NCBI RefSeq assembly: GCF_020171785.1
Contig: NZ_JAIVAE010000020.1
Location: 1-49,054 of the forward strand
Length of the DNA stretch: 49,054 nt
Direction: 5' to 3'
Source: Guptibacillus hwajinpoensis
Lineage (GTDB): Bacteria; Bacillota; Bacilli; Bacillales; Guptibacillaceae
A program made the position numbers and the translations under genes. Positions within the stretch are counted from its first letter, which is position 1, and the number at the start of each line of letters is the position of its first letter. The notes beneath the pieces were generated by a model. The model was not told the DNA's origin. It saw nothing but the letters and a program-made list of their open reading frames with translations, and ran no database searches. This document shows positions 1 to 49,054 of the stretch, in pieces.

Positions 1-35
1 TGCCCTTATTTTATTGTTAAATTAAGATGAAAATA

Positions 36-121
36 TAGAAAGAGTGGCCCTGCGAACAAATTCTTTGTCCGCAGGGCCACTCTTATTTTAATTTACTGGG
101 TTTTGTCCCAGCCTCTTTCAT
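36..121 (-). repeat. Two-hairpin intergenic element with GAGGCTGGGACA motif
   Basis: Read on the minus strand, the region just after the purine permease stop begins with AGAGGCTGGGACAAAACCCAG, which folds into a small CTGGG/CCCAG hairpin (96-100 with 107-111). A 14-bp perfect hairpin follows (41-54 with 70-83). From memory, similar GAGGCTGGGACA strings followed by a hairpin are dispersed in Firmicutes intergenic regions; that is recall, not a search result. A weaker match (GAGACTGGGAACG) lies near 15000. Confidence 0.45.
41..83 (-). terminator. Intrinsic terminator after purine permease
   Basis: Perfect 14-bp inverted repeat (arms 41-54 and 70-83). On the minus strand it is followed by a T-rich stretch (TTCTATATTTTC). 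It probably ends the purine permease transcript; the plus-strand flank is also T-rich, so it could work both ways. Confidence 0.7.
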
Positions 122-124
122 GAT

Positions 125-1417
125 TTAGAGAAAGATGAAATAAAGAATAAATAAGCCACCGAGCGTATACATAATCGGGTGAACTTGCTTCCATTCCTTT
201 TTCGCAATCATCGCAAAAGGATAAAGAATAAAGCCAAGTGCAATCCCTGTCGCCACGCTGAACGTAAGAGGCATCATAATGATGGTGACAAATGCTGGGA
301 TAACCACTTCTAATCGGCTCCAATCAATCTGCTTTACCTCTGTTGCCATAAGGGCACCAACGATAATCAAAGCGGGAGCCGTTACCTCTGGTGTAATGAC
401 GCCTAGAATAGGTGAGAAGAATAGCGCGATGAAGAAACACGCTGAGATAATAACGGATGTGAAGCCAGTACGTCCTCCAACAGCAACTCCGGCAGAAGAC
501 TCTACGAAAGATGCAGTTGTTGATGTACCAAAGATCGCACCGACAACTCCTGATGTTGAGTCCGCAAGTAGGGCGCGTCCTGCATTCGGAATCTGGTTGT
601 CTTTCATAAGACCAGCTTGACTGGCAACGGCGATAAGAGCGCCTGCCGTGTCGAAGAAAGCAACGAATAAGAACGTAAAAATAACGGCTAGAATTTCAGG
701 TGTGAAAATATCTCCTAAGTGCTGAAAGACAACGCCAAATGTTGGCTCAAGGCTCGGTACCTGTCCAACCACCGAAGTAGGAACTTGAACAAGGCCGATG
801 ATCATACCAATGATCGTTGTAATCACAATTCCATAAAAGATACCACCGCGAATACCACGAATCAGCATCATAAGCGTAATGATAAATCCGAAAGCAGCTA
901 ACGCGGTTGTTGGTGTTGTCAGCTGTCCGATTGAAATAAACGTTTCTTCGCTCCCAACAACAATTCCTGCATTTTTAAGACCAACAAAAGCAATGAAAAA
1001 GCCGATTCCAGCTGCAATGGCGTGCTTAAGGTCTTTTGGAATCACGTTAATAATTTTCTCGCGGATTTTCAGTAAGCTCAGAATCATAAAGATAATTCCG
1101 GCAATAAAGACGCCTGTAAGAGCTATTTCCCAATCAATTCCCATTCCAATAACAACGGAGAAGGTGAAGAAAGAGTTAAGTCCCATACTTGGTGCGATCC
1201 CAACAGGGAAGTTAGCAAGAATACCAATAAGCAATGAGCCCACGATCGCGGATAGAGCGGTGGCAGTAAAGAGCGCTCCTTTATCAATGCCGGCTTCACT
1301 TAAGATAATCGGATTCACAACTAATATATAAGCCATGGATAAAAAGGTTGTTATCCCGGCTAACGTTTCTTTTCGATAATTCGTTTCCCGTTCTGAGAAC
1401 TGGAAAAAGTTTTTCAT
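125..1417 (-). CDS. pbuG: NCS2-family guanine/hypoxanthine permease
   Basis: Imports purine bases by proton symport across the cytoplasmic membrane for salvage. The 430-residue protein is very hydrophobic with many membrane segments. It carries family hallmarks: TTFLSMAYILVVNP near the N-terminus, PSMGLNSFFTFSV, FFDTAGALIAVASQ and GTSTTASFVESSAGVAVGGR, and ends with the HPIMY...LYFIFL tail of B. subtilis PbuG. A longer upstream reading frame exists, but the ATG at 1417 is chosen because AGGAGG lies just upstream (1424-1429) and the family N-terminus starts there. A purine riboswitch and terminator precede it, which supports a guanine/hypoxanthine substrate. PbuG and its paralog PbuO cannot be separated here with certainty. 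Confidence 0.9.
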   Translation of the reverse strand: MKNFFQFSERETNYRKETLAGITTFLSMAYILVVNPIILSEAGIDKGALFTATALSAIVGSLLIGILANFPVGIAPSMGLNSFFTFSVVIGMGIDWEIALTGVFIAGIIFMILSLLKIREKIINVIPKDLKHAIAAGIGFFIAFVGLKNAGIVVGSEETFISIGQLTTPTTALAAFGFIITLMMLIRGIRGGIFYGIVITTIIGMIIGLVQVPTSVVGQVPSLEPTFGVVFQHLGDIFTPEILAVIFTFLFVAFFDTAGALIAVASQAGLMKDNQIPNAGRALLADSTSGVVGAIFGTSTTASFVESSAGVAVGGRTGFTSVIISACFFIALFFSPILGVITPEVTAPALIIVGALMATEVKQIDWSRLEVVIPAFVTIIMMPLTFSVATGIALGFILYPFAMIAKKEWKQVHPIMYTLGGLFILYFIFL

Positions 1418-1439
1418 GGTAGACCCTCCTGATTCAAAT

Positions 1440-1465
1440 AAAAAAACTCTGGCCAGAAACCAGAG
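1440..1465 (-). terminator. Riboswitch expression-platform terminator
   Basis: On the minus strand CTCTGG pairs with CCAGAG around a short loop and is followed directly by a run of T. It lies between the purine aptamer and the permease start, the position expected for the OFF-state terminator of a guanine-repressed leader. Confidence 0.8.
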
Positions 1466-1500
1466 CATCATCACAAGGAAATATGAAAAACTTCATAATT

Positions 1501-1568
1501 CCTTGTAGACAAGCCATTCTCGGTAGCTGGTAGAAACGTTCAGGCCCTATTCCTGAACTTATACAAGG
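1501..1568 (-). promoter_or_regulatory. Purine (guanine-type) riboswitch aptamer
   Basis: On the minus strand the element opens CCTTGTA and closes TACAAGG (P1). Inside are P2 (GTTCAGG/CCTGAAC, 7-nt loop), the conserved GTTTCTACC joining segment, and P3 (AGCTA/TGGCT, 7-nt loop CCGAGAA). The base just before the 3' strand of P1 is C, the position that pairs with guanine in known aptamers (U there means adenine). The J3/1 joint reads TGTC, one base longer than the usual GAC. With the downstream terminator it should switch the permease off when guanine or hypoxanthine is plentiful. Confidence 0.93.
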
Positions 1569-1733
1569 TTTAGTCATATGATAAATTTATAACGAGAATC
1601 ATAACAATGAAGGAAAGACGGGTCAATCGTTTTTGTTAATGTTTCAGTATTCATTGTTTTCTAATTTGCATTACAAATATAAAAATAAATAGGGAAATGT
1701 TAAAAATTATGTAATTTGTAAGAATACAAAACA

Positions 1734-1762
1734 TTGAAGCCTATTATATGGTAATGTAAATA
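1734..1762 (+). promoter_or_regulatory. Possible sigma-A promoter for Spo0E-like gene
   Basis: TTGAAG at 1734-1739, a 17-bp spacer, then TAAATA at 1757-1762, about 27 bases before the start codon. The -10 match is moderate. Confidence 0.4.
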
Positions 1763-1788
1763 TAAGACAAATATAGAGGGAGAGCGCT

Positions 1789-1959
1789 ATGTTGCTGCAG
1801 AATCTAGAAAACGAAATTCAGACGTTGCGAATGGTGCTTTATGATCTAGGACAAGAAGTAGATGACTACTCAAGCGGGAAAATTCTCCTTTTGAGTAAAC
1901 GATTAGACGAGAAAATTATTCAGTATCAGAAGCTGAAAAAATACAAGTGCCATCATTAA
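1789..1959 (+). CDS. Spo0E-like aspartyl-phosphate phosphatase
   Basis: A 56-residue protein of the Spo0E/YisI/YnzD family, small helical-hairpin phosphatases that in Bacillus remove phosphate from Spo0A~P and delay sporulation. Residues 4-23 form the first helix (ENEIQTLRMVLYDLG). The family signature S-x-x-L-D appears in SKRLDEKIIQYQ, where the Asp is the catalytic residue. The start is ATG with GAGGGAGAG upstream. It is monocistronic, flanked by the riboswitch region and a bidirectional terminator shared with the convergent glutamine synthetase gene. The partner may be Spo0A or another response regulator; sequence does not decide. Confidence 0.85.
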   Translation: MLLQNLENEIQTLRMVLYDLGQEVDDYSSGKILLLSKRLDEKIIQYQKLKKYKCHH

Positions 1960-1979
1960 TAAACTTTCCAGAAAATGCG

Positions 1980-2016
1980 AAAAGGAGCACCCTCTACTAT
2001 GAGGATGCTCCTTTTT
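1980..2016. terminator. Bidirectional terminator between spo0E-like gene and glnA
   Basis: Inverted repeat with 15-nt arms (1980-1994 and 2001-2015) and one mismatch, A-rich on the left and T-rich on the right, between convergent genes. Confidence 0.85.
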
Positions 2017-2024
2017 GTATTGTT

Positions 2025-3347
2025 CTATTTATTCATGTAGCGATCAACTTCCCATTGACTTACCATAAGAGAATATTCAATCCATTCTTTTTCTTTTTCT
2101 TCGATATACACTTTAGAAGTATGGTCACCTAGAGCTTCCATCACAACTTTATCTTCACGAAGTGACTTGATTGCTTCCTTCAAGTTTGTTGGAAGTGTTG
2201 GCACATCATCTGTGTCTACTTCATAAAGGTTACGTGTTTCTGGCGCGCCAGCATCAAGATCGTGACGAATTCCTTCAAGACCTGCATGAATAACGGCAGC
2301 AAGCGTTAGGTAAGGGTTAGCTGTTGGATCCGGGTTACGAATTTCAAAGCGAGTACCCATTCCACGCGTTGTAGGAACGCGAATCATACAGCTTCGGTTA
2401 GAGTGAGACCATGCCACACTGACAGGTGCTTCATAACCAGGTACAAGACGCTTATAAGAGTTTACGTTCGGGTTCGTAATGGCTGCTAGGCCATTTGCAT
2501 GTGAAAGGATACCAGCCATAAACTGTTTCATTGTTTTGGAGATGCCTTCTGGATCGTTTTCATCGTAAAACGCGCTCTCGCCATCCGTGAATAGAGAAAG
2601 GTGACAGTGCATACCAGAACCATTTTCACCAGCGATTGGCTTCGGCATGAACGTAGCATGGTAGTCGTGGCTTGTCGCAACATCTTTTACAACATTTTTG
2701 AACGTTTGAATGTTGTCAGCCGCTTTAATGACGCTATCGAAACGGAAGTTAATTTCATGCTGTCCTTGTGCTACTTCGTGGTGAGAAGCTTCCATTTCAA
2801 AACCGAATTTCTTAAGCGTACGAACGATATCACGACGTACTTGATCACCTTTATCTTTAGGTGAAGCATCGAAATAACCTGCGCGGTCATTCATCTTACG
2901 AATTGGATAACCGTCTTTATCTAGCTTGAAAAGGAAGAATTCTGGTTCTGGACCAACGTTAACTGTATAGCCCATATCTTCTGCTTCCTTCATTGCTCGT
3001 TTCAAAATGAAGCGTGGGTCACCTTCGAATGGTTCACCGTCTGGAGTATGAATGTCGCAAATAAAGCGAGCGATACAATCCTGATCAACAGCGTCCGGTA
3101 GGACTTTGAATGTTTCAAGGTCAGGGAAGAGGTACATATCACTTTCCTGTATATCAGAGAAACCAGCAATGGAAGAGCTGTCAAACATTGCTTCGTTGTT
3201 CATCACACTTTCCAACTCTTCTATTGGAAGTTCAACGTTCTTTGTTTCACCAAGCATGTCCGTAAATTCAAGACGAATAAATTCGACTTTCTTTTCTTTT
3301 GCTTCCTTCATGATGTCCTGTTGAATACTATTCTTTGTTAATGTCAT
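2025..3347 (-). CDS. glnA: Glutamine synthetase, type I
   Basis: Makes glutamine from glutamate, ammonia and ATP; a cytoplasmic dodecamer. The 440-residue protein has the N-terminal beta-grasp (EFIRLEFTDMLGETKNVELP), the metal-site segment GPEPEFFLFKLD, HHEVAQGQHEINF, the ATP-binding signature FMPKPIAGENGSGMHCHLSL, NPNVNSYKRLVPGYEAPV and NRSCMIRVP. The frame stays open a further 57 codons upstream, but ATG 3347 fits family length and has AGGTGAGG upstream; the extension runs through a regulatory box, so it is probably not coding. No glnR adjoins it, unlike the usual glnRA operon, so this may be a second glutamine synthetase. A perfect TnrA/GlnR box lies upstream. Confidence 0.93.
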   Translation of the reverse strand: MTLTKNSIQQDIMKEAKEKKVEFIRLEFTDMLGETKNVELPIEELESVMNNEAMFDSSSIAGFSDIQESDMYLFPDLETFKVLPDAVDQDCIARFICDIHTPDGEPFEGDPRFILKRAMKEAEDMGYTVNVGPEPEFFLFKLDKDGYPIRKMNDRAGYFDASPKDKGDQVRRDIVRTLKKFGFEMEASHHEVAQGQHEINFRFDSVIKAADNIQTFKNVVKDVATSHDYHATFMPKPIAGENGSGMHCHLSLFTDGESAFYDENDPEGISKTMKQFMAGILSHANGLAAITNPNVNSYKRLVPGYEAPVSVAWSHSNRSCMIRVPTTRGMGTRFEIRNPDPTANPYLTLAAVIHAGLEGIRHDLDAGAPETRNLYEVDTDDVPTLPTNLKEAIKSLREDKVVMEALGDHTSKVYIEEKEKEWIEYSLMVSQWEVDRYMNK

Positions 3348-3421
3348 GGATTCAATAACCTCACCTTTAATTTTTTTGTTAGTGTTCATTTTAATGATAT
3401 TTACAGATAATTGTGTTTTTA

Positions 3422-3438
3422 TGTAAGGAATCCTAACA
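3422..3438. promoter_or_regulatory. TnrA/GlnR box upstream of glnA
   Basis: TGTAA, seven bases, TAACA: an exact match to TGTNA-N7-TNACA. It lies 75-91 bases upstream of the glnA start, so nitrogen-status control by TnrA or GlnR is likely. Confidence 0.8.
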
Positions 3439-3541
3439 TAAAAGTTAAACACGAATTGATGACTTGAATATGTGTGTATTAATAACCTTAGTAAGAGTGG
3501 AATAAACCACTTTTTCACATGAAACTTTTTTTAAAAATATT

Positions 3542-3555
3542 TGAAAACGCTAACA
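3542..3555. promoter_or_regulatory. cre box (CcpA site)
   Basis: TGAAAACGCTAACA matches TGWAANCGNTNWCA at every defined position. It sits between glnA (minus) and the siderophore operon (plus), so either or both could be under carbon catabolite control. Confidence 0.65.
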
Positions 3556-3637
3556 AAACCGTAGGAATAGCGTTTGATGCAATCTGAAATTCATGAGATG
3601 AGATAGACAAGAAGGAAAGAAGGTGCTATCATTCTAA

Positions 3638-3661
3638 ATGATAATGAATCTCAATATCATT
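3638..3661. promoter_or_regulatory. Fur box upstream of siderophore uptake operon
   Basis: TGATAATGAATCTCA at 3639-3653 matches the 7-1-7 Fur pattern TGATAATnATTATCA at 12 of 14 defined positions, and the flank ATATCATT extends the dyad. It is directly upstream of the binding-protein RBS, so iron repression is expected. Confidence 0.75.
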
Positions 3662-3676
3662 TAGGGGGTACATACA

Positions 3677-4624
3677 ATGAAAGTTACAAACAAGAGGATT
3701 ACTCTTATTCTGATGTTAATCCTCGTTCTTATACTTGCTGCTTGCGGTAATGAGAACGAAAAGAGTGAAGGCAGTGAAGAGATGAAAACCTTCTCCTTAC
3801 CAGATGGACAGGAGTTTGACATACCTAAGAATCCAGAACGAATCGTTGCAACGGATTACGTTGGTTATTTCCTCGCGCTTGGGATTACGCCGGTAGGAGC
3901 TCCAGATCAATTTGTTCTTGATAATCCTTATTTTACGGAAGAGCAAATCGCTGATATTGAAGATATTGGCACGCCACCTTCAGTAGAGAAGGTAACATCA
4001 TTAGATCCTGATTTAATTGTTGTGACGGATCAAGAACAATATGATTTGCTGTCAAAAATTGCGCCAACTGTGCTTATGCCGTTTGGAACATATGATTCTC
4101 TAGATGAAGAAGTAACCGCAATGGGTGAAATTGCAGGAAAAGAAGAAGCTGCGGATGAGTGGATCAACCAATTTGATGAAAAAGCAGAAGCCGCAAGGAA
4201 AGAATTAGACAGTGTTATCGGTGAAGATGAGACGGTTGGAATTTATGAAGTGCAAACAAAAGATTTCTATGTGTTCGGAGATAACTTTGGACGTGGTGGT
4301 CAGGTCATTTATGATGCATTAGAGTTGAAAGCTCCTGAGAAAATTCAAAAGGATGTCATCGAAGGCGACAATTGGAAGAAAATATCGCTTGAAGTATTAC
4401 CTGAATACGCAGCAGATCATATGTTTTATACCGAGTATGCTGCTGAGGATAATCAAGATGTGCTAAAGGAAACGAAAGAAAGTGCACTTTGGCAGAATCT
4501 AGATGCTGTGAAGAACGGTCACCTCTATGAAATGAATTTTGAAGATATGTATTATTATGACCCAATCGCTGTTGAAGGTCAGCTTGATTTGATCGTCAAC
4601 ACACTAAAAGATAATAACAAGTAA
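3677..4624 (+). CDS. Iron-siderophore ABC transporter, substrate-binding lipoprotein
   Basis: Captures a ferric siderophore outside the membrane and delivers it to the FecCD-type permeases encoded next. Of 315 residues, 1-22 are a lipoprotein signal peptide with lipobox LAAC (lipidated Cys23). The body is a FhuD/FepB-type class III binding protein: NPERIVATDYVGYFLALGI, the SLDPDLIVVTDQ strand, and a long helix near 155-180 linking two lobes. ATG follows AGGGGGT. A strong terminator after the gene probably makes binding protein more abundant than permease. The chelate type (hydroxamate, citrate or catechol) cannot be read from sequence. Confidence 0.92.
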   Translation: MKVTNKRITLILMLILVLILAACGNENEKSEGSEEMKTFSLPDGQEFDIPKNPERIVATDYVGYFLALGITPVGAPDQFVLDNPYFTEEQIADIEDIGTPPSVEKVTSLDPDLIVVTDQEQYDLLSKIAPTVLMPFGTYDSLDEEVTAMGEIAGKEEAADEWINQFDEKAEAARKELDSVIGEDETVGIYEVQTKDFYVFGDNFGRGGQVIYDALELKAPEKIQKDVIEGDNWKKISLEVLPEYAADHMFYTEYAAEDNQDVLKETKESALWQNLDAVKNGHLYEMNFEDMYYYDPIAVEGQLDLIVNTLKDNNK

Positions 4625-4630
4625 ATAAGA

Positions 4631-4662
4631 AGTCCTGGTGCCAGGCACCGGGACTATTTTTC
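4631..4662 (+). terminator. Attenuating terminator built on the GGTGCCAGGCACC repeat
   Basis: Arms 4631-4642 and 4644-4655 (AGTCCTGGTGCC/GGCACCGGGACT) pair with one T-G wobble and are followed by ATTTTTC. The centre is the core of the dispersed repeat (4637-4649). It lies between the binding-protein gene and the permease genes, so it likely lowers read-through. Confidence 0.8.
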
Positions 4663-4687
4663 AATACATAAAGCAAGGAGTCATCCT

Positions 4688-5740
4688 ATGTCAAAGAAAG
4701 CTGAACCGACGGCAAAACCAATAGAAAATCAGCTCGCTGTTCAATCGCGACCTGTTACAGCGATGCTCATTCTTGTTGCAGGTAGTGCTGCCCTCGTCTT
4801 GAGCTTGGGACTATCGGTCGCACTTGGAGCGGCAGATATTAAGTTGATGACAGTTTGGCAAGCGATTTTTCAATTTGATGCCACCTCAACCGAACATTCC
4901 ATCATTCGTGAGTTTCGAATGCCTCGCTCAGTTGCCGACATCTTAATTGGCGCAAGTTTTGCAGTAGCTGGAGCGATCATGCAGGGAGTGACTCGAAATC
5001 CTCTTGCAGACTCGGGGTTACTTGGTTTAAATGCTGGGGCAACCTTGATGATTGCGCTTAGCTTTGCCTTTTTCCCCGGACTTTCCTATACCAACCTGAT
5101 GTTATTTTCTTTCGTTGGTGCTGGGATTGGGGCTGGACTTGTATTCGGTATCGGTTCTCTCTCTCGAAATGGACTATCACCGATTCGTTTAGTCCTAGCA
5201 GGGGCTGCGGTTAGTGCACTTTTTACCGCAGTTAGTGAAGGCGTTGCCATCTATTTTCAACTCTCACAAAATCTTGCCTTTTGGTTTGCGGGAGGAACAG
5301 CTGGTTTGAAATGGCCACAAATTCAAATTTTATTGCCGTGGATCGTGATTGCGCTTATTGTGGCACTGTTTCTTTCAAAGTCGATTTCGCTACTCAGTCT
5401 TGGGGAAGATGTGGCTGTAGGTCTTGGGCAGCGCACAAAATTAATCAAAGCGCTTGCTTCGGTTGTTGTACTCGTGCTTGCAGGAGCTGCCGTATCAGCA
5501 GTTGGTCCAATTGGGTTTGTAGGTCTTGTGATTCCTCATATTGCGAGGTTTCTTGTCGGTGTGGATTACCGATGGATTGTTCCATGCTCGGCGGTTCTTG
5601 GAGGGTTATTTATGATTGTTGCTGACATGGGAGCAAGGCTGATTAATGCCCCATATGAAACGCCAATTGGGGCGATTTTCGCTCTTGTCGGTGTCCCTTT
5701 CTTTCTATACGTAGCGAGACGTGAAGGGAGGGAGCTGTGA
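4688..5740 (+). CDS. FecCD-family siderophore permease subunit 1
   Basis: One of two membrane subunits carrying the ferric siderophore inward. The 350-residue protein has about nine or ten membrane segments after a hydrophilic N-terminus of roughly 25 residues. FecCD signatures include REFRMPRSVADILIGASFAV, GAIMQGVTRNPLADSGLLG, and the ATPase-coupling loop region VGPIGFVGLVIPHIAR. ATG has AAGGAG upstream. It overlaps the next gene by one base (TGATG), so the two are translationally coupled and probably made in equal amounts. Confidence 0.93.
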   Translation: MSKKAEPTAKPIENQLAVQSRPVTAMLILVAGSAALVLSLGLSVALGAADIKLMTVWQAIFQFDATSTEHSIIREFRMPRSVADILIGASFAVAGAIMQGVTRNPLADSGLLGLNAGATLMIALSFAFFPGLSYTNLMLFSFVGAGIGAGLVFGIGSLSRNGLSPIRLVLAGAAVSALFTAVSEGVAIYFQLSQNLAFWFAGGTAGLKWPQIQILLPWIVIALIVALFLSKSISLLSLGEDVAVGLGQRTKLIKALASVVVLVLAGAAVSAVGPIGFVGLVIPHIARFLVGVDYRWIVPCSAVLGGLFMIVADMGARLINAPYETPIGAIFALVGVPFFLYVARREGREL

Positions 5741-6774
5741 TGAATGTTGACTCTTTATTTCACGTACAGCGGAAAAGAAATCGCAGGCGCTATGTGATGA
5801 TGGGTATTTTCCTATTCCTTATCATTGCGACCTTTTTTATTAGCTTAAATACAGGGTTAACGAAATTAAGTCCTAGCGAGGTCGTGAAAACGTTGTTTGG
5901 CAGTGGCACAGAGAAGCAGTCGTTAATTTTATTTGAATTTCGCTTGCCTCGAATCGTTATTGCCATCCTTGTTGGCGCCGGGTTAGCGGTATCTGGCTGT
6001 ATCCTTCAAGGGATTTCACGTAATGCTCTTGCAGATCCGGGTATACTCGGAATCAATAGTGGGGCTGCTTTAATGGTTGTTCTATTTATCTCCTTTTTCC
6101 CGAAAACGACGGATGCCCCTATTCTCCTTATGCCTTTTCTAGCGTTAATAGGCGGGTGTGTTACAGCAATCGTCATTTATGCGCTTTCGTACAGCAAAAG
6201 AGAAGGGTTAATGCCTCAGCGATTGATATTAAATGGGATTGCGGTCGCTGCCGGGATTAGTGCTCTTATTACCATCTTAACGCTTCGAATGGATCCGTTC
6301 GACTATCAGTTTATCGCTGTTTGGCTTGCGGGAAAGATCTGGGGGACAACGTGGGTTCATGTGCTCACGTTACTGCCATGGATCTTCGTTTTATTTGCAT
6401 TGATCTTCTATAAAGCAAGAACGCTAGATGGATTGAATTTTGGGGAGAAACTCGCGACCGGAATGGGTGTGAAAGTAGAAAAAGAGCGTTTCTTACTTCT
6501 GGGCGCTTCGGTCGCACTTGCATCCGCTTGTGTGTCTGTAAGTGGAGGAATTGGTTTCGTTGGTCTTGTTGGTCCCCATCTTGCACGACAGTTAGTCGGA
6601 AATGATCACAGATTCCTTTTGCCATTATCAGCTCTCGCAGGTGGACTTGTGCTTTTAGTAGCGGATACGATTGGTCGAACGATTCTAGCACCATCTGAAA
6701 TTCATGCTGGTATTATGGTAGCGATTATCGGAGCACCGTACTTTTTATATTTACTTGCTAGAGCAAAAGCTTAG
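5740..6774 (+). CDS. FecCD-family siderophore permease subunit 2
   Basis: Second membrane subunit, 344 residues with multiple membrane segments. Family motifs: FEFRLPRIVIAILVGAGLAV, GCILQGISRNALADPGILG, and GGIGFVGLVGPHLARQLVG near the C-terminal third. The ATG at 5740 is preferred over an in-frame GTG at 5737 because GGGAGGGAG is only two bases from the GTG. It overlaps the stop codon of subunit 1. Confidence 0.93.
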   Translation: MNVDSLFHVQRKRNRRRYVMMGIFLFLIIATFFISLNTGLTKLSPSEVVKTLFGSGTEKQSLILFEFRLPRIVIAILVGAGLAVSGCILQGISRNALADPGILGINSGAALMVVLFISFFPKTTDAPILLMPFLALIGGCVTAIVIYALSYSKREGLMPQRLILNGIAVAAGISALITILTLRMDPFDYQFIAVWLAGKIWGTTWVHVLTLLPWIFVLFALIFYKARTLDGLNFGEKLATGMGVKVEKERFLLLGASVALASACVSVSGGIGFVGLVGPHLARQLVGNDHRFLLPLSALAGGLVLLVADTIGRTILAPSEIHAGIMVAIIGAPYFLYLLARAKA

Positions 6775-6786
6775 GAGGCGAATGAT

Positions 6787-7788
6787 ATGAAGAATGAAAT
6801 TTATGATGTGACGATCATTGGTGGAGGGCCAATTGGGTTATTTACAGCTTTTTATAGCGGCATGCGTGAGCTTAAGACGAAAGTTATTGAATACCTTCCG
6901 CAAGTTGGTGGGAAGGTAACCTACTTCTATCCAGAGAAAATTCTACGAGATATCGGTGCGATTCCTGGCATTTCCGGAGCAGATTTGATCAAACAGCTTG
7001 AAGAACAGGCGAGCACATTTGATCCAACAATGGTGTTTGGGGAAAGAGTAGACGATCTTGAGCGAGCTGAGGACGGAACCTATATTTTAACGAGTCATAA
7101 TGGAGAAAAGCACTTTACTCGGACCGTTATTTTAGCTATTGGACATGGGACGCTTGGGGTGAAAAAGCTTCCAGTTGATGGAGCGGAGTATTTTGAAGGG
7201 AAGAATCTTTATTATGCCGTGGATCGTGTGGAAAGCTTCAGGGGTAAGCACGTTCTGATTTCTGGAGGAGGCGATTCGGCAATCGATTGGGCGAATCGTC
7301 TTGAACCTATCGCAGATAAAGTAACGATTGTTCATCGCAGAGAGGCTTTTAGTGGTCATGAAAGTAGTATCACAGAGATGAACAACTCGGAAACACACAT
7401 CAAATGTTCGTGCTATGTATCTGACGTGATTGGTAAGGAGCGTATTGATAAGGTTGTTCTTACTCATGTCGACACAGGTGAAAAAGAAGTAGTTGAAATC
7501 GATGCCCTCCTTGTTAATCATGGATTTAATCTCGACTTAGGCGGCATCCAAAACTGGGGAATGACGATGAACGAAGGAAAAGTCGTTACGGATGCAAAAA
7601 TGGAAACGAGTATACCTGGAATTTTTGCAGTAGGAGATATCGTCACCTATCCACATCGTTTAACGCTCATTGCTGGCGGTCTTGCGGAAGGACCAAAAGC
7701 ATTGAATAGTGCGAAGGCCTATCTAGATCCTGAGGCAGAAGCCATGGCGATGTATTCGACGCACCATAAAGATTTTGTAGAAGTATAA
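6787..7788 (+). CDS. Ferredoxin/flavodoxin-NADP+ reductase, YumC/YcgT type
   Basis: FAD-dependent, thioredoxin-reductase-like ferredoxin-NADP+ oxidoreductase. The 333-residue protein has an N-terminal FAD dinucleotide fold (TIIGGGPIGLFTAFYSG), a central NADPH fold (LISGGGDSAIDWANRLEP, then IVHRREAFSGHE), and a C-terminal FAD contact (GIFAVGDIVTYPHRLTLIAGGLAEGPKALNSAKAYLDP). The CxxC of thioredoxin reductases is absent, as in YumC. It sits 12 bases after the permease gene and just before the ATPase gene, with a good AGGAGG site. That placement suggests it supplies electrons to reduce imported ferric siderophore in the cytoplasm; this is inferred from context. Confidence 0.88.
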   Translation: MKNEIYDVTIIGGGPIGLFTAFYSGMRELKTKVIEYLPQVGGKVTYFYPEKILRDIGAIPGISGADLIKQLEEQASTFDPTMVFGERVDDLERAEDGTYILTSHNGEKHFTRTVILAIGHGTLGVKKLPVDGAEYFEGKNLYYAVDRVESFRGKHVLISGGGDSAIDWANRLEPIADKVTIVHRREAFSGHESSITEMNNSETHIKCSCYVSDVIGKERIDKVVLTHVDTGEKEVVEIDALLVNHGFNLDLGGIQNWGMTMNEGKVVTDAKMETSIPGIFAVGDIVTYPHRLTLIAGGLAEGPKALNSAKAYLDPEAEAMAMYSTHHKDFVEV

Positions 7789-7806
7789 GCGAAAGGAGTG
7801 AGCGTC

Positions 7807-8592
7807 ATGATTGAAACAGAAAATCTTAACATCGGTTATCAAGAAAACATCATTGTGGATCAGTTGAATCTAACCATACCCGAGGGTGAGATTACGGCTC
7901 TTGTTGGGGCGAACGGATCAGGAAAGTCGACCATTCTTAAAACGCTATCTAGATTAATGAAGCCAAAAAGTGGAACGGTTTACCTGGATGGACGGGCGAT
8001 TCATGAGCAAAAAACGCGCGACCTTGCGAAAGAATTAGCAATCCTTCCTCAAAACCCCACCGCTCCAGAAGGGCTAACGGTTTTAGAACTTGTCACATAC
8101 GGTCGCTTTCCTCATCAAAAAGGCTTGAAAGCGCTCACGATGGAAGACAAAGAGAAGATTGCCTGGGCAATTGAAATGACGGGGATTGGGGAATTTGCCA
8201 ATCGTTCGATTAATCAACTTTCAGGTGGACAGCGCCAGCGCGCCTGGATTGCGATGGCTCTTGCTCAGGATACGAAAATTCTATTCCTTGATGAACCAAC
8301 TACTTTCCTCGATATGGCGCATCAGCTTGAGGTACTTGAGCTTTTGCAAAAGTTAAATGTTCAAGAAAAGCGAACGATCGTCATGGTCGTGCATGATTTA
8401 AATCACGCCAGTCGGTACGCAGGTCATATAGTAGCAATTAAAAAAGGAAAAGTAATGAAAACAGGGACGCCACTCGAAGTGATGAAGTCAGACACTTTAG
8501 AAGAAGTGTTTGGGGTTCGAAGTGATATCATTTATGATCCTCGCTCGGGGCAGCCACTTTGCTTACCGTATGGACTTTGTGCAAGTCTATGA
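7807..8592 (+). CDS. Siderophore ABC transporter ATPase
   Basis: Cytoplasmic ATPase of the FecE/FhuC/YusV type that powers the two permeases. The 261-residue protein has Walker A (GANGSGKST), Q-loop (LPQNPTAPEG), signature LSGGQRQRAWIAMALAQD, Walker B (ILFLDEPT) and switch histidine (MVVHDLNHASRY). ATG 7807 is preferred: an in-frame GTG at 7798 touches the AAAGGAG site, whereas the ATG has normal spacing. It is the last gene of the operon, closed by a terminator. Confidence 0.94.
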   Translation: MIETENLNIGYQENIIVDQLNLTIPEGEITALVGANGSGKSTILKTLSRLMKPKSGTVYLDGRAIHEQKTRDLAKELAILPQNPTAPEGLTVLELVTYGRFPHQKGLKALTMEDKEKIAWAIEMTGIGEFANRSINQLSGGQRQRAWIAMALAQDTKILFLDEPTTFLDMAHQLEVLELLQKLNVQEKRTIVMVVHDLNHASRYAGHIVAIKKGKVMKTGTPLEVMKSDTLEEVFGVRSDIIYDPRSGQPLCLPYGLCASL

Positions 8593-8605
8593 AATGTCGA
8601 ATTAA

Positions 8606-8636
8606 CTTGCTCCTTATAATGGAGCAGGTTTTTTTG
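8606..8636 (+). terminator. Terminator of siderophore operon
   Basis: CTTGCTCC (8606-8613) pairs with GGAGCAGG (8621-8628), followed by seven or more T. Confidence 0.88.
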
Positions 8637-8712
8637 TGGAAGGATCATCTTCTTTTCTAGCGAATACATAAGACAAACTCGTATCTAGATCGACCGTTCA
8701 TAGGAGGATGTC

Positions 8713-9141
8713 ATGATTAAGGAAATGAAGACGAAGCAACAGTGGCTTGAAGCATTTCAAGTGATGCAAGAGCTTCGCCAGCATTTGGATGAGAAAACTT
8801 ATCTTGATTTAGTAGAAGAAGCTAATCAGAAAGACATGTATCGACTATATGCGCTTTATGATGGAGATGAACTTGTTGCGGTTACTGGATTTAAGCCAAT
8901 GATTACGCTCTACTATGGAAGGTTTGTCTGGGTTTGTGATCTTGTCACTAGCGAACAGCATCGTTCAAAAGGTTATGGAGAAATGCTTCTTACGTTTGTT
9001 GAAAACTGGGCTCTGGAGAACGGGTATCAATCTGTGGCTCTGTCTTCCGGTGTTAAAAAGAAAGAAGCCCACCGTTTCTACAAAGAAAAGATGTCTTATG
9101 ATCAGGTTAGCTTTGTATTCAAAAAGGGATTAACTCTGTAG
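8713..9141 (+). CDS. GNAT-family N-acetyltransferase
   Basis: Transfers an acetyl group from acetyl-CoA to an unknown amine. The 142-residue protein has the GNAT core: strands around [17 protein letters not shown], and motif A in [20 protein letters not shown], where RSKGYG is the Q/R-x-x-G-x-G/A pyrophosphate loop. [11 protein letters not shown] and HRFYKEKM form the C-terminal fold. TAGGAGG lies upstream. It is a single gene; the substrate is not predictable. Confidence 0.88.
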
Positions 9142-9215
9142 AAGCATGATCTTCACTTATAGCTGTTGCCTGGTGCTATACTTAGTGCAAGACAAATGAA
9201 GGATGTGGCGTAACA

Positions 9216-10181
9216 GTGAGAAGACTAGGTCAAACAAATTATGAGATTTCGCCAATCGGACTTGGAACATGGCAGTTCAGTCAGGGGAGCGGCTTAATTG
9301 GCAGTTACTTTTCGACGATATCTGAAAAAGATATGGACGCGATTGTGAAAATGAGTCTTGATGGTGGGATTAACTGGTTTGATACAGCAGAAGCTTATGG
9401 AAAAGGAAAATCAGAAGAAGCCTTATCTGGCGCGTTAAAACGACTTGGGGTTGAAGAAAAGGATGCCCTTATTGCGACAAAGTGGTGGCCACTTCTTCGA
9501 ACAGCTAGTTCTATTCCAAGCACGATCCAAAAGCGAAAAGATGCCTTACATGGTCGGCGAATTGACCTTTATCAGGTGCACCAGCCGTTTTCTTTTTCTT
9601 CTCCAGAAAAAGAAATGAAGCAAATGGCATCGCTCGTCAAAGAAGGTCATATTGGCGCAGTGGGTGTGAGTAATTTTAATCGAGATAAAATGGATCGAGC
9701 GATTCAAGAGTTGAAACGGCAGGGTGTGAATCTTGCATCAAATCAAATGAAATATAGCTTACTCGATCGACGAATTGAAACGAACGGTGTGCTGGACCTT
9801 GCTAAGCAAAATGGGGTCACGATCATTGCGTATTCTCCGCTTGAGCAGGGGATTTTAACAGGAAAGTTCCATCAAAATCCTGAACTAGTCGCAAATCTCT
9901 CAGGTCCACGTAAACACATGTCGCACTTTAAACCGCAGGGGTTAGCGAAAACTATGCCGTTAATCGACTTGTTAAAAGAGATAGGTCATTCATACGGCGT
10001 CGGAGCCGGTCAAGTTGCGTTGAACTGGCTCGTTCATTTTCACGATCAAACGGTTGTGGCAATTCCGGGCGCATCCAAGTTAAAACATGCCGAAGATAAT
10101 GTGAAGGTACTTGGGTTTAAGCTTACGCATGAGGAAATGAAGCGAATTGATGAGGAGTCAAGGAAAGTAGCGAAGATGTAA
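9216..10181 (+). CDS. Aldo/keto reductase
   Basis: NADP(H)-dependent oxidoreductase of 321 residues with a TIM-barrel fold. Catalytic tetrad candidates: Asp and Tyr in WFDTAEAYGKGKSEE, Lys in IATKWW, His in LYQVHQP. C-terminal cofactor elements are AYSPLEQGILTGKF and VAIPGASKLKHAEDN. It begins with GTG (9216) at the family N-terminus (RRLGQTNYEISPIGLGTW) behind AAGGATG. It resembles the AKR11/YhdN-like group; the natural substrate is unknown. Monocistronic with its own terminator. Confidence 0.9.
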   Translation: MRRLGQTNYEISPIGLGTWQFSQGSGLIGSYFSTISEKDMDAIVKMSLDGGINWFDTAEAYGKGKSEEALSGALKRLGVEEKDALIATKWWPLLRTASSIPSTIQKRKDALHGRRIDLYQVHQPFSFSSPEKEMKQMASLVKEGHIGAVGVSNFNRDKMDRAIQELKRQGVNLASNQMKYSLLDRRIETNGVLDLAKQNGVTIIAYSPLEQGILTGKFHQNPELVANLSGPRKHMSHFKPQGLAKTMPLIDLLKEIGHSYGVGAGQVALNWLVHFHDQTVVAIPGASKLKHAEDNVKVLGFKLTHEEMKRIDEESRKVAKM

Positions 10182-10186
10182 AGGAA

Positions 10187-10222
10187 TTAAAGCCGCAATC
10201 CACTCAGGTTGCGGCTTTAATC
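10187..10222 (+). terminator. Terminator of aldo/keto reductase gene
   Basis: 14-nt arms TTAAAGCCGCAATC and GGTTGCGGCTTTAA (10187-10200 and 10207-10220), one wobble. The 3' tail is only moderately T-rich. Confidence 0.75.
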
Positions 10223-10366
10223 TGCTATTCTTTTTCTACTCATTCTCTGCACGTCGTTAGGTTTATAATTAAACATTAATCGATAATATGTACCAAATAG
10301 AAGCGAATAGTGGGAACTTTCCATTTAAGTCATACGTAAAACGAGTAGGGAAAGGAGAGATTGCAT

Positions 10367-10864
10367 ATGGAAACTCGACCACGAATTGAGGTTGATAAGA
10401 CGTTCATTCAAAAAGGGTTTGATTTGGCGACACTTATATTTCTTTTGCTAAGCATCGTTTATCTTTCTTTGGAATGGGCGGGCATACCTAATCGCGTTCC
10501 CATCCATTTTAATGCAACTGGTGAAGCGGATAATTGGGGTTCAAAAATGGCGATCATTCTTTTCCCACTGCTTGGTATGTTGATCTGGGGAGTTTTCACT
10601 GTTCTTGAACGTTATCCGCATAGGTATAATTATGTGGTGAAAATCACAGAGGGCAATGCAGCTCTACAATATCGAAGTGCCGTTATCCTCATGCGTTTTT
10701 TGAAAAATACGATCGCGCTTTTGTTTGCTTATTTAACAGTGGAATGTGTGCAGATTGCTAAGGGGATTGGGGAAGGTCTGACTTGGTGGGTGATGCCACT
10801 CTTTCTTACGATGATCTTTAGTGCGATTATTCTTTATATTGTGCATTCGATTAGATGGAGATAG
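10367..10864 (+). CDS. DUF1648-domain membrane protein
   Basis: A 165-residue protein with about four membrane segments. The N-terminal part contains the DUF1648 pattern: a hydrophobic helix followed by LPxHFNxxGEADxWGSK, here RVPIHFNATGEADNWGSK. DUF1648 occurs in SdpI-type immunity proteins and many uncharacterised Firmicute membrane proteins; no killing-factor genes are nearby. The ATG at 10367 has AAAGGAG at good spacing; an in-frame TTG at 10361 is less likely. Function unknown. Confidence 0.8.
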   Translation: METRPRIEVDKTFIQKGFDLATLIFLLLSIVYLSLEWAGIPNRVPIHFNATGEADNWGSKMAIILFPLLGMLIWGVFTVLERYPHRYNYVVKITEGNAALQYRSAVILMRFLKNTIALLFAYLTVECVQIAKGIGEGLTWWVMPLFLTMIFSAIILYIVHSIRWR

Positions 10865-10989
10865 AAAATAATCTGTGAAAGCTTTTAGTGGAAAAAGTAA
10901 AGCGCATACAGGTGAAATTCGTGAACATTTCGATGATTTTTCGATAAAAATCCAAAAAAAATCTACAGAAATTGCCCTTCTGTGTATGG

Positions 10990-11110
10990 TATAGTGGAGA
11001 AGAAGTTTAAACTAATTACATATGTATGTCATCCATACAGTTAATCGAGTGAGGTTGCCTTAAGTAAGGGTCATTAGGGCTAGCTGAACCAATCGGGATA
11101 AACGAAAGAT
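10990..11110 (+). promoter_or_regulatory. Leader region of PRPP synthetase paralog
   Basis: About 120 bases before the gene hold a hairpin (CCTTAAGTAAGG) inside a larger GGTT...AACC pairing and an AGGGCTAGCT segment, followed by CGGGATAAACG. I cannot assign it to a known riboswitch class. A structured 5' UTR is possible; chance folding is not excluded. Confidence 0.25.
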
Positions 11111-11124
11111 AAAGGAGCTACGCT

Positions 11125-12069
11125 ATGCTACGCCATGAAGAAGATGTGAAAGTGTTCGCTTTAAACTCAAATCCGGAGTTGGCTCAAGAAATTGTTGAGA
11201 CGCTTGGAATTCAAGTTGGGAATTGTTCCGTTAAGCGATTTAGTGACGGTGAAATCCACATGAACGTTGAGGAAAGCATCCGTGGTTGCGATACATACCT
11301 TGTCCAATCCATCGCAGGCTCAGGAAACGACTATTTGATGGAACTCTTGATCATGATTGATGCATTAAAACGAGCATCTGCTAAAACGATTAATGTTGTT
11401 TTACCTTATTACGGGTATGCGAGACAGGATCGTAAAACAGGACCAAGACAGCCAATTACTGCAAAGTTGATTGCGAATATGCTAGAGCGTTCTGGGGCAA
11501 CACGCGTGTTAACCATTGATTTGCATGCCAATCAAATTGAAGGCTTTTTCAATATCCCAGTTGACCAGGTTTCTGGTATTCCAATTCTTGCTGAATACTT
11601 TGAGAACAAAAAATTGGAAAATGTTGTTGTTGTGGCACCTGATAATAGCAGTGCGCTTCGTGCACGTAAATTAGGATCAATGCTAGATGCACCAATCGCT
11701 TTGATTGATCGTCGCTCTTATGACACAGGAGAACCATCCACTGTGAACGTCATTGGCGATGTGAAAGGGAAAACAGCCATTATCATTGATGATATGATTG
11801 ATACTGGTCGAAACGTAACGTTCACCTCTCGCATTCTTGAGGAAAACGGGGTGAAAGATGTGTACGCTACATTTACTCACGCTGTTCTTTCTGGTCATGC
11901 AACGGAAGAAATTGCTGAATCGAACATTAAAGAAGTGGTTGTAACGAATACCATCTCTCTTCCAGATTCAGAAGATCTTGATAAAATTAAAGTTCTATCG
12001 ATTGCACCGCTTCTTGCTGAAGCGATTCGAATCGTTCAGGAAAAGCTTTCGATTAGCCAAATTCGATAA
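11125..12069 (+). CDS. PRPP synthetase paralog with altered catalytic loop
   Basis: Class I ribose-phosphate pyrophosphokinase family, 314 residues (normal length). Canonical parts: KRFSDGEIHMNVEESIRG, YYGYARQDRK, ITAKLIANML, DLHANQIEGFF, and the PRPP-binding loop IIIDDMIDTG. It departs at key places. The flexible catalytic loop usually reads DKRR (Lys197 and Arg199 in B. subtilis Prs) but here reads DRRS. SPDHGGVTRAR is here APDNSSALRAR, and DTAGT is DTGRN. It is not beside glmU and ctc, where the housekeeping prs lies. It may have low activity, another diphosphate-transfer role, or regulate the true enzyme. ATG follows AAAGGAG. Confidence 0.85.
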   Translation: MLRHEEDVKVFALNSNPELAQEIVETLGIQVGNCSVKRFSDGEIHMNVEESIRGCDTYLVQSIAGSGNDYLMELLIMIDALKRASAKTINVVLPYYGYARQDRKTGPRQPITAKLIANMLERSGATRVLTIDLHANQIEGFFNIPVDQVSGIPILAEYFENKKLENVVVVAPDNSSALRARKLGSMLDAPIALIDRRSYDTGEPSTVNVIGDVKGKTAIIIDDMIDTGRNVTFTSRILEENGVKDVYATFTHAVLSGHATEEIAESNIKEVVVTNTISLPDSEDLDKIKVLSIAPLLAEAIRIVQEKLSISQIR

Positions 12070-12078
12070 CATGATGAA

Positions 12079-12108
12079 GGGAACTGTTTAGAAGCAGTTC
12101 TCTTTTTT
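12079..12108 (+). terminator. Terminator of PRPP synthetase paralog
   Basis: GGAACTG and CAGTTCT arms (about 12080-12086 and 12095-12101) followed by TTTTTT. Confidence 0.8.
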
Positions 12109-12130
12109 ATTGGTGAGAGTGAATTTTAAT

Positions 12131-12162
12131 AGGAAGCGACTCATGATGGGGAGTCACTTCCT
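12131..12162 (-). terminator. Hairpin at sortase gene end
   Basis: 12-nt arms with one C-A mismatch (12131-12142 and 12151-12162) overlap the last codons of the sortase. The minus-strand tail (ATTAAAATTC) is only partly T-rich, so termination may be weak. Confidence 0.5.
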
Positions 12163-12782
12163 TCATTAATTTGAATTAAGCTTGCCTGAATGATGTATCG
12201 ATCTGGTGCAGAGCCGAGGTAATCAAACGGATAGCACGTGGTAAGTGTAAGAGTGGGGGAATTCTTTTCCACAATGACGCTACGATCATGCTCATCTGTT
12301 ATCCACGTTTTGCGGATTTGATATTCGTACGTTGCATCATCTAATGTAAGGTAAAGACGATCGCCTTTTTTTAGTTGGTCAAGACCGTCAAAAACGGTAT
12401 CACGGTGTCCTGCAAGGGCGGTGTGGCCTGCTTGATTTGGTAAAGTAGTGAAAGCTGTGTTATACATACCAACTCCCTGTTTCAACGTTTGTTCATCCGT
12501 TCCCCAGTAGATCGGGTATAGGTATCCTAGTTGAGGAATTGTTAATTCACCGATTTTTTCTCCCGTTTTCGCTTTCATCTGAGGCGTAACGTCACTCGTA
12601 TGAACCACTTCTCGGTTCACTGTCTCTTGATAATCGGTTTCCTCCCAGTCTCTTGATATAGCTTGAGCTTTTTCAGGCTGAAACGTAGCAGCACTCTTCT
12701 GAGTCCACCATTCATAGCCGCTCCATCCCGTCACAATCATGCCGGTTATAATGAGTAGAATACTGAGGATCTTAGCCACCAT
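12141..12782 (-). CDS. Class D sortase
   Basis: Membrane-anchored transpeptidase that cleaves a C-terminal sorting signal and joins the protein to the cell wall. The 213 residues start with a signal-anchor helix (about 4-25). The sortase barrel follows, with catalytic His in ALAGHRDTVFDGL, Cys in LTLTTCYPFDYLG and Arg in SAPDRYIIQA. KIGELTIPQLGYLYPIYWGTD begins the core. Short length, TTCYPF and N-terminal anchor fit class D (B. subtilis YhcS relatives). It lies 64 bases downstream of the Excalibur protein gene, its probable substrate. RBS is AAGGTGAT. Confidence 0.92.
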   Translation of the reverse strand: MVAKILSILLIITGMIVTGWSGYEWWTQKSAATFQPEKAQAISRDWEETDYQETVNREVVHTSDVTPQMKAKTGEKIGELTIPQLGYLYPIYWGTDEQTLKQGVGMYNTAFTTLPNQAGHTALAGHRDTVFDGLDQLKKGDRLYLTLDDATYEYQIRKTWITDEHDRSVIVEKNSPTLTLTTCYPFDYLGSAPDRYIIQASLIQINEGSDSPS

Positions 12783-12803
12783 TAATCACCTTCTTTAGAA
12801 ATC

Positions 12804-12828
12804 GAGATAGGCGATGGTCGCCTATCTC
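12804..12828 (-). other. Perfect hairpin between Excalibur and sortase genes
   Basis: 11-bp perfect inverted repeat with a 3-nt loop (12804-12814 and 12818-12828) in the 64-base gap of the presumed operon. There is no T-run, so it more likely acts as an mRNA processing or stability structure than a terminator. Confidence 0.6.
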
Positions 12829-12846
12829 GTCGGGATGGTATGTGCC

Positions 12847-13260
12847 TTAAGAGTGAACGCGTCTTTTTAGAAGTAGTAGAGATCCGAATGCTACGATCGC
12901 AAGTCCAAGCAACATATAAACCGGATAGCTTGTCGCTGTATCGGCCATTTCAGCGCCTTCGCTGTCAGCTGCTTCTGTGCTTTCTTCGCTTGTCATGTCT
13001 TCATCGGAAGCTTCGCCGCTGGACGCTGCTTCTTCGTCAGATGAATCGGAGCCGCTGTAGGTATGAGTTTCACAAGCTTCTCCATCATCGTCACGGTCAA
13101 GATCACTTGGGTCCTCATCAGGGTTGTTGCTTTCATAATAATTTTGTGCTTCTTCTTGAGAAGAGAAGTCATCACAATTCTTATCATCAGCTGCATACCC
13201 TACGTTTGTAAAGCCAAATACCAATAAGAAAGTTGCTATCAAAGAAACGAGCTTTTTCAT
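12847..13260 (-). CDS. Excalibur-domain cell-wall protein with atypical sorting signal
   Basis: A 137-residue exported protein. Residues 1-23 are a signal peptide (cut near GYAA). Residues 27-65 form an Excalibur domain with Cys29 and Cys63 and the calcium loop DLDRDDDGEACE. An acidic Ser/Glu-rich spacer (66-104) follows, then a sorting-type tail: MADTA at 105-109, a hydrophobic helix at 113-131 and KRR. Class D sortases prefer LPDTA/LPNTA-like motifs, so MADTA looks degenerate. Start ATG 13260 has GGGGAGG upstream; a longer open frame upstream is not supported. The sortase gene follows on the same strand. Confidence 0.88.
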   Translation of the reverse strand: MKKLVSLIATFLLVFGFTNVGYAADDKNCDDFSSQEEAQNYYESNNPDEDPSDLDRDDDGEACETHTYSGSDSSDEEAASSGEASDEDMTSEESTEAADSEGAEMADTATSYPVYMLLGLAIVAFGSLLLLKRRVHS

Positions 13261-13510
13261 CTTCTTCCTCCCCGGATTAAGTATTTTTTTGCCATCCCTT
13301 GTTATATGGTAACAGCTTCCAAAGGAAAGATCATGTAATTTGTCGGAATTAATTGAATAAAGAGAATATTTTACTATAAGAGGGAAATAATTTTCATGAA
13401 AGTATGTAAAAGTAAGATATTTCATTTTTGAATTGATAGGTATGATCCAGCTAGGCGATCGATTCGTTAGCTTCATAGATAGAAAAGTAGGTGGATAGGA
13501 GAGAGAGCAG

Positions 13511-14041
13511 ATGAAGAAAGGACCCATTGCGCTTGGAATGGCCTGTTTGTTAGCGCTTGGTGCATGTTCAGACCCTGGTAACGGTGCTGGAACAGGCGGG
13601 ACAAGTAGTGAAGAGATGAGTAGTGTCAACAGCGAAGAGGCTGGCAGTACGGTGGAGAGTAATGGAGAAGGAGTGGGAGAAAGGGCTGATGCTGGGATTG
13701 AGATCAAGATTTTAGAAGATCAGGCAGACGATCGTGAACATGAGCACGGAGGTCATGTAAGCATCTCACTTAAGAAGGATGTGATGGATTCACGTGTTCT
13801 TGTGACAACGGTGACCGAAGCAGGGGAGCCACTGACTGAAGCAAATGTGCGTTTTGAATACTGGCTAGAAGGAGAAGAGAAGCACACCTACACAGATGCG
13901 GATGAAAACAGTGAGGGTGTGTATGAGGGGATCTCAGAATTTTCCGAGCCAGGAGCGTACAAGCTGAAAGTTCATGTCGAGAAGGGGGACGAGCTTCATG
14001 CGCATAAACCTTATTTGCTTGAAGTCGCAGAGAAGGAGTAA
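13511..14041 (+). CDS. YtkA-like domain lipoprotein
   Basis: A 176-residue membrane lipoprotein: signal peptide with lipobox LGAC (lipidated Cys19), a low-complexity Gly/Ser/Glu linker (about 20-70), then a beta-sandwich domain like YtkA/FixH proteins (HVSISLKKDVMDSRVLVTTV through GAYKLKVHVEKGDELHAHKPYLLEV). Nearby His residues (HEHGGH, ELHAHK) could bind metal; the family is sometimes linked to copper or cytochrome oxidase biogenesis, but no such gene is adjacent. RBS AGGAGAG. Function unproven. Confidence 0.8.
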   Translation: MKKGPIALGMACLLALGACSDPGNGAGTGGTSSEEMSSVNSEEAGSTVESNGEGVGERADAGIEIKILEDQADDREHEHGGHVSISLKKDVMDSRVLVTTVTEAGEPLTEANVRFEYWLEGEEKHTYTDADENSEGVYEGISEFSEPGAYKLKVHVEKGDELHAHKPYLLEVAEKE

Positions 14042-14047
14042 TGAAAG

Positions 14048-14084
14048 AAAGGCGCAGTGGAGAAAATCCACTGCGCCTTTTTTC
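14048..14084 (+). terminator. Terminator of YtkA-like lipoprotein gene
   Basis: Near-perfect arms AAAGGCGCAGTGGA and TCCACTGCGCCTTT around a GAAAA loop, followed by T. Confidence 0.9.
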
Positions 14085-14103
14085 GACATTTATTGAGCTC
14101 AAT

Positions 14104-14121
14104 CGGGTGGTGACAGGCACG
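14104..14121 (+). repeat. Dispersed GGTGACAGGCACC repeat, copy 2
   Basis: CGGGTGGTGACAGGCACG, last base changed from the consensus C. It abuts the stop codon of the convergent HAD phosphatase gene at 14123. TCGACATTTATTGAGCTCAAT precedes it on the plus strand, fitting the family's TTCGACA-type left flank. Confidence 0.85.
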
Positions 14122-14122
14122 C

Positions 14123-14866
14123 TTATCCCTTCAGCACTCGATCAATGGCGTGAGCAACGCCGTGCTCGGTGTAGTCTTTTGTGACCCAGTTCGCTGCTTC
14201 TTTGACGCGGTCTTGAGCATTGCCCATGGCAACGCCAAAGCCAGCTTCGCGGATCATCGCGATGTCGTTCATGCTATCTCCAACGGCCATTACGTTTTCC
14301 ATTGAAAGATCAAGCCAGTCACAAACTTTCATGAGAGCAGCGGCTTTATTAACGCCAGACGGATTAATTTCAAGGTTTGTAGGGCTAGAATTCGTTACCT
14401 CGAAAGCTTCATTCGCCATCACTTCATCCGTAATGATTTTGCGGATATGATCATCTTTAATATCAAAGCCAAATTTTAACCACGTGTAGTCATTGATTTC
14501 GCGATCAAATGGTTTTTGTGTATTGAATACTCCTTCTGTTGTAGAAGACCAGAAATACACGTCATGCTTTACTTTTAATTCCCACAAACGCTCGACAAGC
14601 TCATAATCAAGGTGCGTGCTGTCGACGAGGTTTAATTCCTTATCATAGATCTGTCCGCCGTTTACCGTAACCAGGTAAGCGGAATGACCAAGCTGTTCTG
14701 CAATATCGCGACAGAACGGTAGCGAGCGTCCTGTGCTTAATACGACGTGAAGGCCTTTTTCTTTCGCTCGTTGAACAGCAGCTTCGTTTTCCTCTGACAC
14801 CTCTCCGTCATGATTGACCAGTGTGCCATCCATATCTAATGCAATTAGTTTGATCTCTTTTTCCAT
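14123..14866 (-). CDS. Cof-type HAD hydrolase (sugar or nucleotide phosphatase)
   Basis: Cytoplasmic magnesium-dependent phosphatase of the HAD IIB (Cof) subfamily, 247 residues. Motif I is LIALDMDGTLV with the nucleophile Asp, motif II VLSTGRS, motif III the Lys in SGVNKAAALMKV, and motif IV GDSMNDIAMI. The cap domain lies about residues 85-190. ATG 14866 is chosen with TAGGAG upstream at 8 bases; a GTG three codons earlier is too close to the RBS. Substrate unknown. Confidence 0.92.
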   Translation of the reverse strand: MEKEIKLIALDMDGTLVNHDGEVSEENEAAVQRAKEKGLHVVLSTGRSLPFCRDIAEQLGHSAYLVTVNGGQIYDKELNLVDSTHLDYELVERLWELKVKHDVYFWSSTTEGVFNTQKPFDREINDYTWLKFGFDIKDDHIRKIITDEVMANEAFEVTNSSPTNLEINPSGVNKAAALMKVCDWLDLSMENVMAVGDSMNDIAMIREAGFGVAMGNAQDRVKEAANWVTKDYTEHGVAHAIDRVLKG

Positions 14867-15184
14867 CTCTACCACTCCTATTTTTATCTATTCTCAGTGT
14901 AAACTAAATTGATGTCGAACTGTAGTATTTGCAACTTGGAACTTTTTTCAGATTGATCGATTATACCATAGATCACCAGAATCATTTTTTTGACAAAAAG
15001 AGACTGGGAACGAGATAGCTTCACCTGATTAGATGCACTAAAAAATTTTATAAGGAATTTCCAAAAATAAGTTTTACTGTTTGAAATTCGAGGAACTGAA
15101 AAAGTGGACTGTTCGAATCACCAATTTGGTGAAGCAGCTGCCTCATGAGCTGAGGAATCATAAAAAACCAAAGAGGTGAAAGAA
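14867..15184. other. Intergenic region between HAD gene and glutamate symporter
   Basis: About 320 bases with no gene. It includes TTGACA near 14990 and a GAGACTGGGAACG string near 15000 resembling the left-edge element. A short dyad CAGCT...AGCTG lies at about 15135-15153. No recognisable riboswitch or terminator. Confidence 0.4.
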
Positions 15185-16612
15185 ATGAATCCGGAACAAA
15201 TTGGATTCGCGTTGTTGTATATCGGTGTTTTTCTTTTAATAGGGAAGATCATTCGTTTGAAAGTAAAAGTCTTACAGAACTTATTCCTACCTTCCTCCAT
15301 TATCGGTGGATTTGTCGCATTGCTTCTCGGTCCACAGGTGCTCGGGAAGATCATGTTAAATTTCGTTTCGGAAGATCATTTTCTTGCGAGTGGAATTATG
15401 ACGAATACAATTATAGAAGTATGGTCTGCGTTGCCAGGGTTAATGATTAATGTTGTCTTTGCCTCATTATTTCTTGGCGCAACGATGCCAAAGCTACGTG
15501 ATATCTGGACGTTCGGTGGACCTCAGTTAGCATTCGGCTGGGCAATTGGCTGGGGCCAATACGTAATCGGGCTACTCGTAGCCATTTTTATTCTTACACC
15601 GTTTTTCGATATTCCAGCGATGGCGGGGGCATTAATTGAAGTGGCGTTTGAAGGTGGACACGGTACCGCAGCAGGTATGGCAAGTACGTTTGAAGAGCTT
15701 GGCTTTGAAGAAGCCTTTGACCTTGCGATCGGTCTTGCGACGGTAGGTGTTCTTTCTGGTGTTGTTTTCGGTATTATTCTCATTAATTGGGCAGTACGTC
15801 GAGGCAAAACGAAGGTCATCAAAGATGTGAACGGCTTTTCTGACCTTCGTAAACAGGGAATCATGGAATACCAAAATCGTGAACCCGCAGGTAAAATGAC
15901 GACTCGTCCTGAGTCGATTGAACCGCTCTCGTTTCACCTCGCTATTGTGATGATAGCGATCTTAATCGGTTGGTTGATCCTTCAAGGATTAATCGGTCTA
16001 GAAAGCATTACGATTACAAACTGGACTGGCTCAAGCTTTATGAAGTATATCCCGCTCTTTCCGATCGCAATGTTCGGGGGAATTATTCTTCAAGTGTTCT
16101 TTAGCAAAAAAGATAAATACAACCTTGTCGATCGTCGGATGATTAATCGTATACAAGGCCTTGCGCTTGATGTGTTAATCATCACTGCTATCGCGACAGT
16201 GTCGCTCGACGTGATTGGTGAATACCTTGTACCATTCCTAATTCTTGCTGTTGCAGGAATCAGCTGGAACTTATTCGGCTTCCTAATGCTTGCGCCGAAG
16301 ATCATTCCTGACTACTGGTTTGAACGAGGCATCGGTGACTTTGGTCAATCGATGGGTGTGACGGCGACCGGCTTGCTTCTTATGCGGATCGTTGATCCTG
16401 ATAATGAATCCCCTGCGTTTGAAGCGTTTGGTTACAAACAGCTTGTTTATGAACCATTCCTAGGAGGAGGATTAGTGACGGCATTATCCGTTCCGTTCAT
16501 CGTGCAGTTCGGTGCGGTAACTGGACTAATCTTCGCTGTGGTCATGGTGATACTCGGGATTGTAACGGGTATTTATTATTTCGGTAAAGGAAAGCATATT
16601 AAAAATAACTAA
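15185..16612 (+). CDS. gltS: Sodium/glutamate symporter (GltS/ESS family)
   Basis: Sodium-coupled glutamate uptake in the cytoplasmic membrane. The 475-residue protein has about 11-12 membrane segments. ESS features: LFLPSSIIGGFVALLLGPQ near the N-terminus, the reentrant-loop segment EVAFEGGHGTAAGM, and a second repeat DFGQSMGVTATGLLLMRIVDP. The hydrophilic loop near 215-245 makes it longer than E. coli GltS. ATG 15185 has AAAGAGGTGA upstream; an in-frame GTG at 15176 lies within that site. It ends with its own terminator. Confidence 0.87.
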   Translation: MNPEQIGFALLYIGVFLLIGKIIRLKVKVLQNLFLPSSIIGGFVALLLGPQVLGKIMLNFVSEDHFLASGIMTNTIIEVWSALPGLMINVVFASLFLGATMPKLRDIWTFGGPQLAFGWAIGWGQYVIGLLVAIFILTPFFDIPAMAGALIEVAFEGGHGTAAGMASTFEELGFEEAFDLAIGLATVGVLSGVVFGIILINWAVRRGKTKVIKDVNGFSDLRKQGIMEYQNREPAGKMTTRPESIEPLSFHLAIVMIAILIGWLILQGLIGLESITITNWTGSSFMKYIPLFPIAMFGGIILQVFFSKKDKYNLVDRRMINRIQGLALDVLIITAIATVSLDVIGEYLVPFLILAVAGISWNLFGFLMLAPKIIPDYWFERGIGDFGQSMGVTATGLLLMRIVDPDNESPAFEAFGYKQLVYEPFLGGGLVTALSVPFIVQFGAVTGLIFAVVMVILGIVTGIYYFGKGKHIKNN

Positions 16613-16618
16613 CTAATG

Positions 16619-16652
16619 ACGCCATTTCTGACTTCAGAAATGGCGTTTTTTT
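16619..16652 (+). terminator. Terminator of glutamate symporter gene
   Basis: Perfect 13-bp arms (16619-16631 and 16634-16646), then a T-run. Confidence 0.93.
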
Positions 16653-16765
16653 ATATAAAATGGAAGAAGTTAGTGTTTTTTTTAGAAAAGCAGAAGGGAA
16701 ATTACATGATAAAAAGAAAATGGTATAGAGTATGAGCGGATTTGGATTTCGTAGGGAGGGATTCT

Positions 16766-17248
16766 TTGGGTACACCAGAACTTAGTCGTGATGATTTGAA
16801 ACTCACGGAATTAAGCTATATAAAAATAAACGCGCTAATGTTATTGATGATTTTACCTTTATCGGTGATTGGGTATCAATTTGCTGTTTCGAATGAGGAG
16901 ATGTTTTTCGTCTATGAGTGGGCGCTTGTTGTTCTAGTCTTGATTTCTTTTATACTTGCAGGAGCTACGAGTATCATTTACAACAGTTCTAATACATGGC
17001 TTTCTTACGCTATTCTTAGTTTTGACCTCCAATTTGCTGTTTTTGGTTTATTTATGGGGCCATACACCTTTTATAAATTCTTCTTTGTTTATTATCTTTG
17101 TGCAGCGATCGCCCTAATCATTTGGATCATAACATTAAAGAAGGTGAAAGTATTTCGATATCTTATTGTTATTTTCATCATCGTCACGGTTCTTTTAACG
17201 AGCTACATGCTGCTACTTCAAAACTTGTGGGGGATGAATTGGATGTAA
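16766..17248 (+). CDS. Hypothetical membrane protein, about 5 TM segments
   Basis: Not recognised. About 160 residues: a short charged N-terminus (TPELSRDDLKLTELSYIKI), then hydrophobic segments near 22-42, 55-77, 83-105, 110-128 and 133-155. TTG 16766 is preferred because GGGAGGG lies 6-7 bases upstream; an earlier in-frame TTG at 16742 has no clear RBS. It is followed after 28 bases by the SnoaL-like gene, so they may share a transcript. Confidence 0.6.
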   Translation: MGTPELSRDDLKLTELSYIKINALMLLMILPLSVIGYQFAVSNEEMFFVYEWALVVLVLISFILAGATSIIYNSSNTWLSYAILSFDLQFAVFGLFMGPYTFYKFFFVYYLCAAIALIIWIITLKKVKVFRYLIVIFIIVTVLLTSYMLLLQNLWGMNWM

Positions 17249-17276
17249 GAAAAAGATTCAGAAAGGGTGAAAGAAA

Positions 17277-17633
17277 ATGGCGACAGCAAAGGAAAATTTT
17301 CTAAGGGCATTCAATGAAGCGTTTATGAGCGGGGATCGTGACGTTGTGCTCGCGAGTGTGACAGATGATGTCGAGTGGCACCTCATAGGTATGGAGAAGA
17401 TCGCAGGGAAGGCCGCATTTGAAAAAGCTTGGAATCGTATGCCTCCACAAGATGATGCGAAACTTATAATCGATACAATCATCACCCATGGTGTTACTGC
17501 AGCAGTTGAAGGGAAAATTCAGGTGGATGAAAAAACTTACGCCTTTTGCGATACGTATCGTTTTAATCAATTTAAAGATGGGAGGATTAAGCAAATTCAT
17601 TCTTTTGTCATCGAAGAGCGGAAGGGGAGCTGA
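17277..17633 (+). CDS. SnoaL/NTF2-like domain protein
   Basis: A 118-residue cone-shaped alpha+beta barrel protein. It opens with a helical segment (FLRAFNEAFMSGDRDVVLASV), then TDDVEWHLIGMEKIAGKAAFEKAW, characteristic of SnoaL-like and ketosteroid-isomerase-like proteins, and ends with YRFNQFKDGRIKQIHSFVIEER. These folds bind small hydrophobic ligands or act as isomerases or hydrolases; the role cannot be assigned. Five bases separate it from the next small membrane gene. Confidence 0.8.
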   Translation: MATAKENFLRAFNEAFMSGDRDVVLASVTDDVEWHLIGMEKIAGKAAFEKAWNRMPPQDDAKLIIDTIITHGVTAAVEGKIQVDEKTYAFCDTYRFNQFKDGRIKQIHSFVIEERKGS

Positions 17634-17638
17634 AGCAT

Positions 17639-17842
17639 ATGTTGAACAAAACATGGGTGAACTATTTGATCGGGGGCTTACTACTCCTATCATCCGCGAG
17701 GTCTTTGGATTTGCTCATTCATAAAGAGTACGGCTTATTAGGGTTCAATTTCATTTCCTTTATCGGATGTCTCCTAGCAGGTTGCTATTATATCTATGAA
17801 GGCTATTGTCTGTATAAGAAAAACCGCAGTGAAACGATGTAA
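17639..17842 (+). CDS. Small two-TM membrane protein
   Basis: A 67-residue protein with two hydrophobic helices (about 5-22 and 33-54) and a basic C-terminus (YKKNRSE). ATG follows AGGGGAG and lies 5 bases after the SnoaL-like gene stop, so coupled expression is likely. Not recognised as a named family. Confidence 0.55.
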   Translation: MLNKTWVNYLIGGLLLLSSARSLDLLIHKEYGLLGFNFISFIGCLLAGCYYIYEGYCLYKKNRSETM

Positions 17843-18008
17843 GTAAAAGGCGAATCTTTCCTTAGTCTAGTAAAATAGTACAAAATTCGACCTCATTTAT
17901 TAGAATCTTCTAAACTATTGTTTAAAATTCTTAAAAATCGGTTAAACTGTAATTAATCGCATAGAAAACGTAGAAGCGTTTCTATCAATATGAATGGAGG
18001 ATTGGATG

Positions 18009-18206
18009 ATGGAGAATCGAAAAGTCTACCAAAATCAGATTTCGGAAAAGAGACAGGAAATGGTCGCGCAACTACTCGAACACATCAATGCTTCCAGTAT
18101 CGAACAAAAACAAGATATCCTAAAAAAAGAAATTGACGAGGCGCTCGATTGTCGTGACCGTGAAACGTTTATGCAGTTAACTGATCGTCTTAATTCACTC
18201 ACATAA
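18009..18206 (+). CDS. IDEAL-domain protein
   Basis: A 65-residue helical protein with the IDEAL domain near its end: EIDEALDCRDRETFMQLTDRLN matches the I-D-x-A-L...D...F...L pattern that names the family. B. subtilis relatives include YozD and YpiB. The N-terminal half is a charged helix rich in Gln/Glu/Lys. ATG codons at 17994, 18006 and 18009 are in frame; GGAGG at 17996-18000 sits inside the first option, so 18006 or 18009 is the start. Function is not established. Confidence 0.75.
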   Translation: MENRKVYQNQISEKRQEMVAQLLEHINASSIEQKQDILKKEIDEALDCRDRETFMQLTDRLNSLT

Positions 18207-18277
18207 TGAAAAAGTTGGTATATATGTTAAACCGCTTGCTTATAATCTAGTAATCAAACACTCAGGAGGAGATGTTG

Positions 18278-18451
18278 ATGCTAGATTTAGCGGCGGTTTT
18301 TTATGTTGTGATGGAATGGATCAATGAAAATAAAGGGTACAAGCTCCAATCCGTCTTTCTTTTCGGCGGACTTGGTCTATCCTTTGTGACATATTTTCTC
18401 TGGTTCATAAAAAAGGGCTATAAAACGGCCAGAATCATTAAGAATAGCTGA
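18278..18451 (+). CDS. Small single- or two-helix membrane protein
   Basis: A 57-residue ORF starting MLDLAAVFYVVMEW and containing one clear membrane helix (about 25-44, SVFLFGGLGLSFVTYFLWF) followed by a basic tail (KKGYKTARIIKNS), giving an N-out or N-in anchor. AGGAGGAG precedes the ATG at 6-7 bases, strong support for translation. Not recognised. Confidence 0.65.
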   Translation: MLDLAAVFYVVMEWINENKGYKLQSVFLFGGLGLSFVTYFLWFIKKGYKTARIIKNS

Positions 18452-18487
18452 GATGAGTGCGCGTTTCGTCGTATGGGAGAGAGCGAT

Positions 18488-18559
18488 TTCCGCGATCTTT
18501 TTGTTAATTCCGCGAAATGGACGATGAATTCCGCGAAAACGTCCAGTAATTCCGCGAAA
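18488..18559. repeat. Tandem 21-bp repeat, TTCCGCGAAA units
   Basis: Four units begin TTCCGCGA at 18488, 18508, 18529 and 18550 (spacing 20, 21, 21). The last three share AATTCCGCGAAA, with diverged 9-10 bp in between. It lies between the small membrane gene and the terminator of the minus-strand lipoprotein gene. On the minus strand the period would encode heptads of FRGI-x3, but no RBS supports translation. Confidence 0.75.
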
Positions 18560-18561
18560 CG

Positions 18562-18587
18562 AAAAAAAGACACCCTGAAGGGCATCT
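18562..18587 (-). terminator. Terminator of DUF4352-like lipoprotein gene
   Basis: On the minus strand AGATGCCCT pairs with AGGGTGTCT (two G-T wobbles, 2-nt loop) and is followed by seven T. Confidence 0.85.
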
Positions 18588-19253
18588 TTAAAAAGGGACG
18601 GTGATCGATTGGCCCTTCGTGATCGTTTCTTCCTTTTCATCGAACACATCACTTGTTTGAATGGTTAGGGCATCCAGCTGCTCTAGCTCAGTCGTATTTA
18701 GAACAAAACCAAGCTGGCCGATTTTCTCTTCACCAGGTGCGTAATCTCCGTAAAGATTCTCAAGGTAAAAGTCATCATCGAATCCTTTTTTTTCACCGTC
18801 GCTCGTTTCAAGTGTCGAAACTGGAGCGAAGTTAACGGTTTGATCCGACGTGTTCTTTACATGGACGCGAATCTTTACATAGTTGAATTTTGTCTCATCG
18901 TTCGAATAGCCATGAAAAAAATCGATTAAGTCAGGGGAAGGCGCATAGGCCATTACCTTCACATCTGATACGGTTAGCTCAACATCTCCAATCGTCGTTT
19001 TTTCGTTAAAATCAGAGCTCGCTTTTAACGTAATCGAGCCGTCTGCATCCTGATAAGTTTGGCCAACTTCAGTTAGTGAGCGGTCATCAGGTGCCTGTGG
19101 ACTATCGATTAATCCTTTGTGTTTGTTTTGATCTGTATTTGTTTCTACAGCTGTCGTGTTCTCTGTTTGTGAACTAGCTTGCTGGTTCGCATTAGTAGCG
19201 CACCCCCCAAGAAAAAGAGAGGCAGTACATAGGGTGATCAGTACGTGTTTCAT
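18588..19253 (-). CDS. DUF4352-like lipoprotein
   Basis: A 221-residue membrane lipoprotein: signal peptide with lipobox LGGC (lipidated Cys18), a polar linker to about 60, then an immunoglobulin-like domain. Segments IGDVELTVSDVKVMAYAP, FNYVKIRVHVKNTSDQTVNF and EEKIGQLGFVLNTTELEQL resemble the DUF4352/Telomeric-repeat-binding-like fold found in many Bacillus lipoproteins. Monocistronic. Function unknown; likely a cell-envelope protein. Confidence 0.75.
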   Translation of the reverse strand: MKHVLITLCTASLFLGGCATNANQQASSQTENTTAVETNTDQNKHKGLIDSPQAPDDRSLTEVGQTYQDADGSITLKASSDFNEKTTIGDVELTVSDVKVMAYAPSPDLIDFFHGYSNDETKFNYVKIRVHVKNTSDQTVNFAPVSTLETSDGEKKGFDDDFYLENLYGDYAPGEEKIGQLGFVLNTTELEQLDALTIQTSDVFDEKEETITKGQSITVPF

Positions 19254-19284
19254 GTAATAGAACCTCCTCCATCAGAAAGAAAAC

Positions 19285-19310
19285 TCCCGTTGCTCTTTGA
19301 AGCAACGGGA
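19285..19310. terminator. Bidirectional hairpin after alkaline phosphatase
   Basis: Perfect 10-bp arms TCCCGTTGCT and AGCAACGGGA. T-rich flanks on both strands (CATTTTTT on plus, GTTTTC on minus). It terminates the minus-strand phosphatase gene. Confidence 0.85.
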
Positions 19311-19316
19311 CATTTT

Positions 19317-20732
19317 TTACTTGTCTTTTTTGTGATCATCGTCCTTTTTTCCGTTGTCCTTATCTTGCTTTGCGTTAAGAAGGTCCATCACCAATTGACC
19401 TGTTTCATTGTTATCATGAAGGCCGACGAACTTTTCGGATTGTGGGCCGTACGCATACACATTCACGTCAACACCGGTGTGTCCGCCAGTTGTCCAGCCA
19501 GTTCCTGAGCGGATGTCAAAGATCTTTTCAATTGCATTATCAATTTCCACCACGTCGCCTGTTTCAGTCGCTTTTTCGACAGACGCGATTTCCTCCGATG
19601 TTAATTCAAGGTCGACGTTTTCAGTCAGTGTTTTTTCCACATCTGCACCTTCAGCAATTTGGGCTGCCATGTAATCTGGTGTCTTTTTGGCTGCTTTAAG
19701 TGGAGCTGGATCCCACTTGTATTCTCCGTCGCGTCCCATCGCAAAGCCACCGGTAGAGTGGTCAGCTGTTGTGACGACGAGTGTATGCTTGTCTTTTTTC
19801 GCAAATTCAATTGCCGCTTCGTAAGCTTTCTCGAAATCTTCCATCTCACTCATTGCAGCAACAACGTCGTTATCATGACCAGCCCAGTCAATTTGGCTAC
19901 CTTCGACCATAAGGAAGAAGCCGTCTTTGTCATCACTTAGGCGTTCAAGAGCAGCGTCAGTCATTTCTTCAAGAGAAGGAGCATCTTCCGTGCGATCAAT
20001 TGCTTTGTCCATTCCTTTAGGTGCAAACAGGCCAAGGATTTGTTCGTTATCGTCTTGTGCGAGTTCGTCCTTTGAAGTGACATAGCTATAGCCATCATTT
20101 TGAAATTCTTCCGTTAGGTTGCGATCCGAGCGCTCGAAGTAAGAAGTTCCTCCGCCAAGCAATACGTCCACTTTATGCTCTCCATTGATCATCTCATCAT
20201 AATAGTCGTCTGCAATGTCATTGTAGTTATTCCGCGATTCATCATGAGCACCGAATGATGCTGGCGTTGCATGATTAATTTGAGAAGTAGAAACAAGTCC
20301 AGTAGCCTTGTTCTTTTCTTTTGCTCCTTCAAGAACGGTCTTCACTTCATGTTTGTCCATATCAACGGAGATTGCGCCGTTGTAAGTTTTGATTCCAGCA
20401 GCCATCGCCGTACCCGCTGCCGCCGAGTCCGTTACACTCTCTTCTGGATCCCATGAATAGGTTTCTTGCGCGCCAACGAGATATTCATCGAAAGCTGTTT
20501 TTTCCATATAAGGCGTTGTTTTGTCATCCATAAAAGAACGGTAGGCCGTTGTATAGCCCGGTCCCATGCCGTCACCGATTAAGAAGATAACGTTCTCGAT
20601 TTCGTTTTTTGGGTTTTTACTTTTTTCGGATTTTGCTTCTGTGTCCGTACCAATCCCAGCAAATCCAGCTACAGCTAGTGATGAAATGACAGCGAATGGA
20701 ATAAGCTTCTTTTTGGCATTTTTACTAAACAT
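19317..20732 (-). CDS. Secreted alkaline phosphatase (PhoA/PhoB type)
   Basis: Hydrolyses phosphate monoesters outside the cell during phosphate starvation. The 471-residue precursor has a signal peptide (about 1-34). Metal and active-site motifs: VIFLIGDGMGPGY (Asp), VTDSAAAGTAMAAG (nucleophile Ser), HATPASFGAHDESR, MVEGSQIDWAGHDND, VVTTADHSTGGF and TTGGHTGVDV. The C-terminus is a Lys/Asp-rich tail (KQDKDNGKKDDDHKKDK). ATG 20732 is chosen because GGGGGG lies 8 bases upstream; earlier in-frame ATGs are too close. A Pho box and -10 element lie upstream, so PhoPR control is expected. Confidence 0.95.
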   Translation of the reverse strand: MFSKNAKKKLIPFAVISSLAVAGFAGIGTDTEAKSEKSKNPKNEIENVIFLIGDGMGPGYTTAYRSFMDDKTTPYMEKTAFDEYLVGAQETYSWDPEESVTDSAAAGTAMAAGIKTYNGAISVDMDKHEVKTVLEGAKEKNKATGLVSTSQINHATPASFGAHDESRNNYNDIADDYYDEMINGEHKVDVLLGGGTSYFERSDRNLTEEFQNDGYSYVTSKDELAQDDNEQILGLFAPKGMDKAIDRTEDAPSLEEMTDAALERLSDDKDGFFLMVEGSQIDWAGHDNDVVAAMSEMEDFEKAYEAAIEFAKKDKHTLVVTTADHSTGGFAMGRDGEYKWDPAPLKAAKKTPDYMAAQIAEGADVEKTLTENVDLELTSEEIASVEKATETGDVVEIDNAIEKIFDIRSGTGWTTGGHTGVDVNVYAYGPQSEKFVGLHDNNETGQLVMDLLNAKQDKDNGKKDDDHKKDK

Positions 20733-20765
20733 ATTCATTTCCCCCCGGTTCAATTTTTCTCACAA

Positions 20766-20813
20766 ATCATAGTTTACTTGTTTAACGTGAAGGTGATGTT
20801 AATCGATTGTAAG
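20766..20813 (-). promoter_or_regulatory. Pho box and -10 element of alkaline phosphatase
   Basis: On the minus strand three TT(A/C/T)A(C/T)A-like hexamers lie in the same phase with 5-bp gaps: CTTACA (20808-20813), TTAACA (20797-20802) and TTCACG (20786-20791). TATGAT follows at 20766-20771. This 11-bp periodic arrangement is the PhoP~P site of B. subtilis pho promoters. Confidence 0.75.
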
Positions 20814-20857
20814 GATTATTTTAAGATAATAAGGTCGATCGTCACGGTCGGAAAAAC

Positions 20858-21067
20858 GTGGAATCGCTCGAAAAAGTCGCGGTTCTTATCATGCGCTCAT
20901 TACGTGTTTCTGTCTATGATCGTAATGATAGCGAAACCATTTTACAAGAGCTTTTGGAAGAATTAGGTCATAAGAGTGAGGGGGCTAGGAGTGTTTATTC
21001 ACAGGAAAAGCATTTTAATGTCTATTCTCATACGACCTTTTTCATAGAAGAAAAAAGAGAGGAGTAA
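20858..21067 (+). CDS. Possible small protein (69 residues)
   Basis: Open frame starting at GTG, running VAVLIMRSLRVSVYDRN, then a Glu-rich helix (SETILQELLEELGHK) and a charged end. The start lacks a clear Shine-Dalgarno sequence and an ATG at 20891 is also possible. It lies between the Pho promoter and the amidase-family gene. Composition looks protein-like, but it could be chance or a degraded gene. Confidence 0.35.
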   Translation: MESLEKVAVLIMRSLRVSVYDRNDSETILQELLEELGHKSEGARSVYSQEKHFNVYSHTTFFIEEKREE

Positions 21068-21151
21068 GACAGCAGTCTTAGGAATAGGCAATGATTCTAC
21101 GAAACTGTTAAAATTATCATTATAATAAAAAAATTAAAAGGGGAGATTGAA

Positions 21152-22048
21152 ATGGACTTAGTTATGAATGATTCGGTGATCTATGATTTTAACAAAACGC
21201 ATAAGCCCGTGAAGATCGTACCATCAGGAACTAGCGTTCAAATCGTGACGTATGACTGCTTTATGAATCAGCTTCAAACGGAGGAAGATGAGATTACTGG
21301 CATTGATTGGAACCGAGTGAATCCTGCAACTGGCCCAATCTATGTGAAGGATGCACAACCTGGAGATGTGTTAAAAGTTTCGATTGAAAAGCTTGAAATT
21401 GGAGATCAGGGCGTTATGGTTGTTGGACCAGATCTTGGGGTGATGGGACATCGTATAAAAGAAATGGAGTCAAAGATAATTCCGATTCGAGATGGGGCTG
21501 TTTGTTTTAATAACCTTAGCATTCCGCTAAATCCAATGATTGGCGTAATTGGTGTCGCACCAGAAGGCGCTGGCGTTTCGTGTGGCACACCTGGTGCGCA
21601 CGGCGGAAATATGGATAATAAAATGGTTACGGAAGGAGCAGTGCTCTATTTTCCAGTGTTTGCGGAAGGTGCATTGTTCGGATTAGGCGATTTTCATGCA
21701 GCAATGGGAGACGGTGAAGTGAGCGTTTCAGGTATTGAAGTCCCTGGTAAAGCAACAGTGAAGCTTGAAGTGATCAAGGGGGAGTCTCTCGTTCAACCGA
21801 TGCTTGAAAACGCTGAAGTTGTTACCCAGATTGCTTCAGCTGCCACGCTTGATGAAGCGGTAACACTTGCAACCGAGCTGATGGTCGATCGTGTTGTGGA
21901 GAAAACTGGAATGTCTGTGAGTGAAGCAACCATGCTGATGAGTGCGATTGGACAGGTTGAAGTGTGTCAGGTCGTGGATCCACTATTAACGGCGAGATTC
22001 GTTGTACCGAAATGGTTAGAGCAGCAGCTAGGCGTAAGCCTTATCTGA
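21152..22048 (+). CDS. Acetamidase/formamidase family protein
   Basis: FmdA/AmdA-family amidohydrolase of 298 residues, predicted to release ammonia from short amides such as formamide or acetamide. Family segments: NPATGPIYVKDAQPGDVLKV, GVIGVAPEGAGVSCGTPGAHGGNMDNK, GALFGLGDFHAAMGDGEVSVSGIEV and a C-terminal helical region ending VVPKWLEQQLGVSL. HAAMGDGE and GGNMDNK carry conserved acidic and His residues of the family. Start has GGGGAGA upstream. Not in an obvious operon; the true substrate is not certain. Confidence 0.88.
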   Translation: MDLVMNDSVIYDFNKTHKPVKIVPSGTSVQIVTYDCFMNQLQTEEDEITGIDWNRVNPATGPIYVKDAQPGDVLKVSIEKLEIGDQGVMVVGPDLGVMGHRIKEMESKIIPIRDGAVCFNNLSIPLNPMIGVIGVAPEGAGVSCGTPGAHGGNMDNKMVTEGAVLYFPVFAEGALFGLGDFHAAMGDGEVSVSGIEVPGKATVKLEVIKGESLVQPMLENAEVVTQIASAATLDEAVTLATELMVDRVVEKTGMSVSEATMLMSAIGQVEVCQVVDPLLTARFVVPKWLEQQLGVSLI

Positions 22049-22095
22049 TTCGACATATGCTGACAATAGTTCGGGTGATTCGGGTAGTTTCGGGT

Positions 22096-22107
22096 GGTGC
22101 CTGTCAC
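22096..22107 (-). repeat. Dispersed repeat, copy 3 (core inverted)
   Basis: GGTGCCTGTCAC, the reverse complement of the common core. Its left flank still reads CGGGT on the plus strand, as in plus-oriented copies, so the core alone appears flipped. TTCGGGTGATTCGGG lies just upstream. Confidence 0.8.
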
Positions 22108-22188
22108 TCGCATGAGATATACTTGGTGACGCGGACACGGTCGGGAAGCGCTCGGTATGCGGTGACGCGGTTTTCGCGTTTTTTTCGC

Positions 22189-22200
22189 GGTGCCTGTCAC
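22189..22200 (-). repeat. Dispersed repeat, copy 4 (core inverted)
   Basis: Second GGTGCCTGTCAC core, 93 bases after copy 3 and in the same orientation, just before the Gfo/Idh gene. The DNA between is GC-rich with repeated GGTGACGCGG-like strings. Confidence 0.8.
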
Positions 22201-22237
22201 TTGTCGAATTTGTTGAATGAATTGGAGGAAGATTAGT

Positions 22238-23221
22238 ATGATTCGTTTTGGAGTTGTTGGAACAAATAAGATTACGGATAATTTTCTTGAGGGAGCGACT
22301 GAGCTTAGCGATTTTAAGCTTACGGCGGTCTATTCTCGCACGGAAGAGAAGGCGCAGGCTTTTGCTGAGAAGCATGGGGCAGAGGCGACGTTTACAACTC
22401 TTGAGGAAATGGCGAACAGCGCGCTCATTGATGCCGTCTACATTGCGAGTCCCAACTCGCTACATGCAGAGCAGTCGATTATTTTCATGAACGCTGGGAA
22501 GCACGTTCTTTGTGAGAAGCCGATGGCGTCAACCAAAAGTGAGGTTTTACAAATGGTCGATGTTGCCTCAAAGAACGGCGTTCTACTAATGGAAGCGATG
22601 AAATCCACGGTGATGCCGAACATGCACATGGTGCGAGAGAATTTGCATAAGATCGGTCAAATTCGTCGCTTTGTTGCGAATTACGGCCAGTATTCGTCGC
22701 GTTATGATGCTTATAAAGAAGGAACAGTGCTAAATGCATTTAACCCTAAGTTTTCAAATGGATCACTGATGGATATCGGCGTATATGGCGTTTATCCTGT
22801 CGTATCCATGCTTGGCATGCCGCAGTCGATTAAGGCAGAAGGCGTCATGCTTGAGTCGGGCGTTGATGGAGAAGGCAGTATTTTACTTGGATACGAAGAC
22901 AAAGAAGCAGTGATTATGTTTTCGAAAATCACAGATTCTCATCTTCCATCTGAAATTCAAGGGGAGAACGGGAGTATTCTCATCGACAAGATCGGTTCAC
23001 CGATGGATGTGAAAATTCATTATCGAGATGGATCGGTTGAAGACCTGTCACAGTCGCAATCCCATACGATGATGTATGAAGCGAAGGAGTTTATGGAACT
23101 GATCCAGGCCGGTAAGCATCAGTCGTCGATCAACTCACATGAAAATTCTCTCCGTTCGATTGAAGTAATGGAGGAAGCAAGGAAGCAAATCGGCGTCGTT
23201 TTTCCGGCCGATCACCGATAA
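22238..23221 (+). CDS. Gfo/Idh/MocA family oxidoreductase
   Basis: NAD(P)-dependent sugar or polyol oxidoreductase, 327 residues. The N-terminal Rossmann domain starts MIRFGVVGTNKITDNFL; the cofactor and active-site EKP motif is in GKHVLCEKPMASTK. The C-terminal alpha/beta domain includes FSNGSLMDIGVYGVYPVV, with the Asp-Ile-Gly-x-Tyr pattern of the family. ATG 22238 has TTGGAGGAAG upstream; an upstream in-frame extension is unlikely. B. subtilis YulF is a likely relative. Substrate unknown; monocistronic. Confidence 0.9.
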   Translation: MIRFGVVGTNKITDNFLEGATELSDFKLTAVYSRTEEKAQAFAEKHGAEATFTTLEEMANSALIDAVYIASPNSLHAEQSIIFMNAGKHVLCEKPMASTKSEVLQMVDVASKNGVLLMEAMKSTVMPNMHMVRENLHKIGQIRRFVANYGQYSSRYDAYKEGTVLNAFNPKFSNGSLMDIGVYGVYPVVSMLGMPQSIKAEGVMLESGVDGEGSILLGYEDKEAVIMFSKITDSHLPSEIQGENGSILIDKIGSPMDVKIHYRDGSVEDLSQSQSHTMMYEAKEFMELIQAGKHQSSINSHENSLRSIEVMEEARKQIGVVFPADHR

Positions 23222-23246
23222 AGCGAAAGTTTTAAAGTTATCTCAG

Positions 23247-23286
23247 GTCGTCACGTGCATATTGTGCTAGTGACGGCTTTTTTTAT
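23247..23286 (+). terminator. Terminator of Gfo/Idh gene
   Basis: GTCGTCAC (23247-23254) pairs with GTGACGGC (23270-23277) with one wobble, then eight T. Confidence 0.88.
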
Positions 23287-23385
23287 TTCATCTAATAAAA
23301 AACGTAAGCCTTTTCATCCAGCCCGTTTGAACTAGTTTCAAAAGGGTACGATATTAATAGAATAGAAAAACATGGAGGGATGAAA

Positions 23386-24765
23386 TTGGCTAGTAAATAT
23401 GGAGAAGTTGTACAGGAGTCGTTACAAGCACTACTGGAGGATCAATCGTTTTTACCAAATTTCAAAGATGAAGATCGAGAAAATGCGTTCAAATCCCTTG
23501 AATCGATTCTCTCAACCCCGAACCAAATTCAAAAATCATTTCTCCGCGTTCCTCTCGAGAACGGGAAAATTTTACGAATCCCTGCTTTCCGCGTTCAGCA
23601 TAATAATGCGGTAGGGCCTTATAAAGGCGGGATTCGCTTTCACGAAACGGTCGAGGAAGATGAAGTCATCAATCTGGCAACGTTAATGACATTAAAGAAT
23701 GCGCTTCATGATGTACCATTTGGTGGAGGAAAAGGTGGCGTGGTCATTAATCCACGTGAATTTTCGGAAAAAGAACTACATACGATTTCAAAAACATACG
23801 TTCAAAATTTCTGCGATATTTTAGGCCCAGATAAAGACATCCCAGCACCTGATGTTGGCACAGGTGAACGAGAGATGGACTGGATGATGGGTGAATATAA
23901 AACGATCCATCCGGGACGCCCGTATCGGGGAAGTTTCACAGGGAAAAGTCAGGTGAACGGTGGTTCTCTTGGTCGAAGAGAAGCAACAGGAAAGGGCGTC
24001 TACTACACGCTTCGCTACATGCTTCATAATTTTGTGAAAGAGAATGAAGAGTGGTTTAAGAGAAATGATAATCGCTTTGCCAAAACAGCACTTGAGCATT
24101 CCGATCGTCCGTTAACGATTGGAATTCAGGGATTTGGTAATGTTGGATCCGTTGCAGCACTTGAATCGTATAGCTGTAACTACCTCGATACGAAAGTCGT
24201 AGCGGTAAGCGATCGAAACGTCACGCTCTATAATGGTGATGGCCTTGATATAAAAGCACTAATTGAGTTTACGTCCAATCATGAAGGTGATTTGCCTACG
24301 ACAGAGGAAGCGCTGTCTGAGCATGAAATCAAAGCGGAGATTCAAGAACGAGAAGATGTCCTTTACCTTGATACGGACGTGCTGATTTTGGCAGCCCTTG
24401 AAGATCAAATTCATGAGGACAATGTTGATCAAGTAAAAGCACGTATGATTGTAGAAGGTGCAAACGGCCCCATTACACTTGGTGCAGATCGAAAGCTGAG
24501 TGAAGATGGTGTGCTCGTTATTCCAGATATACTCGCAAACGCAGGTGGTGTCATCGTTTCTTATTTCGAATGGCTTCAAGGAAGGGAAACGCAATTCTAT
24601 AGTGAAGAAGAAGTCTTCTCTCTTCTTTTTAAAAAAATGAAGGAAACGATGGATGAAATTTATCCACAGTTTTTCAATGATCCATTTGCGCTCAGACAGA
24701 ATTGCTACATCCATACGGTGATGAAGCTATCAAATATTCTCTATCGTCATGGTAAGCTCTACTAA
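23386..24765 (+). CDS. Glu/Leu/Phe/Val-type glutamate dehydrogenase
   Basis: Reversible oxidative deamination of glutamate (or a related amino acid) to the 2-oxo acid and ammonia. About 459 residues. Motifs: VQHNNAVGPYKGGIRFH, ALHDVPFGGGKGGVVINP (catalytic Lys), DIPAPDVGTGEREMDWM (catalytic Asp), REATGKGVYYTLRYML, the Rossmann GFGNVGS and GANGPIT. It is longer than B. subtilis GudB/RocG, mainly through the stretch after ATGKGV (KENEEWFKRNDNRFAKTALEH). TTG 23386 is at 7 bases from GGAGG; an in-frame ATG at 23380 nearly touches that RBS. Monocistronic with a strong terminator. Confidence 0.88.
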   Translation: MASKYGEVVQESLQALLEDQSFLPNFKDEDRENAFKSLESILSTPNQIQKSFLRVPLENGKILRIPAFRVQHNNAVGPYKGGIRFHETVEEDEVINLATLMTLKNALHDVPFGGGKGGVVINPREFSEKELHTISKTYVQNFCDILGPDKDIPAPDVGTGEREMDWMMGEYKTIHPGRPYRGSFTGKSQVNGGSLGRREATGKGVYYTLRYMLHNFVKENEEWFKRNDNRFAKTALEHSDRPLTIGIQGFGNVGSVAALESYSCNYLDTKVVAVSDRNVTLYNGDGLDIKALIEFTSNHEGDLPTTEEALSEHEIKAEIQEREDVLYLDTDVLILAALEDQIHEDNVDQVKARMIVEGANGPITLGADRKLSEDGVLVIPDILANAGGVIVSYFEWLQGRETQFYSEEEVFSLLFKKMKETMDEIYPQFFNDPFALRQNCYIHTVMKLSNILYRHGKLY

Positions 24766-24769
24766 AGCG

Positions 24770-24804
24770 AAAAACCCTCTCCTATTGAATAGGGGAGGGT
24801 TTTT
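24770..24804. terminator. Bidirectional terminator between glutamate dehydrogenase and lipoprotein genes
   Basis: AAACCCTCTCCTATT pairs with AATAGGGGAGGGTTT (one wobble), A-rich on the left and T-rich on the right, between convergent genes. Confidence 0.9.
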
Positions 24805-24814
24805 CTTATCGGGA

Positions 24815-25336
24815 TTAAGAAGTTGGTAACGTTTCTTTGAACTCCGTCATTTTCATCATCGTTTCATCAATTAGCTCGGTCATTTTGCCCGTATCAGGCT
24901 CATCTTTTTTACCTTCATCAATGAGAGGATAAAGGCTTTCTTCAATGTTCTTGTATGCATCCGGGAATTCTTCTTCTACTTGAGATTCCATTTCGTCCCA
25001 GTTTTCCTCGAGCGTCATCGTCTGTTCATTAATCGTTTCGACATCATCGCTACTATTTTCGAGCGTTGTTTTAAGTTCCTCAAGGTTCGATAATGCCGTG
25101 TCAACGCCAGCTTCAAGATTGGTCATTTCTTCTGAACCGCTATCTCCCGAGTCGTTCATTCCTTCGTTCGTGCCTTCATTTGTTCCTTCATTTTCGGAAG
25201 CGCCGTTTTCTTCCATGCTTGAGTTGTTGGCTTGATTACCTGTGTTATCCTCAGCACCGTTTGACCCGCAACCTGCTAGAAGAGAACCTGAAATGAGGCA
25301 GGAAGCAAGAAGAATAGGGAATTTCTTTTCCAACAA
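24815..25336 (-). CDS. Lipoprotein with Asn/Glu/Gly-rich linker
   Basis: A 173-residue lipoprotein: signal peptide with lipobox LAGC (lipidated Cys23), a low-complexity linker with NEGTNEGTNEG repeats, then a helical domain (about 75-165: LEAGVDTALSNLEELKTTLENSS..., EQTMTLEENWDEMESQVEEEFPDAY). The helical part is acidic and may form a coiled bundle. Start is TTG (25336, or the next TTG at 25333) behind AAAGGAG. Not recognised; likely envelope-associated. Confidence 0.7.
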   Translation of the reverse strand: MLEKKFPILLASCLISGSLLAGCGSNGAEDNTGNQANNSSMEENGASENEGTNEGTNEGMNDSGDSGSEEMTNLEAGVDTALSNLEELKTTLENSSDDVETINEQTMTLEENWDEMESQVEEEFPDAYKNIEESLYPLIDEGKKDEPDTGKMTELIDETMMKMTEFKETLPTS

Positions 25337-25688
25337 TATCCACTCCTTTCAATTACAATTATTGGTTCCCAGTAAGCGTTTTATTCAAACGAAGTCAAAA
25401 GTTGTGTTTTTTTATGAGGAGATGGAATGAAGGAAGATCGTCTTAGGACAATTCGGATGTTTTTTTCTAACCTAAAGATTTTCATCATGATCCCAGGGTA
25501 GTCATGGTGATTTTCTTTGAGGGGCAAACGTCCCAGTTGCGGTACGATGTGTTCATTTCTTAAATGAATGCCTCATCTATCTAGATCCTATCGTTCAGTC
25601 CCTCTACTACTATCTTGAGGAGGAAACTGGTATACTATCCAACAAGGTGACAAATTGTGACAAATTACGGGAGGTGACAGGCACCAAC
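25337..25688. other. Intergenic region before zinc-type dehydrogenase
   Basis: About 350 bases. An extended -10 (TGGTATACT, about 25628-25636) lies 53 bases before the start codon. GTGACAAATTGTGACAAATTA (25647-25667) leads into the dispersed repeat at 25668. No gene or other structure recognised. Confidence 0.45.
25668..25685 (+). repeat. Dispersed repeat, copy 5, acting as ribosome binding site
   Basis: CGGGAGGTGACAGGCACC differs from the family CGGGTGGTGACAGGCACC by one T to A change, which creates GGGAGGTGA, a near-ideal Shine-Dalgarno sequence. The start codon is three bases after the repeat. No other RBS is seen for the gene. Confidence 0.75.
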
Positions 25689-26729
25689 ATGAAAGCAGTT
25701 CAAGTAATGGGTTATGGTGATGTGGATCAGTTAGAAGTTGTAGACCAGGAGATTCCTGTTCCGAAAGAGAATGAGGTACTCGTTAAGGTAAAGGCATGTG
25801 CGATTAATAATACGGAAATTTGGATGCGCGAAGGGGCATATGGAACAGGAACGAAATCAGGATGGCGTCCTGAAGGTGTTCAGTTTCCTAGAACACCAGG
25901 ATCGGATATTACCGGTACGATTATGAAAGCCGGTCAACAAGTGAATGAGGAGATGATCGGGAAGGACGTCGTGCTCTTTCCTTTTACTTCGAGTGGAGAG
26001 CCAGGGGCTGAACATATCTCAGAAGATATGTCTTTCATTGGATCGGAGTATGACGGAGGGTATGCAGACTATGTTGTATGGCCAGCAGAACTCTGTTTTG
26101 ACATGCCTCTTGCTGACTATACAGAGAGTGCCGTGTTCTCTGTTAGTGGGATGACAGCGTGGCATATGGTTGAACAAATTCAGCCTAAGCAGGGCGAGAC
26201 CGTTATGGTTACAGGAGCAAACGGTGGAGTAGGTTCTCTGAACGTCCAAATTGCGTCTCGTGTATTCGGTGCTAATGTAATCGCGATTGTAGGCGACCTC
26301 GCTTTGGAAGATCAGTTGAAGAAGCTTGGGGCAACGCACGTACTTTCCTACAAATCAGATAGACTTGCTGAAGAAATCCTTGAAGTGAATGGTGGACCGG
26401 TTGACTCAGTGTTAGATGTTGTTGGAGATGCCTTGTTTTCAACTTCGCTTCATGTTTTAAAGAAAGGCGGCAAGTTTTGCACGTCTGGTTCGGCTGGTGG
26501 ACAGAAAACAGAACTTGATTTTAGAACATTGTATTTGAAGCACATAACACTCTATGGCTCTGTTCTTGGAACAAGAGAAGAGTTTAAACGGATGCTGAAA
26601 GCGATAGCTGATGGGAAGATCACACCAGTAATTGATCGAACGTTTCCATTAGAACAAGCGAGAGAGGCTCAACGTTATTTTAAAAAAGCGGGTAAACTAG
26701 GAAAGATAGTGTTACTTCCTGAAGAGTAA
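25689..26729 (+). CDS. Zinc-type alcohol dehydrogenase / quinone oxidoreductase family protein
   Basis: Medium-chain dehydrogenase/reductase, 346 residues. Start MKAVQVMGYGDVDQLEVVDQ is the family N-terminus; the GroES-like domain includes ACAINNTEIWMREGAYG and RTPGSDITGTI. The NADPH Rossmann fold is VMVTGANGGVGSLNVQIAS. The four-Cys structural-zinc cluster is missing, so it belongs nearer the quinone-reductase/crotonyl-CoA-reductase-like side. ATG 25689 is chosen over an upstream frame running through the repeat. Substrate unknown. Confidence 0.88.
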   Translation: MKAVQVMGYGDVDQLEVVDQEIPVPKENEVLVKVKACAINNTEIWMREGAYGTGTKSGWRPEGVQFPRTPGSDITGTIMKAGQQVNEEMIGKDVVLFPFTSSGEPGAEHISEDMSFIGSEYDGGYADYVVWPAELCFDMPLADYTESAVFSVSGMTAWHMVEQIQPKQGETVMVTGANGGVGSLNVQIASRVFGANVIAIVGDLALEDQLKKLGATHVLSYKSDRLAEEILEVNGGPVDSVLDVVGDALFSTSLHVLKKGGKFCTSGSAGGQKTELDFRTLYLKHITLYGSVLGTREEFKRMLKAIADGKITPVIDRTFPLEQAREAQRYFKKAGKLGKIVLLPEE

Positions 26730-26742
26730 GTTGACTGATCGA

Positions 26743-26776
26743 ATCCCCTATGTCCTAACTGGAGATAGGGGTTTTC
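26743..26776 (+). terminator. Terminator of zinc-type dehydrogenase gene
   Basis: CCCCTAT and ATAGGGG arms extended by TCC/GGA across a G-G mismatch, followed by TTTTCC. Confidence 0.75.
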
Positions 26777-26898
26777 CTATGTCAGGTTTCGTAGGTGAGT
26801 GCGCCTATAAAAAAACGGGCTCACCACTTTTAGGGAAATACAGGAATGAGCGATGCGGCTAACGAATATGTCATGTATAAAATCATAGAGGTGATGGT

Positions 26899-27219
26899 GT
26901 GAAGAAAAGGGATTTCTTCAAACTTTACTCGATGCTTTGTCTAATTAGTGTCTTTGGGTATTCCTACTGGGCCACTTCCTGGACGGCAAGTCAATTGCCG
27001 GCACTGTCGAATTGGAAAAGCCATCTTATTTTCACACCGAGGACGGTTGTAGCTTCTAAAGACATTTATGAAATTGATATGTTTTTGTATGCACTTAAGG
27101 TAGTGCCTCTAATGGCAAGTGTTTGTCTTCTTTCTTTGTTAATGATAATTGGAATTGGCATATATTATGTGAAAAAGCAGCTAACGTACGTTGGTGAAAA
27201 GAAGTTAACAAGTTCATAA
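26899..27219 (+). CDS. Small membrane protein, possibly DUF4306 (YjdJ-like)
   Basis: A 106-residue protein with two membrane helices (about 10-28 and 68-92) and an extracytoplasmic loop containing WKSHLIFTPRTV and IYEIDMFLYALKVVP. The spacing of FTP and the LYALK helix recalls B. subtilis YjdJ/DUF4306 proteins; this is a tentative resemblance from memory. GTG start follows GAGGTGAT. Function unknown. Confidence 0.55.
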   Translation: MKKRDFFKLYSMLCLISVFGYSYWATSWTASQLPALSNWKSHLIFTPRTVVASKDIYEIDMFLYALKVVPLMASVCLLSLLMIIGIGIYYVKKQLTYVGEKKLTSS

Positions 27220-27225
27220 GGAATG

Positions 27226-27252
27226 AAGAGCGGGGGAGCCCCGCTCTTTTTG
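27226..27252 (+). terminator. Terminator after small membrane protein gene
   Basis: AAGAGCGGGG pairs with CCCCGCTCTT around a short loop, followed by T. Confidence 0.9.
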
Positions 27253-27340
27253 TTTTGGAAGATGTAATGAGTTATGGTTATTAATCGTGTTTAATAAGTT
27301 CAGATTTATTCGACTATAATTGACGTTTTTCGAGCAAAAG

Positions 27341-27358
27341 CGGGCGGTGACAGGCACT
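27341..27358 (+). repeat. Dispersed repeat, copy 6
   Basis: CGGGCGGTGACAGGCACT, preceded by TTTTTCGAGCAAAAG. It has two differences from the common CGGGTGGTGACAGGCACC. Confidence 0.85.
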
Positions 27359-27458
27359 CGCGCATTTTCTTAAATGCGAATTAACCCATCCTTAAAAGAA
27401 ATTGGTTTTATTGCTTATTCAAACGGGTAACATCATTCGAGTGAATTCGAGTAAATGT

Positions 27459-27475
27459 GGGTGGTGACAGGCACC
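27459..27475 (+). repeat. Dispersed repeat, copy 7
   Basis: GGGTGGTGACAGGCACC, 118 bases after copy 6 and in the same orientation, about 85 bases before the GntP permease start. The two copies fill most of the 340-base gap before the permease; nothing else recognisable lies there. Confidence 0.88.
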
Positions 27476-27559
27476 CAAGAGTCGGCTTTTGTCGATTTAG
27501 ATTTGCCAGGATTGGACATAGTAAAACAGACAGAAGATATTTGAGGAGGCAAATCAGCT

Positions 27560-28849
27560 ATGATTAGTATTATTGTTGGTCTCGCTCTCTTAATGCTCCT
27601 CGCTTACCTGGGATGGTCGATTATTTGGATCGCGCCTTTGGTATCTGGAATTGTTGCATTATTGAGCGGAATGAATATTCTTGAGTCCTATACAGGAACG
27701 TATATGGAAGGATTCGTTGATTTTGCGAAAGCGTATTTCCCAATTTTCTTATTTGGAGCGATTTTTGGGAAGTTAATGGAGGACACAGGGGCAGCACAGT
27801 CGGTTGCTTATAAAATTTCCAACTTAATCGGAGAGAAACGTGCGATTCTTGGGATGTTGATCTCAGCAGCGATTCTTACATACGGAGGCGTGAGTCTCTT
27901 TGTTGTGGTATTCGCCGTTTATCCACTCGCCGTGGCAATGTTCCGTCAGGCAAACGTATCACGTAAGCTTCTTCCATCGACGTTTGTGCTAGGTGCTTTT
28001 ACATTTACGATGACAGCACTGCCAGGTACACCACAAATTCAAAACATCATTCCGATTAATACGTTTAAAACATCGACGATGGCAGCGCCGATTCTAGGAA
28101 TTGTTGCTGGTCTAATTATGGCCGTTGGCGGTTATTTCTATCTGAAATTCCGTGAGAAACAGCTAACGAAAAATGGTGAGGAATTTACAGAGCCTAAAGG
28201 ATCAAACGAAGTGAAAAGTATTAATGAAGATGAGCTTCCAAACTGGATTCTTTCTGTAATTCCATTGATTGCTGTTGTTGTGACGCTAAATGCATTTGAA
28301 AATTTAAGCATTTTGATTGCCCTTGGCATCGGAATTCTTCTCATCATGCTCTTTAATATTAAAAATTACAAGCAGTTCATCAAAGCGATCAATGGCGGGG
28401 CATCTGGCTCTGTAATGGCAACAATCAACACAAGTGCTGCCGTTGGTTTCGGTTCAGTCGTCACAGCTTCCCCTGGTTTTGAAGCAGTGAAAGATCTGAT
28501 CTTCGCGATTCCACTTAGTCCGTATTTTTCAGAAGCCTTTGCAGTTCAGCTTTTAGCGATGATTACAGGCTCAGCTTCTGGTGGTATGGGAATTGCGCTT
28601 GAAGCGCTCGGTAGCGAATACTATGACATTGCAATTAGTAACAACCTTAGTTTGGAAGCGTTCCACCGTATCACAGCCGTTGCTTCTGGGGCATCCATCC
28701 TGCCTCATAACGGTGCTCTTTTAACGCTATTTACGGTTACCGGACTAACGCACAAAGACTCCTATAAAGATGTGTTTGTGGTTGGTTTAATCATCCCAAT
28801 GATCGCTACGATCGCGATTATTTTCCTTGCGATGATGGGTATTAACTAA
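27560..28849 (+). CDS. GntP-family permease (possible hydroxybutyrate transporter)
   Basis: GntP/YxjC-type carboxylate:proton symporter, 429 residues with about 12 membrane segments. Family segments: FPIFLFGAIFGKLMEDTGAA, LTYGGVSLFVVVFAVYPLA, TMTALPGTPQIQNIIP, TINTSAAVGFGSVV and GSASGGMGIALEALG. It faces, across a shared terminator, a 3-hydroxybutyrate dehydrogenase gene. In B. subtilis the GntP-type yxjC lies with yxjF (same dehydrogenase family), so short hydroxyacid uptake is plausible. Start has GAGGAGG upstream. Confidence 0.88.
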   Translation: MISIIVGLALLMLLAYLGWSIIWIAPLVSGIVALLSGMNILESYTGTYMEGFVDFAKAYFPIFLFGAIFGKLMEDTGAAQSVAYKISNLIGEKRAILGMLISAAILTYGGVSLFVVVFAVYPLAVAMFRQANVSRKLLPSTFVLGAFTFTMTALPGTPQIQNIIPINTFKTSTMAAPILGIVAGLIMAVGGYFYLKFREKQLTKNGEEFTEPKGSNEVKSINEDELPNWILSVIPLIAVVVTLNAFENLSILIALGIGILLIMLFNIKNYKQFIKAINGGASGSVMATINTSAAVGFGSVVTASPGFEAVKDLIFAIPLSPYFSEAFAVQLLAMITGSASGGMGIALEALGSEYYDIAISNNLSLEAFHRITAVASGASILPHNGALLTLFTVTGLTHKDSYKDVFVVGLIIPMIATIAIIFLAMMGIN

Positions 28850-28862
28850 ATCCGATCATAAG

Positions 28863-28907
28863 AAAATCCCCCTCACATTTACCAGAAAGGTGTGAAGGGG
28901 ATTTTTT
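28863..28907. terminator. Bidirectional terminator between GntP permease and dehydrogenase
   Basis: AAAATCCCC...GGGGATTTT outer stem with an inner CACA/TGTG section, A-rich left and T-rich right, between convergent genes. Confidence 0.88.
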
Positions 28908-28911
28908 GTGC

Positions 28912-29688
28912 TTATTGAGCGGTATAACCACCGTCAATCACAGCAGCTTGTCCTGTTATGCTTTTCGCTTTCTCACTAACTAAGAAAATGGAGTAGTCAG
29001 CGACTTCTTGTACCTGGATTAGACGCTTCTGAGGAACGAGTGGATAAATAACTTGTTCTAACGCTTTCTCTTTTTCGATATTACGTGTTTTCGCAAGGTC
29101 TTCTAATTGATTTTGTACGAGCGGTGTATCAACGTATCCCGGGCATATTGCATTTACGGTAATGCCGTAGTCTGCGCCTTCAAGGGCTGCTACTTTCGTA
29201 AGGCCAATGACGCCGTGCTTTGCGCTGTTGTAACCGGCTTTTCCAGCAAACCCAATCAATCCATTGATGGAAGCCATGTTTAGGATGCGACCATATCCTT
29301 GTTCTTTCATTATTGGAAAAGCATATTTGATGCCATAGAATGGACCCTTCAGCATAATGTCAAGAATTAACCCGTACTTTTCACTTGGAAATTCTTCGAT
29401 TGGCGCGACATGCTGAATCCCTGCATTGTTAACAAGAATATCAATACGTCCAAATTTCTTGACGGTTTCTTCAATAGCATTCTTCACATCTTCTTCTTTC
29501 GCAACGTTCGCAACCACCCCTTCAACAGTGAAGCCTTGAGATGTTAGGCTTTCAACCGACTCCTTAAGGGTGTCTTCATTAATATCATTAAGCATGACCT
29601 TCGCTCCGGCTTTTGCAAACTCAGTAGCGATCTCTAGCCCAATTCCTTGACCAGATCCTGTAATTAACGCACATTTTCCTTCAAGCAT
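28912..29688 (-). CDS. 3-Hydroxybutyrate dehydrogenase (SDR)
   Basis: Oxidises (R)-3-hydroxybutyrate to acetoacetate with NAD+. The 258-residue SDR has the cofactor motif TGSGQGIGLEIA, NNAGIQ, catalytic Ser in NMASINGL and Tyr-Lys in AGYNSAKHGVIG. IQHVAPIEEFPSEKY, AICPGYVDTPLVQNQ and the C-terminal ITGQAAVIDGGYTAQ are typical of hydroxybutyrate dehydrogenases (YxjF/BdhA). ATG 29688 has AAGGAGGA upstream; the longer frame is unsupported. The upstream BCCT gene on the same strand ends with its own terminator, so it is probably transcribed alone. Confidence 0.9.
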   Translation of the reverse strand: MLEGKCALITGSGQGIGLEIATEFAKAGAKVMLNDINEDTLKESVESLTSQGFTVEGVVANVAKEEDVKNAIEETVKKFGRIDILVNNAGIQHVAPIEEFPSEKYGLILDIMLKGPFYGIKYAFPIMKEQGYGRILNMASINGLIGFAGKAGYNSAKHGVIGLTKVAALEGADYGITVNAICPGYVDTPLVQNQLEDLAKTRNIEKEKALEQVIYPLVPQKRLIQVQEVADYSIFLVSEKAKSITGQAAVIDGGYTAQ

Positions 29689-29773
29689 AGTTAAGTCCTC
29701 CTTAAGTATAAGTAACTCAGCTCTTAGGATACCCAATTCTGCTCAAGATATTTCGATTTCATTCGACGCATAT

Positions 29774-29791
29774 CGGGTGGTGACAGGCACC
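29774..29791 (+). repeat. Dispersed repeat, copy 8
   Basis: Full CGGGTGGTGACAGGCACC preceded by TTCGACGCATAT, between the 3-hydroxybutyrate dehydrogenase promoter region and the BCCT terminator. Confidence 0.9.
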
Positions 29792-29802
29792 GTTAAACCA
29801 TT

Positions 29803-29836
29803 AAAAAGGCCCTCTCCCCGAAGGGGAGAGGGCCTA
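29803..29836 (-). terminator. Terminator of BCCT transporter gene
   Basis: Perfect 13-bp arms (29807-29819 and 29823-29835) with a GAA loop; T-run on the minus strand side. Confidence 0.92.
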
Positions 29837-29841
29837 ACGCT

Positions 29842-31371
29842 TTATTTGATAATTTTCTGATCTCTTGCCATTTCCCTCGCTACTTTAGGAGCGAGCCAAA
29901 CCATTGGCAGTAGGATAAGCGAGACTGGAACAGCTGTTACAACAATGAAGTTCTGCAACTGCGTAATGCCGCTGTCTCCTGTAATAAGGAGAATGACTGC
30001 GACAGTTCCCATAAGAATTGCCCAGAAGACGCGAAGCCATCTTTGAGGATCGCCTTCGCCCGTAACCGCCATTGCAATGGTATAAGACATGGAGTCACTT
30101 GTTGTTACAACGAAAAGAATCGTTAGAATTAAGAACAGTGGTGAAACAATGCTTGCAAGCGGGAATTGCTCAGTAATGGCGAACATAGCTGCTGGATTAC
30201 CAGCGGCATTCAATGCTTCTGAAATCGAACCAGGATTTGAAAGTTCAAAGAAAATTCCAGACCCTCCAAGTACGGTAAACCAGAACGTTGAGATAACTGG
30301 TGCAAAAATCGAAACTGCAATAATAATATCTCGAATCGTACGTCCTCGCGAAATACGACTAACAAGAATCGCCATCATTGGACCGTATCCGATAAACCAG
30401 CCCCAGAAAAAGACTGTCCAGAATGAAAGCCAACCGGTATCACCACGGAATGTGCTCATCGTAACAAATTGATCCACATAAACACCAAATCCAGAGATAA
30501 AGTGGTTGAAGATAAAGCCACCAGGACCAAAGATGACAATAAACGCCATTAGTCCAATCGCAAGTCGAACGTTAAAGCTACTTAAATATTGTATTCCTTT
30601 GTAAAGTCCTGTAACTGCTGAAATCGTAGAAACAATTACGACAGCTAAAATAATCGAGAACTGTGTGCTGAACTGATTCGGAATGCCGAAAATTTCCTGC
30701 AACCCGTAACTTGCTTGTAAGCCTAAGAAACCAATTGGTCCAATTGTACCTGCGGCAACCGCAATAACGGAAAACGCATCAATCAGAGTACCAAACCAGC
30801 TGTGACGCAGCTTTTCACCGAAAATCGGATAAAGAAGCGTACGAGGCTTCATTGGCATGCCTTTATGATAATGTCCGTACATCATCACGACGGCACTGAT
30901 TGTACCTAGAATCGCCCAGGCAAGGAAACCCCAATGCATGAAGCTTTGGGCAAGTGCAGTATCAATGGCGCCTTGAGTCCCAGCTTCAATGCCTTTTCCA
31001 TCTTGAGAAGGGGGAACAGTTAAGAAGTGGTACATCGGTTCTGCCGCTGCCCAAAACACACCGCCACCGGCAAGTAGTGTCGCCATAATAATGGATAACC
31101 ACTTATAGAGGCTAAGCTCAGGTTTATCTATACCACCTAATTTTATTTTTCCGTATTTAGAGAAGGCCAATCCAATTCCTACAAAAAATGTTGCTAGCAT
31201 TAAAATTTGCCAGAACCCACCGAAAAACCTCGCAGACCAGGCAAAGCTTGAGCTAACCAAGTTTTCAACCAAAGATATATCAAAAAGTGCAAGAATCACG
31301 AAGAGGATCAATACCCCACCGCTTATACCAAAGACGGGCCAATCAATACGCCCAGTTTCTTTATTGTCCAT
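29842..31371 (-). CDS. BCCT-family betaine/carnitine/choline-type transporter
   Basis: Secondary transporter for a quaternary-ammonium or related compound, 509 residues with 12 predicted membrane segments. BCCT hallmarks: GGGVFWAAAEPMYHFLTVPP, MHWGFLAWAILG, FNVRLAIGLMAFIV and VSRISRGRTIRD. The substrate box that reads WAWWISW in glycine betaine carriers is WGWFIGY here (about 323-329), so the aromatic cage is changed (W to F and W to Y, the latter as in CaiT). Start ATG 31371 has AAAGGAG. It may carry something other than glycine betaine. Confidence 0.9.
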   Translation of the reverse strand: MDNKETGRIDWPVFGISGGVLILFVILALFDISLVENLVSSSFAWSARFFGGFWQILMLATFFVGIGLAFSKYGKIKLGGIDKPELSLYKWLSIIMATLLAGGGVFWAAAEPMYHFLTVPPSQDGKGIEAGTQGAIDTALAQSFMHWGFLAWAILGTISAVVMMYGHYHKGMPMKPRTLLYPIFGEKLRHSWFGTLIDAFSVIAVAAGTIGPIGFLGLQASYGLQEIFGIPNQFSTQFSIILAVVIVSTISAVTGLYKGIQYLSSFNVRLAIGLMAFIVIFGPGGFIFNHFISGFGVYVDQFVTMSTFRGDTGWLSFWTVFFWGWFIGYGPMMAILVSRISRGRTIRDIIIAVSIFAPVISTFWFTVLGGSGIFFELSNPGSISEALNAAGNPAAMFAITEQFPLASIVSPLFLILTILFVVTTSDSMSYTIAMAVTGEGDPQRWLRVFWAILMGTVAVILLITGDSGITQLQNFIVVTAVPVSLILLPMVWLAPKVAREMARDQKIIK

Positions 31372-31484
31372 ACAAGACTCCTTTAATCGCTTTTTAAACA
31401 CAATTACTTACTCTACCACTACCGTTAGTATGGTGTAAAGAGAGAAGTTTTAATCTGCTTCAATACGTAATAATTTTAGGTGAA

Positions 31485-31563
31485 ATTACCAGGTAATCGA
31501 TTCCATTAACCCCCTTTTTTGTAAAATAAAATCGAAACTAGTCGAAATTGTGTTTTACAATTT
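31485..31563. promoter_or_regulatory. Two short dyads upstream of BCCT gene
   Basis: ATTACC-A-GGTAAT (31485-31497) and AAATTGT-N5-ACAATTT (31545-31563 region) are possible operators in the leader of the BCCT gene. No regulator match can be claimed. Confidence 0.3.
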
Positions 31564-31587
31564 TTAAATACCCCGAGAAAATAAAAT

Positions 31588-31622
31588 GAAACCGGAAAGA
31601 ATGGGGATTCTTTCCGGTTTTG
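31588..31622 (-). terminator. Terminator of two-gene membrane protein operon
   Basis: Perfect 14-bp arms AAACCGGAAAGAAT and ATTCTTTCCGGTTT with T-rich tails on both sides. Confidence 0.88.
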
Positions 31623-31665
31623 AATTCAAAATCGAGTTTTCTGTAAATCGTTAGCCGTATGATCG

Positions 31666-32094
31666 TTATTTCGACCAGTAACCATCTACCAAATGATAAC
31701 CAAGCCGCTTCATTCTAAAATAATAACCCCCGAGAAGTAATACAAAACTAAAGAAAAAATTAATGATCGCGAGGATCATTGCGGATAGTAAACTTGAATC
31801 GTTACCAACATAATGAGTAATGAAGAAAATAACAAATGCAGGGATGCCAACAAACCAGGGATGTTTCTTCATATTAAATTTGCGATCGGTAGGTGTAAGA
31901 AAGTTTTCATCCGACTGTTTGATGGTGCGCCTTGAAATGTATGCTAGAAGGATGAGGAGAATTAAGGAAATCGGAAACCCGATGTTAAACCCTAAATAGT
32001 AAAAGGAGAGGAAGGCTACGCCGAAAAAAATAAACATGAAAACAAATGACAGAAGAAATTCCTTGCCGGGCGAGCGTGCTTTTTTCTTTAACAT
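31666..32094 (-). CDS. Hypothetical membrane protein, 4 TM
   Basis: A 142-residue protein with four hydrophobic helices (about 13-35, 38-55, 79-95 and 102-125) and a conserved-looking cytoplasmic segment RRTIKQSDENFLTPTDRKF between helices 2 and 3. ATG 32094 has AGGAGG 8 bases upstream, within the end of the preceding gene, so the two are coupled. Not recognised. Confidence 0.65.
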   Translation of the reverse strand: MLKKKARSPGKEFLLSFVFMFIFFGVAFLSFYYLGFNIGFPISLILLILLAYISRRTIKQSDENFLTPTDRKFNMKKHPWFVGIPAFVIFFITHYVGNDSSLLSAMILAIINFFFSFVLLLGGYYFRMKRLGYHLVDGYWSK

Positions 32095-32300
32095 GAACAA
32101 TTCCTCCTGTAATAAAAAGGTTGTTTTTCATTGCGCCAATATCTCAATAGAAATAAGGAGGTATAGAACGTAAGGAATCCAATAATAATGGCAAGGTTTT
32201 TAGAAGATGCCAAAGATTCATCTTTCACAATGGATAAGCCAAACAATACGGCGATTCCAGTTAGGAGCCCGATGAAAAGCTCTTTCCAAGTGCGTAACAT
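32088..32300 (-). CDS. Small membrane protein upstream of 4-TM protein
   Basis: A 70-residue protein with two helices (about 8-23 and 34-53) and a basic C-terminus (RNEKQPFYYRRN). It overlaps the next gene by 7 bases, an operon-like arrangement. ATG 32300 is preferred over 32309, which touches the purine-rich RBS. Not recognised. Confidence 0.6.
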   Translation of the reverse strand: MLRTWKELFIGLLTGIAVLFGLSIVKDESLASSKNLAIIIGFLTFYTSLFLLRYWRNEKQPFYYRRNCSC

Positions 32301-32370
32301 AACAATCATCCTTTTCCTATTTGTTCATTCATACCTGTTTAGGCCATCTCGCAAACCAGATTTTTACATA

Positions 32371-32397
32371 AAAAAACGTCCGCGATGGACGTTTTTT
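32371..32397. terminator. Terminator of NIPSNAP-NUDIX gene
   Basis: Perfect 11-bp arms AAAAAACGTCC and GGACGTTTTTT with a 5-nt loop; works on either strand. Confidence 0.9.
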
Positions 32398-32460
32398 CGG
32401 AAAGAATCATTATCGGATCAGTGTAAAGGGAAAGATTGAATTTCAGCATTCAATACAATT

Positions 32461-33180
32461 TTACTGATTAAACGCCACATAAAAAGGATGGTGTTCTTCG
32501 TTTAAGCAGTATTCCATGCGCTGTCGGAAATTTTTCCAAGTAACCATTTCAAGTGCTTGGTCGATAGGAAAGAATCCAACTTCAAGGCTCTCTGATGAGG
32601 TTGTGAGTTCACCCCCAACATAGTTAGCAAGAAAAAGGGTATTCGAAATAGAAGACTTCACGTTTTGAAACACGCCACAGAATTTAACGATTTCAACATC
32701 AGCGCCAGACTCTTCCTTCGCTTCTCGAATTGCGGCGTCGTGTAATGATTCGCCTTCTTCCACTTGACCTCCAGGGAATTCCCAACCTCTACGCGGCCCT
32801 TTGATTAAAAGGACTTCATCTGCTTCATTTAAAATAATGGTAGCTGCTGAAACGATGTGTTTTGGAGGATGATATGCGTAAGGTTCAGCTGTTGACGTGA
32901 GAAAATCCTGGTTGCTTTCAAGATAAAGGTTCCCTAGATCACGCTGTTTCGCCTTGTGATGTAACGCGCTTTTTCGAATTTGCTTTTCGATCTCTTCATA
33001 GTGATTCATACTTTCATATTGCCAGGTCGCGGTAATTTCATTATGGGTTTCGTTAACCCAACGCCCAACCAATTTGGCACCATGTTTGAGTTGATTTGGA
33101 TAAAGATAAGTATGGAAAAACTCGTTAAATTCATCTAATTTTTCGGGTTGGATCGTATAGGTTTTTCTTCGATAAATCAC
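32461..33180 (-). CDS. NIPSNAP-like and NUDIX hydrolase fusion
   Basis: A 239-residue two-domain protein. Residues 1-100 resemble NIPSNAP/dimeric alpha-beta barrel proteins (RRKTYTIQPEKLDEFNEFFHTYLYPNQLKHGAKLVGRW, TATWQYESMNHYEEIEKQIR). Residues 105-239 are a NUDIX domain with the complete box GGQVEEGESLHDAAIREAKEESGA, which coordinates metal to cleave a nucleoside diphosphate linked to X. Start is GTG 33180 behind GGAGAG. Most NUDIX proteins lack the N-terminal domain; it may aid dimerisation or substrate choice. The substrate is unknown. Confidence 0.85.
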   Translation of the reverse strand: MIYRRKTYTIQPEKLDEFNEFFHTYLYPNQLKHGAKLVGRWVNETHNEITATWQYESMNHYEEIEKQIRKSALHHKAKQRDLGNLYLESNQDFLTSTAEPYAYHPPKHIVSAATIILNEADEVLLIKGPRRGWEFPGGQVEEGESLHDAAIREAKEESGADVEIVKFCGVFQNVKSSISNTLFLANYVGGELTTSSESLEVGFFPIDQALEMVTWKNFRQRMEYCLNEEHHPFYVAFNQ

Positions 33181-33330
33181 TTCTGCTCGCTCTCCATTTC
33201 AAAAAGATTTACTAGTGCTATTGTGTCAAATTATTAATATTTTGACAATTAATGTTTGAAACTTCTTCATTGGTGGTTTCTAAATCGCTCATGTAAGCTG
33301 AACATATTTAAAGACGAAGGAGAGAATAAC

Positions 33331-34068
33331 ATGCCAGATCTACACGATCGAGTGATCTTAATCACCGGAGGAAATCGAGGACAAGGAAAAGCCATTAGTG
33401 AGCATCTTGCTTCATTAGGAGCGAAAGTGATCATAGGAGCACGTCGTTATCAAGATGCTGAGACAGCAGCAAATTTGATCGGGGCTTATCCTGTGAAATT
33501 GGATGTAACGAAGGAAGACGAGTGGAAATGTGCGTTAACGGAGATCCGAACAGAATTTGGTCAGTTGGATGCGCTTGTAAACAATGCAGGGATACTAAAA
33601 AGAAAACCATTTACAGATTTGTCGGTAGAAGAATATCAAGAGTTAATGAACGTAAACCAGCTTGGTGTGTTTATGGGAATGCAAGCGGTTGTTCCGTTAA
33701 TGGAGAAACAGCAAAAAGGGGTGATCGTGAATAACGTATCGATCTCAGCATTTGCCCCGATCGGTCAGTCTGCTGCCTATGCGGCTACAAAAGCAGCTGT
33801 CGTTGCGATGTCTAAGGCAGCGGCAATCGAATTAGGTCCGAAAGGGATTCGGGTAAACATGATTCATCCGGGAGGAGTTGAGACGGAGATGGCGACACAG
33901 GGAGAGGGTGTGCCAGATTTCTATGAGACGATTCCGCTAGGTCGTATCGGACAACCTGTTGAAATTGCCAGGGCCGTGGCTTTTCTTGTTTCTGATGAAA
34001 GCTCCTATTGTACGGGAACAGAAATTGTCATTGATGGAGGTATGACGCTCGGATCAGCTGATGTATAA
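33331..34068 (+). CDS. SDR-family oxidoreductase
   Basis: Classical short-chain dehydrogenase/reductase of 245 residues. Cofactor motif [15 protein letters not shown] at about 83-86, catalytic Ser in NVSISAFAP and Tyr-Lys in [13 protein letters not shown], and the end [17 protein letters not shown] 33331 follows AAGGAGAG; the longer upstream frame lacks an RBS. Probably NAD(P)-dependent; substrate unknown. Confidence 0.88.
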
Positions 34069-34103
34069 AATGGAGTGAAACGGTACCTGCTGCACCTGGT
34101 GAA

Positions 34104-34496
34104 TTAATATGTTGAACACGTGACTTTTTGCAAATCTGTTGAAACATCATCATAGAGAGTAATTTTTTTTGAAATCCGTTCTAAATAGTTCTGCTGCCGC
34201 TTTACTTCTTGTTCTACTTTTTGTTTATGAAGGGAAAGAAGCATTCTTCTTTCTCGGATAGTCGAATCACCTTGTTTATAAAGATGAACGTATCTTTTTA
34301 TTTCTGCAATCGGCATATTTGTAGAACGAAGAGCTAGAATGAAATGAAGCCACTCTAAGTTATTCTCGGTATATCTTCGAACGCCGTTTGCATCGCGTTC
34401 GATCGAGGGGAGAATTTCTTCCTTCTCATAGTATCGAATGGCGGATGCAGATTGATTTGTTAGGACAGTTATTTCCTTCATTGAATAGTATTTCAT
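34104..34496 (-). CDS. MerR-family transcriptional regulator
   Basis: A 130-residue regulator with an N-terminal winged helix (YYSMKEITVLTNQSASAIRYYEKEEILPSIERDANGVRRY) and a C-terminal dimerising coiled coil (about 75-120, RRMLLSLHKQKVEQEVKRQQNYLERISKKI). The HTH matches MerR proteins of the YraB/AdhR type. It is divergent from the SDR gene at 34607, which it may control. No Cys-rich metal site is seen near the C-terminus, so a metal sensor role is unlikely. Confidence 0.88.
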   Translation of the reverse strand: MKYYSMKEITVLTNQSASAIRYYEKEEILPSIERDANGVRRYTENNLEWLHFILALRSTNMPIAEIKRYVHLYKQGDSTIRERRMLLSLHKQKVEQEVKRQQNYLERISKKITLYDDVSTDLQKVTCSTY

Positions 34497-34525
34497 CTTT
34501 GATCCCTCACTTTAAGTCGCTTTCA

Positions 34526-34587
34526 TTGTGTTAAACCGCACTTTAACCTATAGAGTGTGGATTATCAATTAAAACGATTGATAATCC
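34526..34587 (+). promoter_or_regulatory. Promoter and perfect inverted repeat of SDR gene
   Basis: TTGTGT (34526-34531), 17-bp spacer, TATAGA (34549-34554). A perfect 11-bp inverted repeat GGATTATCAAT/ATTGATAATCC (34559-34569 and 34577-34587) spans the expected transcription start, a possible operator or 5' mRNA hairpin. Confidence 0.6.
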
Positions 34588-34606
34588 AACTTTGGAGGTT
34601 TTATAA

Positions 34607-35344
34607 ATGGCAAAAGAAAAAGTCGTCATCATTACTGGAGCTTCAAGCGGTATTGGAGAAGAAACAGCTAAGTTACTATCTGACAAAGGAGCAAAGCTCG
34701 TTTTGGCAGCTCGACGTGAAGAGCGCTTAAAAGAGCTTAAGCAGAAAATAGAAGACAACGGGGGAGAAGCGATTTACCAGGTAACAGACGTAACATCATC
34801 TGAAGAGATGGAGTCGCTAGCTCAATATGCGTATGATACGTTTGGAAAAATCGATGTGATTGTGAATAACGCAGGTTTAATGCCACTTTCCCTTCTACAC
34901 AAGAAGAAATATGATGAATGGGATAAAATGATTGATGTTAATATTAAAGGTGTTCTTTACGGTATCGGGGCCGTTCTTCCTTATATGAGAGAGAAAAAGG
35001 AAGGTCACGTGATTAACATTTCATCTGTAGCTGGTCATGAAATTTCACCAGGAAGCTCAGTCTACAGTGCGACAAAGTTTGCAGTAAGAGCGATCACTGA
35101 AGGACTAAGAATGGAAGAGTCTGTTGGTAATAATATTCGTGCTACGATTATTTCACCTGGAGCAGTTAGTACAGAACTTACTGAAACGATTACGGATGAT
35201 GATGTGAAATCTTCAATTGATGCGGTTTATAGCGGGGCAATAAAAGCCGACAGCATTGCTCGTACAATTGTTTTTGCGATTGAAGAACCGGCTGAAGTAG
35301 CCATTAATGAAATTCTAGTACGTCCAACAAATCAAGAGTGGTAA
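34607..35344 (+). CDS. SDR-family oxidoreductase, YdfG-like
   Basis: A 245-residue short-chain dehydrogenase: cofactor motif TGASSGIGEETA, RREERL (probable NADP preference, basic residues after strand 2), NNAGLMP, catalytic Ser in NISSVAGHE and Tyr-Lys in SVYSATKFAVRAI. The C-terminus (VAINEILVRPTNQEW) matches the YdfG/serine-dehydrogenase-like group. TTTGGAGG precedes the ATG. It is divergent from a MerR regulator. A terminator follows at 35347-35377. Confidence 0.9.
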   Translation: MAKEKVVIITGASSGIGEETAKLLSDKGAKLVLAARREERLKELKQKIEDNGGEAIYQVTDVTSSEEMESLAQYAYDTFGKIDVIVNNAGLMPLSLLHKKKYDEWDKMIDVNIKGVLYGIGAVLPYMREKKEGHVINISSVAGHEISPGSSVYSATKFAVRAITEGLRMEESVGNNIRATIISPGAVSTELTETITDDDVKSSIDAVYSGAIKADSIARTIVFAIEEPAEVAINEILVRPTNQEW

Positions 35345-35346
35345 GA

Positions 35347-35377
35347 AAGAAGAAGGCTTCTCCTTCTTGATTTTTTT
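35347..35377 (+). terminator. Terminator of SDR gene
   Basis: AAGAAGG and CCTTCTT arms, then GATTTTTTT. Confidence 0.8.
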
Positions 35378-35396
35378 AGGTGTTCAGGAGTACAAT
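35367..35396 (+). promoter_or_regulatory. Promoter-like sequence before candidate ncRNA
   Basis: TTGATT (35367-35372), 18-bp spacer, TACAAT (35391-35396). It overlaps the preceding terminator tail. Confidence 0.4.
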
Positions 35397-35430
35397 GAGA
35401 AACTGAGCCTGAAATAAAATGTTCGGTCTT

Positions 35431-35631
35431 TTACTGCACGACTTTCACGATCTCGTCAACTTGAAAACGAGAGGTATACGAGCGGATAATGAGCTCAGTT
35501 TGTTCAACACAAAATCGAATGACCATATAAAAGGTAGCAATGATCTGAACAAGTAGCGTCAGACATAAGCCGAAAAGGAGAAAGATTCCTTTTCGGCTTT
35601 TTTTTGTGTCTTTACACCTGTGTTGAATCAA
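35431..35631 (-). CDS. Doubtful 66-residue membrane ORF
   Basis: Starts with TTG, has basic residues then one hydrophobic helix (GIFLLFGLCLTLLVQIIATFYMV) and a polar tail. No Shine-Dalgarno sequence precedes it, and a strong plus-strand terminator hairpin lies inside its 5' part. It may be a chance reading of the antisense of a small RNA. Confidence 0.2.
   Translation of the reverse strand: MIQHRCKDTKKSRKGIFLLFGLCLTLLVQIIATFYMVIRFCVEQTELIIRSYTSRFQVDEIVKVVQ
35567..35605 (+). terminator. Strong terminator with no obvious upstream gene
   Basis: Perfect 13-bp arms (35567-35579 and 35587-35599) followed by eight T on the plus strand. The SDR gene already has a terminator about 200 bases before it, so this one may end a separate small RNA. 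Confidence 0.85.
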
Positions 35632-35658
35632 GGAAGAAAAAATGACTGGAGGTTTTCG

Positions 35659-36138
35659 GTGTTTACTTTAAGTGATATTCCTATGTTTTTTGTGAATTTC
35701 TTTATTATTCTTCCGATCGTAACATTGGTGCATGAGGCTGGACATGTGCTCGTAGCGAGATTATTTGGGGGAAGGATCAAATTCTGCATAGGTACTGGGA
35801 AGAAAATGATCGATATTGGTCCATTGGAGGTGCGAAAGAAATATTTCATGGAAGGATGGTGTCAGTACGATAGGTTAACTTACGATAAAACGTGGGCGCA
35901 TGTGTCGATTTATCTAGCGGGCAGTATGTTTAATTTAATTCTTATTCTGATCATTAACTATCTGATTTTGACAGAGGTGCTGCCAGAAGCTCTAGTATTT
36001 AGGCAATTTGTTTATTTCTCTTTCTACTTCATTTTCTTTTCTTTAATGCCTTATAAAAACGAAGACGGGAAGCCAAGTGACGGCATGGCAATCTATGACG
36101 TCATACGCTATGGGAAAGCAGAAGACCCAATCGACTAA
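35659..36138 (+). CDS. M50-like membrane metallopeptidase
   Basis: A 159-residue membrane protein of the site-2 protease type. The first helix carries the zinc motif HEAGH (VTLVHEAGHVLVARLFGG); a later segment KPSDGMAI fits the Asp-Gly third-ligand region that is NPDG in many relatives. Three or four membrane segments, shorter than typical SpoIVFB/RseP and without a PDZ domain. GTG 35659 is 6 bases after GGAGG. It could be a small intramembrane protease; the substrate is unknown. Confidence 0.8.
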   Translation: MFTLSDIPMFFVNFFIILPIVTLVHEAGHVLVARLFGGRIKFCIGTGKKMIDIGPLEVRKKYFMEGWCQYDRLTYDKTWAHVSIYLAGSMFNLILILIINYLILTEVLPEALVFRQFVYFSFYFIFFSLMPYKNEDGKPSDGMAIYDVIRYGKAEDPID

Positions 36139-36147
36139 CTTCGACAC

Positions 36148-36180
36148 AAAGCGGGCGGTGCCAGGCACCGCCCGCTTTTC
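36148..36180 (+). terminator. Terminator made from the GGTGCCAGGCACC repeat (copy 9)
   Basis: Perfect 15-bp arms (36148-36162 and 36164-36178) whose centre is the repeat core GGTGCCAGGCACC (36157-36169), then TTTTC. It sits between the M50 gene and the convergent VOC gene and can serve both. TTCGACACAAAG precedes it, as in other family copies. Confidence 0.88.
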
Positions 36181-36531
36181 TTACTTTTCTTCATAGAACG
36201 TGATCCGATTGAGGAACGGATCTGTAACGGTCATTTCGATGGTTTTCCAGGAGGTATGCCTCATGCCGGGATTGGCGTAGGCGTACTCCTTTTGAGAAAG
36301 GGTGTGATGATAATCTTCAACATTATCTAGCTTTACCCGTATAGAACTTCCAGGTGAGGCATCGCCATGGTGTTCCGTTAAATGAATCAGGGCGTTATGA
36401 AAAGAGACTTGAATGTATTCAGGCATATTTTCTTCATACTGATGTCGCCAATCAATCGTAAATCCTAAGAAATCCCGATAAAAGTCAGTGGCTTTTTCCG
36501 TGTCAAAGATGCGAAAAATCGGTGTAATCAT
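36181..36531 (-). CDS. VOC-superfamily (glyoxalase-like) protein
   Basis: A 116-residue vicinal oxygen chelate fold protein: paired beta-alpha-beta-beta-beta units starting MITPIFRIFDTEKATDFYRDFLGF, with His in LIHLTEHHGD and Glu in RITFYEEK as candidate metal ligands. Such proteins act as lyases, isomerases or bleomycin-type resistance binders. ATG start with a weak RBS. The function cannot be assigned further. Confidence 0.85.
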   Translation of the reverse strand: MITPIFRIFDTEKATDFYRDFLGFTIDWRHQYEENMPEYIQVSFHNALIHLTEHHGDASPGSSIRVKLDNVEDYHHTLSQKEYAYANPGMRHTSWKTIEMTVTDPFLNRITFYEEK

Positions 36532-36725
36532 GAGTAGAAAGAACCTGCCTTTCCTTCATAGTTATTCAGCGATTTGATTTGTCAATGTGAAGCAATCAGA
36601 CAATGGCGACTGGCGTACATTCATCATATAACGAATCTGTCACTATAAAAAGGGTATCTGTAAAAAAAAGGGTAAAGAAGTTTGGAAATGTGCACGACGA
36701 TCGAAAAAGCTTTTGAACAGAAAGA

Positions 36726-36752
36726 AAGAGTCCGGTTTCTTTCCGGACTCTT
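36726..36752 (-). terminator. Terminator of alanine/glycine symporter gene
   Basis: Perfect 10-bp arms AAGAGTCCGG and CCGGACTCTT; minus-strand tail TTCTTTCT. Confidence 0.8.
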
Positions 36753-36771
36753 AAATCTTAAAACTGCAGGA

Positions 36772-38214
36772 TTATCCGATCGCTTCCTCTTTTACTTCCT
36801 CTTCTTTCACCTTTTCATCCTCTACCCAGGCATCGGCATGTTGAATGCCTAGCTTAGTAGGATTAAAGACAGGGTTTTTTCCTTGTTTCCGCTGATTTTC
36901 ATAGTCTTTTAACACTTTAAAGGCTACTTTTCCTAACAAACCAATCGCAATCAAGTTAATCACCGTCATCAGTGCCATAAAGAGGTCGGCCATTTTCCAT
37001 ACGAGACTTAAGCTTGAAATCGAGCCGATCAGCACAAATGCCATCGTGGCGAGACGGAACAGAAAAAGTATTCCTTTGCTTTTTTTAATAAACTCAATAT
37101 TTGTTTCACCATAGTAGTAAGAGCCAATAATCGAGCTGAAAGCGAACAAGAAAATCGCTATGGAGATAAAAATACCCGACCATCCACCAATATGAGCGTT
37201 TAGTGAGTTTTGAAGTAATTCAATTCCTGTCACTTCACCTGTTCGGAACACAGGAGCTAGTAAGATAATGAAGGCAGTGGATGAACAAACGAGAATGGTA
37301 TCGACAAATACCCCAAGAGATTGAATCAGTCCTTGTTTCGCGGGGTGTGAGGTAGTAGAAGTAGCAGCTGCGTTTGGCGCACTACCCATACCGGCTTCAT
37401 TCGAAAATAGTCCTCGTTTTACTCCGTTCATAATGGCTGCCCCAATCGCCCCACCAACCGCTTGTTCAAATCCGAAGGCACTACGTACGATAAGGGCTAC
37501 GATTGATGGTAGCTCTGCCAAATTCATCAGGAGAACAAACAGAGCAATGACAATATAGAGAATCGCCATAACAGGTACGATGACACTTGATAGGTTCGCA
37601 ATGCGATGCACGCCACCAAAGATCACAATTCCTGTCAAAGCCGTTATGATAAGGCCGATGACGAAGGGTTCGATCCCAAATGCATTCTCAAACGCGAGTG
37701 CAATGGTATTACTTTGCACCGAATTGAAGATAAGACCAAATGTAATGGCAATCAAAACGGCAAAAATAATCCCTAACCATCTTGCTTTCAAACCTTTTTC
37801 AATATAATAAGCGGGACCGCCTCGAAAGGCGTTGTCACCTTTCACCTTGTAAACCTGAGCAAGTGTACTTTCAATGAAAGCTGTCGCTCCACCAAGCAAG
37901 GCAACCATCCACATCCAGAAAACCGCTCCTGGACCACCTAGCGTGATCGCCACGGCAACGCCTGCTAAGTTCCCTGTACCAATCCGCGTAGCGGCACCGA
38001 CACAGAAAGATTTAAAAGGGGAAATGTTTTTCGCTCCATCCTTATAATCAGGTTTTTCTCCTAATACGCGAAACATCTCACCGAAAAATCGAAATTGAAC
38101 AAAACGCGAAGCAATCGTGAAATAAATGCCAAGTCCAAGTAACCCGGCAATAAGGACGTAACTCCAAAGAATGTTGTTTGAACCATCAATGATACTTGTT
38201 AGAAATCCTTCCAT
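36772..38214 (-). CDS. Alanine/glycine:sodium symporter (AGCS family)
   Basis: Sodium-coupled uptake of alanine or glycine, 480 residues with about 10-11 membrane segments. AGCS signatures: FKSFCVGAATRIGTGNLAGVAVAI, GPGAVFWMWMVALLGGATAFIESTLAQVYK, GGPAYYIEKGL and GLFSNEAGMGSAPNAAATS. ATG 38214 is the family start (MEGFLTSI); an in-frame upstream ATG would have no RBS. An excellent CodY box lies just upstream, fitting an amino acid permease repressed in rich medium. Confidence 0.92.
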   Translation of the reverse strand: MEGFLTSIIDGSNNILWSYVLIAGLLGLGIYFTIASRFVQFRFFGEMFRVLGEKPDYKDGAKNISPFKSFCVGAATRIGTGNLAGVAVAITLGGPGAVFWMWMVALLGGATAFIESTLAQVYKVKGDNAFRGGPAYYIEKGLKARWLGIIFAVLIAITFGLIFNSVQSNTIALAFENAFGIEPFVIGLIITALTGIVIFGGVHRIANLSSVIVPVMAILYIVIALFVLLMNLAELPSIVALIVRSAFGFEQAVGGAIGAAIMNGVKRGLFSNEAGMGSAPNAAATSTTSHPAKQGLIQSLGVFVDTILVCSSTAFIILLAPVFRTGEVTGIELLQNSLNAHIGGWSGIFISIAIFLFAFSSIIGSYYYGETNIEFIKKSKGILFLFRLATMAFVLIGSISSLSLVWKMADLFMALMTVINLIAIGLLGKVAFKVLKDYENQRKQGKNPVFNPTKLGIQHADAWVEDEKVKEEEVKEEAIG

Positions 38215-38248
38215 AGGCTGAACCGCTCCTCTAGTTTTCATTTGATTT

Positions 38249-38263
38249 ACTTTTCTGAAAATT
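38249..38263. promoter_or_regulatory. CodY box of alanine/glycine symporter gene
   Basis: ACTTTTCTGAAAATT matches the CodY consensus AATTTTCWGAAAATT at 14 of 15 positions, 35-49 bases before the start codon. Confidence 0.7.
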
Positions 38264-38380
38264 TACTACTAGTTATTATTATACATAGATTCGACAAATT
38301 AACAATCTATTTCGACAAATTACAACATTTATACAATTTGTAGTAATCCTTACCAGTAGCGCTTTTCTATGCATAGAAAA

Positions 38381-38410
38381 AGAACCGCTCTATTCCTAGA
38401 AGCGGTCCTT
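38381..38410 (-). terminator. Terminator of amine oxidase gene
   Basis: ACCGCT and AGCGGT arms; the minus-strand tail is TTCTTTTTCT. Confidence 0.7.
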
Positions 38411-38422
38411 GTGAAAATTCCA

Positions 38423-39901
38423 CTATTTATGTGAGGCATTAAGCTGATTGATCTCATAAGCAGTCCTCAGCCCTGACTCAATGGCACCTTCCATCCACCC
38501 GTGAAAGGAAGAAGTATGCTCTCCTGCAAAATGGAGTTTCCCTTCCGGCTGTTTGATGACGTCACCAAGGTTGTTTTCTTGTCCCGGTGTGAAAAGAGTG
38601 AAGCAACCTGCAGAATACGGATTGTTACTCCAATTAAAGGGAACCGCTTTTATGAAGGAAGTATACACTTCGTTTCCATAGATTTTGGCAAGATCTTTTA
38701 ATAGGATCCGCGTAAGTTCTTCTGGAGGTAAGCTTCCCCAAAGCACAGCGTCTTCTCCCCAGCTGTAGCTGGCTAATAGAGCGGCTGATCCATTTGATCC
38801 AATTCCTTCTCCTGGTACATAACTGAATCGAATCGGTAAATCCGTCAGCGCATTTCCAACATTGTTTTTCTCCCAAAAACGGTAACTAAATTCAATTCCA
38901 ATTTTGACGGCTGGAACATTGATTAATTCACGAATCGCCTGCCATTTTTTAAATGAGACCGAATGATACGGCGCAATATCAATAAATTGAAGAACCGAGA
39001 AGGGGATAGCGACAATCGCCACATCTCCTTTCACCCGGAATCTTTCCTGTGTTTTAGGATTGAGCGTTGTGACACTGACGCCACGATTTGACTGCTTAAT
39101 TTTAATCACTTTCTGATTTAGGAAAATGTGATGCTTCAGTTCTTCAATGAATGAATGAGGCAGCCGATCGTTGCCCCCATCAATTTGATAGAACTTGACT
39201 TCTTTGCTGAAAATCGGATAAATAATATCCGTTAAAATGTCTGTAAACGCGAACTCTGGAAACCCTTCAATGCCAAGCATAACGCCAATCATGCGAATGG
39301 CATTGAGGGATAATGGTCTCCCAAGCGGATTGTATTGCAGAAATTCTCCCATTGAATATTCGCCGTATTTGGCTACGAGTTCTTCTTTTTCTTCTTTCGT
39401 ACTGGCTTTATAAAGATCGATAAATGGCTGTGTTGCTTCAAGAAAAAGTTCTGTCGCCGTTTTTCCTTTTTCACTTTCACTCACTGGAAAGCCAAGAATG
39501 TCTGGATTCTTTTCATATTCTTCTTTCGTTGTTAGCACATTATTTACAAATAGAAGGTCTCGTGGTGAGGCGTTCAAGAATGGGTGGAGGGGCAGGTTGA
39601 AATGACGAATATATTCATGAACAAGAGCATGGTTATCGGGAATTCTCATTGCACCCGCGTCCATGTACTGATTTAAAGAAAACGGCTTTCTTAGTGTATA
39701 CACGCGACCGCCAATGCGATCATTGCCTTCTAAGAGTGTGACGTGATGGCCACTTCGTTTCAGCAGTGACCCCGCTACCAGTCCTGACAGCCCAGCTCCA
39801 ATAATAATGACGTGTTTAGGAGGACTTTTTCCTGGTAACCCATTTCGAATAAGAGAAAGTAAATCTTCTGGATAATGTAAGGAAGAAAATGGTGTGGCCA
39901 T
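38423..39901 (-). CDS. Flavin amine oxidase (L-amino acid oxidase-like)
   Basis: FAD enzyme that oxidises amines or L-amino acids to imine plus hydrogen peroxide. 492 residues. The FAD dinucleotide fold is VIIIGAGLSGLVAGSLLKRSG at about 31-51, then LEGNDRIGGRVYT, and DAGAMRIPDNHALVHEY in the substrate region. The C-terminal FAD motif is LHFAGEHTSSFHGWMEGAIESG. No signal peptide, so cytoplasmic. AAGGAGG precedes the ATG. It diverges from a sulfatase-like gene. Confidence 0.9.
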   Translation of the reverse strand: MATPFSSLHYPEDLLSLIRNGLPGKSPPKHVIIIGAGLSGLVAGSLLKRSGHHVTLLEGNDRIGGRVYTLRKPFSLNQYMDAGAMRIPDNHALVHEYIRHFNLPLHPFLNASPRDLLFVNNVLTTKEEYEKNPDILGFPVSESEKGKTATELFLEATQPFIDLYKASTKEEKEELVAKYGEYSMGEFLQYNPLGRPLSLNAIRMIGVMLGIEGFPEFAFTDILTDIIYPIFSKEVKFYQIDGGNDRLPHSFIEELKHHIFLNQKVIKIKQSNRGVSVTTLNPKTQERFRVKGDVAIVAIPFSVLQFIDIAPYHSVSFKKWQAIRELINVPAVKIGIEFSYRFWEKNNVGNALTDLPIRFSYVPGEGIGSNGSAALLASYSWGEDAVLWGSLPPEELTRILLKDLAKIYGNEVYTSFIKAVPFNWSNNPYSAGCFTLFTPGQENNLGDVIKQPEGKLHFAGEHTSSFHGWMEGAIESGLRTAYEINQLNASHK

Positions 39902-40114
39902 AGACAGCCTCCTTGTCTCGTAAACGGCACTTGAAAGCGGTGATCAAGTTTCACCTTATTATTCTATGACTCACAAAAAAAGGATATGAAATGTGGAATT
40001 TTTTGTTCAATACAGGAGAGACTGGTTTGAAAGAAGAACCGTTTTCTGGGCGCAAACATAAACTACAAAAAACAAAACAGATGCGGGACGGATTTGTCTT
40101 AAAGGAGGAAGGAA

Positions 40115-41467
40115 ATGAGCCGGAATAAGCCTCTACCCTCACTGTTGACGCGGTGTAAAAAGCCGAATTTTCTTCTCTTGATCGATCAGCCTTGTGATTC
40201 CTCAGTCGATCAATCAGATGAAAAGAAAAATCTTTTCATGCAAGAATTTCTGCTGAACGGATTTGAATTTCAAAATCATTATGTTGGCAGCTCCGCCTGC
40301 TCCCCTAGTAAAATGACGCTTTATACAGGTCAGTATCCTTCCCTGCATGGTGTAAGGCAAACGAGGGGTTTTCATCAAAAGCAGTTCAACGCTACCGTTC
40401 CTATAATGGAAGATTACTTTCGAAAAGCAGGCTATCAAACCTTTTGGAAAGAACTCGCCGCCGACCAAGTTAGTGATGAAGCCAATCAACGTATGGCGTC
40501 ACTAAATAAGGAGGATATGGTATGTGCGAAGGACGTTGTGGGGCTGCTTGAAAAGCTTGATCAAGAAGAAATGGAAGGATCACACCAATGGGTGATTTTT
40601 AGCTCGTTTCGTTCAGAACAACGTTACGGTGAGATGATGAACGTATTTCAGACGTTGAAGAAGACGGCTGTTTACCAGGATACAATCGTTCTGTATACCT
40701 CGATGATAGGGCAGAGCGAAGAGCTGGATGCAAGGAACCGAAACAACGTTTATGAGAAATATATACACGTACCGATGATGATTCACAGTCCTGCGCTTTT
40801 TCATGGGCAAAAGCGTACAGGGATGCTCACAAGTCATGTCGATCTTTTACCAACGATGTTAGGCCTCGCAGGAATTGACGAGGAAGAGGTTCAAACGCTG
40901 CTGAGTATGGATGATGCGGAAGTTCGTCCGCTTGTTGGAAGAGATCTGACGCCGCTCCTTCTTGGGAGAAAGCGATTTTATCGGGCAAACGAACCGCTTT
41001 ATTTTATGACAGATGAAGAAGAAAGTTTAGACCTTAAAGACGCTGGAGAATTCGTTGAAACGGTGGTACAGCCGAATCACATTGAAGCTGTAATGGCTAC
41101 CTTGCGTACAGGCGAAGAGAATGAGCAGGAAGTGTGGAAATACGCGCGCTACTTTGATGATCCTCAATTTTGGAGAGTTCCAGGTGTGTCAGATGTAATC
41201 GTGACGCAAGAGAAGGATGTTTCAACTGAGGCAGAGAAACCTTTATCGAAATGGGTCACCTTAACGAAGACTTCGCCCGCTCCAGATGAATTTGAATTAT
41301 TTAACCTTACGCGTGATCCATTAGAAAAAAAGAACCTGATTACAGCGGAATTTGAGACGAGTGAAACGAAAGCAATTGGGAAGGTATTATCGCTCATCTT
41401 AGAAGAGCAACATCGTCAGAAACGATTAATTTCTAAGAGAAATGATACAGGGAACGTCGCTATTTGA
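40115..41467 (+). CDS. Sulfatase-family protein with degraded metal site
   Basis: Alkaline-phosphatase-superfamily sulfatase fold, 450 residues. The formylglycine region is kept as ACSPSKMTLYTGQYP, with Cys62 and Lys66 in place of the usual Arg (CxPxR). Other active-site parts are missing: the N-terminal metal Asp-Asp reads LLLIDQ, and the DHG motif that follows a TS pair reads TSMIGQ (about 195-200), losing Asp and His. HVDLLPTMLGLAGI and RDLTPLLLG are normal for the family. It is probably inactive as a sulfatase or has changed chemistry. AAAGGAGG precedes the ATG. Confidence 0.82.
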   Translation: MSRNKPLPSLLTRCKKPNFLLLIDQPCDSSVDQSDEKKNLFMQEFLLNGFEFQNHYVGSSACSPSKMTLYTGQYPSLHGVRQTRGFHQKQFNATVPIMEDYFRKAGYQTFWKELAADQVSDEANQRMASLNKEDMVCAKDVVGLLEKLDQEEMEGSHQWVIFSSFRSEQRYGEMMNVFQTLKKTAVYQDTIVLYTSMIGQSEELDARNRNNVYEKYIHVPMMIHSPALFHGQKRTGMLTSHVDLLPTMLGLAGIDEEEVQTLLSMDDAEVRPLVGRDLTPLLLGRKRFYRANEPLYFMTDEEESLDLKDAGEFVETVVQPNHIEAVMATLRTGEENEQEVWKYARYFDDPQFWRVPGVSDVIVTQEKDVSTEAEKPLSKWVTLTKTSPAPDEFELFNLTRDPLEKKNLITAEFETSETKAIGKVLSLILEEQHRQKRLISKRNDTGNVAI

Positions 41468-41524
41468 GTTTTTTTCTAGGTGAGATGAGAGTAAGAGCAT
41501 GGATGAGAATAGGAATAGAAAATA

Positions 41525-41566
41525 TCGAAAGCGGAAGCGCAGGAGCGCTTCCGCTTTCGACTTTTT
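41525..41566. terminator. Terminator after sulfatase-like gene
   Basis: Perfect 16-bp arms (41525-41540 and 41545-41560), AGGA loop, then CTTTTTG. Confidence 0.95.
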
Positions 41567-41577
41567 GTGACAAATAG

Positions 41578-41595
41578 CGGGTGGTGACAGGCACC
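41578..41595 (+). repeat. Dispersed repeat, copy 10
   Basis: Full CGGGTGGTGACAGGCACC preceded by TTTGTGACAAATAG. It follows the terminator directly and is trailed by a short tandem of CTGCTCGA units (about 41607-41633). Confidence 0.92.
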
Positions 41596-41643
41596 GCTCA
41601 CAGGCACTGCTCGACTGCTCGAACTGCTCGAGCATCGGCTAGA

Positions 41644-42954
41644 CTAAAAGATTGAGAATAAAGTGACTGCTAGAATAACTCCTAAGATCGGGACAATGAC
41701 GGTTAGTGCCCCAAAGGCCGGATAAGCATCTTTATGTTCTTCTCCAGCGATGGCTCGAATTGTTGTTACAACGTATCCTCCATGAGGAAGAGAATCGATA
41801 GAACCAGATGAAATAGCGACTACTCTGTGTAATTCCTCTGGTACAACCCCTATGTCCAAGTAGTGAGGAGCAAGGAGTGGCAATGCAATTGATTGACCGC
41901 CTGAAGCTGAACCAGTTAAACCAGCGATGACAGAGACTGCAAGCGCGCCTCCAATTAGAGGGCTACCGGGAATATCTGTCATAAATTGGACAGCGCTTTC
42001 GAAAGCCGGAGTAGCTTTAGCCACACCTCCAAAACCAACAACAGCCGAAGTATTCGCGATCGCTATAAGGGCTCCTACCGTACCCTCTGAAACCGCTTTC
42101 CAAACATTTTGGAAATAAGTTCTACTTAAAATATAAGTGGCGATGCATCCTCCAAGTAGAGCTAAAATGAGAGCGGACTGTGCAAGCATGTCATGGAAAA
42201 TGTATGAGATTACCAAAACAATAATAAGAGGGATCATACTTAAAATAGGATTGGGTAATGACGTTCTTTTCAGAGCAGGATCATTGTCTCGAGCTTCGAA
42301 TTTCTCCCCATTTTTCACGGCTCGAGTAAGCATTTTCTTTAACCACCAATATCCGAAAACCATCATGAAAATGGCGACTAGTAAACTTACTTCCCAACCT
42401 GCATATGGAGATGTACCAAGAAATTCAATCGGAATCCAATTCTGAATTTCAGGAGAACCAGCTGATGTCATTGTGAATGTCGTTGAACCGAAAGCGAGGG
42501 CTGCAGGTATAAACCTTCGTGGAAGATTCGCCTCTTTAAATAAACTAAGAGCCATTGGATAAACGGAGAATGCTACAACAAATAAGCTAACTCCGCCATA
42601 AGTGAGAACGGCACAAGCAAGTACAACAGCTAGTGCGGCTTGTTTCATTCCAATTTTATCAATGATCCATTTGGATACACTATCAGCTGCTCCGCTATCT
42701 TCCATTAGTTTCCCAAAAATAGCCCCGAAAAGGAACATTAAATACCATGACATGATAAATCCAGAAAAACCAGCCATATAATTTGTTAGAAAACTGGCTT
42801 CACCTTCTTCAGCTAACTGAGGAAAAATCGGTAACTGACTAAAAATTGCAACAATAAAAGCCGAAAAGGGAGCTGCTAAAAGTAAATTCATCCCCTTCAT
42901 AGTTAAGACAATAAGCAGGATGATACCTCCAAGTAAACCAATCATACTAACCAT
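41644..42954 (-). CDS. GntP-family permease of LacI-controlled operon
   Basis: Carboxylate or polyol-acid:proton symporter, 436 residues with about 12 membrane segments, paralogous to the permease at 27560. Shared motifs: FLFGAIFGKLMEDSGAA, LTYGGVSLFVVAFSVYPMA, TMTSAGSPEIQNWIP, NTSAVVGFGGVA and GLTGSASGGQSIALPLL. ATG follows AGGGTGA. It is the last gene of hpsN-like, lacI and gntP; its substrate should be what the dehydrogenase uses. Confidence 0.9.
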   Translation of the reverse strand: MVSMIGLLGGIILLIVLTMKGMNLLLAAPFSAFIVAIFSQLPIFPQLAEEGEASFLTNYMAGFSGFIMSWYLMFLFGAIFGKLMEDSGAADSVSKWIIDKIGMKQAALAVVLACAVLTYGGVSLFVVAFSVYPMALSLFKEANLPRRFIPAALAFGSTTFTMTSAGSPEIQNWIPIEFLGTSPYAGWEVSLLVAIFMMVFGYWWLKKMLTRAVKNGEKFEARDNDPALKRTSLPNPILSMIPLIIVLVISYIFHDMLAQSALILALLGGCIATYILSRTYFQNVWKAVSEGTVGALIAIANTSAVVGFGGVAKATPAFESAVQFMTDIPGSPLIGGALAVSVIAGLTGSASGGQSIALPLLAPHYLDIGVVPEELHRVVAISSGSIDSLPHGGYVVTTIRAIAGEEHKDAYPAFGALTVIVPILGVILAVTLFSIF

Positions 42955-42977
42955 ATATTCACCCTATATCACAAACT

Positions 42978-43994
42978 TTATGACTTTTCATTTTTCCTTG
43001 TAGCGACGGAATTTCTTTCCACGAGATGTCCTTCTACCGTTTTGATTTGTGACTGGTCAAGCGAGCCACCGATAAGTTTAAATAAAAACTGGATTGTAGC
43101 CTCTACCATCTCGTTTATAGGTTGGTGCCAGGTTGTTAAAGAGTAGGAGGGCCAATTTGCCATTTTTACATTATCAAATCCAATGACCGAGATCTCTTCT
43201 GGAATGCTAATGCTTTGCTTTTTTAAATAATCCATCGCCCCAAAAGCTGAAATATCATTCGCGACAAATATAGCATCGATCCTCTTCTTTTGAGCGAGTA
43301 GATTCTTTGCAGCGTTAAACCCGCCTTCATAAGTATACTTACCGTTTTCAATTAAAAAAGAGTCAATTCCAGATTCTTTCAACGACTCAGCAAAACCAAA
43401 TTGACGATCAATACTCGTAGAAGTATTTTCGTGTCCAGATATAAAAGCCAGGTGTTTGTGTCCTTTCTTTAATAAATATTGGCCAATTTCCTTACCAGCA
43501 ACAAAATTATCACATACGACTGCATTGCTTTTTGTGTGAGTTGCATAGCGGTTGAAAAGCACGACAGAAATTCCATTACGACTGAATTTTTCCACGGCCT
43601 TTGAGGTTAATAGAGCATCAGTAATGATGATACCTTCAACACTATATTCAATTAAATGCTGAACTTCATCTTCCTGAATTTCATCATTTCGTGAATGAAT
43701 AAACATGACTTGATAACCCTTATTAGCTAACATTTCATGAAATAATTTTAGTATCTCAGGATAGAATGGATTTTCAATATCTCTCATAACGATTCCAATA
43801 ATCCGAGATTGGTTTGTAATGAGGCCTCTAGCTATGGCATTAGGCTGATATCCTAATTTTTCAGCAGTTTCTAATATTAACTGCTTCTTTTTAGAAGAAA
43901 TACTAGTATTCTTACTGAAAGCTCTGGATACGCTCGATTGTGATACCCCAGCCAATCGAGCGACGTCCATAGCTGTTACTTTTTTGTTTTTCAT
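42978..43994 (-). CDS. LacI-family transcriptional regulator
   Basis: A 338-residue repressor-type regulator. The HTH is VTAMDVARLAGVSQSSVSRAFS, followed by the hinge AEKLGYQPNAIARGL. The periplasmic-binding-like ligand domain includes IIGIVMRDIENPFYPEILK, GIIITDALLTSKAVEKF and PEEISVIGFDNVKMA. It lies 52 bases after the dehydrogenase gene and 23 bases before the permease gene. Two copies of TTTGCATACGTATGCAAA lie upstream of the operon and are its probable operators. Confidence 0.92.
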   Translation of the reverse strand: MKNKKVTAMDVARLAGVSQSSVSRAFSKNTSISSKKKQLILETAEKLGYQPNAIARGLITNQSRIIGIVMRDIENPFYPEILKLFHEMLANKGYQVMFIHSRNDEIQEDEVQHLIEYSVEGIIITDALLTSKAVEKFSRNGISVVLFNRYATHTKSNAVVCDNFVAGKEIGQYLLKKGHKHLAFISGHENTSTSIDRQFGFAESLKESGIDSFLIENGKYTYEGGFNAAKNLLAQKKRIDAIFVANDISAFGAMDYLKKQSISIPEEISVIGFDNVKMANWPSYSLTTWHQPINEMVEATIQFLFKLIGGSLDQSQIKTVEGHLVERNSVATRKNEKS

Positions 43995-44046
43995 TTGACT
44001 TCCTCCTGCCTGTTATCGACAGGGAAATTATATCAAATATTACGCT

Positions 44047-45330
44047 TTATTGCTGTTTGTTACCGTAGCGTCTTACCCGTAAATCCGCCTGAGCTTTGTG
44101 ACCTTTAAATCCTTCAAGGTCGCAAAGACGTGAAGCATATTCTCCAATATGCGCACTTGCTTCAGGAGTGACTCTTTGATAAGTACAGGTTTTAAGGAAT
44201 TTTCCAACCCACAATCCACCTGTATAACGTGCTGCTTGTTTCGTTGGTAGCGTATGGTTCGTACCAATCACTTTGTCTCCATATGCAACGTTTGTCTCTG
44301 GACCAAGGAATAATGCACCGTAGTTTGTCATGTTATCAAGGAAGTATTCCGGATCCTCTGTTAGTACTTCTACATGCTCGTAAGCTAATTTATCCGCTTC
44401 TACTACTGCTTCTTCTAAAGTATCAACAAGTAAGATTGATCCATAATCTTTCCATGCTGCCTCAGCCACATCCGCTGTTGGGAGAATTTGTAGTTGACGT
44501 TCAATTTCTTTTTCTGTTTCATTTGCCAATTTTCTTGAGGTGGTAATCAGTGCTGCAGGAGAATTTGGTCCATGTTCTGCTTGGCCGAGAAGGTCTGTTG
44601 CAACAATTTCTGCATCGGATGATTCATCCGCAATAACAAGAACTTCTGTCGGTCCTGCAAAAAGGTCAATGCCTACACGGCCAAACAGTTGTCGCTTCGC
44701 TTCCGCGACAAAAGCATTACCGGGTCCGACAAGCATATCTACCGGTTCAATTGTTTCTGTGCCAATTGCCATGGCACCCATTGCTTGAATACCACCTAAA
44801 ATGTATATTTCGTCTGCTCCAGCTAGATGCATAGCCGTTACTGTAGCGGCAGGGATCTCTCCTTTAATTGGAGGGGTACAAGCAATGACGCGTTTCACTC
44901 CTGCAACTTTAGCCGTTAAAATGCTCATATGGGAGGAAGCAACCATTGGATATCGACCACCTGGGATATAGCAGCCAACACTGTTAACAGGAATATTTTT
45001 ATGCCCAAGAAATACGCCAGGTTGAGTTTGAACTTCAATATCGCGAAGAGAATCTTTTTGGTGTTCAGCAAAGTTTTTTATTTGTTCTTGTGCAAATCTA
45101 ATATCGTTGACAACTTGTTCTGGAACAGAGTTTACAATTTCGTTAATTTCTTCATCAGAAAGTCTAAAACGCTCAGGGGACCACTTATCGAATTTCTCAG
45201 ATAAGTTTCGAACTTCTTCATCACCTTTGGCCTCAATATCAGCAATTACTTTGCTAACGGATTCTCTAACTTTAGTGTCAGCTTCTTGTACATCTTGAGG
45301 ATTTCTACCTTCTTTAAGAAAAATAGCCAA
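44047..45330 (-). CDS. HisD-like dehydrogenase, HpsN (sulfopropanediol 3-dehydrogenase) type
   Basis: NAD+-dependent, zinc-dependent oxidation of a diol-type alcohol to acid in the histidinol dehydrogenase fold, 427 residues. Zinc and catalytic residues are seen: Gln and His in [17 protein letters not shown], Glu-His in LAYEHVEVL, Asp in [15 protein letters not shown], and a C-terminal His in [11 protein letters not shown]. No his genes are near, and GTNHTLPT followed by [15 protein letters not shown] resembles HpsN, which turns (R)-2,3-dihydroxypropane-1-sulfonate into sulfolactate. TTG start with GGAG upstream. First gene of the operon. Substrate assignment is an inference. Confidence 0.82.
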
Positions 45331-45363
45331 TTATCTCACTCCATTTCAATTAGTTAAATCTGA

Positions 45364-45381
45364 TTTGCATACGTATGCAAA
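45364..45381. promoter_or_regulatory. LacI-type operator 1
   Basis: TTTGCATACGTATGCAAA, a perfect 18-bp palindrome 34 bases upstream of the dehydrogenase start. CG at the centre is typical of LacI/GalR operators. Confidence 0.8.
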
Positions 45382-45463
45382 AATGGTCAAAAAATAAAGC
45401 CCTTAGAATAAAAAGTAATTTTTATAAAGATCAAATCTTTCTTTACATGTCTAAATGAAAGGG

Positions 45464-45481
45464 TTTGAATACGTATGCAAA
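45464..45481. promoter_or_regulatory. LacI-type operator 2
   Basis: TTTGAATACGTATGCAAA, 17 of 18 bases identical to operator 1 and exactly 100 bp from it, which suggests cooperative binding or looping. Confidence 0.78.
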
Positions 45482-45494
45482 ACCTATTATAAAA

Positions 45495-45508
45495 TGTAAG
45501 CGCTATTT
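45495..45508. promoter_or_regulatory. Possible cre-like site
   Basis: TGTAAGCGCTATTT matches TGWAANCGNTNWCA at all but the last two positions. Carbon catabolite control of the operon is possible but weakly supported. Confidence 0.35.
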
Positions 45509-45582
45509 TTTCAACCATTAAATTCAGAATAGTTAAAAGTTTGGTTGCAATTTATCTCTATTCTACAAATTGTGACAAATAG

Positions 45583-45600
45583 CGGGTGGTGACAGGCACC
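45583..45600 (+). repeat. Dispersed repeat, copy 11
   Basis: Full CGGGTGGTGACAGGCACC preceded by AAATTGTGACAAATAG, nearly identical to copy 10 over the whole left flank. It lies in the 516-base gap between the LacI-controlled operon and the MdaB-like gene; the rest of that gap (45601-45846) has no recognisable gene. Confidence 0.92.
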
Positions 45601-45846
45601 ACTGTGAACTAGGTCTAAATACTTATCTTTTTCGACCAGGAAAACCTCTATTATGGTTAGGTTACCTTCCTTTATCGAGACTTTACACCTATATAAAAGT
45701 AATTAAATGGATTTTAAATACGACCAAAGACACGCACTGAAAAGTTCCATACGCACCAGGAAGTAATAATTTTCTCGCTTTAATAGTTCATTTCATTAGA
45801 TCTATACTATGAAAGAAATCGAGCAGCTAGAAAGGTGTGAAGATAC

Positions 45847-46398
45847 ATGAAAAACATTCTACTTATCAATGGACATGAGTATTTTCCGAAGTCGAAAGGT
45901 GAGTTGAACAAAACGATCTTTGAGGAATGGAAAGAGGTGCTCTCTTCAGACTATGAAGTGAAAACAACAATCGTCGATGAAGAATACGATGTTGAGCAAG
46001 AAATCGAGAAGTGGCAGTGGGCTGATGTGATTATCATGCAAACGCCGATTTACTGGTTTAGTATCCCAGGTAACTTTAAGAAATACATCGATCGCGTCTA
46101 TATGGACAAGATCTTCTTCATCGGATCAGATCGCTATGGTCAGGGCGGAATGTTTACAGATAAGAAATACATGTTGTCTCTTACTTGGAACGCACCTGAG
46201 GCAGCGTTTGGAAATGAACAGAGCTTCTTTGAAGGACGAGATCTTGATCAAGCGATCGATCACCTTCACAAGATGAACCAATATATCGGTATGCGTCCGC
46301 TACCAACTTACTCCATTCACAATGTGATGAAGGAAACAAATATGGCGCACTATAAAACGAAACTTCACGATCATTATCGCGAAGTGTTTGGTAAATAA
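45847..46398 (+). CDS. MdaB-like NAD(P)H quinone reductase
   Basis: Flavodoxin-fold FMN/FAD quinone reductase, 183 residues, protecting against quinone or redox stress. Motifs: ILLINGHEYFPKSKGELNK (phosphate loop region), VIIMQTPIYWFSIPGNFKKYIDRVY (isoalloxazine contact) and MLSLTWNAPEAAFG. These match E. coli MdaB closely. RBS AAGGTG. It precedes an aldo/keto reductase gene by about 80 bases. Confidence 0.9.
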   Translation: MKNILLINGHEYFPKSKGELNKTIFEEWKEVLSSDYEVKTTIVDEEYDVEQEIEKWQWADVIIMQTPIYWFSIPGNFKKYIDRVYMDKIFFIGSDRYGQGGMFTDKKYMLSLTWNAPEAAFGNEQSFFEGRDLDQAIDHLHKMNQYIGMRPLPTYSIHNVMKETNMAHYKTKLHDHYREVFGK

Positions 46399-46478
46399 AA
46401 CACGCTTTCCACAACGGGATGGTTTAAAATTGATTTTTCGGGAAAACCATTAAAGGACATTTGAAAGGAGCATGTAAC

Positions 46479-47318
46479 ATGACTGTACAAACAAAAACAT
46501 TAAACAACAATATTGAAATGCCTGAACTAGGTTACGGCGTATTCCGCGTTGAACAAGGTCAAGAATTGGTTGAAGCGGTGAAAACAGCAATTAAGAAAGG
46601 CTATCGTAGCATTGATACAGCAGCAATCTACGGTAACGAGGAAAGTGTTGGTCAGGGTGTCAATGAAGCGATTAAGGAAGGTCTTGTCACAAGAGAAGAG
46701 CTTTTCATTACTTCAAAAGTATGGAACGATGGCCTTACTTACGATGAAACGATTGAAGCGTATGAAACAAGTCTTTCTAAACTAGGTCTTGACTACCTCG
46801 ATCTTTACTTGATTCACTGGCCTGGCGATAACAAATACCAGGAACCGTGGAAAGCACTTGAAACACTATATAAAGAAAAACGCGTACGTGCGATTGGCGT
46901 AAGTAACTTCCAGGTTAACCACCTTGAAGATCTTTGCAAAAACTTTGAAATTACACCTGTGATTAACCAAATCGAGTTCCACCCGCGTTTAACACAGGAA
47001 GAAGTAAGAACGTATTGCGAAGAACACAACATTCAAGTGGAAGCATGGTCACCACTGATGGCAGGAGAATTGTTAGATAACGAAACAATCGCCGGAATTG
47101 CAGAGAAATATAACAAGTCCGTAGCGCAAGTGATTCTTCGCTGGGATCTGCAACATAACGTGATTACCATTCCAAAATCAATGAACGACAAGCGCATTGA
47201 AGCAAATATCGATCTTTTCGATTTTGAACTCACTTCAGAAGAAATGAAGCAGCTGGATGCATTGAATGACAATGCTCGTAGCGGCCCACACCCTGATGAA
47301 TTTGATTTTAAAATGTAA
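46479..47318 (+). CDS. Aldo/keto reductase, YvgN/2,5-diketogluconate-reductase type
   Basis: NADPH-dependent aldehyde reductase, 279 residues. Tetrad: Asp and Tyr in SIDTAAIYGNEESVG, Lys in FITSKVW, His in YLIHWPG. The C-terminus IPKSMNDKRIEANIDLFDFELT contacts NADPH. Similar B. subtilis enzymes detoxify methylglyoxal. ATG 46479 has GAAAGGAG upstream; an in-frame TTG at 46461 lies before it. Two terminators follow. Confidence 0.93.
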   Translation: MTVQTKTLNNNIEMPELGYGVFRVEQGQELVEAVKTAIKKGYRSIDTAAIYGNEESVGQGVNEAIKEGLVTREELFITSKVWNDGLTYDETIEAYETSLSKLGLDYLDLYLIHWPGDNKYQEPWKALETLYKEKRVRAIGVSNFQVNHLEDLCKNFEITPVINQIEFHPRLTQEEVRTYCEEHNIQVEAWSPLMAGELLDNETIAGIAEKYNKSVAQVILRWDLQHNVITIPKSMNDKRIEANIDLFDFELTSEEMKQLDALNDNARSGPHPDEFDFKM

Positions 47319-47326
47319 GATCTTTG

Positions 47327-47362
47327 AAGAAGGGCTGCAACCTGATGCAGTCCTTCTTTTTG
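47327..47362 (+). terminator. First terminator after aldo/keto reductase gene
   Basis: 13-nt arms AAGAAGGGCTGCA and TGCAGTCCTTCTT with one wobble, then TTTTTG. Confidence 0.88.
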
Positions 47363-47370
47363 AATACGCA

Positions 47371-47397
47371 AGCCGGTCCCGCCATGGGACCGGCTTT
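47371..47397 (+). terminator. Second terminator after aldo/keto reductase gene
   Basis: Perfect arms AGCCGGTCCC and GGGACCGGCT followed by a T-run, 9 bases after the first terminator. Confidence 0.92.
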
Positions 47398-47482
47398 TTT
47401 TCGTTCTTAAAAATTTATTTTCCCCGCAATGCCCCTTTTTCCACTTTTCAATCGATATATAGGGTGAAAGGAGGTGATCAGC

Positions 47483-47701
47483 ATGGCAACCTCATCCCTA
47501 ATGGAAACGCAGCTTCGCATGGTACTTGAAGTAGGCGTGGACGAAAACGGTAAATCGATTTTCCGCAGCAAGAACTTTAACAACGTGAAAACATCCGCTA
47601 CGCCTGATGCGCTTTTCGCAGTCGCACTAGCGCTAGCACCGCTTCAGCAGCACAATTTGTTCGCCGTTGAGCGCAATGATTCGTCTGATCTTCAGGCGTA
47701 A
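47483..47701 (+). CDS. DUF1659 family protein
   Basis: A 72-residue small protein (METQLRMVLEVGVDENGKSIFRSKNFNNVK...DALFAVALALAPLQQHNLFAVER) matching DUF1659, found widely in Bacilli and usually followed by DUF2922 and YvrJ genes, as here. AAGGAGGTGATC precedes the ATG, an unusually perfect RBS, so it should be highly translated. Function unknown. Confidence 0.85.
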   Translation: MATSSLMETQLRMVLEVGVDENGKSIFRSKNFNNVKTSATPDALFAVALALAPLQQHNLFAVERNDSSDLQA

Positions 47702-47738
47702 TTAGTTTCCAAATGATGAAGAAAGGAGGAAAACCGAC

Positions 47739-47957
47739 ATGGCAAAAACACTCGAACTTCAGTTCAACACGCGTGACAATAAGCCGTTCTCGATCACGTT
47801 AAGCGATCCAGTCGAGCCCGTAAATCCGGCTGCAATTGCCGCTGCGATGGATACGCTCCTTGCACAAAACTGTTTTACAACAAGCGGAGGCGACCTTGTT
47901 TCCAAAAAAGGCGCACGTATCATTGAGCGCAATGAGAACGACATTATCATCGGTTAA
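47739..47957 (+). CDS. DUF2922 family protein
   Basis: A 72-residue small protein (KTLELQFNTRDNKPFSITLSDPVEPVNPAAIAAAMDTLL...LVSKKGARIIERNENDIII) matching DUF2922, a predicted small beta-sheet and helix protein. AAAGGAGG upstream. Second gene of the DUF1659-DUF2922-YvrJ set, 37 bases after the first. Function unknown. Confidence 0.87.
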   Translation: MAKTLELQFNTRDNKPFSITLSDPVEPVNPAAIAAAMDTLLAQNCFTTSGGDLVSKKGARIIERNENDIIIG

Positions 47958-47965
47958 TGGATTGA

Positions 47966-47997
47966 AAAGAGGAAGGGCACTTGTCCTTCCTCTTTAG
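47966..47997 (+). terminator. Weak hairpin between DUF2922 and YvrJ genes
   Basis: AAAGAGGAAGG pairs with CCTTCCTCTTT; only three T follow, so it probably reduces rather than stops transcription into the YvrJ gene. Confidence 0.6.
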
Positions 47998-48030
47998 CAA
48001 GGCAACTAAACGAACAGGGAGGGTGACCGA

Positions 48031-48192
48031 ATGGAGTCCTGGATGTCTCTCATCAGCGATGTTGGCTTTCCAGTTGTGGTGACGCTTTACTTGCTACACC
48101 GCATTGAGCAGAAGCTCGATACGCTGAACGATACCATACTGCAGCTGCCAGATCATTTAAACGCTCGAAGTTCGAATCAAAAAACAGGGTGA
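48031..48192 (+). CDS. YvrJ family membrane peptide
   Basis: A 53-residue protein with one N-terminal membrane helix (SLISDVGFPVVVTLYLLHRIEQKLDTLND), the YvrJ family pattern. GGGAGGG precedes the ATG. Third gene of the small-protein set. Members of this size (about 45-60 residues) are often missed by gene callers. Function unknown. Confidence 0.85.
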   Translation: MESWMSLISDVGFPVVVTLYLLHRIEQKLDTLNDTILQLPDHLNARSSNQKTG

Positions 48193-48323
48193 TCTCTGTA
48201 AAAAAAGAAGAGAGGGTTCGCTAAGTAAGCCCTCTCTACCATACATAAGTCTCAACTAACTTCATATCGACCAGCGGCTTCCTAACTCTCTTTCTAAATT
48301 TGGAGATGGTGAGGTTTCTTTCA

Positions 48324-48646
48324 GTGCGCCGCTAATCAGAACGTGGAATGCCTACCACACGTTCGAAAACAAAACTTGTCAGGTGAGCTGAAGCCGATGC
48401 AGAAAATTCAGCGTTCTCCATCAAACACAGTTCCCGGTTTCTGTGGTGAGAAGCTATGGCGTGAACGGCCGTTAACGGTTCGGGTAGGTAACCAGGCGTA
48501 CTACGGTACGGTAGCAGCGCGCAGATGGCGCACATTGGGCTGGTTTGATGTGTAGAAAGCGTGCTGTTGAAGAAATTCAAGCGTTCAAATCGGGTGATAC
48601 GGTGGAAACCTCAGAAGGTCTCAGTATACTTCAGTCGAAAGGACGG
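48324..48646 (+). mobile_element. Probable group II intron remnant (5' RNA domain only)
   Basis: Opens with GTGCG, the conserved 5' end of group II introns, followed by a hairpin (AACGTG...CACGTT), TTCGAAAACAAACTTGTCAGGTGAGCTG and TGTGGTGAGAAGCTATGGCG, the type of sequence seen in domain I of bacterial introns. No reverse transcriptase ORF and no AGC...GTTC domain V are seen. Short open frames here (for example 48343-48555) are the kind often annotated inside intron RNA. Identification rests on recall of intron sequences, so it is tentative. Confidence 0.5.
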
Positions 48647-48647
48647 C

Positions 48648-48690
48648 TACTTTTACAGCGCTGATGTTTTTTGTCAGCGCTGTAAAGGTA
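48648..48690. other. Long hairpin with T-rich loop
   Basis: An 18-bp arm pair (CTACTTTTACAGCGCTGA and TCAGCGCTGTAAAGGTAG) with one mismatch and a loop of TGTTTTTTG. It directly follows the intron-like region. No T-run follows, so it is not a standard terminator. Confidence 0.7.
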
Positions 48691-48756
48691 GTCATTCTCT
48701 GTCCAATGTTTCCTATCTGATCTAGTGCCTTCAGCGGTTCAAGAGCAAAACAGCAT

Positions 48757-48820
48757 AAGAGCAAGAAGATAAAGAGAAAGAAAGAGAAAGAAAGATAAAG
48801 AGAAAGAATGAGGAAAGTGA
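48757..48820. repeat. Purine-rich GAAA-type low-complexity tract
   Basis: About 64 bases of irregular AAAGAGAAAGAAA units with no pyrimidine-rich breaks. No coding or regulatory role can be assigned; replication slippage origin is likely. The rest of 48691-48930 shows no gene. Confidence 0.6.
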
Positions 48821-48930
48821 TAGGGGGCTTGGGAGAGCGGGTCAGAGTTTGACGTTAGGGTTTGATATGAAAAGTACAATCAATTACCTTATAAAGCCTG
48901 CCATGATTTTTGACATTAAGTAACAATATT

Positions 48931-48943
48931 CGGGTGGTGACAG
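48931..48943 (+). repeat. Truncated dispersed repeat, copy 12
   Basis: CGGGTGGTGACAG, identical to the family consensus up to its 13th base, then the sequence changes to TGGTTGACCCCC, where an IS-like end begins. Confidence 0.8.
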
Positions 48944-49054
48944 TGGTTGACCCCCTTATAATGGACACATGAGGTATCATAAAGATACGAGACAAGTGAG
49001 TTTAAGGGGGAAAAAGGTAATGGCGAGAAAACCACATTCTACATTTGAATTAAG
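48944..49054 (+). mobile_element. Left end of an IS3-like insertion sequence (cut by window edge)
   Basis: Begins TGGTTGACCCCCTTATAATG, a terminal-repeat-like sequence starting with TG, followed after about 75 bases by a transposase-like start. The upstream DNA is a repeat copy broken at base 13. The right end and second inverted repeat lie outside the window, so family assignment is provisional. Confidence 0.55.
49020..49054 (+). CDS. Transposase OrfA-like start (partial)
   Basis: Reads M-A-R-K-P-H-S-T-F-E-L before the window ends. AAGGGGG lies 9 bases upstream of the ATG. Short basic N-termini with an STFE-like start are typical of IS3-family OrfA proteins carrying an HTH. Only 11 codons are visible, so this is a guess supported mainly by the IS-like end before it. 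Confidence 0.5.
   Translation, partial: MARKPHSTFEL

Follow-up and report, generated by a model that had tools for sequence, protein, structure and literature searches.

The window analysed here, a 49,054-nucleotide stretch of Guptibacillus hwajinpoensis DNA (contig NZ_JAIVAE010000020.1), carries a family of short repeats. A search of both strands for the core GGTGMCAGGCACC with at most 2 mismatches gave 18 matches against 0.64 expected (palindromic sites are counted twice), and the 18-mer with at most 3 mismatches gave 9 against 0.00 expected (36157 is counted twice). Eight of the genome's 39 near-exact copies lie inside the window, where 0.45 were expected. An earlier note had listed 12 copies, in coordinates that mixed core starts with starts of a CGGGT extension (14104 is the CGGGT, 14109 the core). 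At these sites the core is exact at seven (4637, 25673, 27463, 29779, 36157, 41583 and 45588), has one mismatch at four (14109, 22096, 22189 and 27346) and at 48936 is cut short to 8 bases, where an insertion sequence begins; CGGGN adjoins the palindrome at 10 of the 12. The family is thus real, with counts far above chance in the window and genome-wide, and ten of the 12 sites are members, whereas 22189 is only a remnant and 4637 is a terminator-like hairpin lacking the flank. The copy at 22096, formerly called inverted, has its flank on the other side and is therefore in plus orientation. An Rfam scan at gathering thresholds returned only a purine riboswitch. The features are as follows.

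4626–4660, no strand assigned: terminator-like hairpin containing GGTGCCAGGCACC, without flank, judged a non-member
14082–14121, plus strand: full copy with a TTCGACA box at -20, CGGGT and palindrome; last base G
22064–22108, plus strand: copy with three TTCGGGT units 5' of GGTGCCTGTCACT, more units than in the orthologue of genome G008
22189–22208, minus strand: remnant in which TTCGACA abuts the palindrome without CGGGN
25646–25685, plus strand: full copy just before a zinc-type dehydrogenase gene (ATG at 25689)
27319–27358, plus strand: full copy
27436–27475, plus strand: full copy with two TTCGAG boxes spaced 10 bp
29752–29791, plus strand: full copy; orthologous place occupied in 11 genus genomes, source genome counted
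29789–29804, plus strand: 8-bp duplication at the edge (ACCGTTAA ACCATTAA), beginning at GGC^ACC and missing from G008, G009 and G013
36130–36169, plus strand: full copy between convergent genes, its palindrome 9 bp longer than that of G008
41556–41595, plus strand: full copy, then a degenerate array of ACY-GCTCG units
45561–45600, plus strand: full copy
48909–48943, plus strand: copy whose core is broken off by an insertion sequence past base 8
48944–49054, plus strand: terminal part of an IS3-like element that sits in the core; the contig stops within the element

Each element has an orientation and is ~40 bp long: 10-bp-phased TTCGACA boxes lead to CGGGN and then to the palindrome GGTGACAGGCACY. 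Its conserved flank spans 27 bp and is sharply bounded, and the alignment extends well past the 13-bp core, as the shared left flank reported earlier had implied. In all 96 genus occurrences within 60 bp, TCGACA lies exactly 11 or 21 bp before CGGG. Columns -5 to -2 read C, G, G, G at 95–100% each, which is partly by construction since copies were chosen by core and CGGGN (within 1 mismatch); the conservation of the boxes is not. Other genera mostly have TTCGGG at the foot position. A GT[AG]G tetranucleotide, sought at the 5' foot in the family alignment, is absent. No stable stem-loop was found in the typical member when folded as single-stranded DNA: the 18-mer reaches -3.8 kcal/mol (z -1.89), and the 42-mer also folds weakly (-4.2 kcal/mol, z -0.71). 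The palindrome occupies one end of the unit, next to the phased flank boxes. The strict 10-bp phasing suggests recognition of duplex DNA.

The genus is Pseudalkalibacillus, of which 14 genomes were scanned. All 14 carry dispersed, mostly extragenic copies, 14–48 each, for a total of 491 against 0 control matches. These numbers are below those of REPs, which usually exceed 100 per genome in the account excerpted from PMC2817692. Across the order, the flank is present in 35 of 116 sampled genera, with survey sums of 243 versus 15 (these sums, the 491 and the 179/241 below were made by hand). A family-level search found no copy in the sole genome that it covered outside the genus, whose best RAYT match was 49% identical. 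The scan of the whole genome and its relatives that the earlier note had proposed thus yields counts that are not at chance level.

All copies had been described as intergenic. In the fetched stretches, core midpoints of 14 of 130 flanked copies fall inside kept ORFs of at least 100 aa, against a coding fraction of 0.80; copies are indeed depleted in genes, but not wholly excluded from them. Eleven of the 14 are no more than 80 bp from an ORF end, two are at 167 and 179 bp, and one sits 980 bp deep in a gene with Pfam matches. The sole copy of the window flagged in an ORF, 25673, precedes the likely ATG of an over-extended ORF, and CGGGAGGTGA within it (25646–25685) may be the Shine-Dalgarno sequence for the ATG at 25689.

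A gene for a RAYT (Y1 transposase) is found in the source genome, outside the window; one copy lies 147 bp upstream of it. Against Pfam Y1_Tnp the protein scores 48.8 bits, above the cut-off of 23, and against the NCBIfam RAYT model NF047646 it scores 75.9 bits, under the cut-off of 80. HxH and Tyr119 are invariant in 29/29 aligned sequences. The structure model (pLDDT 88.9) has its best match in PDB 4er8, where a RAYT binds a REP hairpin (E 5e-8; TM 0.76 relative to target length). Orthologues 63–100% identical occur in 14/14 genus genomes. In 12 of these a copy lies 144–186 bp upstream in one orientation, while at L077 and L078 the copy pattern had no match; a RAYT flanked by copies, which the earlier note suggested seeking, thus exists on the upstream side at most but not all genus loci. 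Conservation of the RAYT leader stops at the palindrome, and the flanks further upstream differ (8 loci). Genus RAYT paralogues have upstream palindromes of the GGGGGTCAGG or GGGGGTCTGG type, neither of which, as an exact pattern, matches in the window.

Copies also crowd around the RAYT gene. Within 50 kb of it lie 18 of 43 copies in G009 (1.0 expected) and 11 of 40 in G008 (0.9 expected). For the second copy cluster, which includes the window, no RAYT match was seen beside it in either genome. In total 80 RAYT loci were kept; L146–L169 were examined, and L170–L225 (at most 42% identity) were left out. At 16 Bacillaceae loci outside the genus (L154–L169, RAYTs 51–62% identical), a copy occurs within ~3 kb in 15 and within 500 bp in nine, counts made without control loci, so that chance adjacency is possible in repeat-rich genomes. 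Palindromes vary between RAYT loci while the flank is constant. At L155, L157, L158 and L163 the RAYT lies between inverted copies whose palindromes face outward, whereas at L156, L159 and L168 the copy just downstream has its palindrome towards the gene, which argues against the idea that copies are outward-facing ends.

Orthologous sites are almost always filled: 432 of 433 site pairs are occupied and one is empty, in pairs that overlap and run in both directions, from stretches chosen for holding copies and with loci and genome pairs that are not independent. No recent mobility of copies was seen in these pairs. Because nearly all are occupied, an insertion footprint and target duplication are unreadable, and empty sites were rejected as proof of precise insertion (one candidate in 433 pairs). 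Orthologous cores are identical at 12/12 positions in 179 of 241 locus comparisons, which likewise run in both directions, and the left surroundings are 64–93% identical by genome pair; core identity is poor in some pairs (G004–G008, 0/7 identical).

Short tandem duplications concentrate at the palindromic edge, and only there. G000 shows them at 12 of 41 copies, G009 at 9 of 20 and G005 at 7 of 16, where shuffles give 3.7–5.4%; the signal is weak in G008 (4/21) and G004 (3/12). Of 21 exact duplications, 13 start at GGC^ACY (core base 10), and the source genome contributes six of these 13. Outside the genus, 10 of 60 copies have an edge duplication versus 3.2% by chance; the corresponding controls gave 5/60 on the left (4.6% by chance) and 3/60 on the right (5.8%). 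CGAA is enriched ~three- to fourfold just past the palindrome. TTCG was rejected as a universal start of the duplicated units, since by eye it fits only ~7 of 12.

The core also serves as a target for an IS3-like element, which has one insertion site in it at 6/6 places. This explains the copy at 48936, correctly described before (as 48931) as truncated. Replication-fork orientation, expected from strand switches between contigs, was rejected, because the same absolute strand dominates both arms of the closed genomes (G008, R 17+/3- and L 15+/5-; G009, R 16+/2- and L 18+/7-), with origins placed from DnaA and termini from a dif-like pattern (without match in 4/14 genomes). Such equal bias on both replichores is unlike fork-coupled insertion. 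Taken by themselves, same-strand runs of neighbours fall short of significance in G008 (P 0.14), and in G009 they are borderline (P 0.05).

Several explanations could account for such repeats. Strong hairpins followed by T runs are present at 4637 (-10.7 kcal/mol, z -5.75) and at 36157 (-19.4 kcal/mol, z -6.60), where the longer palindrome gives a 14-bp stem and then TTTT, as expected if the repeats were intrinsic transcription terminators with a common stem sequence. These two sites can be terminators themselves. For the whole family, however, this reading is refuted and hardly credible: the typical member folds weakly, the 27-bp flank is superfluous for a terminator, copy 25673 sits directly ahead of a start codon, and the G008 orthologue of 36157 lacks the terminator form. 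It is rather unlikely that the copies are primarily binding sites for a host protein, Spo0A-like or a nucleoid protein reading helically phased TTCGACA/TGTCGAA boxes together with a palindrome, kept by selection and with the RAYT leader copy as one of them. The helical phasing, the weak hairpin and the identity of cores amid diverging surroundings would all be consistent with this. The sporulation 0A box, whose consensus we take to be TGTCGAA, resembles the TTCGACA box as a word only. Against it, the flank is accompanied by CGGG and by a palindrome that changes from genus to genus, copies adjoin RAYTs in many genera and crowd around the RAYT, and convergent gaps hold 28 of 121 copies classified by neighbouring genes, near the proportion of such gaps in the background (78 of 356).

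The copies might instead be fossil MITEs, or ends of another transposon, and have come to lie near RAYTs through accidental hitchhiking. They are old and immobile, an IS3-like element uses their core, and RAYT adjacency outside the genus lacks a control. We consider this quite improbable, given the position of copies upstream of 12/14 genus RAYTs and near 15/16 others, the palindromes that vary between RAYT loci, and the crowding round the RAYT in two closed genomes. A classical MITE would have paired terminal inverted repeats, target duplications and empty sites in relatives; here occupied pairs outnumber the single empty one, and duplications occur on one edge only. Of the earlier REP/BIME- or MITE-like classification, the REP part is supported by the RAYT, its leader copy, clustering and recurrence in genera, whereas a classical MITE is not supported. 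Nor did inspection by eye lend support to BIMEs, since most copies look single rather than paired and inverted.

We consider it probable that the repeats form a REP-like family of Gram-positive bacteria that is linked to a RAYT, a Y1 HUH transposase. Copies would derive from the ends of the RAYT unit; the RAYT would recognise flank and palindrome and nick a single strand at the palindromic edge, with GGC^ACY as the likeliest position. Rejoining or repair may then have spread copies, many close to the RAYT gene. The RAYT would now act rarely; abortive nicks, or the palindrome itself, would leave 7–11-bp tandem duplications at the edge, and the site could be kept by selection or repeated rejoining. 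RAYTs described in the excerpted PMC8266576 bind folded single strands; compared with these, weak single-strand folding and 10-bp phasing argue against the model. A more far-reaching version, which we consider rather unlikely, is a RAYT system common to Bacillaceae that recognises duplex DNA via helically phased TTCG boxes. Its conserved repeats would be stationary landmarks that last as long as a genus, and nicking by the RAYT would keep adding short tandem duplications at one edge, which would thereby act as a natural mutator in the neighbourhood of particular genes.

Known systems share part of this design, as far as the excerpted sources describe them. REP/RAYT (TnpAREP; PMC6006769, PMC8266576) likewise combines a Y1 HUH protein bearing HxH and Tyr with repeats that adjoin its gene, are scattered through intergenic DNA and act as IS targets. 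The present family differs in its missing GT[AG]G foot, weak palindrome, 10-bp-phased boxes, mostly single copies (by inspection), positions common to species across the genus and hypervariable palindromic edge. As in TIRYT/TIRtrons (PMC3733652), a RAYT-like gene is bracketed by inverted copies at four loci and the sequence is also dispersed; however, some TIRs have GGGGWSAS, which the present repeats do not, although the genus RAYT paralogues have the upstream GGGGGTCAGG- or GGGGGTCTGG-type palindromes, and three other loci are not bracketed in this manner. Class 2.6 and class 3 TnpAY1 (PMC6006769) also have repeats without GT[AG]G and with weaker secondary structure, but the former are reported mostly from Bacteroidetes and the latter mostly from Planctomycetes, Acidobacteria and Proteobacteria, with a CnGA foot. 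bcr1 of the Bacillus cereus group is another dispersed repeat in Bacillaceae, filed in PMC3733652 among MITEs of 70–300 bp.

These repeats are built differently from the best-studied REPs, with neither a GT[AG]G foot nor a stable hairpin. The excerpts of the literature searched describe REP/RAYT systems from Proteobacteria, Cyanobacteria and Bacteroidetes, as well as some further phyla, but none in Bacillaceae. The flank TTCGACAAANTTCGGG gives an easy marker by which such repeats can be annotated across many genomes. If the proposed explanation is true, spore-formers, which include culturable and harmless members, would provide a RAYT with sites stationary across species. One could then ask what such RAYTs are for, and the likely cleavage position would be readable from natural edge duplications before biochemistry.

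Twelve sites of a near-palindromic repeat had been listed in the window by an earlier note, which described a shared core and, for most plus-oriented copies, a left extension. Both recur far above chance: the core has 18 matches in the window against 0.64 expected, and the 18-mer has nine against 0.00. Ten of the twelve sites are members; that at 22189 is a remnant, and that at 4637 is a terminator-like hairpin without the flank. The window is contig C20 of the source genome in full (4.24 Mb, 35 contigs) and holds 8 of the 39 genome occurrences of CGGGYGGTGACAGGCACY (up to one mismatch), where 0.45 would be expected. At the same threshold, the 14 genus genomes carry 14–48 occurrences each, 491 summed, against 0 control matches.

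Features in the window (members by core start)
14109: member copy
22096: member copy
25673: member copy
27346: member copy
27463: member copy
29779: member copy
36157: member copy
41583: member copy
45588: member copy
48936: member copy, interrupted by an inserted element
48944–49054: end of the inserted element, read as IS3-like; the six copies found of this end are at loci L226–L231
1486–1586, minus strand: purine riboswitch (Rfam RF00167, 76.1 bits), upstream of ORF 125–1474

In an alignment of 130 copies that carry a CGGGN flank, the information content stays high between about −27 and +12 and falls outside. These copies consist of TTCGACAAAT, an optional second 10-bp box (for example nnTGACAAAT or TTCGAGnnnn), nnCGGGN and then GGTGACAGGCACY. 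All 96 genus occurrences of TCGACA lying within 60 bp of CGGG precede it by exactly 11 bp (19 cases) or 21 bp (77 cases). The typical copy is a weak fold as single-stranded DNA.

The note proposed looking for a Y1-type (RAYT) transposase flanked by copies. One of four Y1_Tnp matches in the source genome, at C6:13703 (contig C6), lies within a copy cluster and has a copy in its leader. Orthologues are present in 14/14 genus genomes, 12 of which have a copy 144–186 bp upstream in a single orientation; the conserved leader ends at the palindrome, and the flanks upstream vary among genomes. Close relatives of this RAYT identify the genus as Pseudalkalibacillus, with some records still under Bacillus or Alkalihalobacillus names. 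HxH and Tyr119 are invariant in all 29 aligned sequences (one a paralogue). The AlphaFold model (pLDDT 88.9) best matches 4er8 (E 5e-8), a RAYT in complex with a REP hairpin, which is also the best sequence match (E 9e-4); the sole NCBIfam match is to the RAYT model, under its cut-off (75.9 vs 80 bits). Paralogues 45–49% (loci L083–L086, L092) and 38% (L094) identical to the main RAYT have their own, larger upstream palindromes, of GGGGGTCAGG..CCTGACCCCC type and GGGACA..TGTCCC type. These palindromes suggest that each RAYT in the genus genomes may have a separate repeat family.

RAYT relatives 51–62% identical occur in Heyndrickxia, Virgibacillus, Cerasibacillus, Ornithinibacillus, Fredinandcohnia, Cytobacillus, Oceanobacillus, Neobacillus and other genera. 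Nearby repeats have a like plan, typically TTCGACAAAnTTCGGG followed by a varying palindrome (GGTGACAGGCACC, GCGTCACTGTGAC or GGTGTCAGACACC), and in 64 copies beyond the genus the TCGACA-to-CGGG spacing is 11 (44), 21 (11), or 20, 50 and 61 (1 each). In a count that covers RAYT loci only, a copy lies within ~3 kb in 15 of 16 such loci and within 500 bp in nine. Inverted copies bracket the RAYT with palindromes outward in four of these loci (L155, L157, L158, L163), and the downstream copy is oppositely turned in three (L156, L159, L168). In Neobacillus piezotolerans (L166), five near-identical copies lie upstream of the RAYT, the nearest three spaced 84 bp. The flank alone is found in 47/299 genomes and 35/116 genera sampled from the order (243 matches vs 15 control); none of the 11 genus genomes in that search has it in this exact form, their box being nnCGGG. 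The genome of the family's only other genus lacks the 18-mer repeat; a RAYT match there (L080) has GGTGCCAGGCACC/GGTGCCTGGCACC palindromes either side.

In the closed genomes G009 and G008, 18/43 and 11/40 copies lie within 50 kb of the RAYT (1.0 and 0.9 expected), and a second cluster, to which the window corresponds by orthologous spacing in G008, lies on the other arm. The dominant copy strand is identical on both arms, and the terminus half is copy-poor (6/43 and 7/40, respectively). A copy is present at the orthologous site in 432 of 433 pairs. Cores are identical at 12/12 positions in 179 of 241 locus comparisons, left surroundings are 64–93% identical by genome pair, and the zone directly past the palindrome is the least similar of six in 18/21 genome pairs. 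At 29779, the copy is common to 11 genomes, and the adjoining stretch beyond it differs in length and sequence.

Tandem duplications, mostly of 7–11 bp, adjoin the palindrome. Scored as at least 7/9 bases repeated, they occur at 12/41 copies in the source genome, 9/20 in G009, 7/16 in G005, 4/21 in G008 and 3/12 in G004, against a shuffle level of 3.5–5.5%; control stretches to the left of the copies, or further out on the right, are near chance. The 8-bp duplication at 29779 in the source genome is absent from G008, G009 and G013, and G007 has another, longer one; thus, such events recur. Either the RAYT would nick site-specifically at the palindromic edge, or the palindrome would drive slippage. 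Among 129 distinct contexts, 21 contain an exact duplication (1.9 expected), and 13 of these 21 start at one common base, GGC^AC[CT]; this shared breakpoint would favour a RAYT nick over slippage.

The first ORF of the element in the 48936 copy is incomplete (103 codons visible in G010) and matches HTH_28 and HTH_Tnp_1. Four element copies are found in the source genome, all at contig ends, and two in G010. Since all six found in the 14 genus genomes are inserted after the eighth core base, each in a different repeat, the IS3-like element is probably REP-specific; REP-targeting IS3-family elements, IS1397 and ISKpn1, are already known (PMC1525189).

A few copies may have been put to use by the host. 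The 25673 copy places CGGGAGGTGA 8–11 bases ahead of an ATG in the source and six other genomes; its G004 counterpart has CGGGT in the copy and a separate GGAGG closer to the ATG. The 36157 copy has developed into a long stem followed by a T run in the source genome, but not in G008. Outside the window, a full copy (L038:6811) sits within a gene, 980 bp in; the 680-aa ORF there matches Peptidase_S9 and beta-propeller families.

Canonical REPs combine a GT[AG]G foot with a hairpin (PMC6006769, PMC8266576), and the repeats described here conform to neither. RAYT-like genes between terminal repeats have been described, with no Bacillaceae case found in the portions of PMC3733652 covered; the main text of PMC2817692 does not mention Bacillus, Firmicutes, Gram-positive, Oceanobacillus or Geobacillus. 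From this comparison, which draws on open-access literature and to which the work of Bertels and co-workers on classifying RAYTs, discussed in PMC6006769, may add, we call the repeats and their RAYT a known type of system in a new form.
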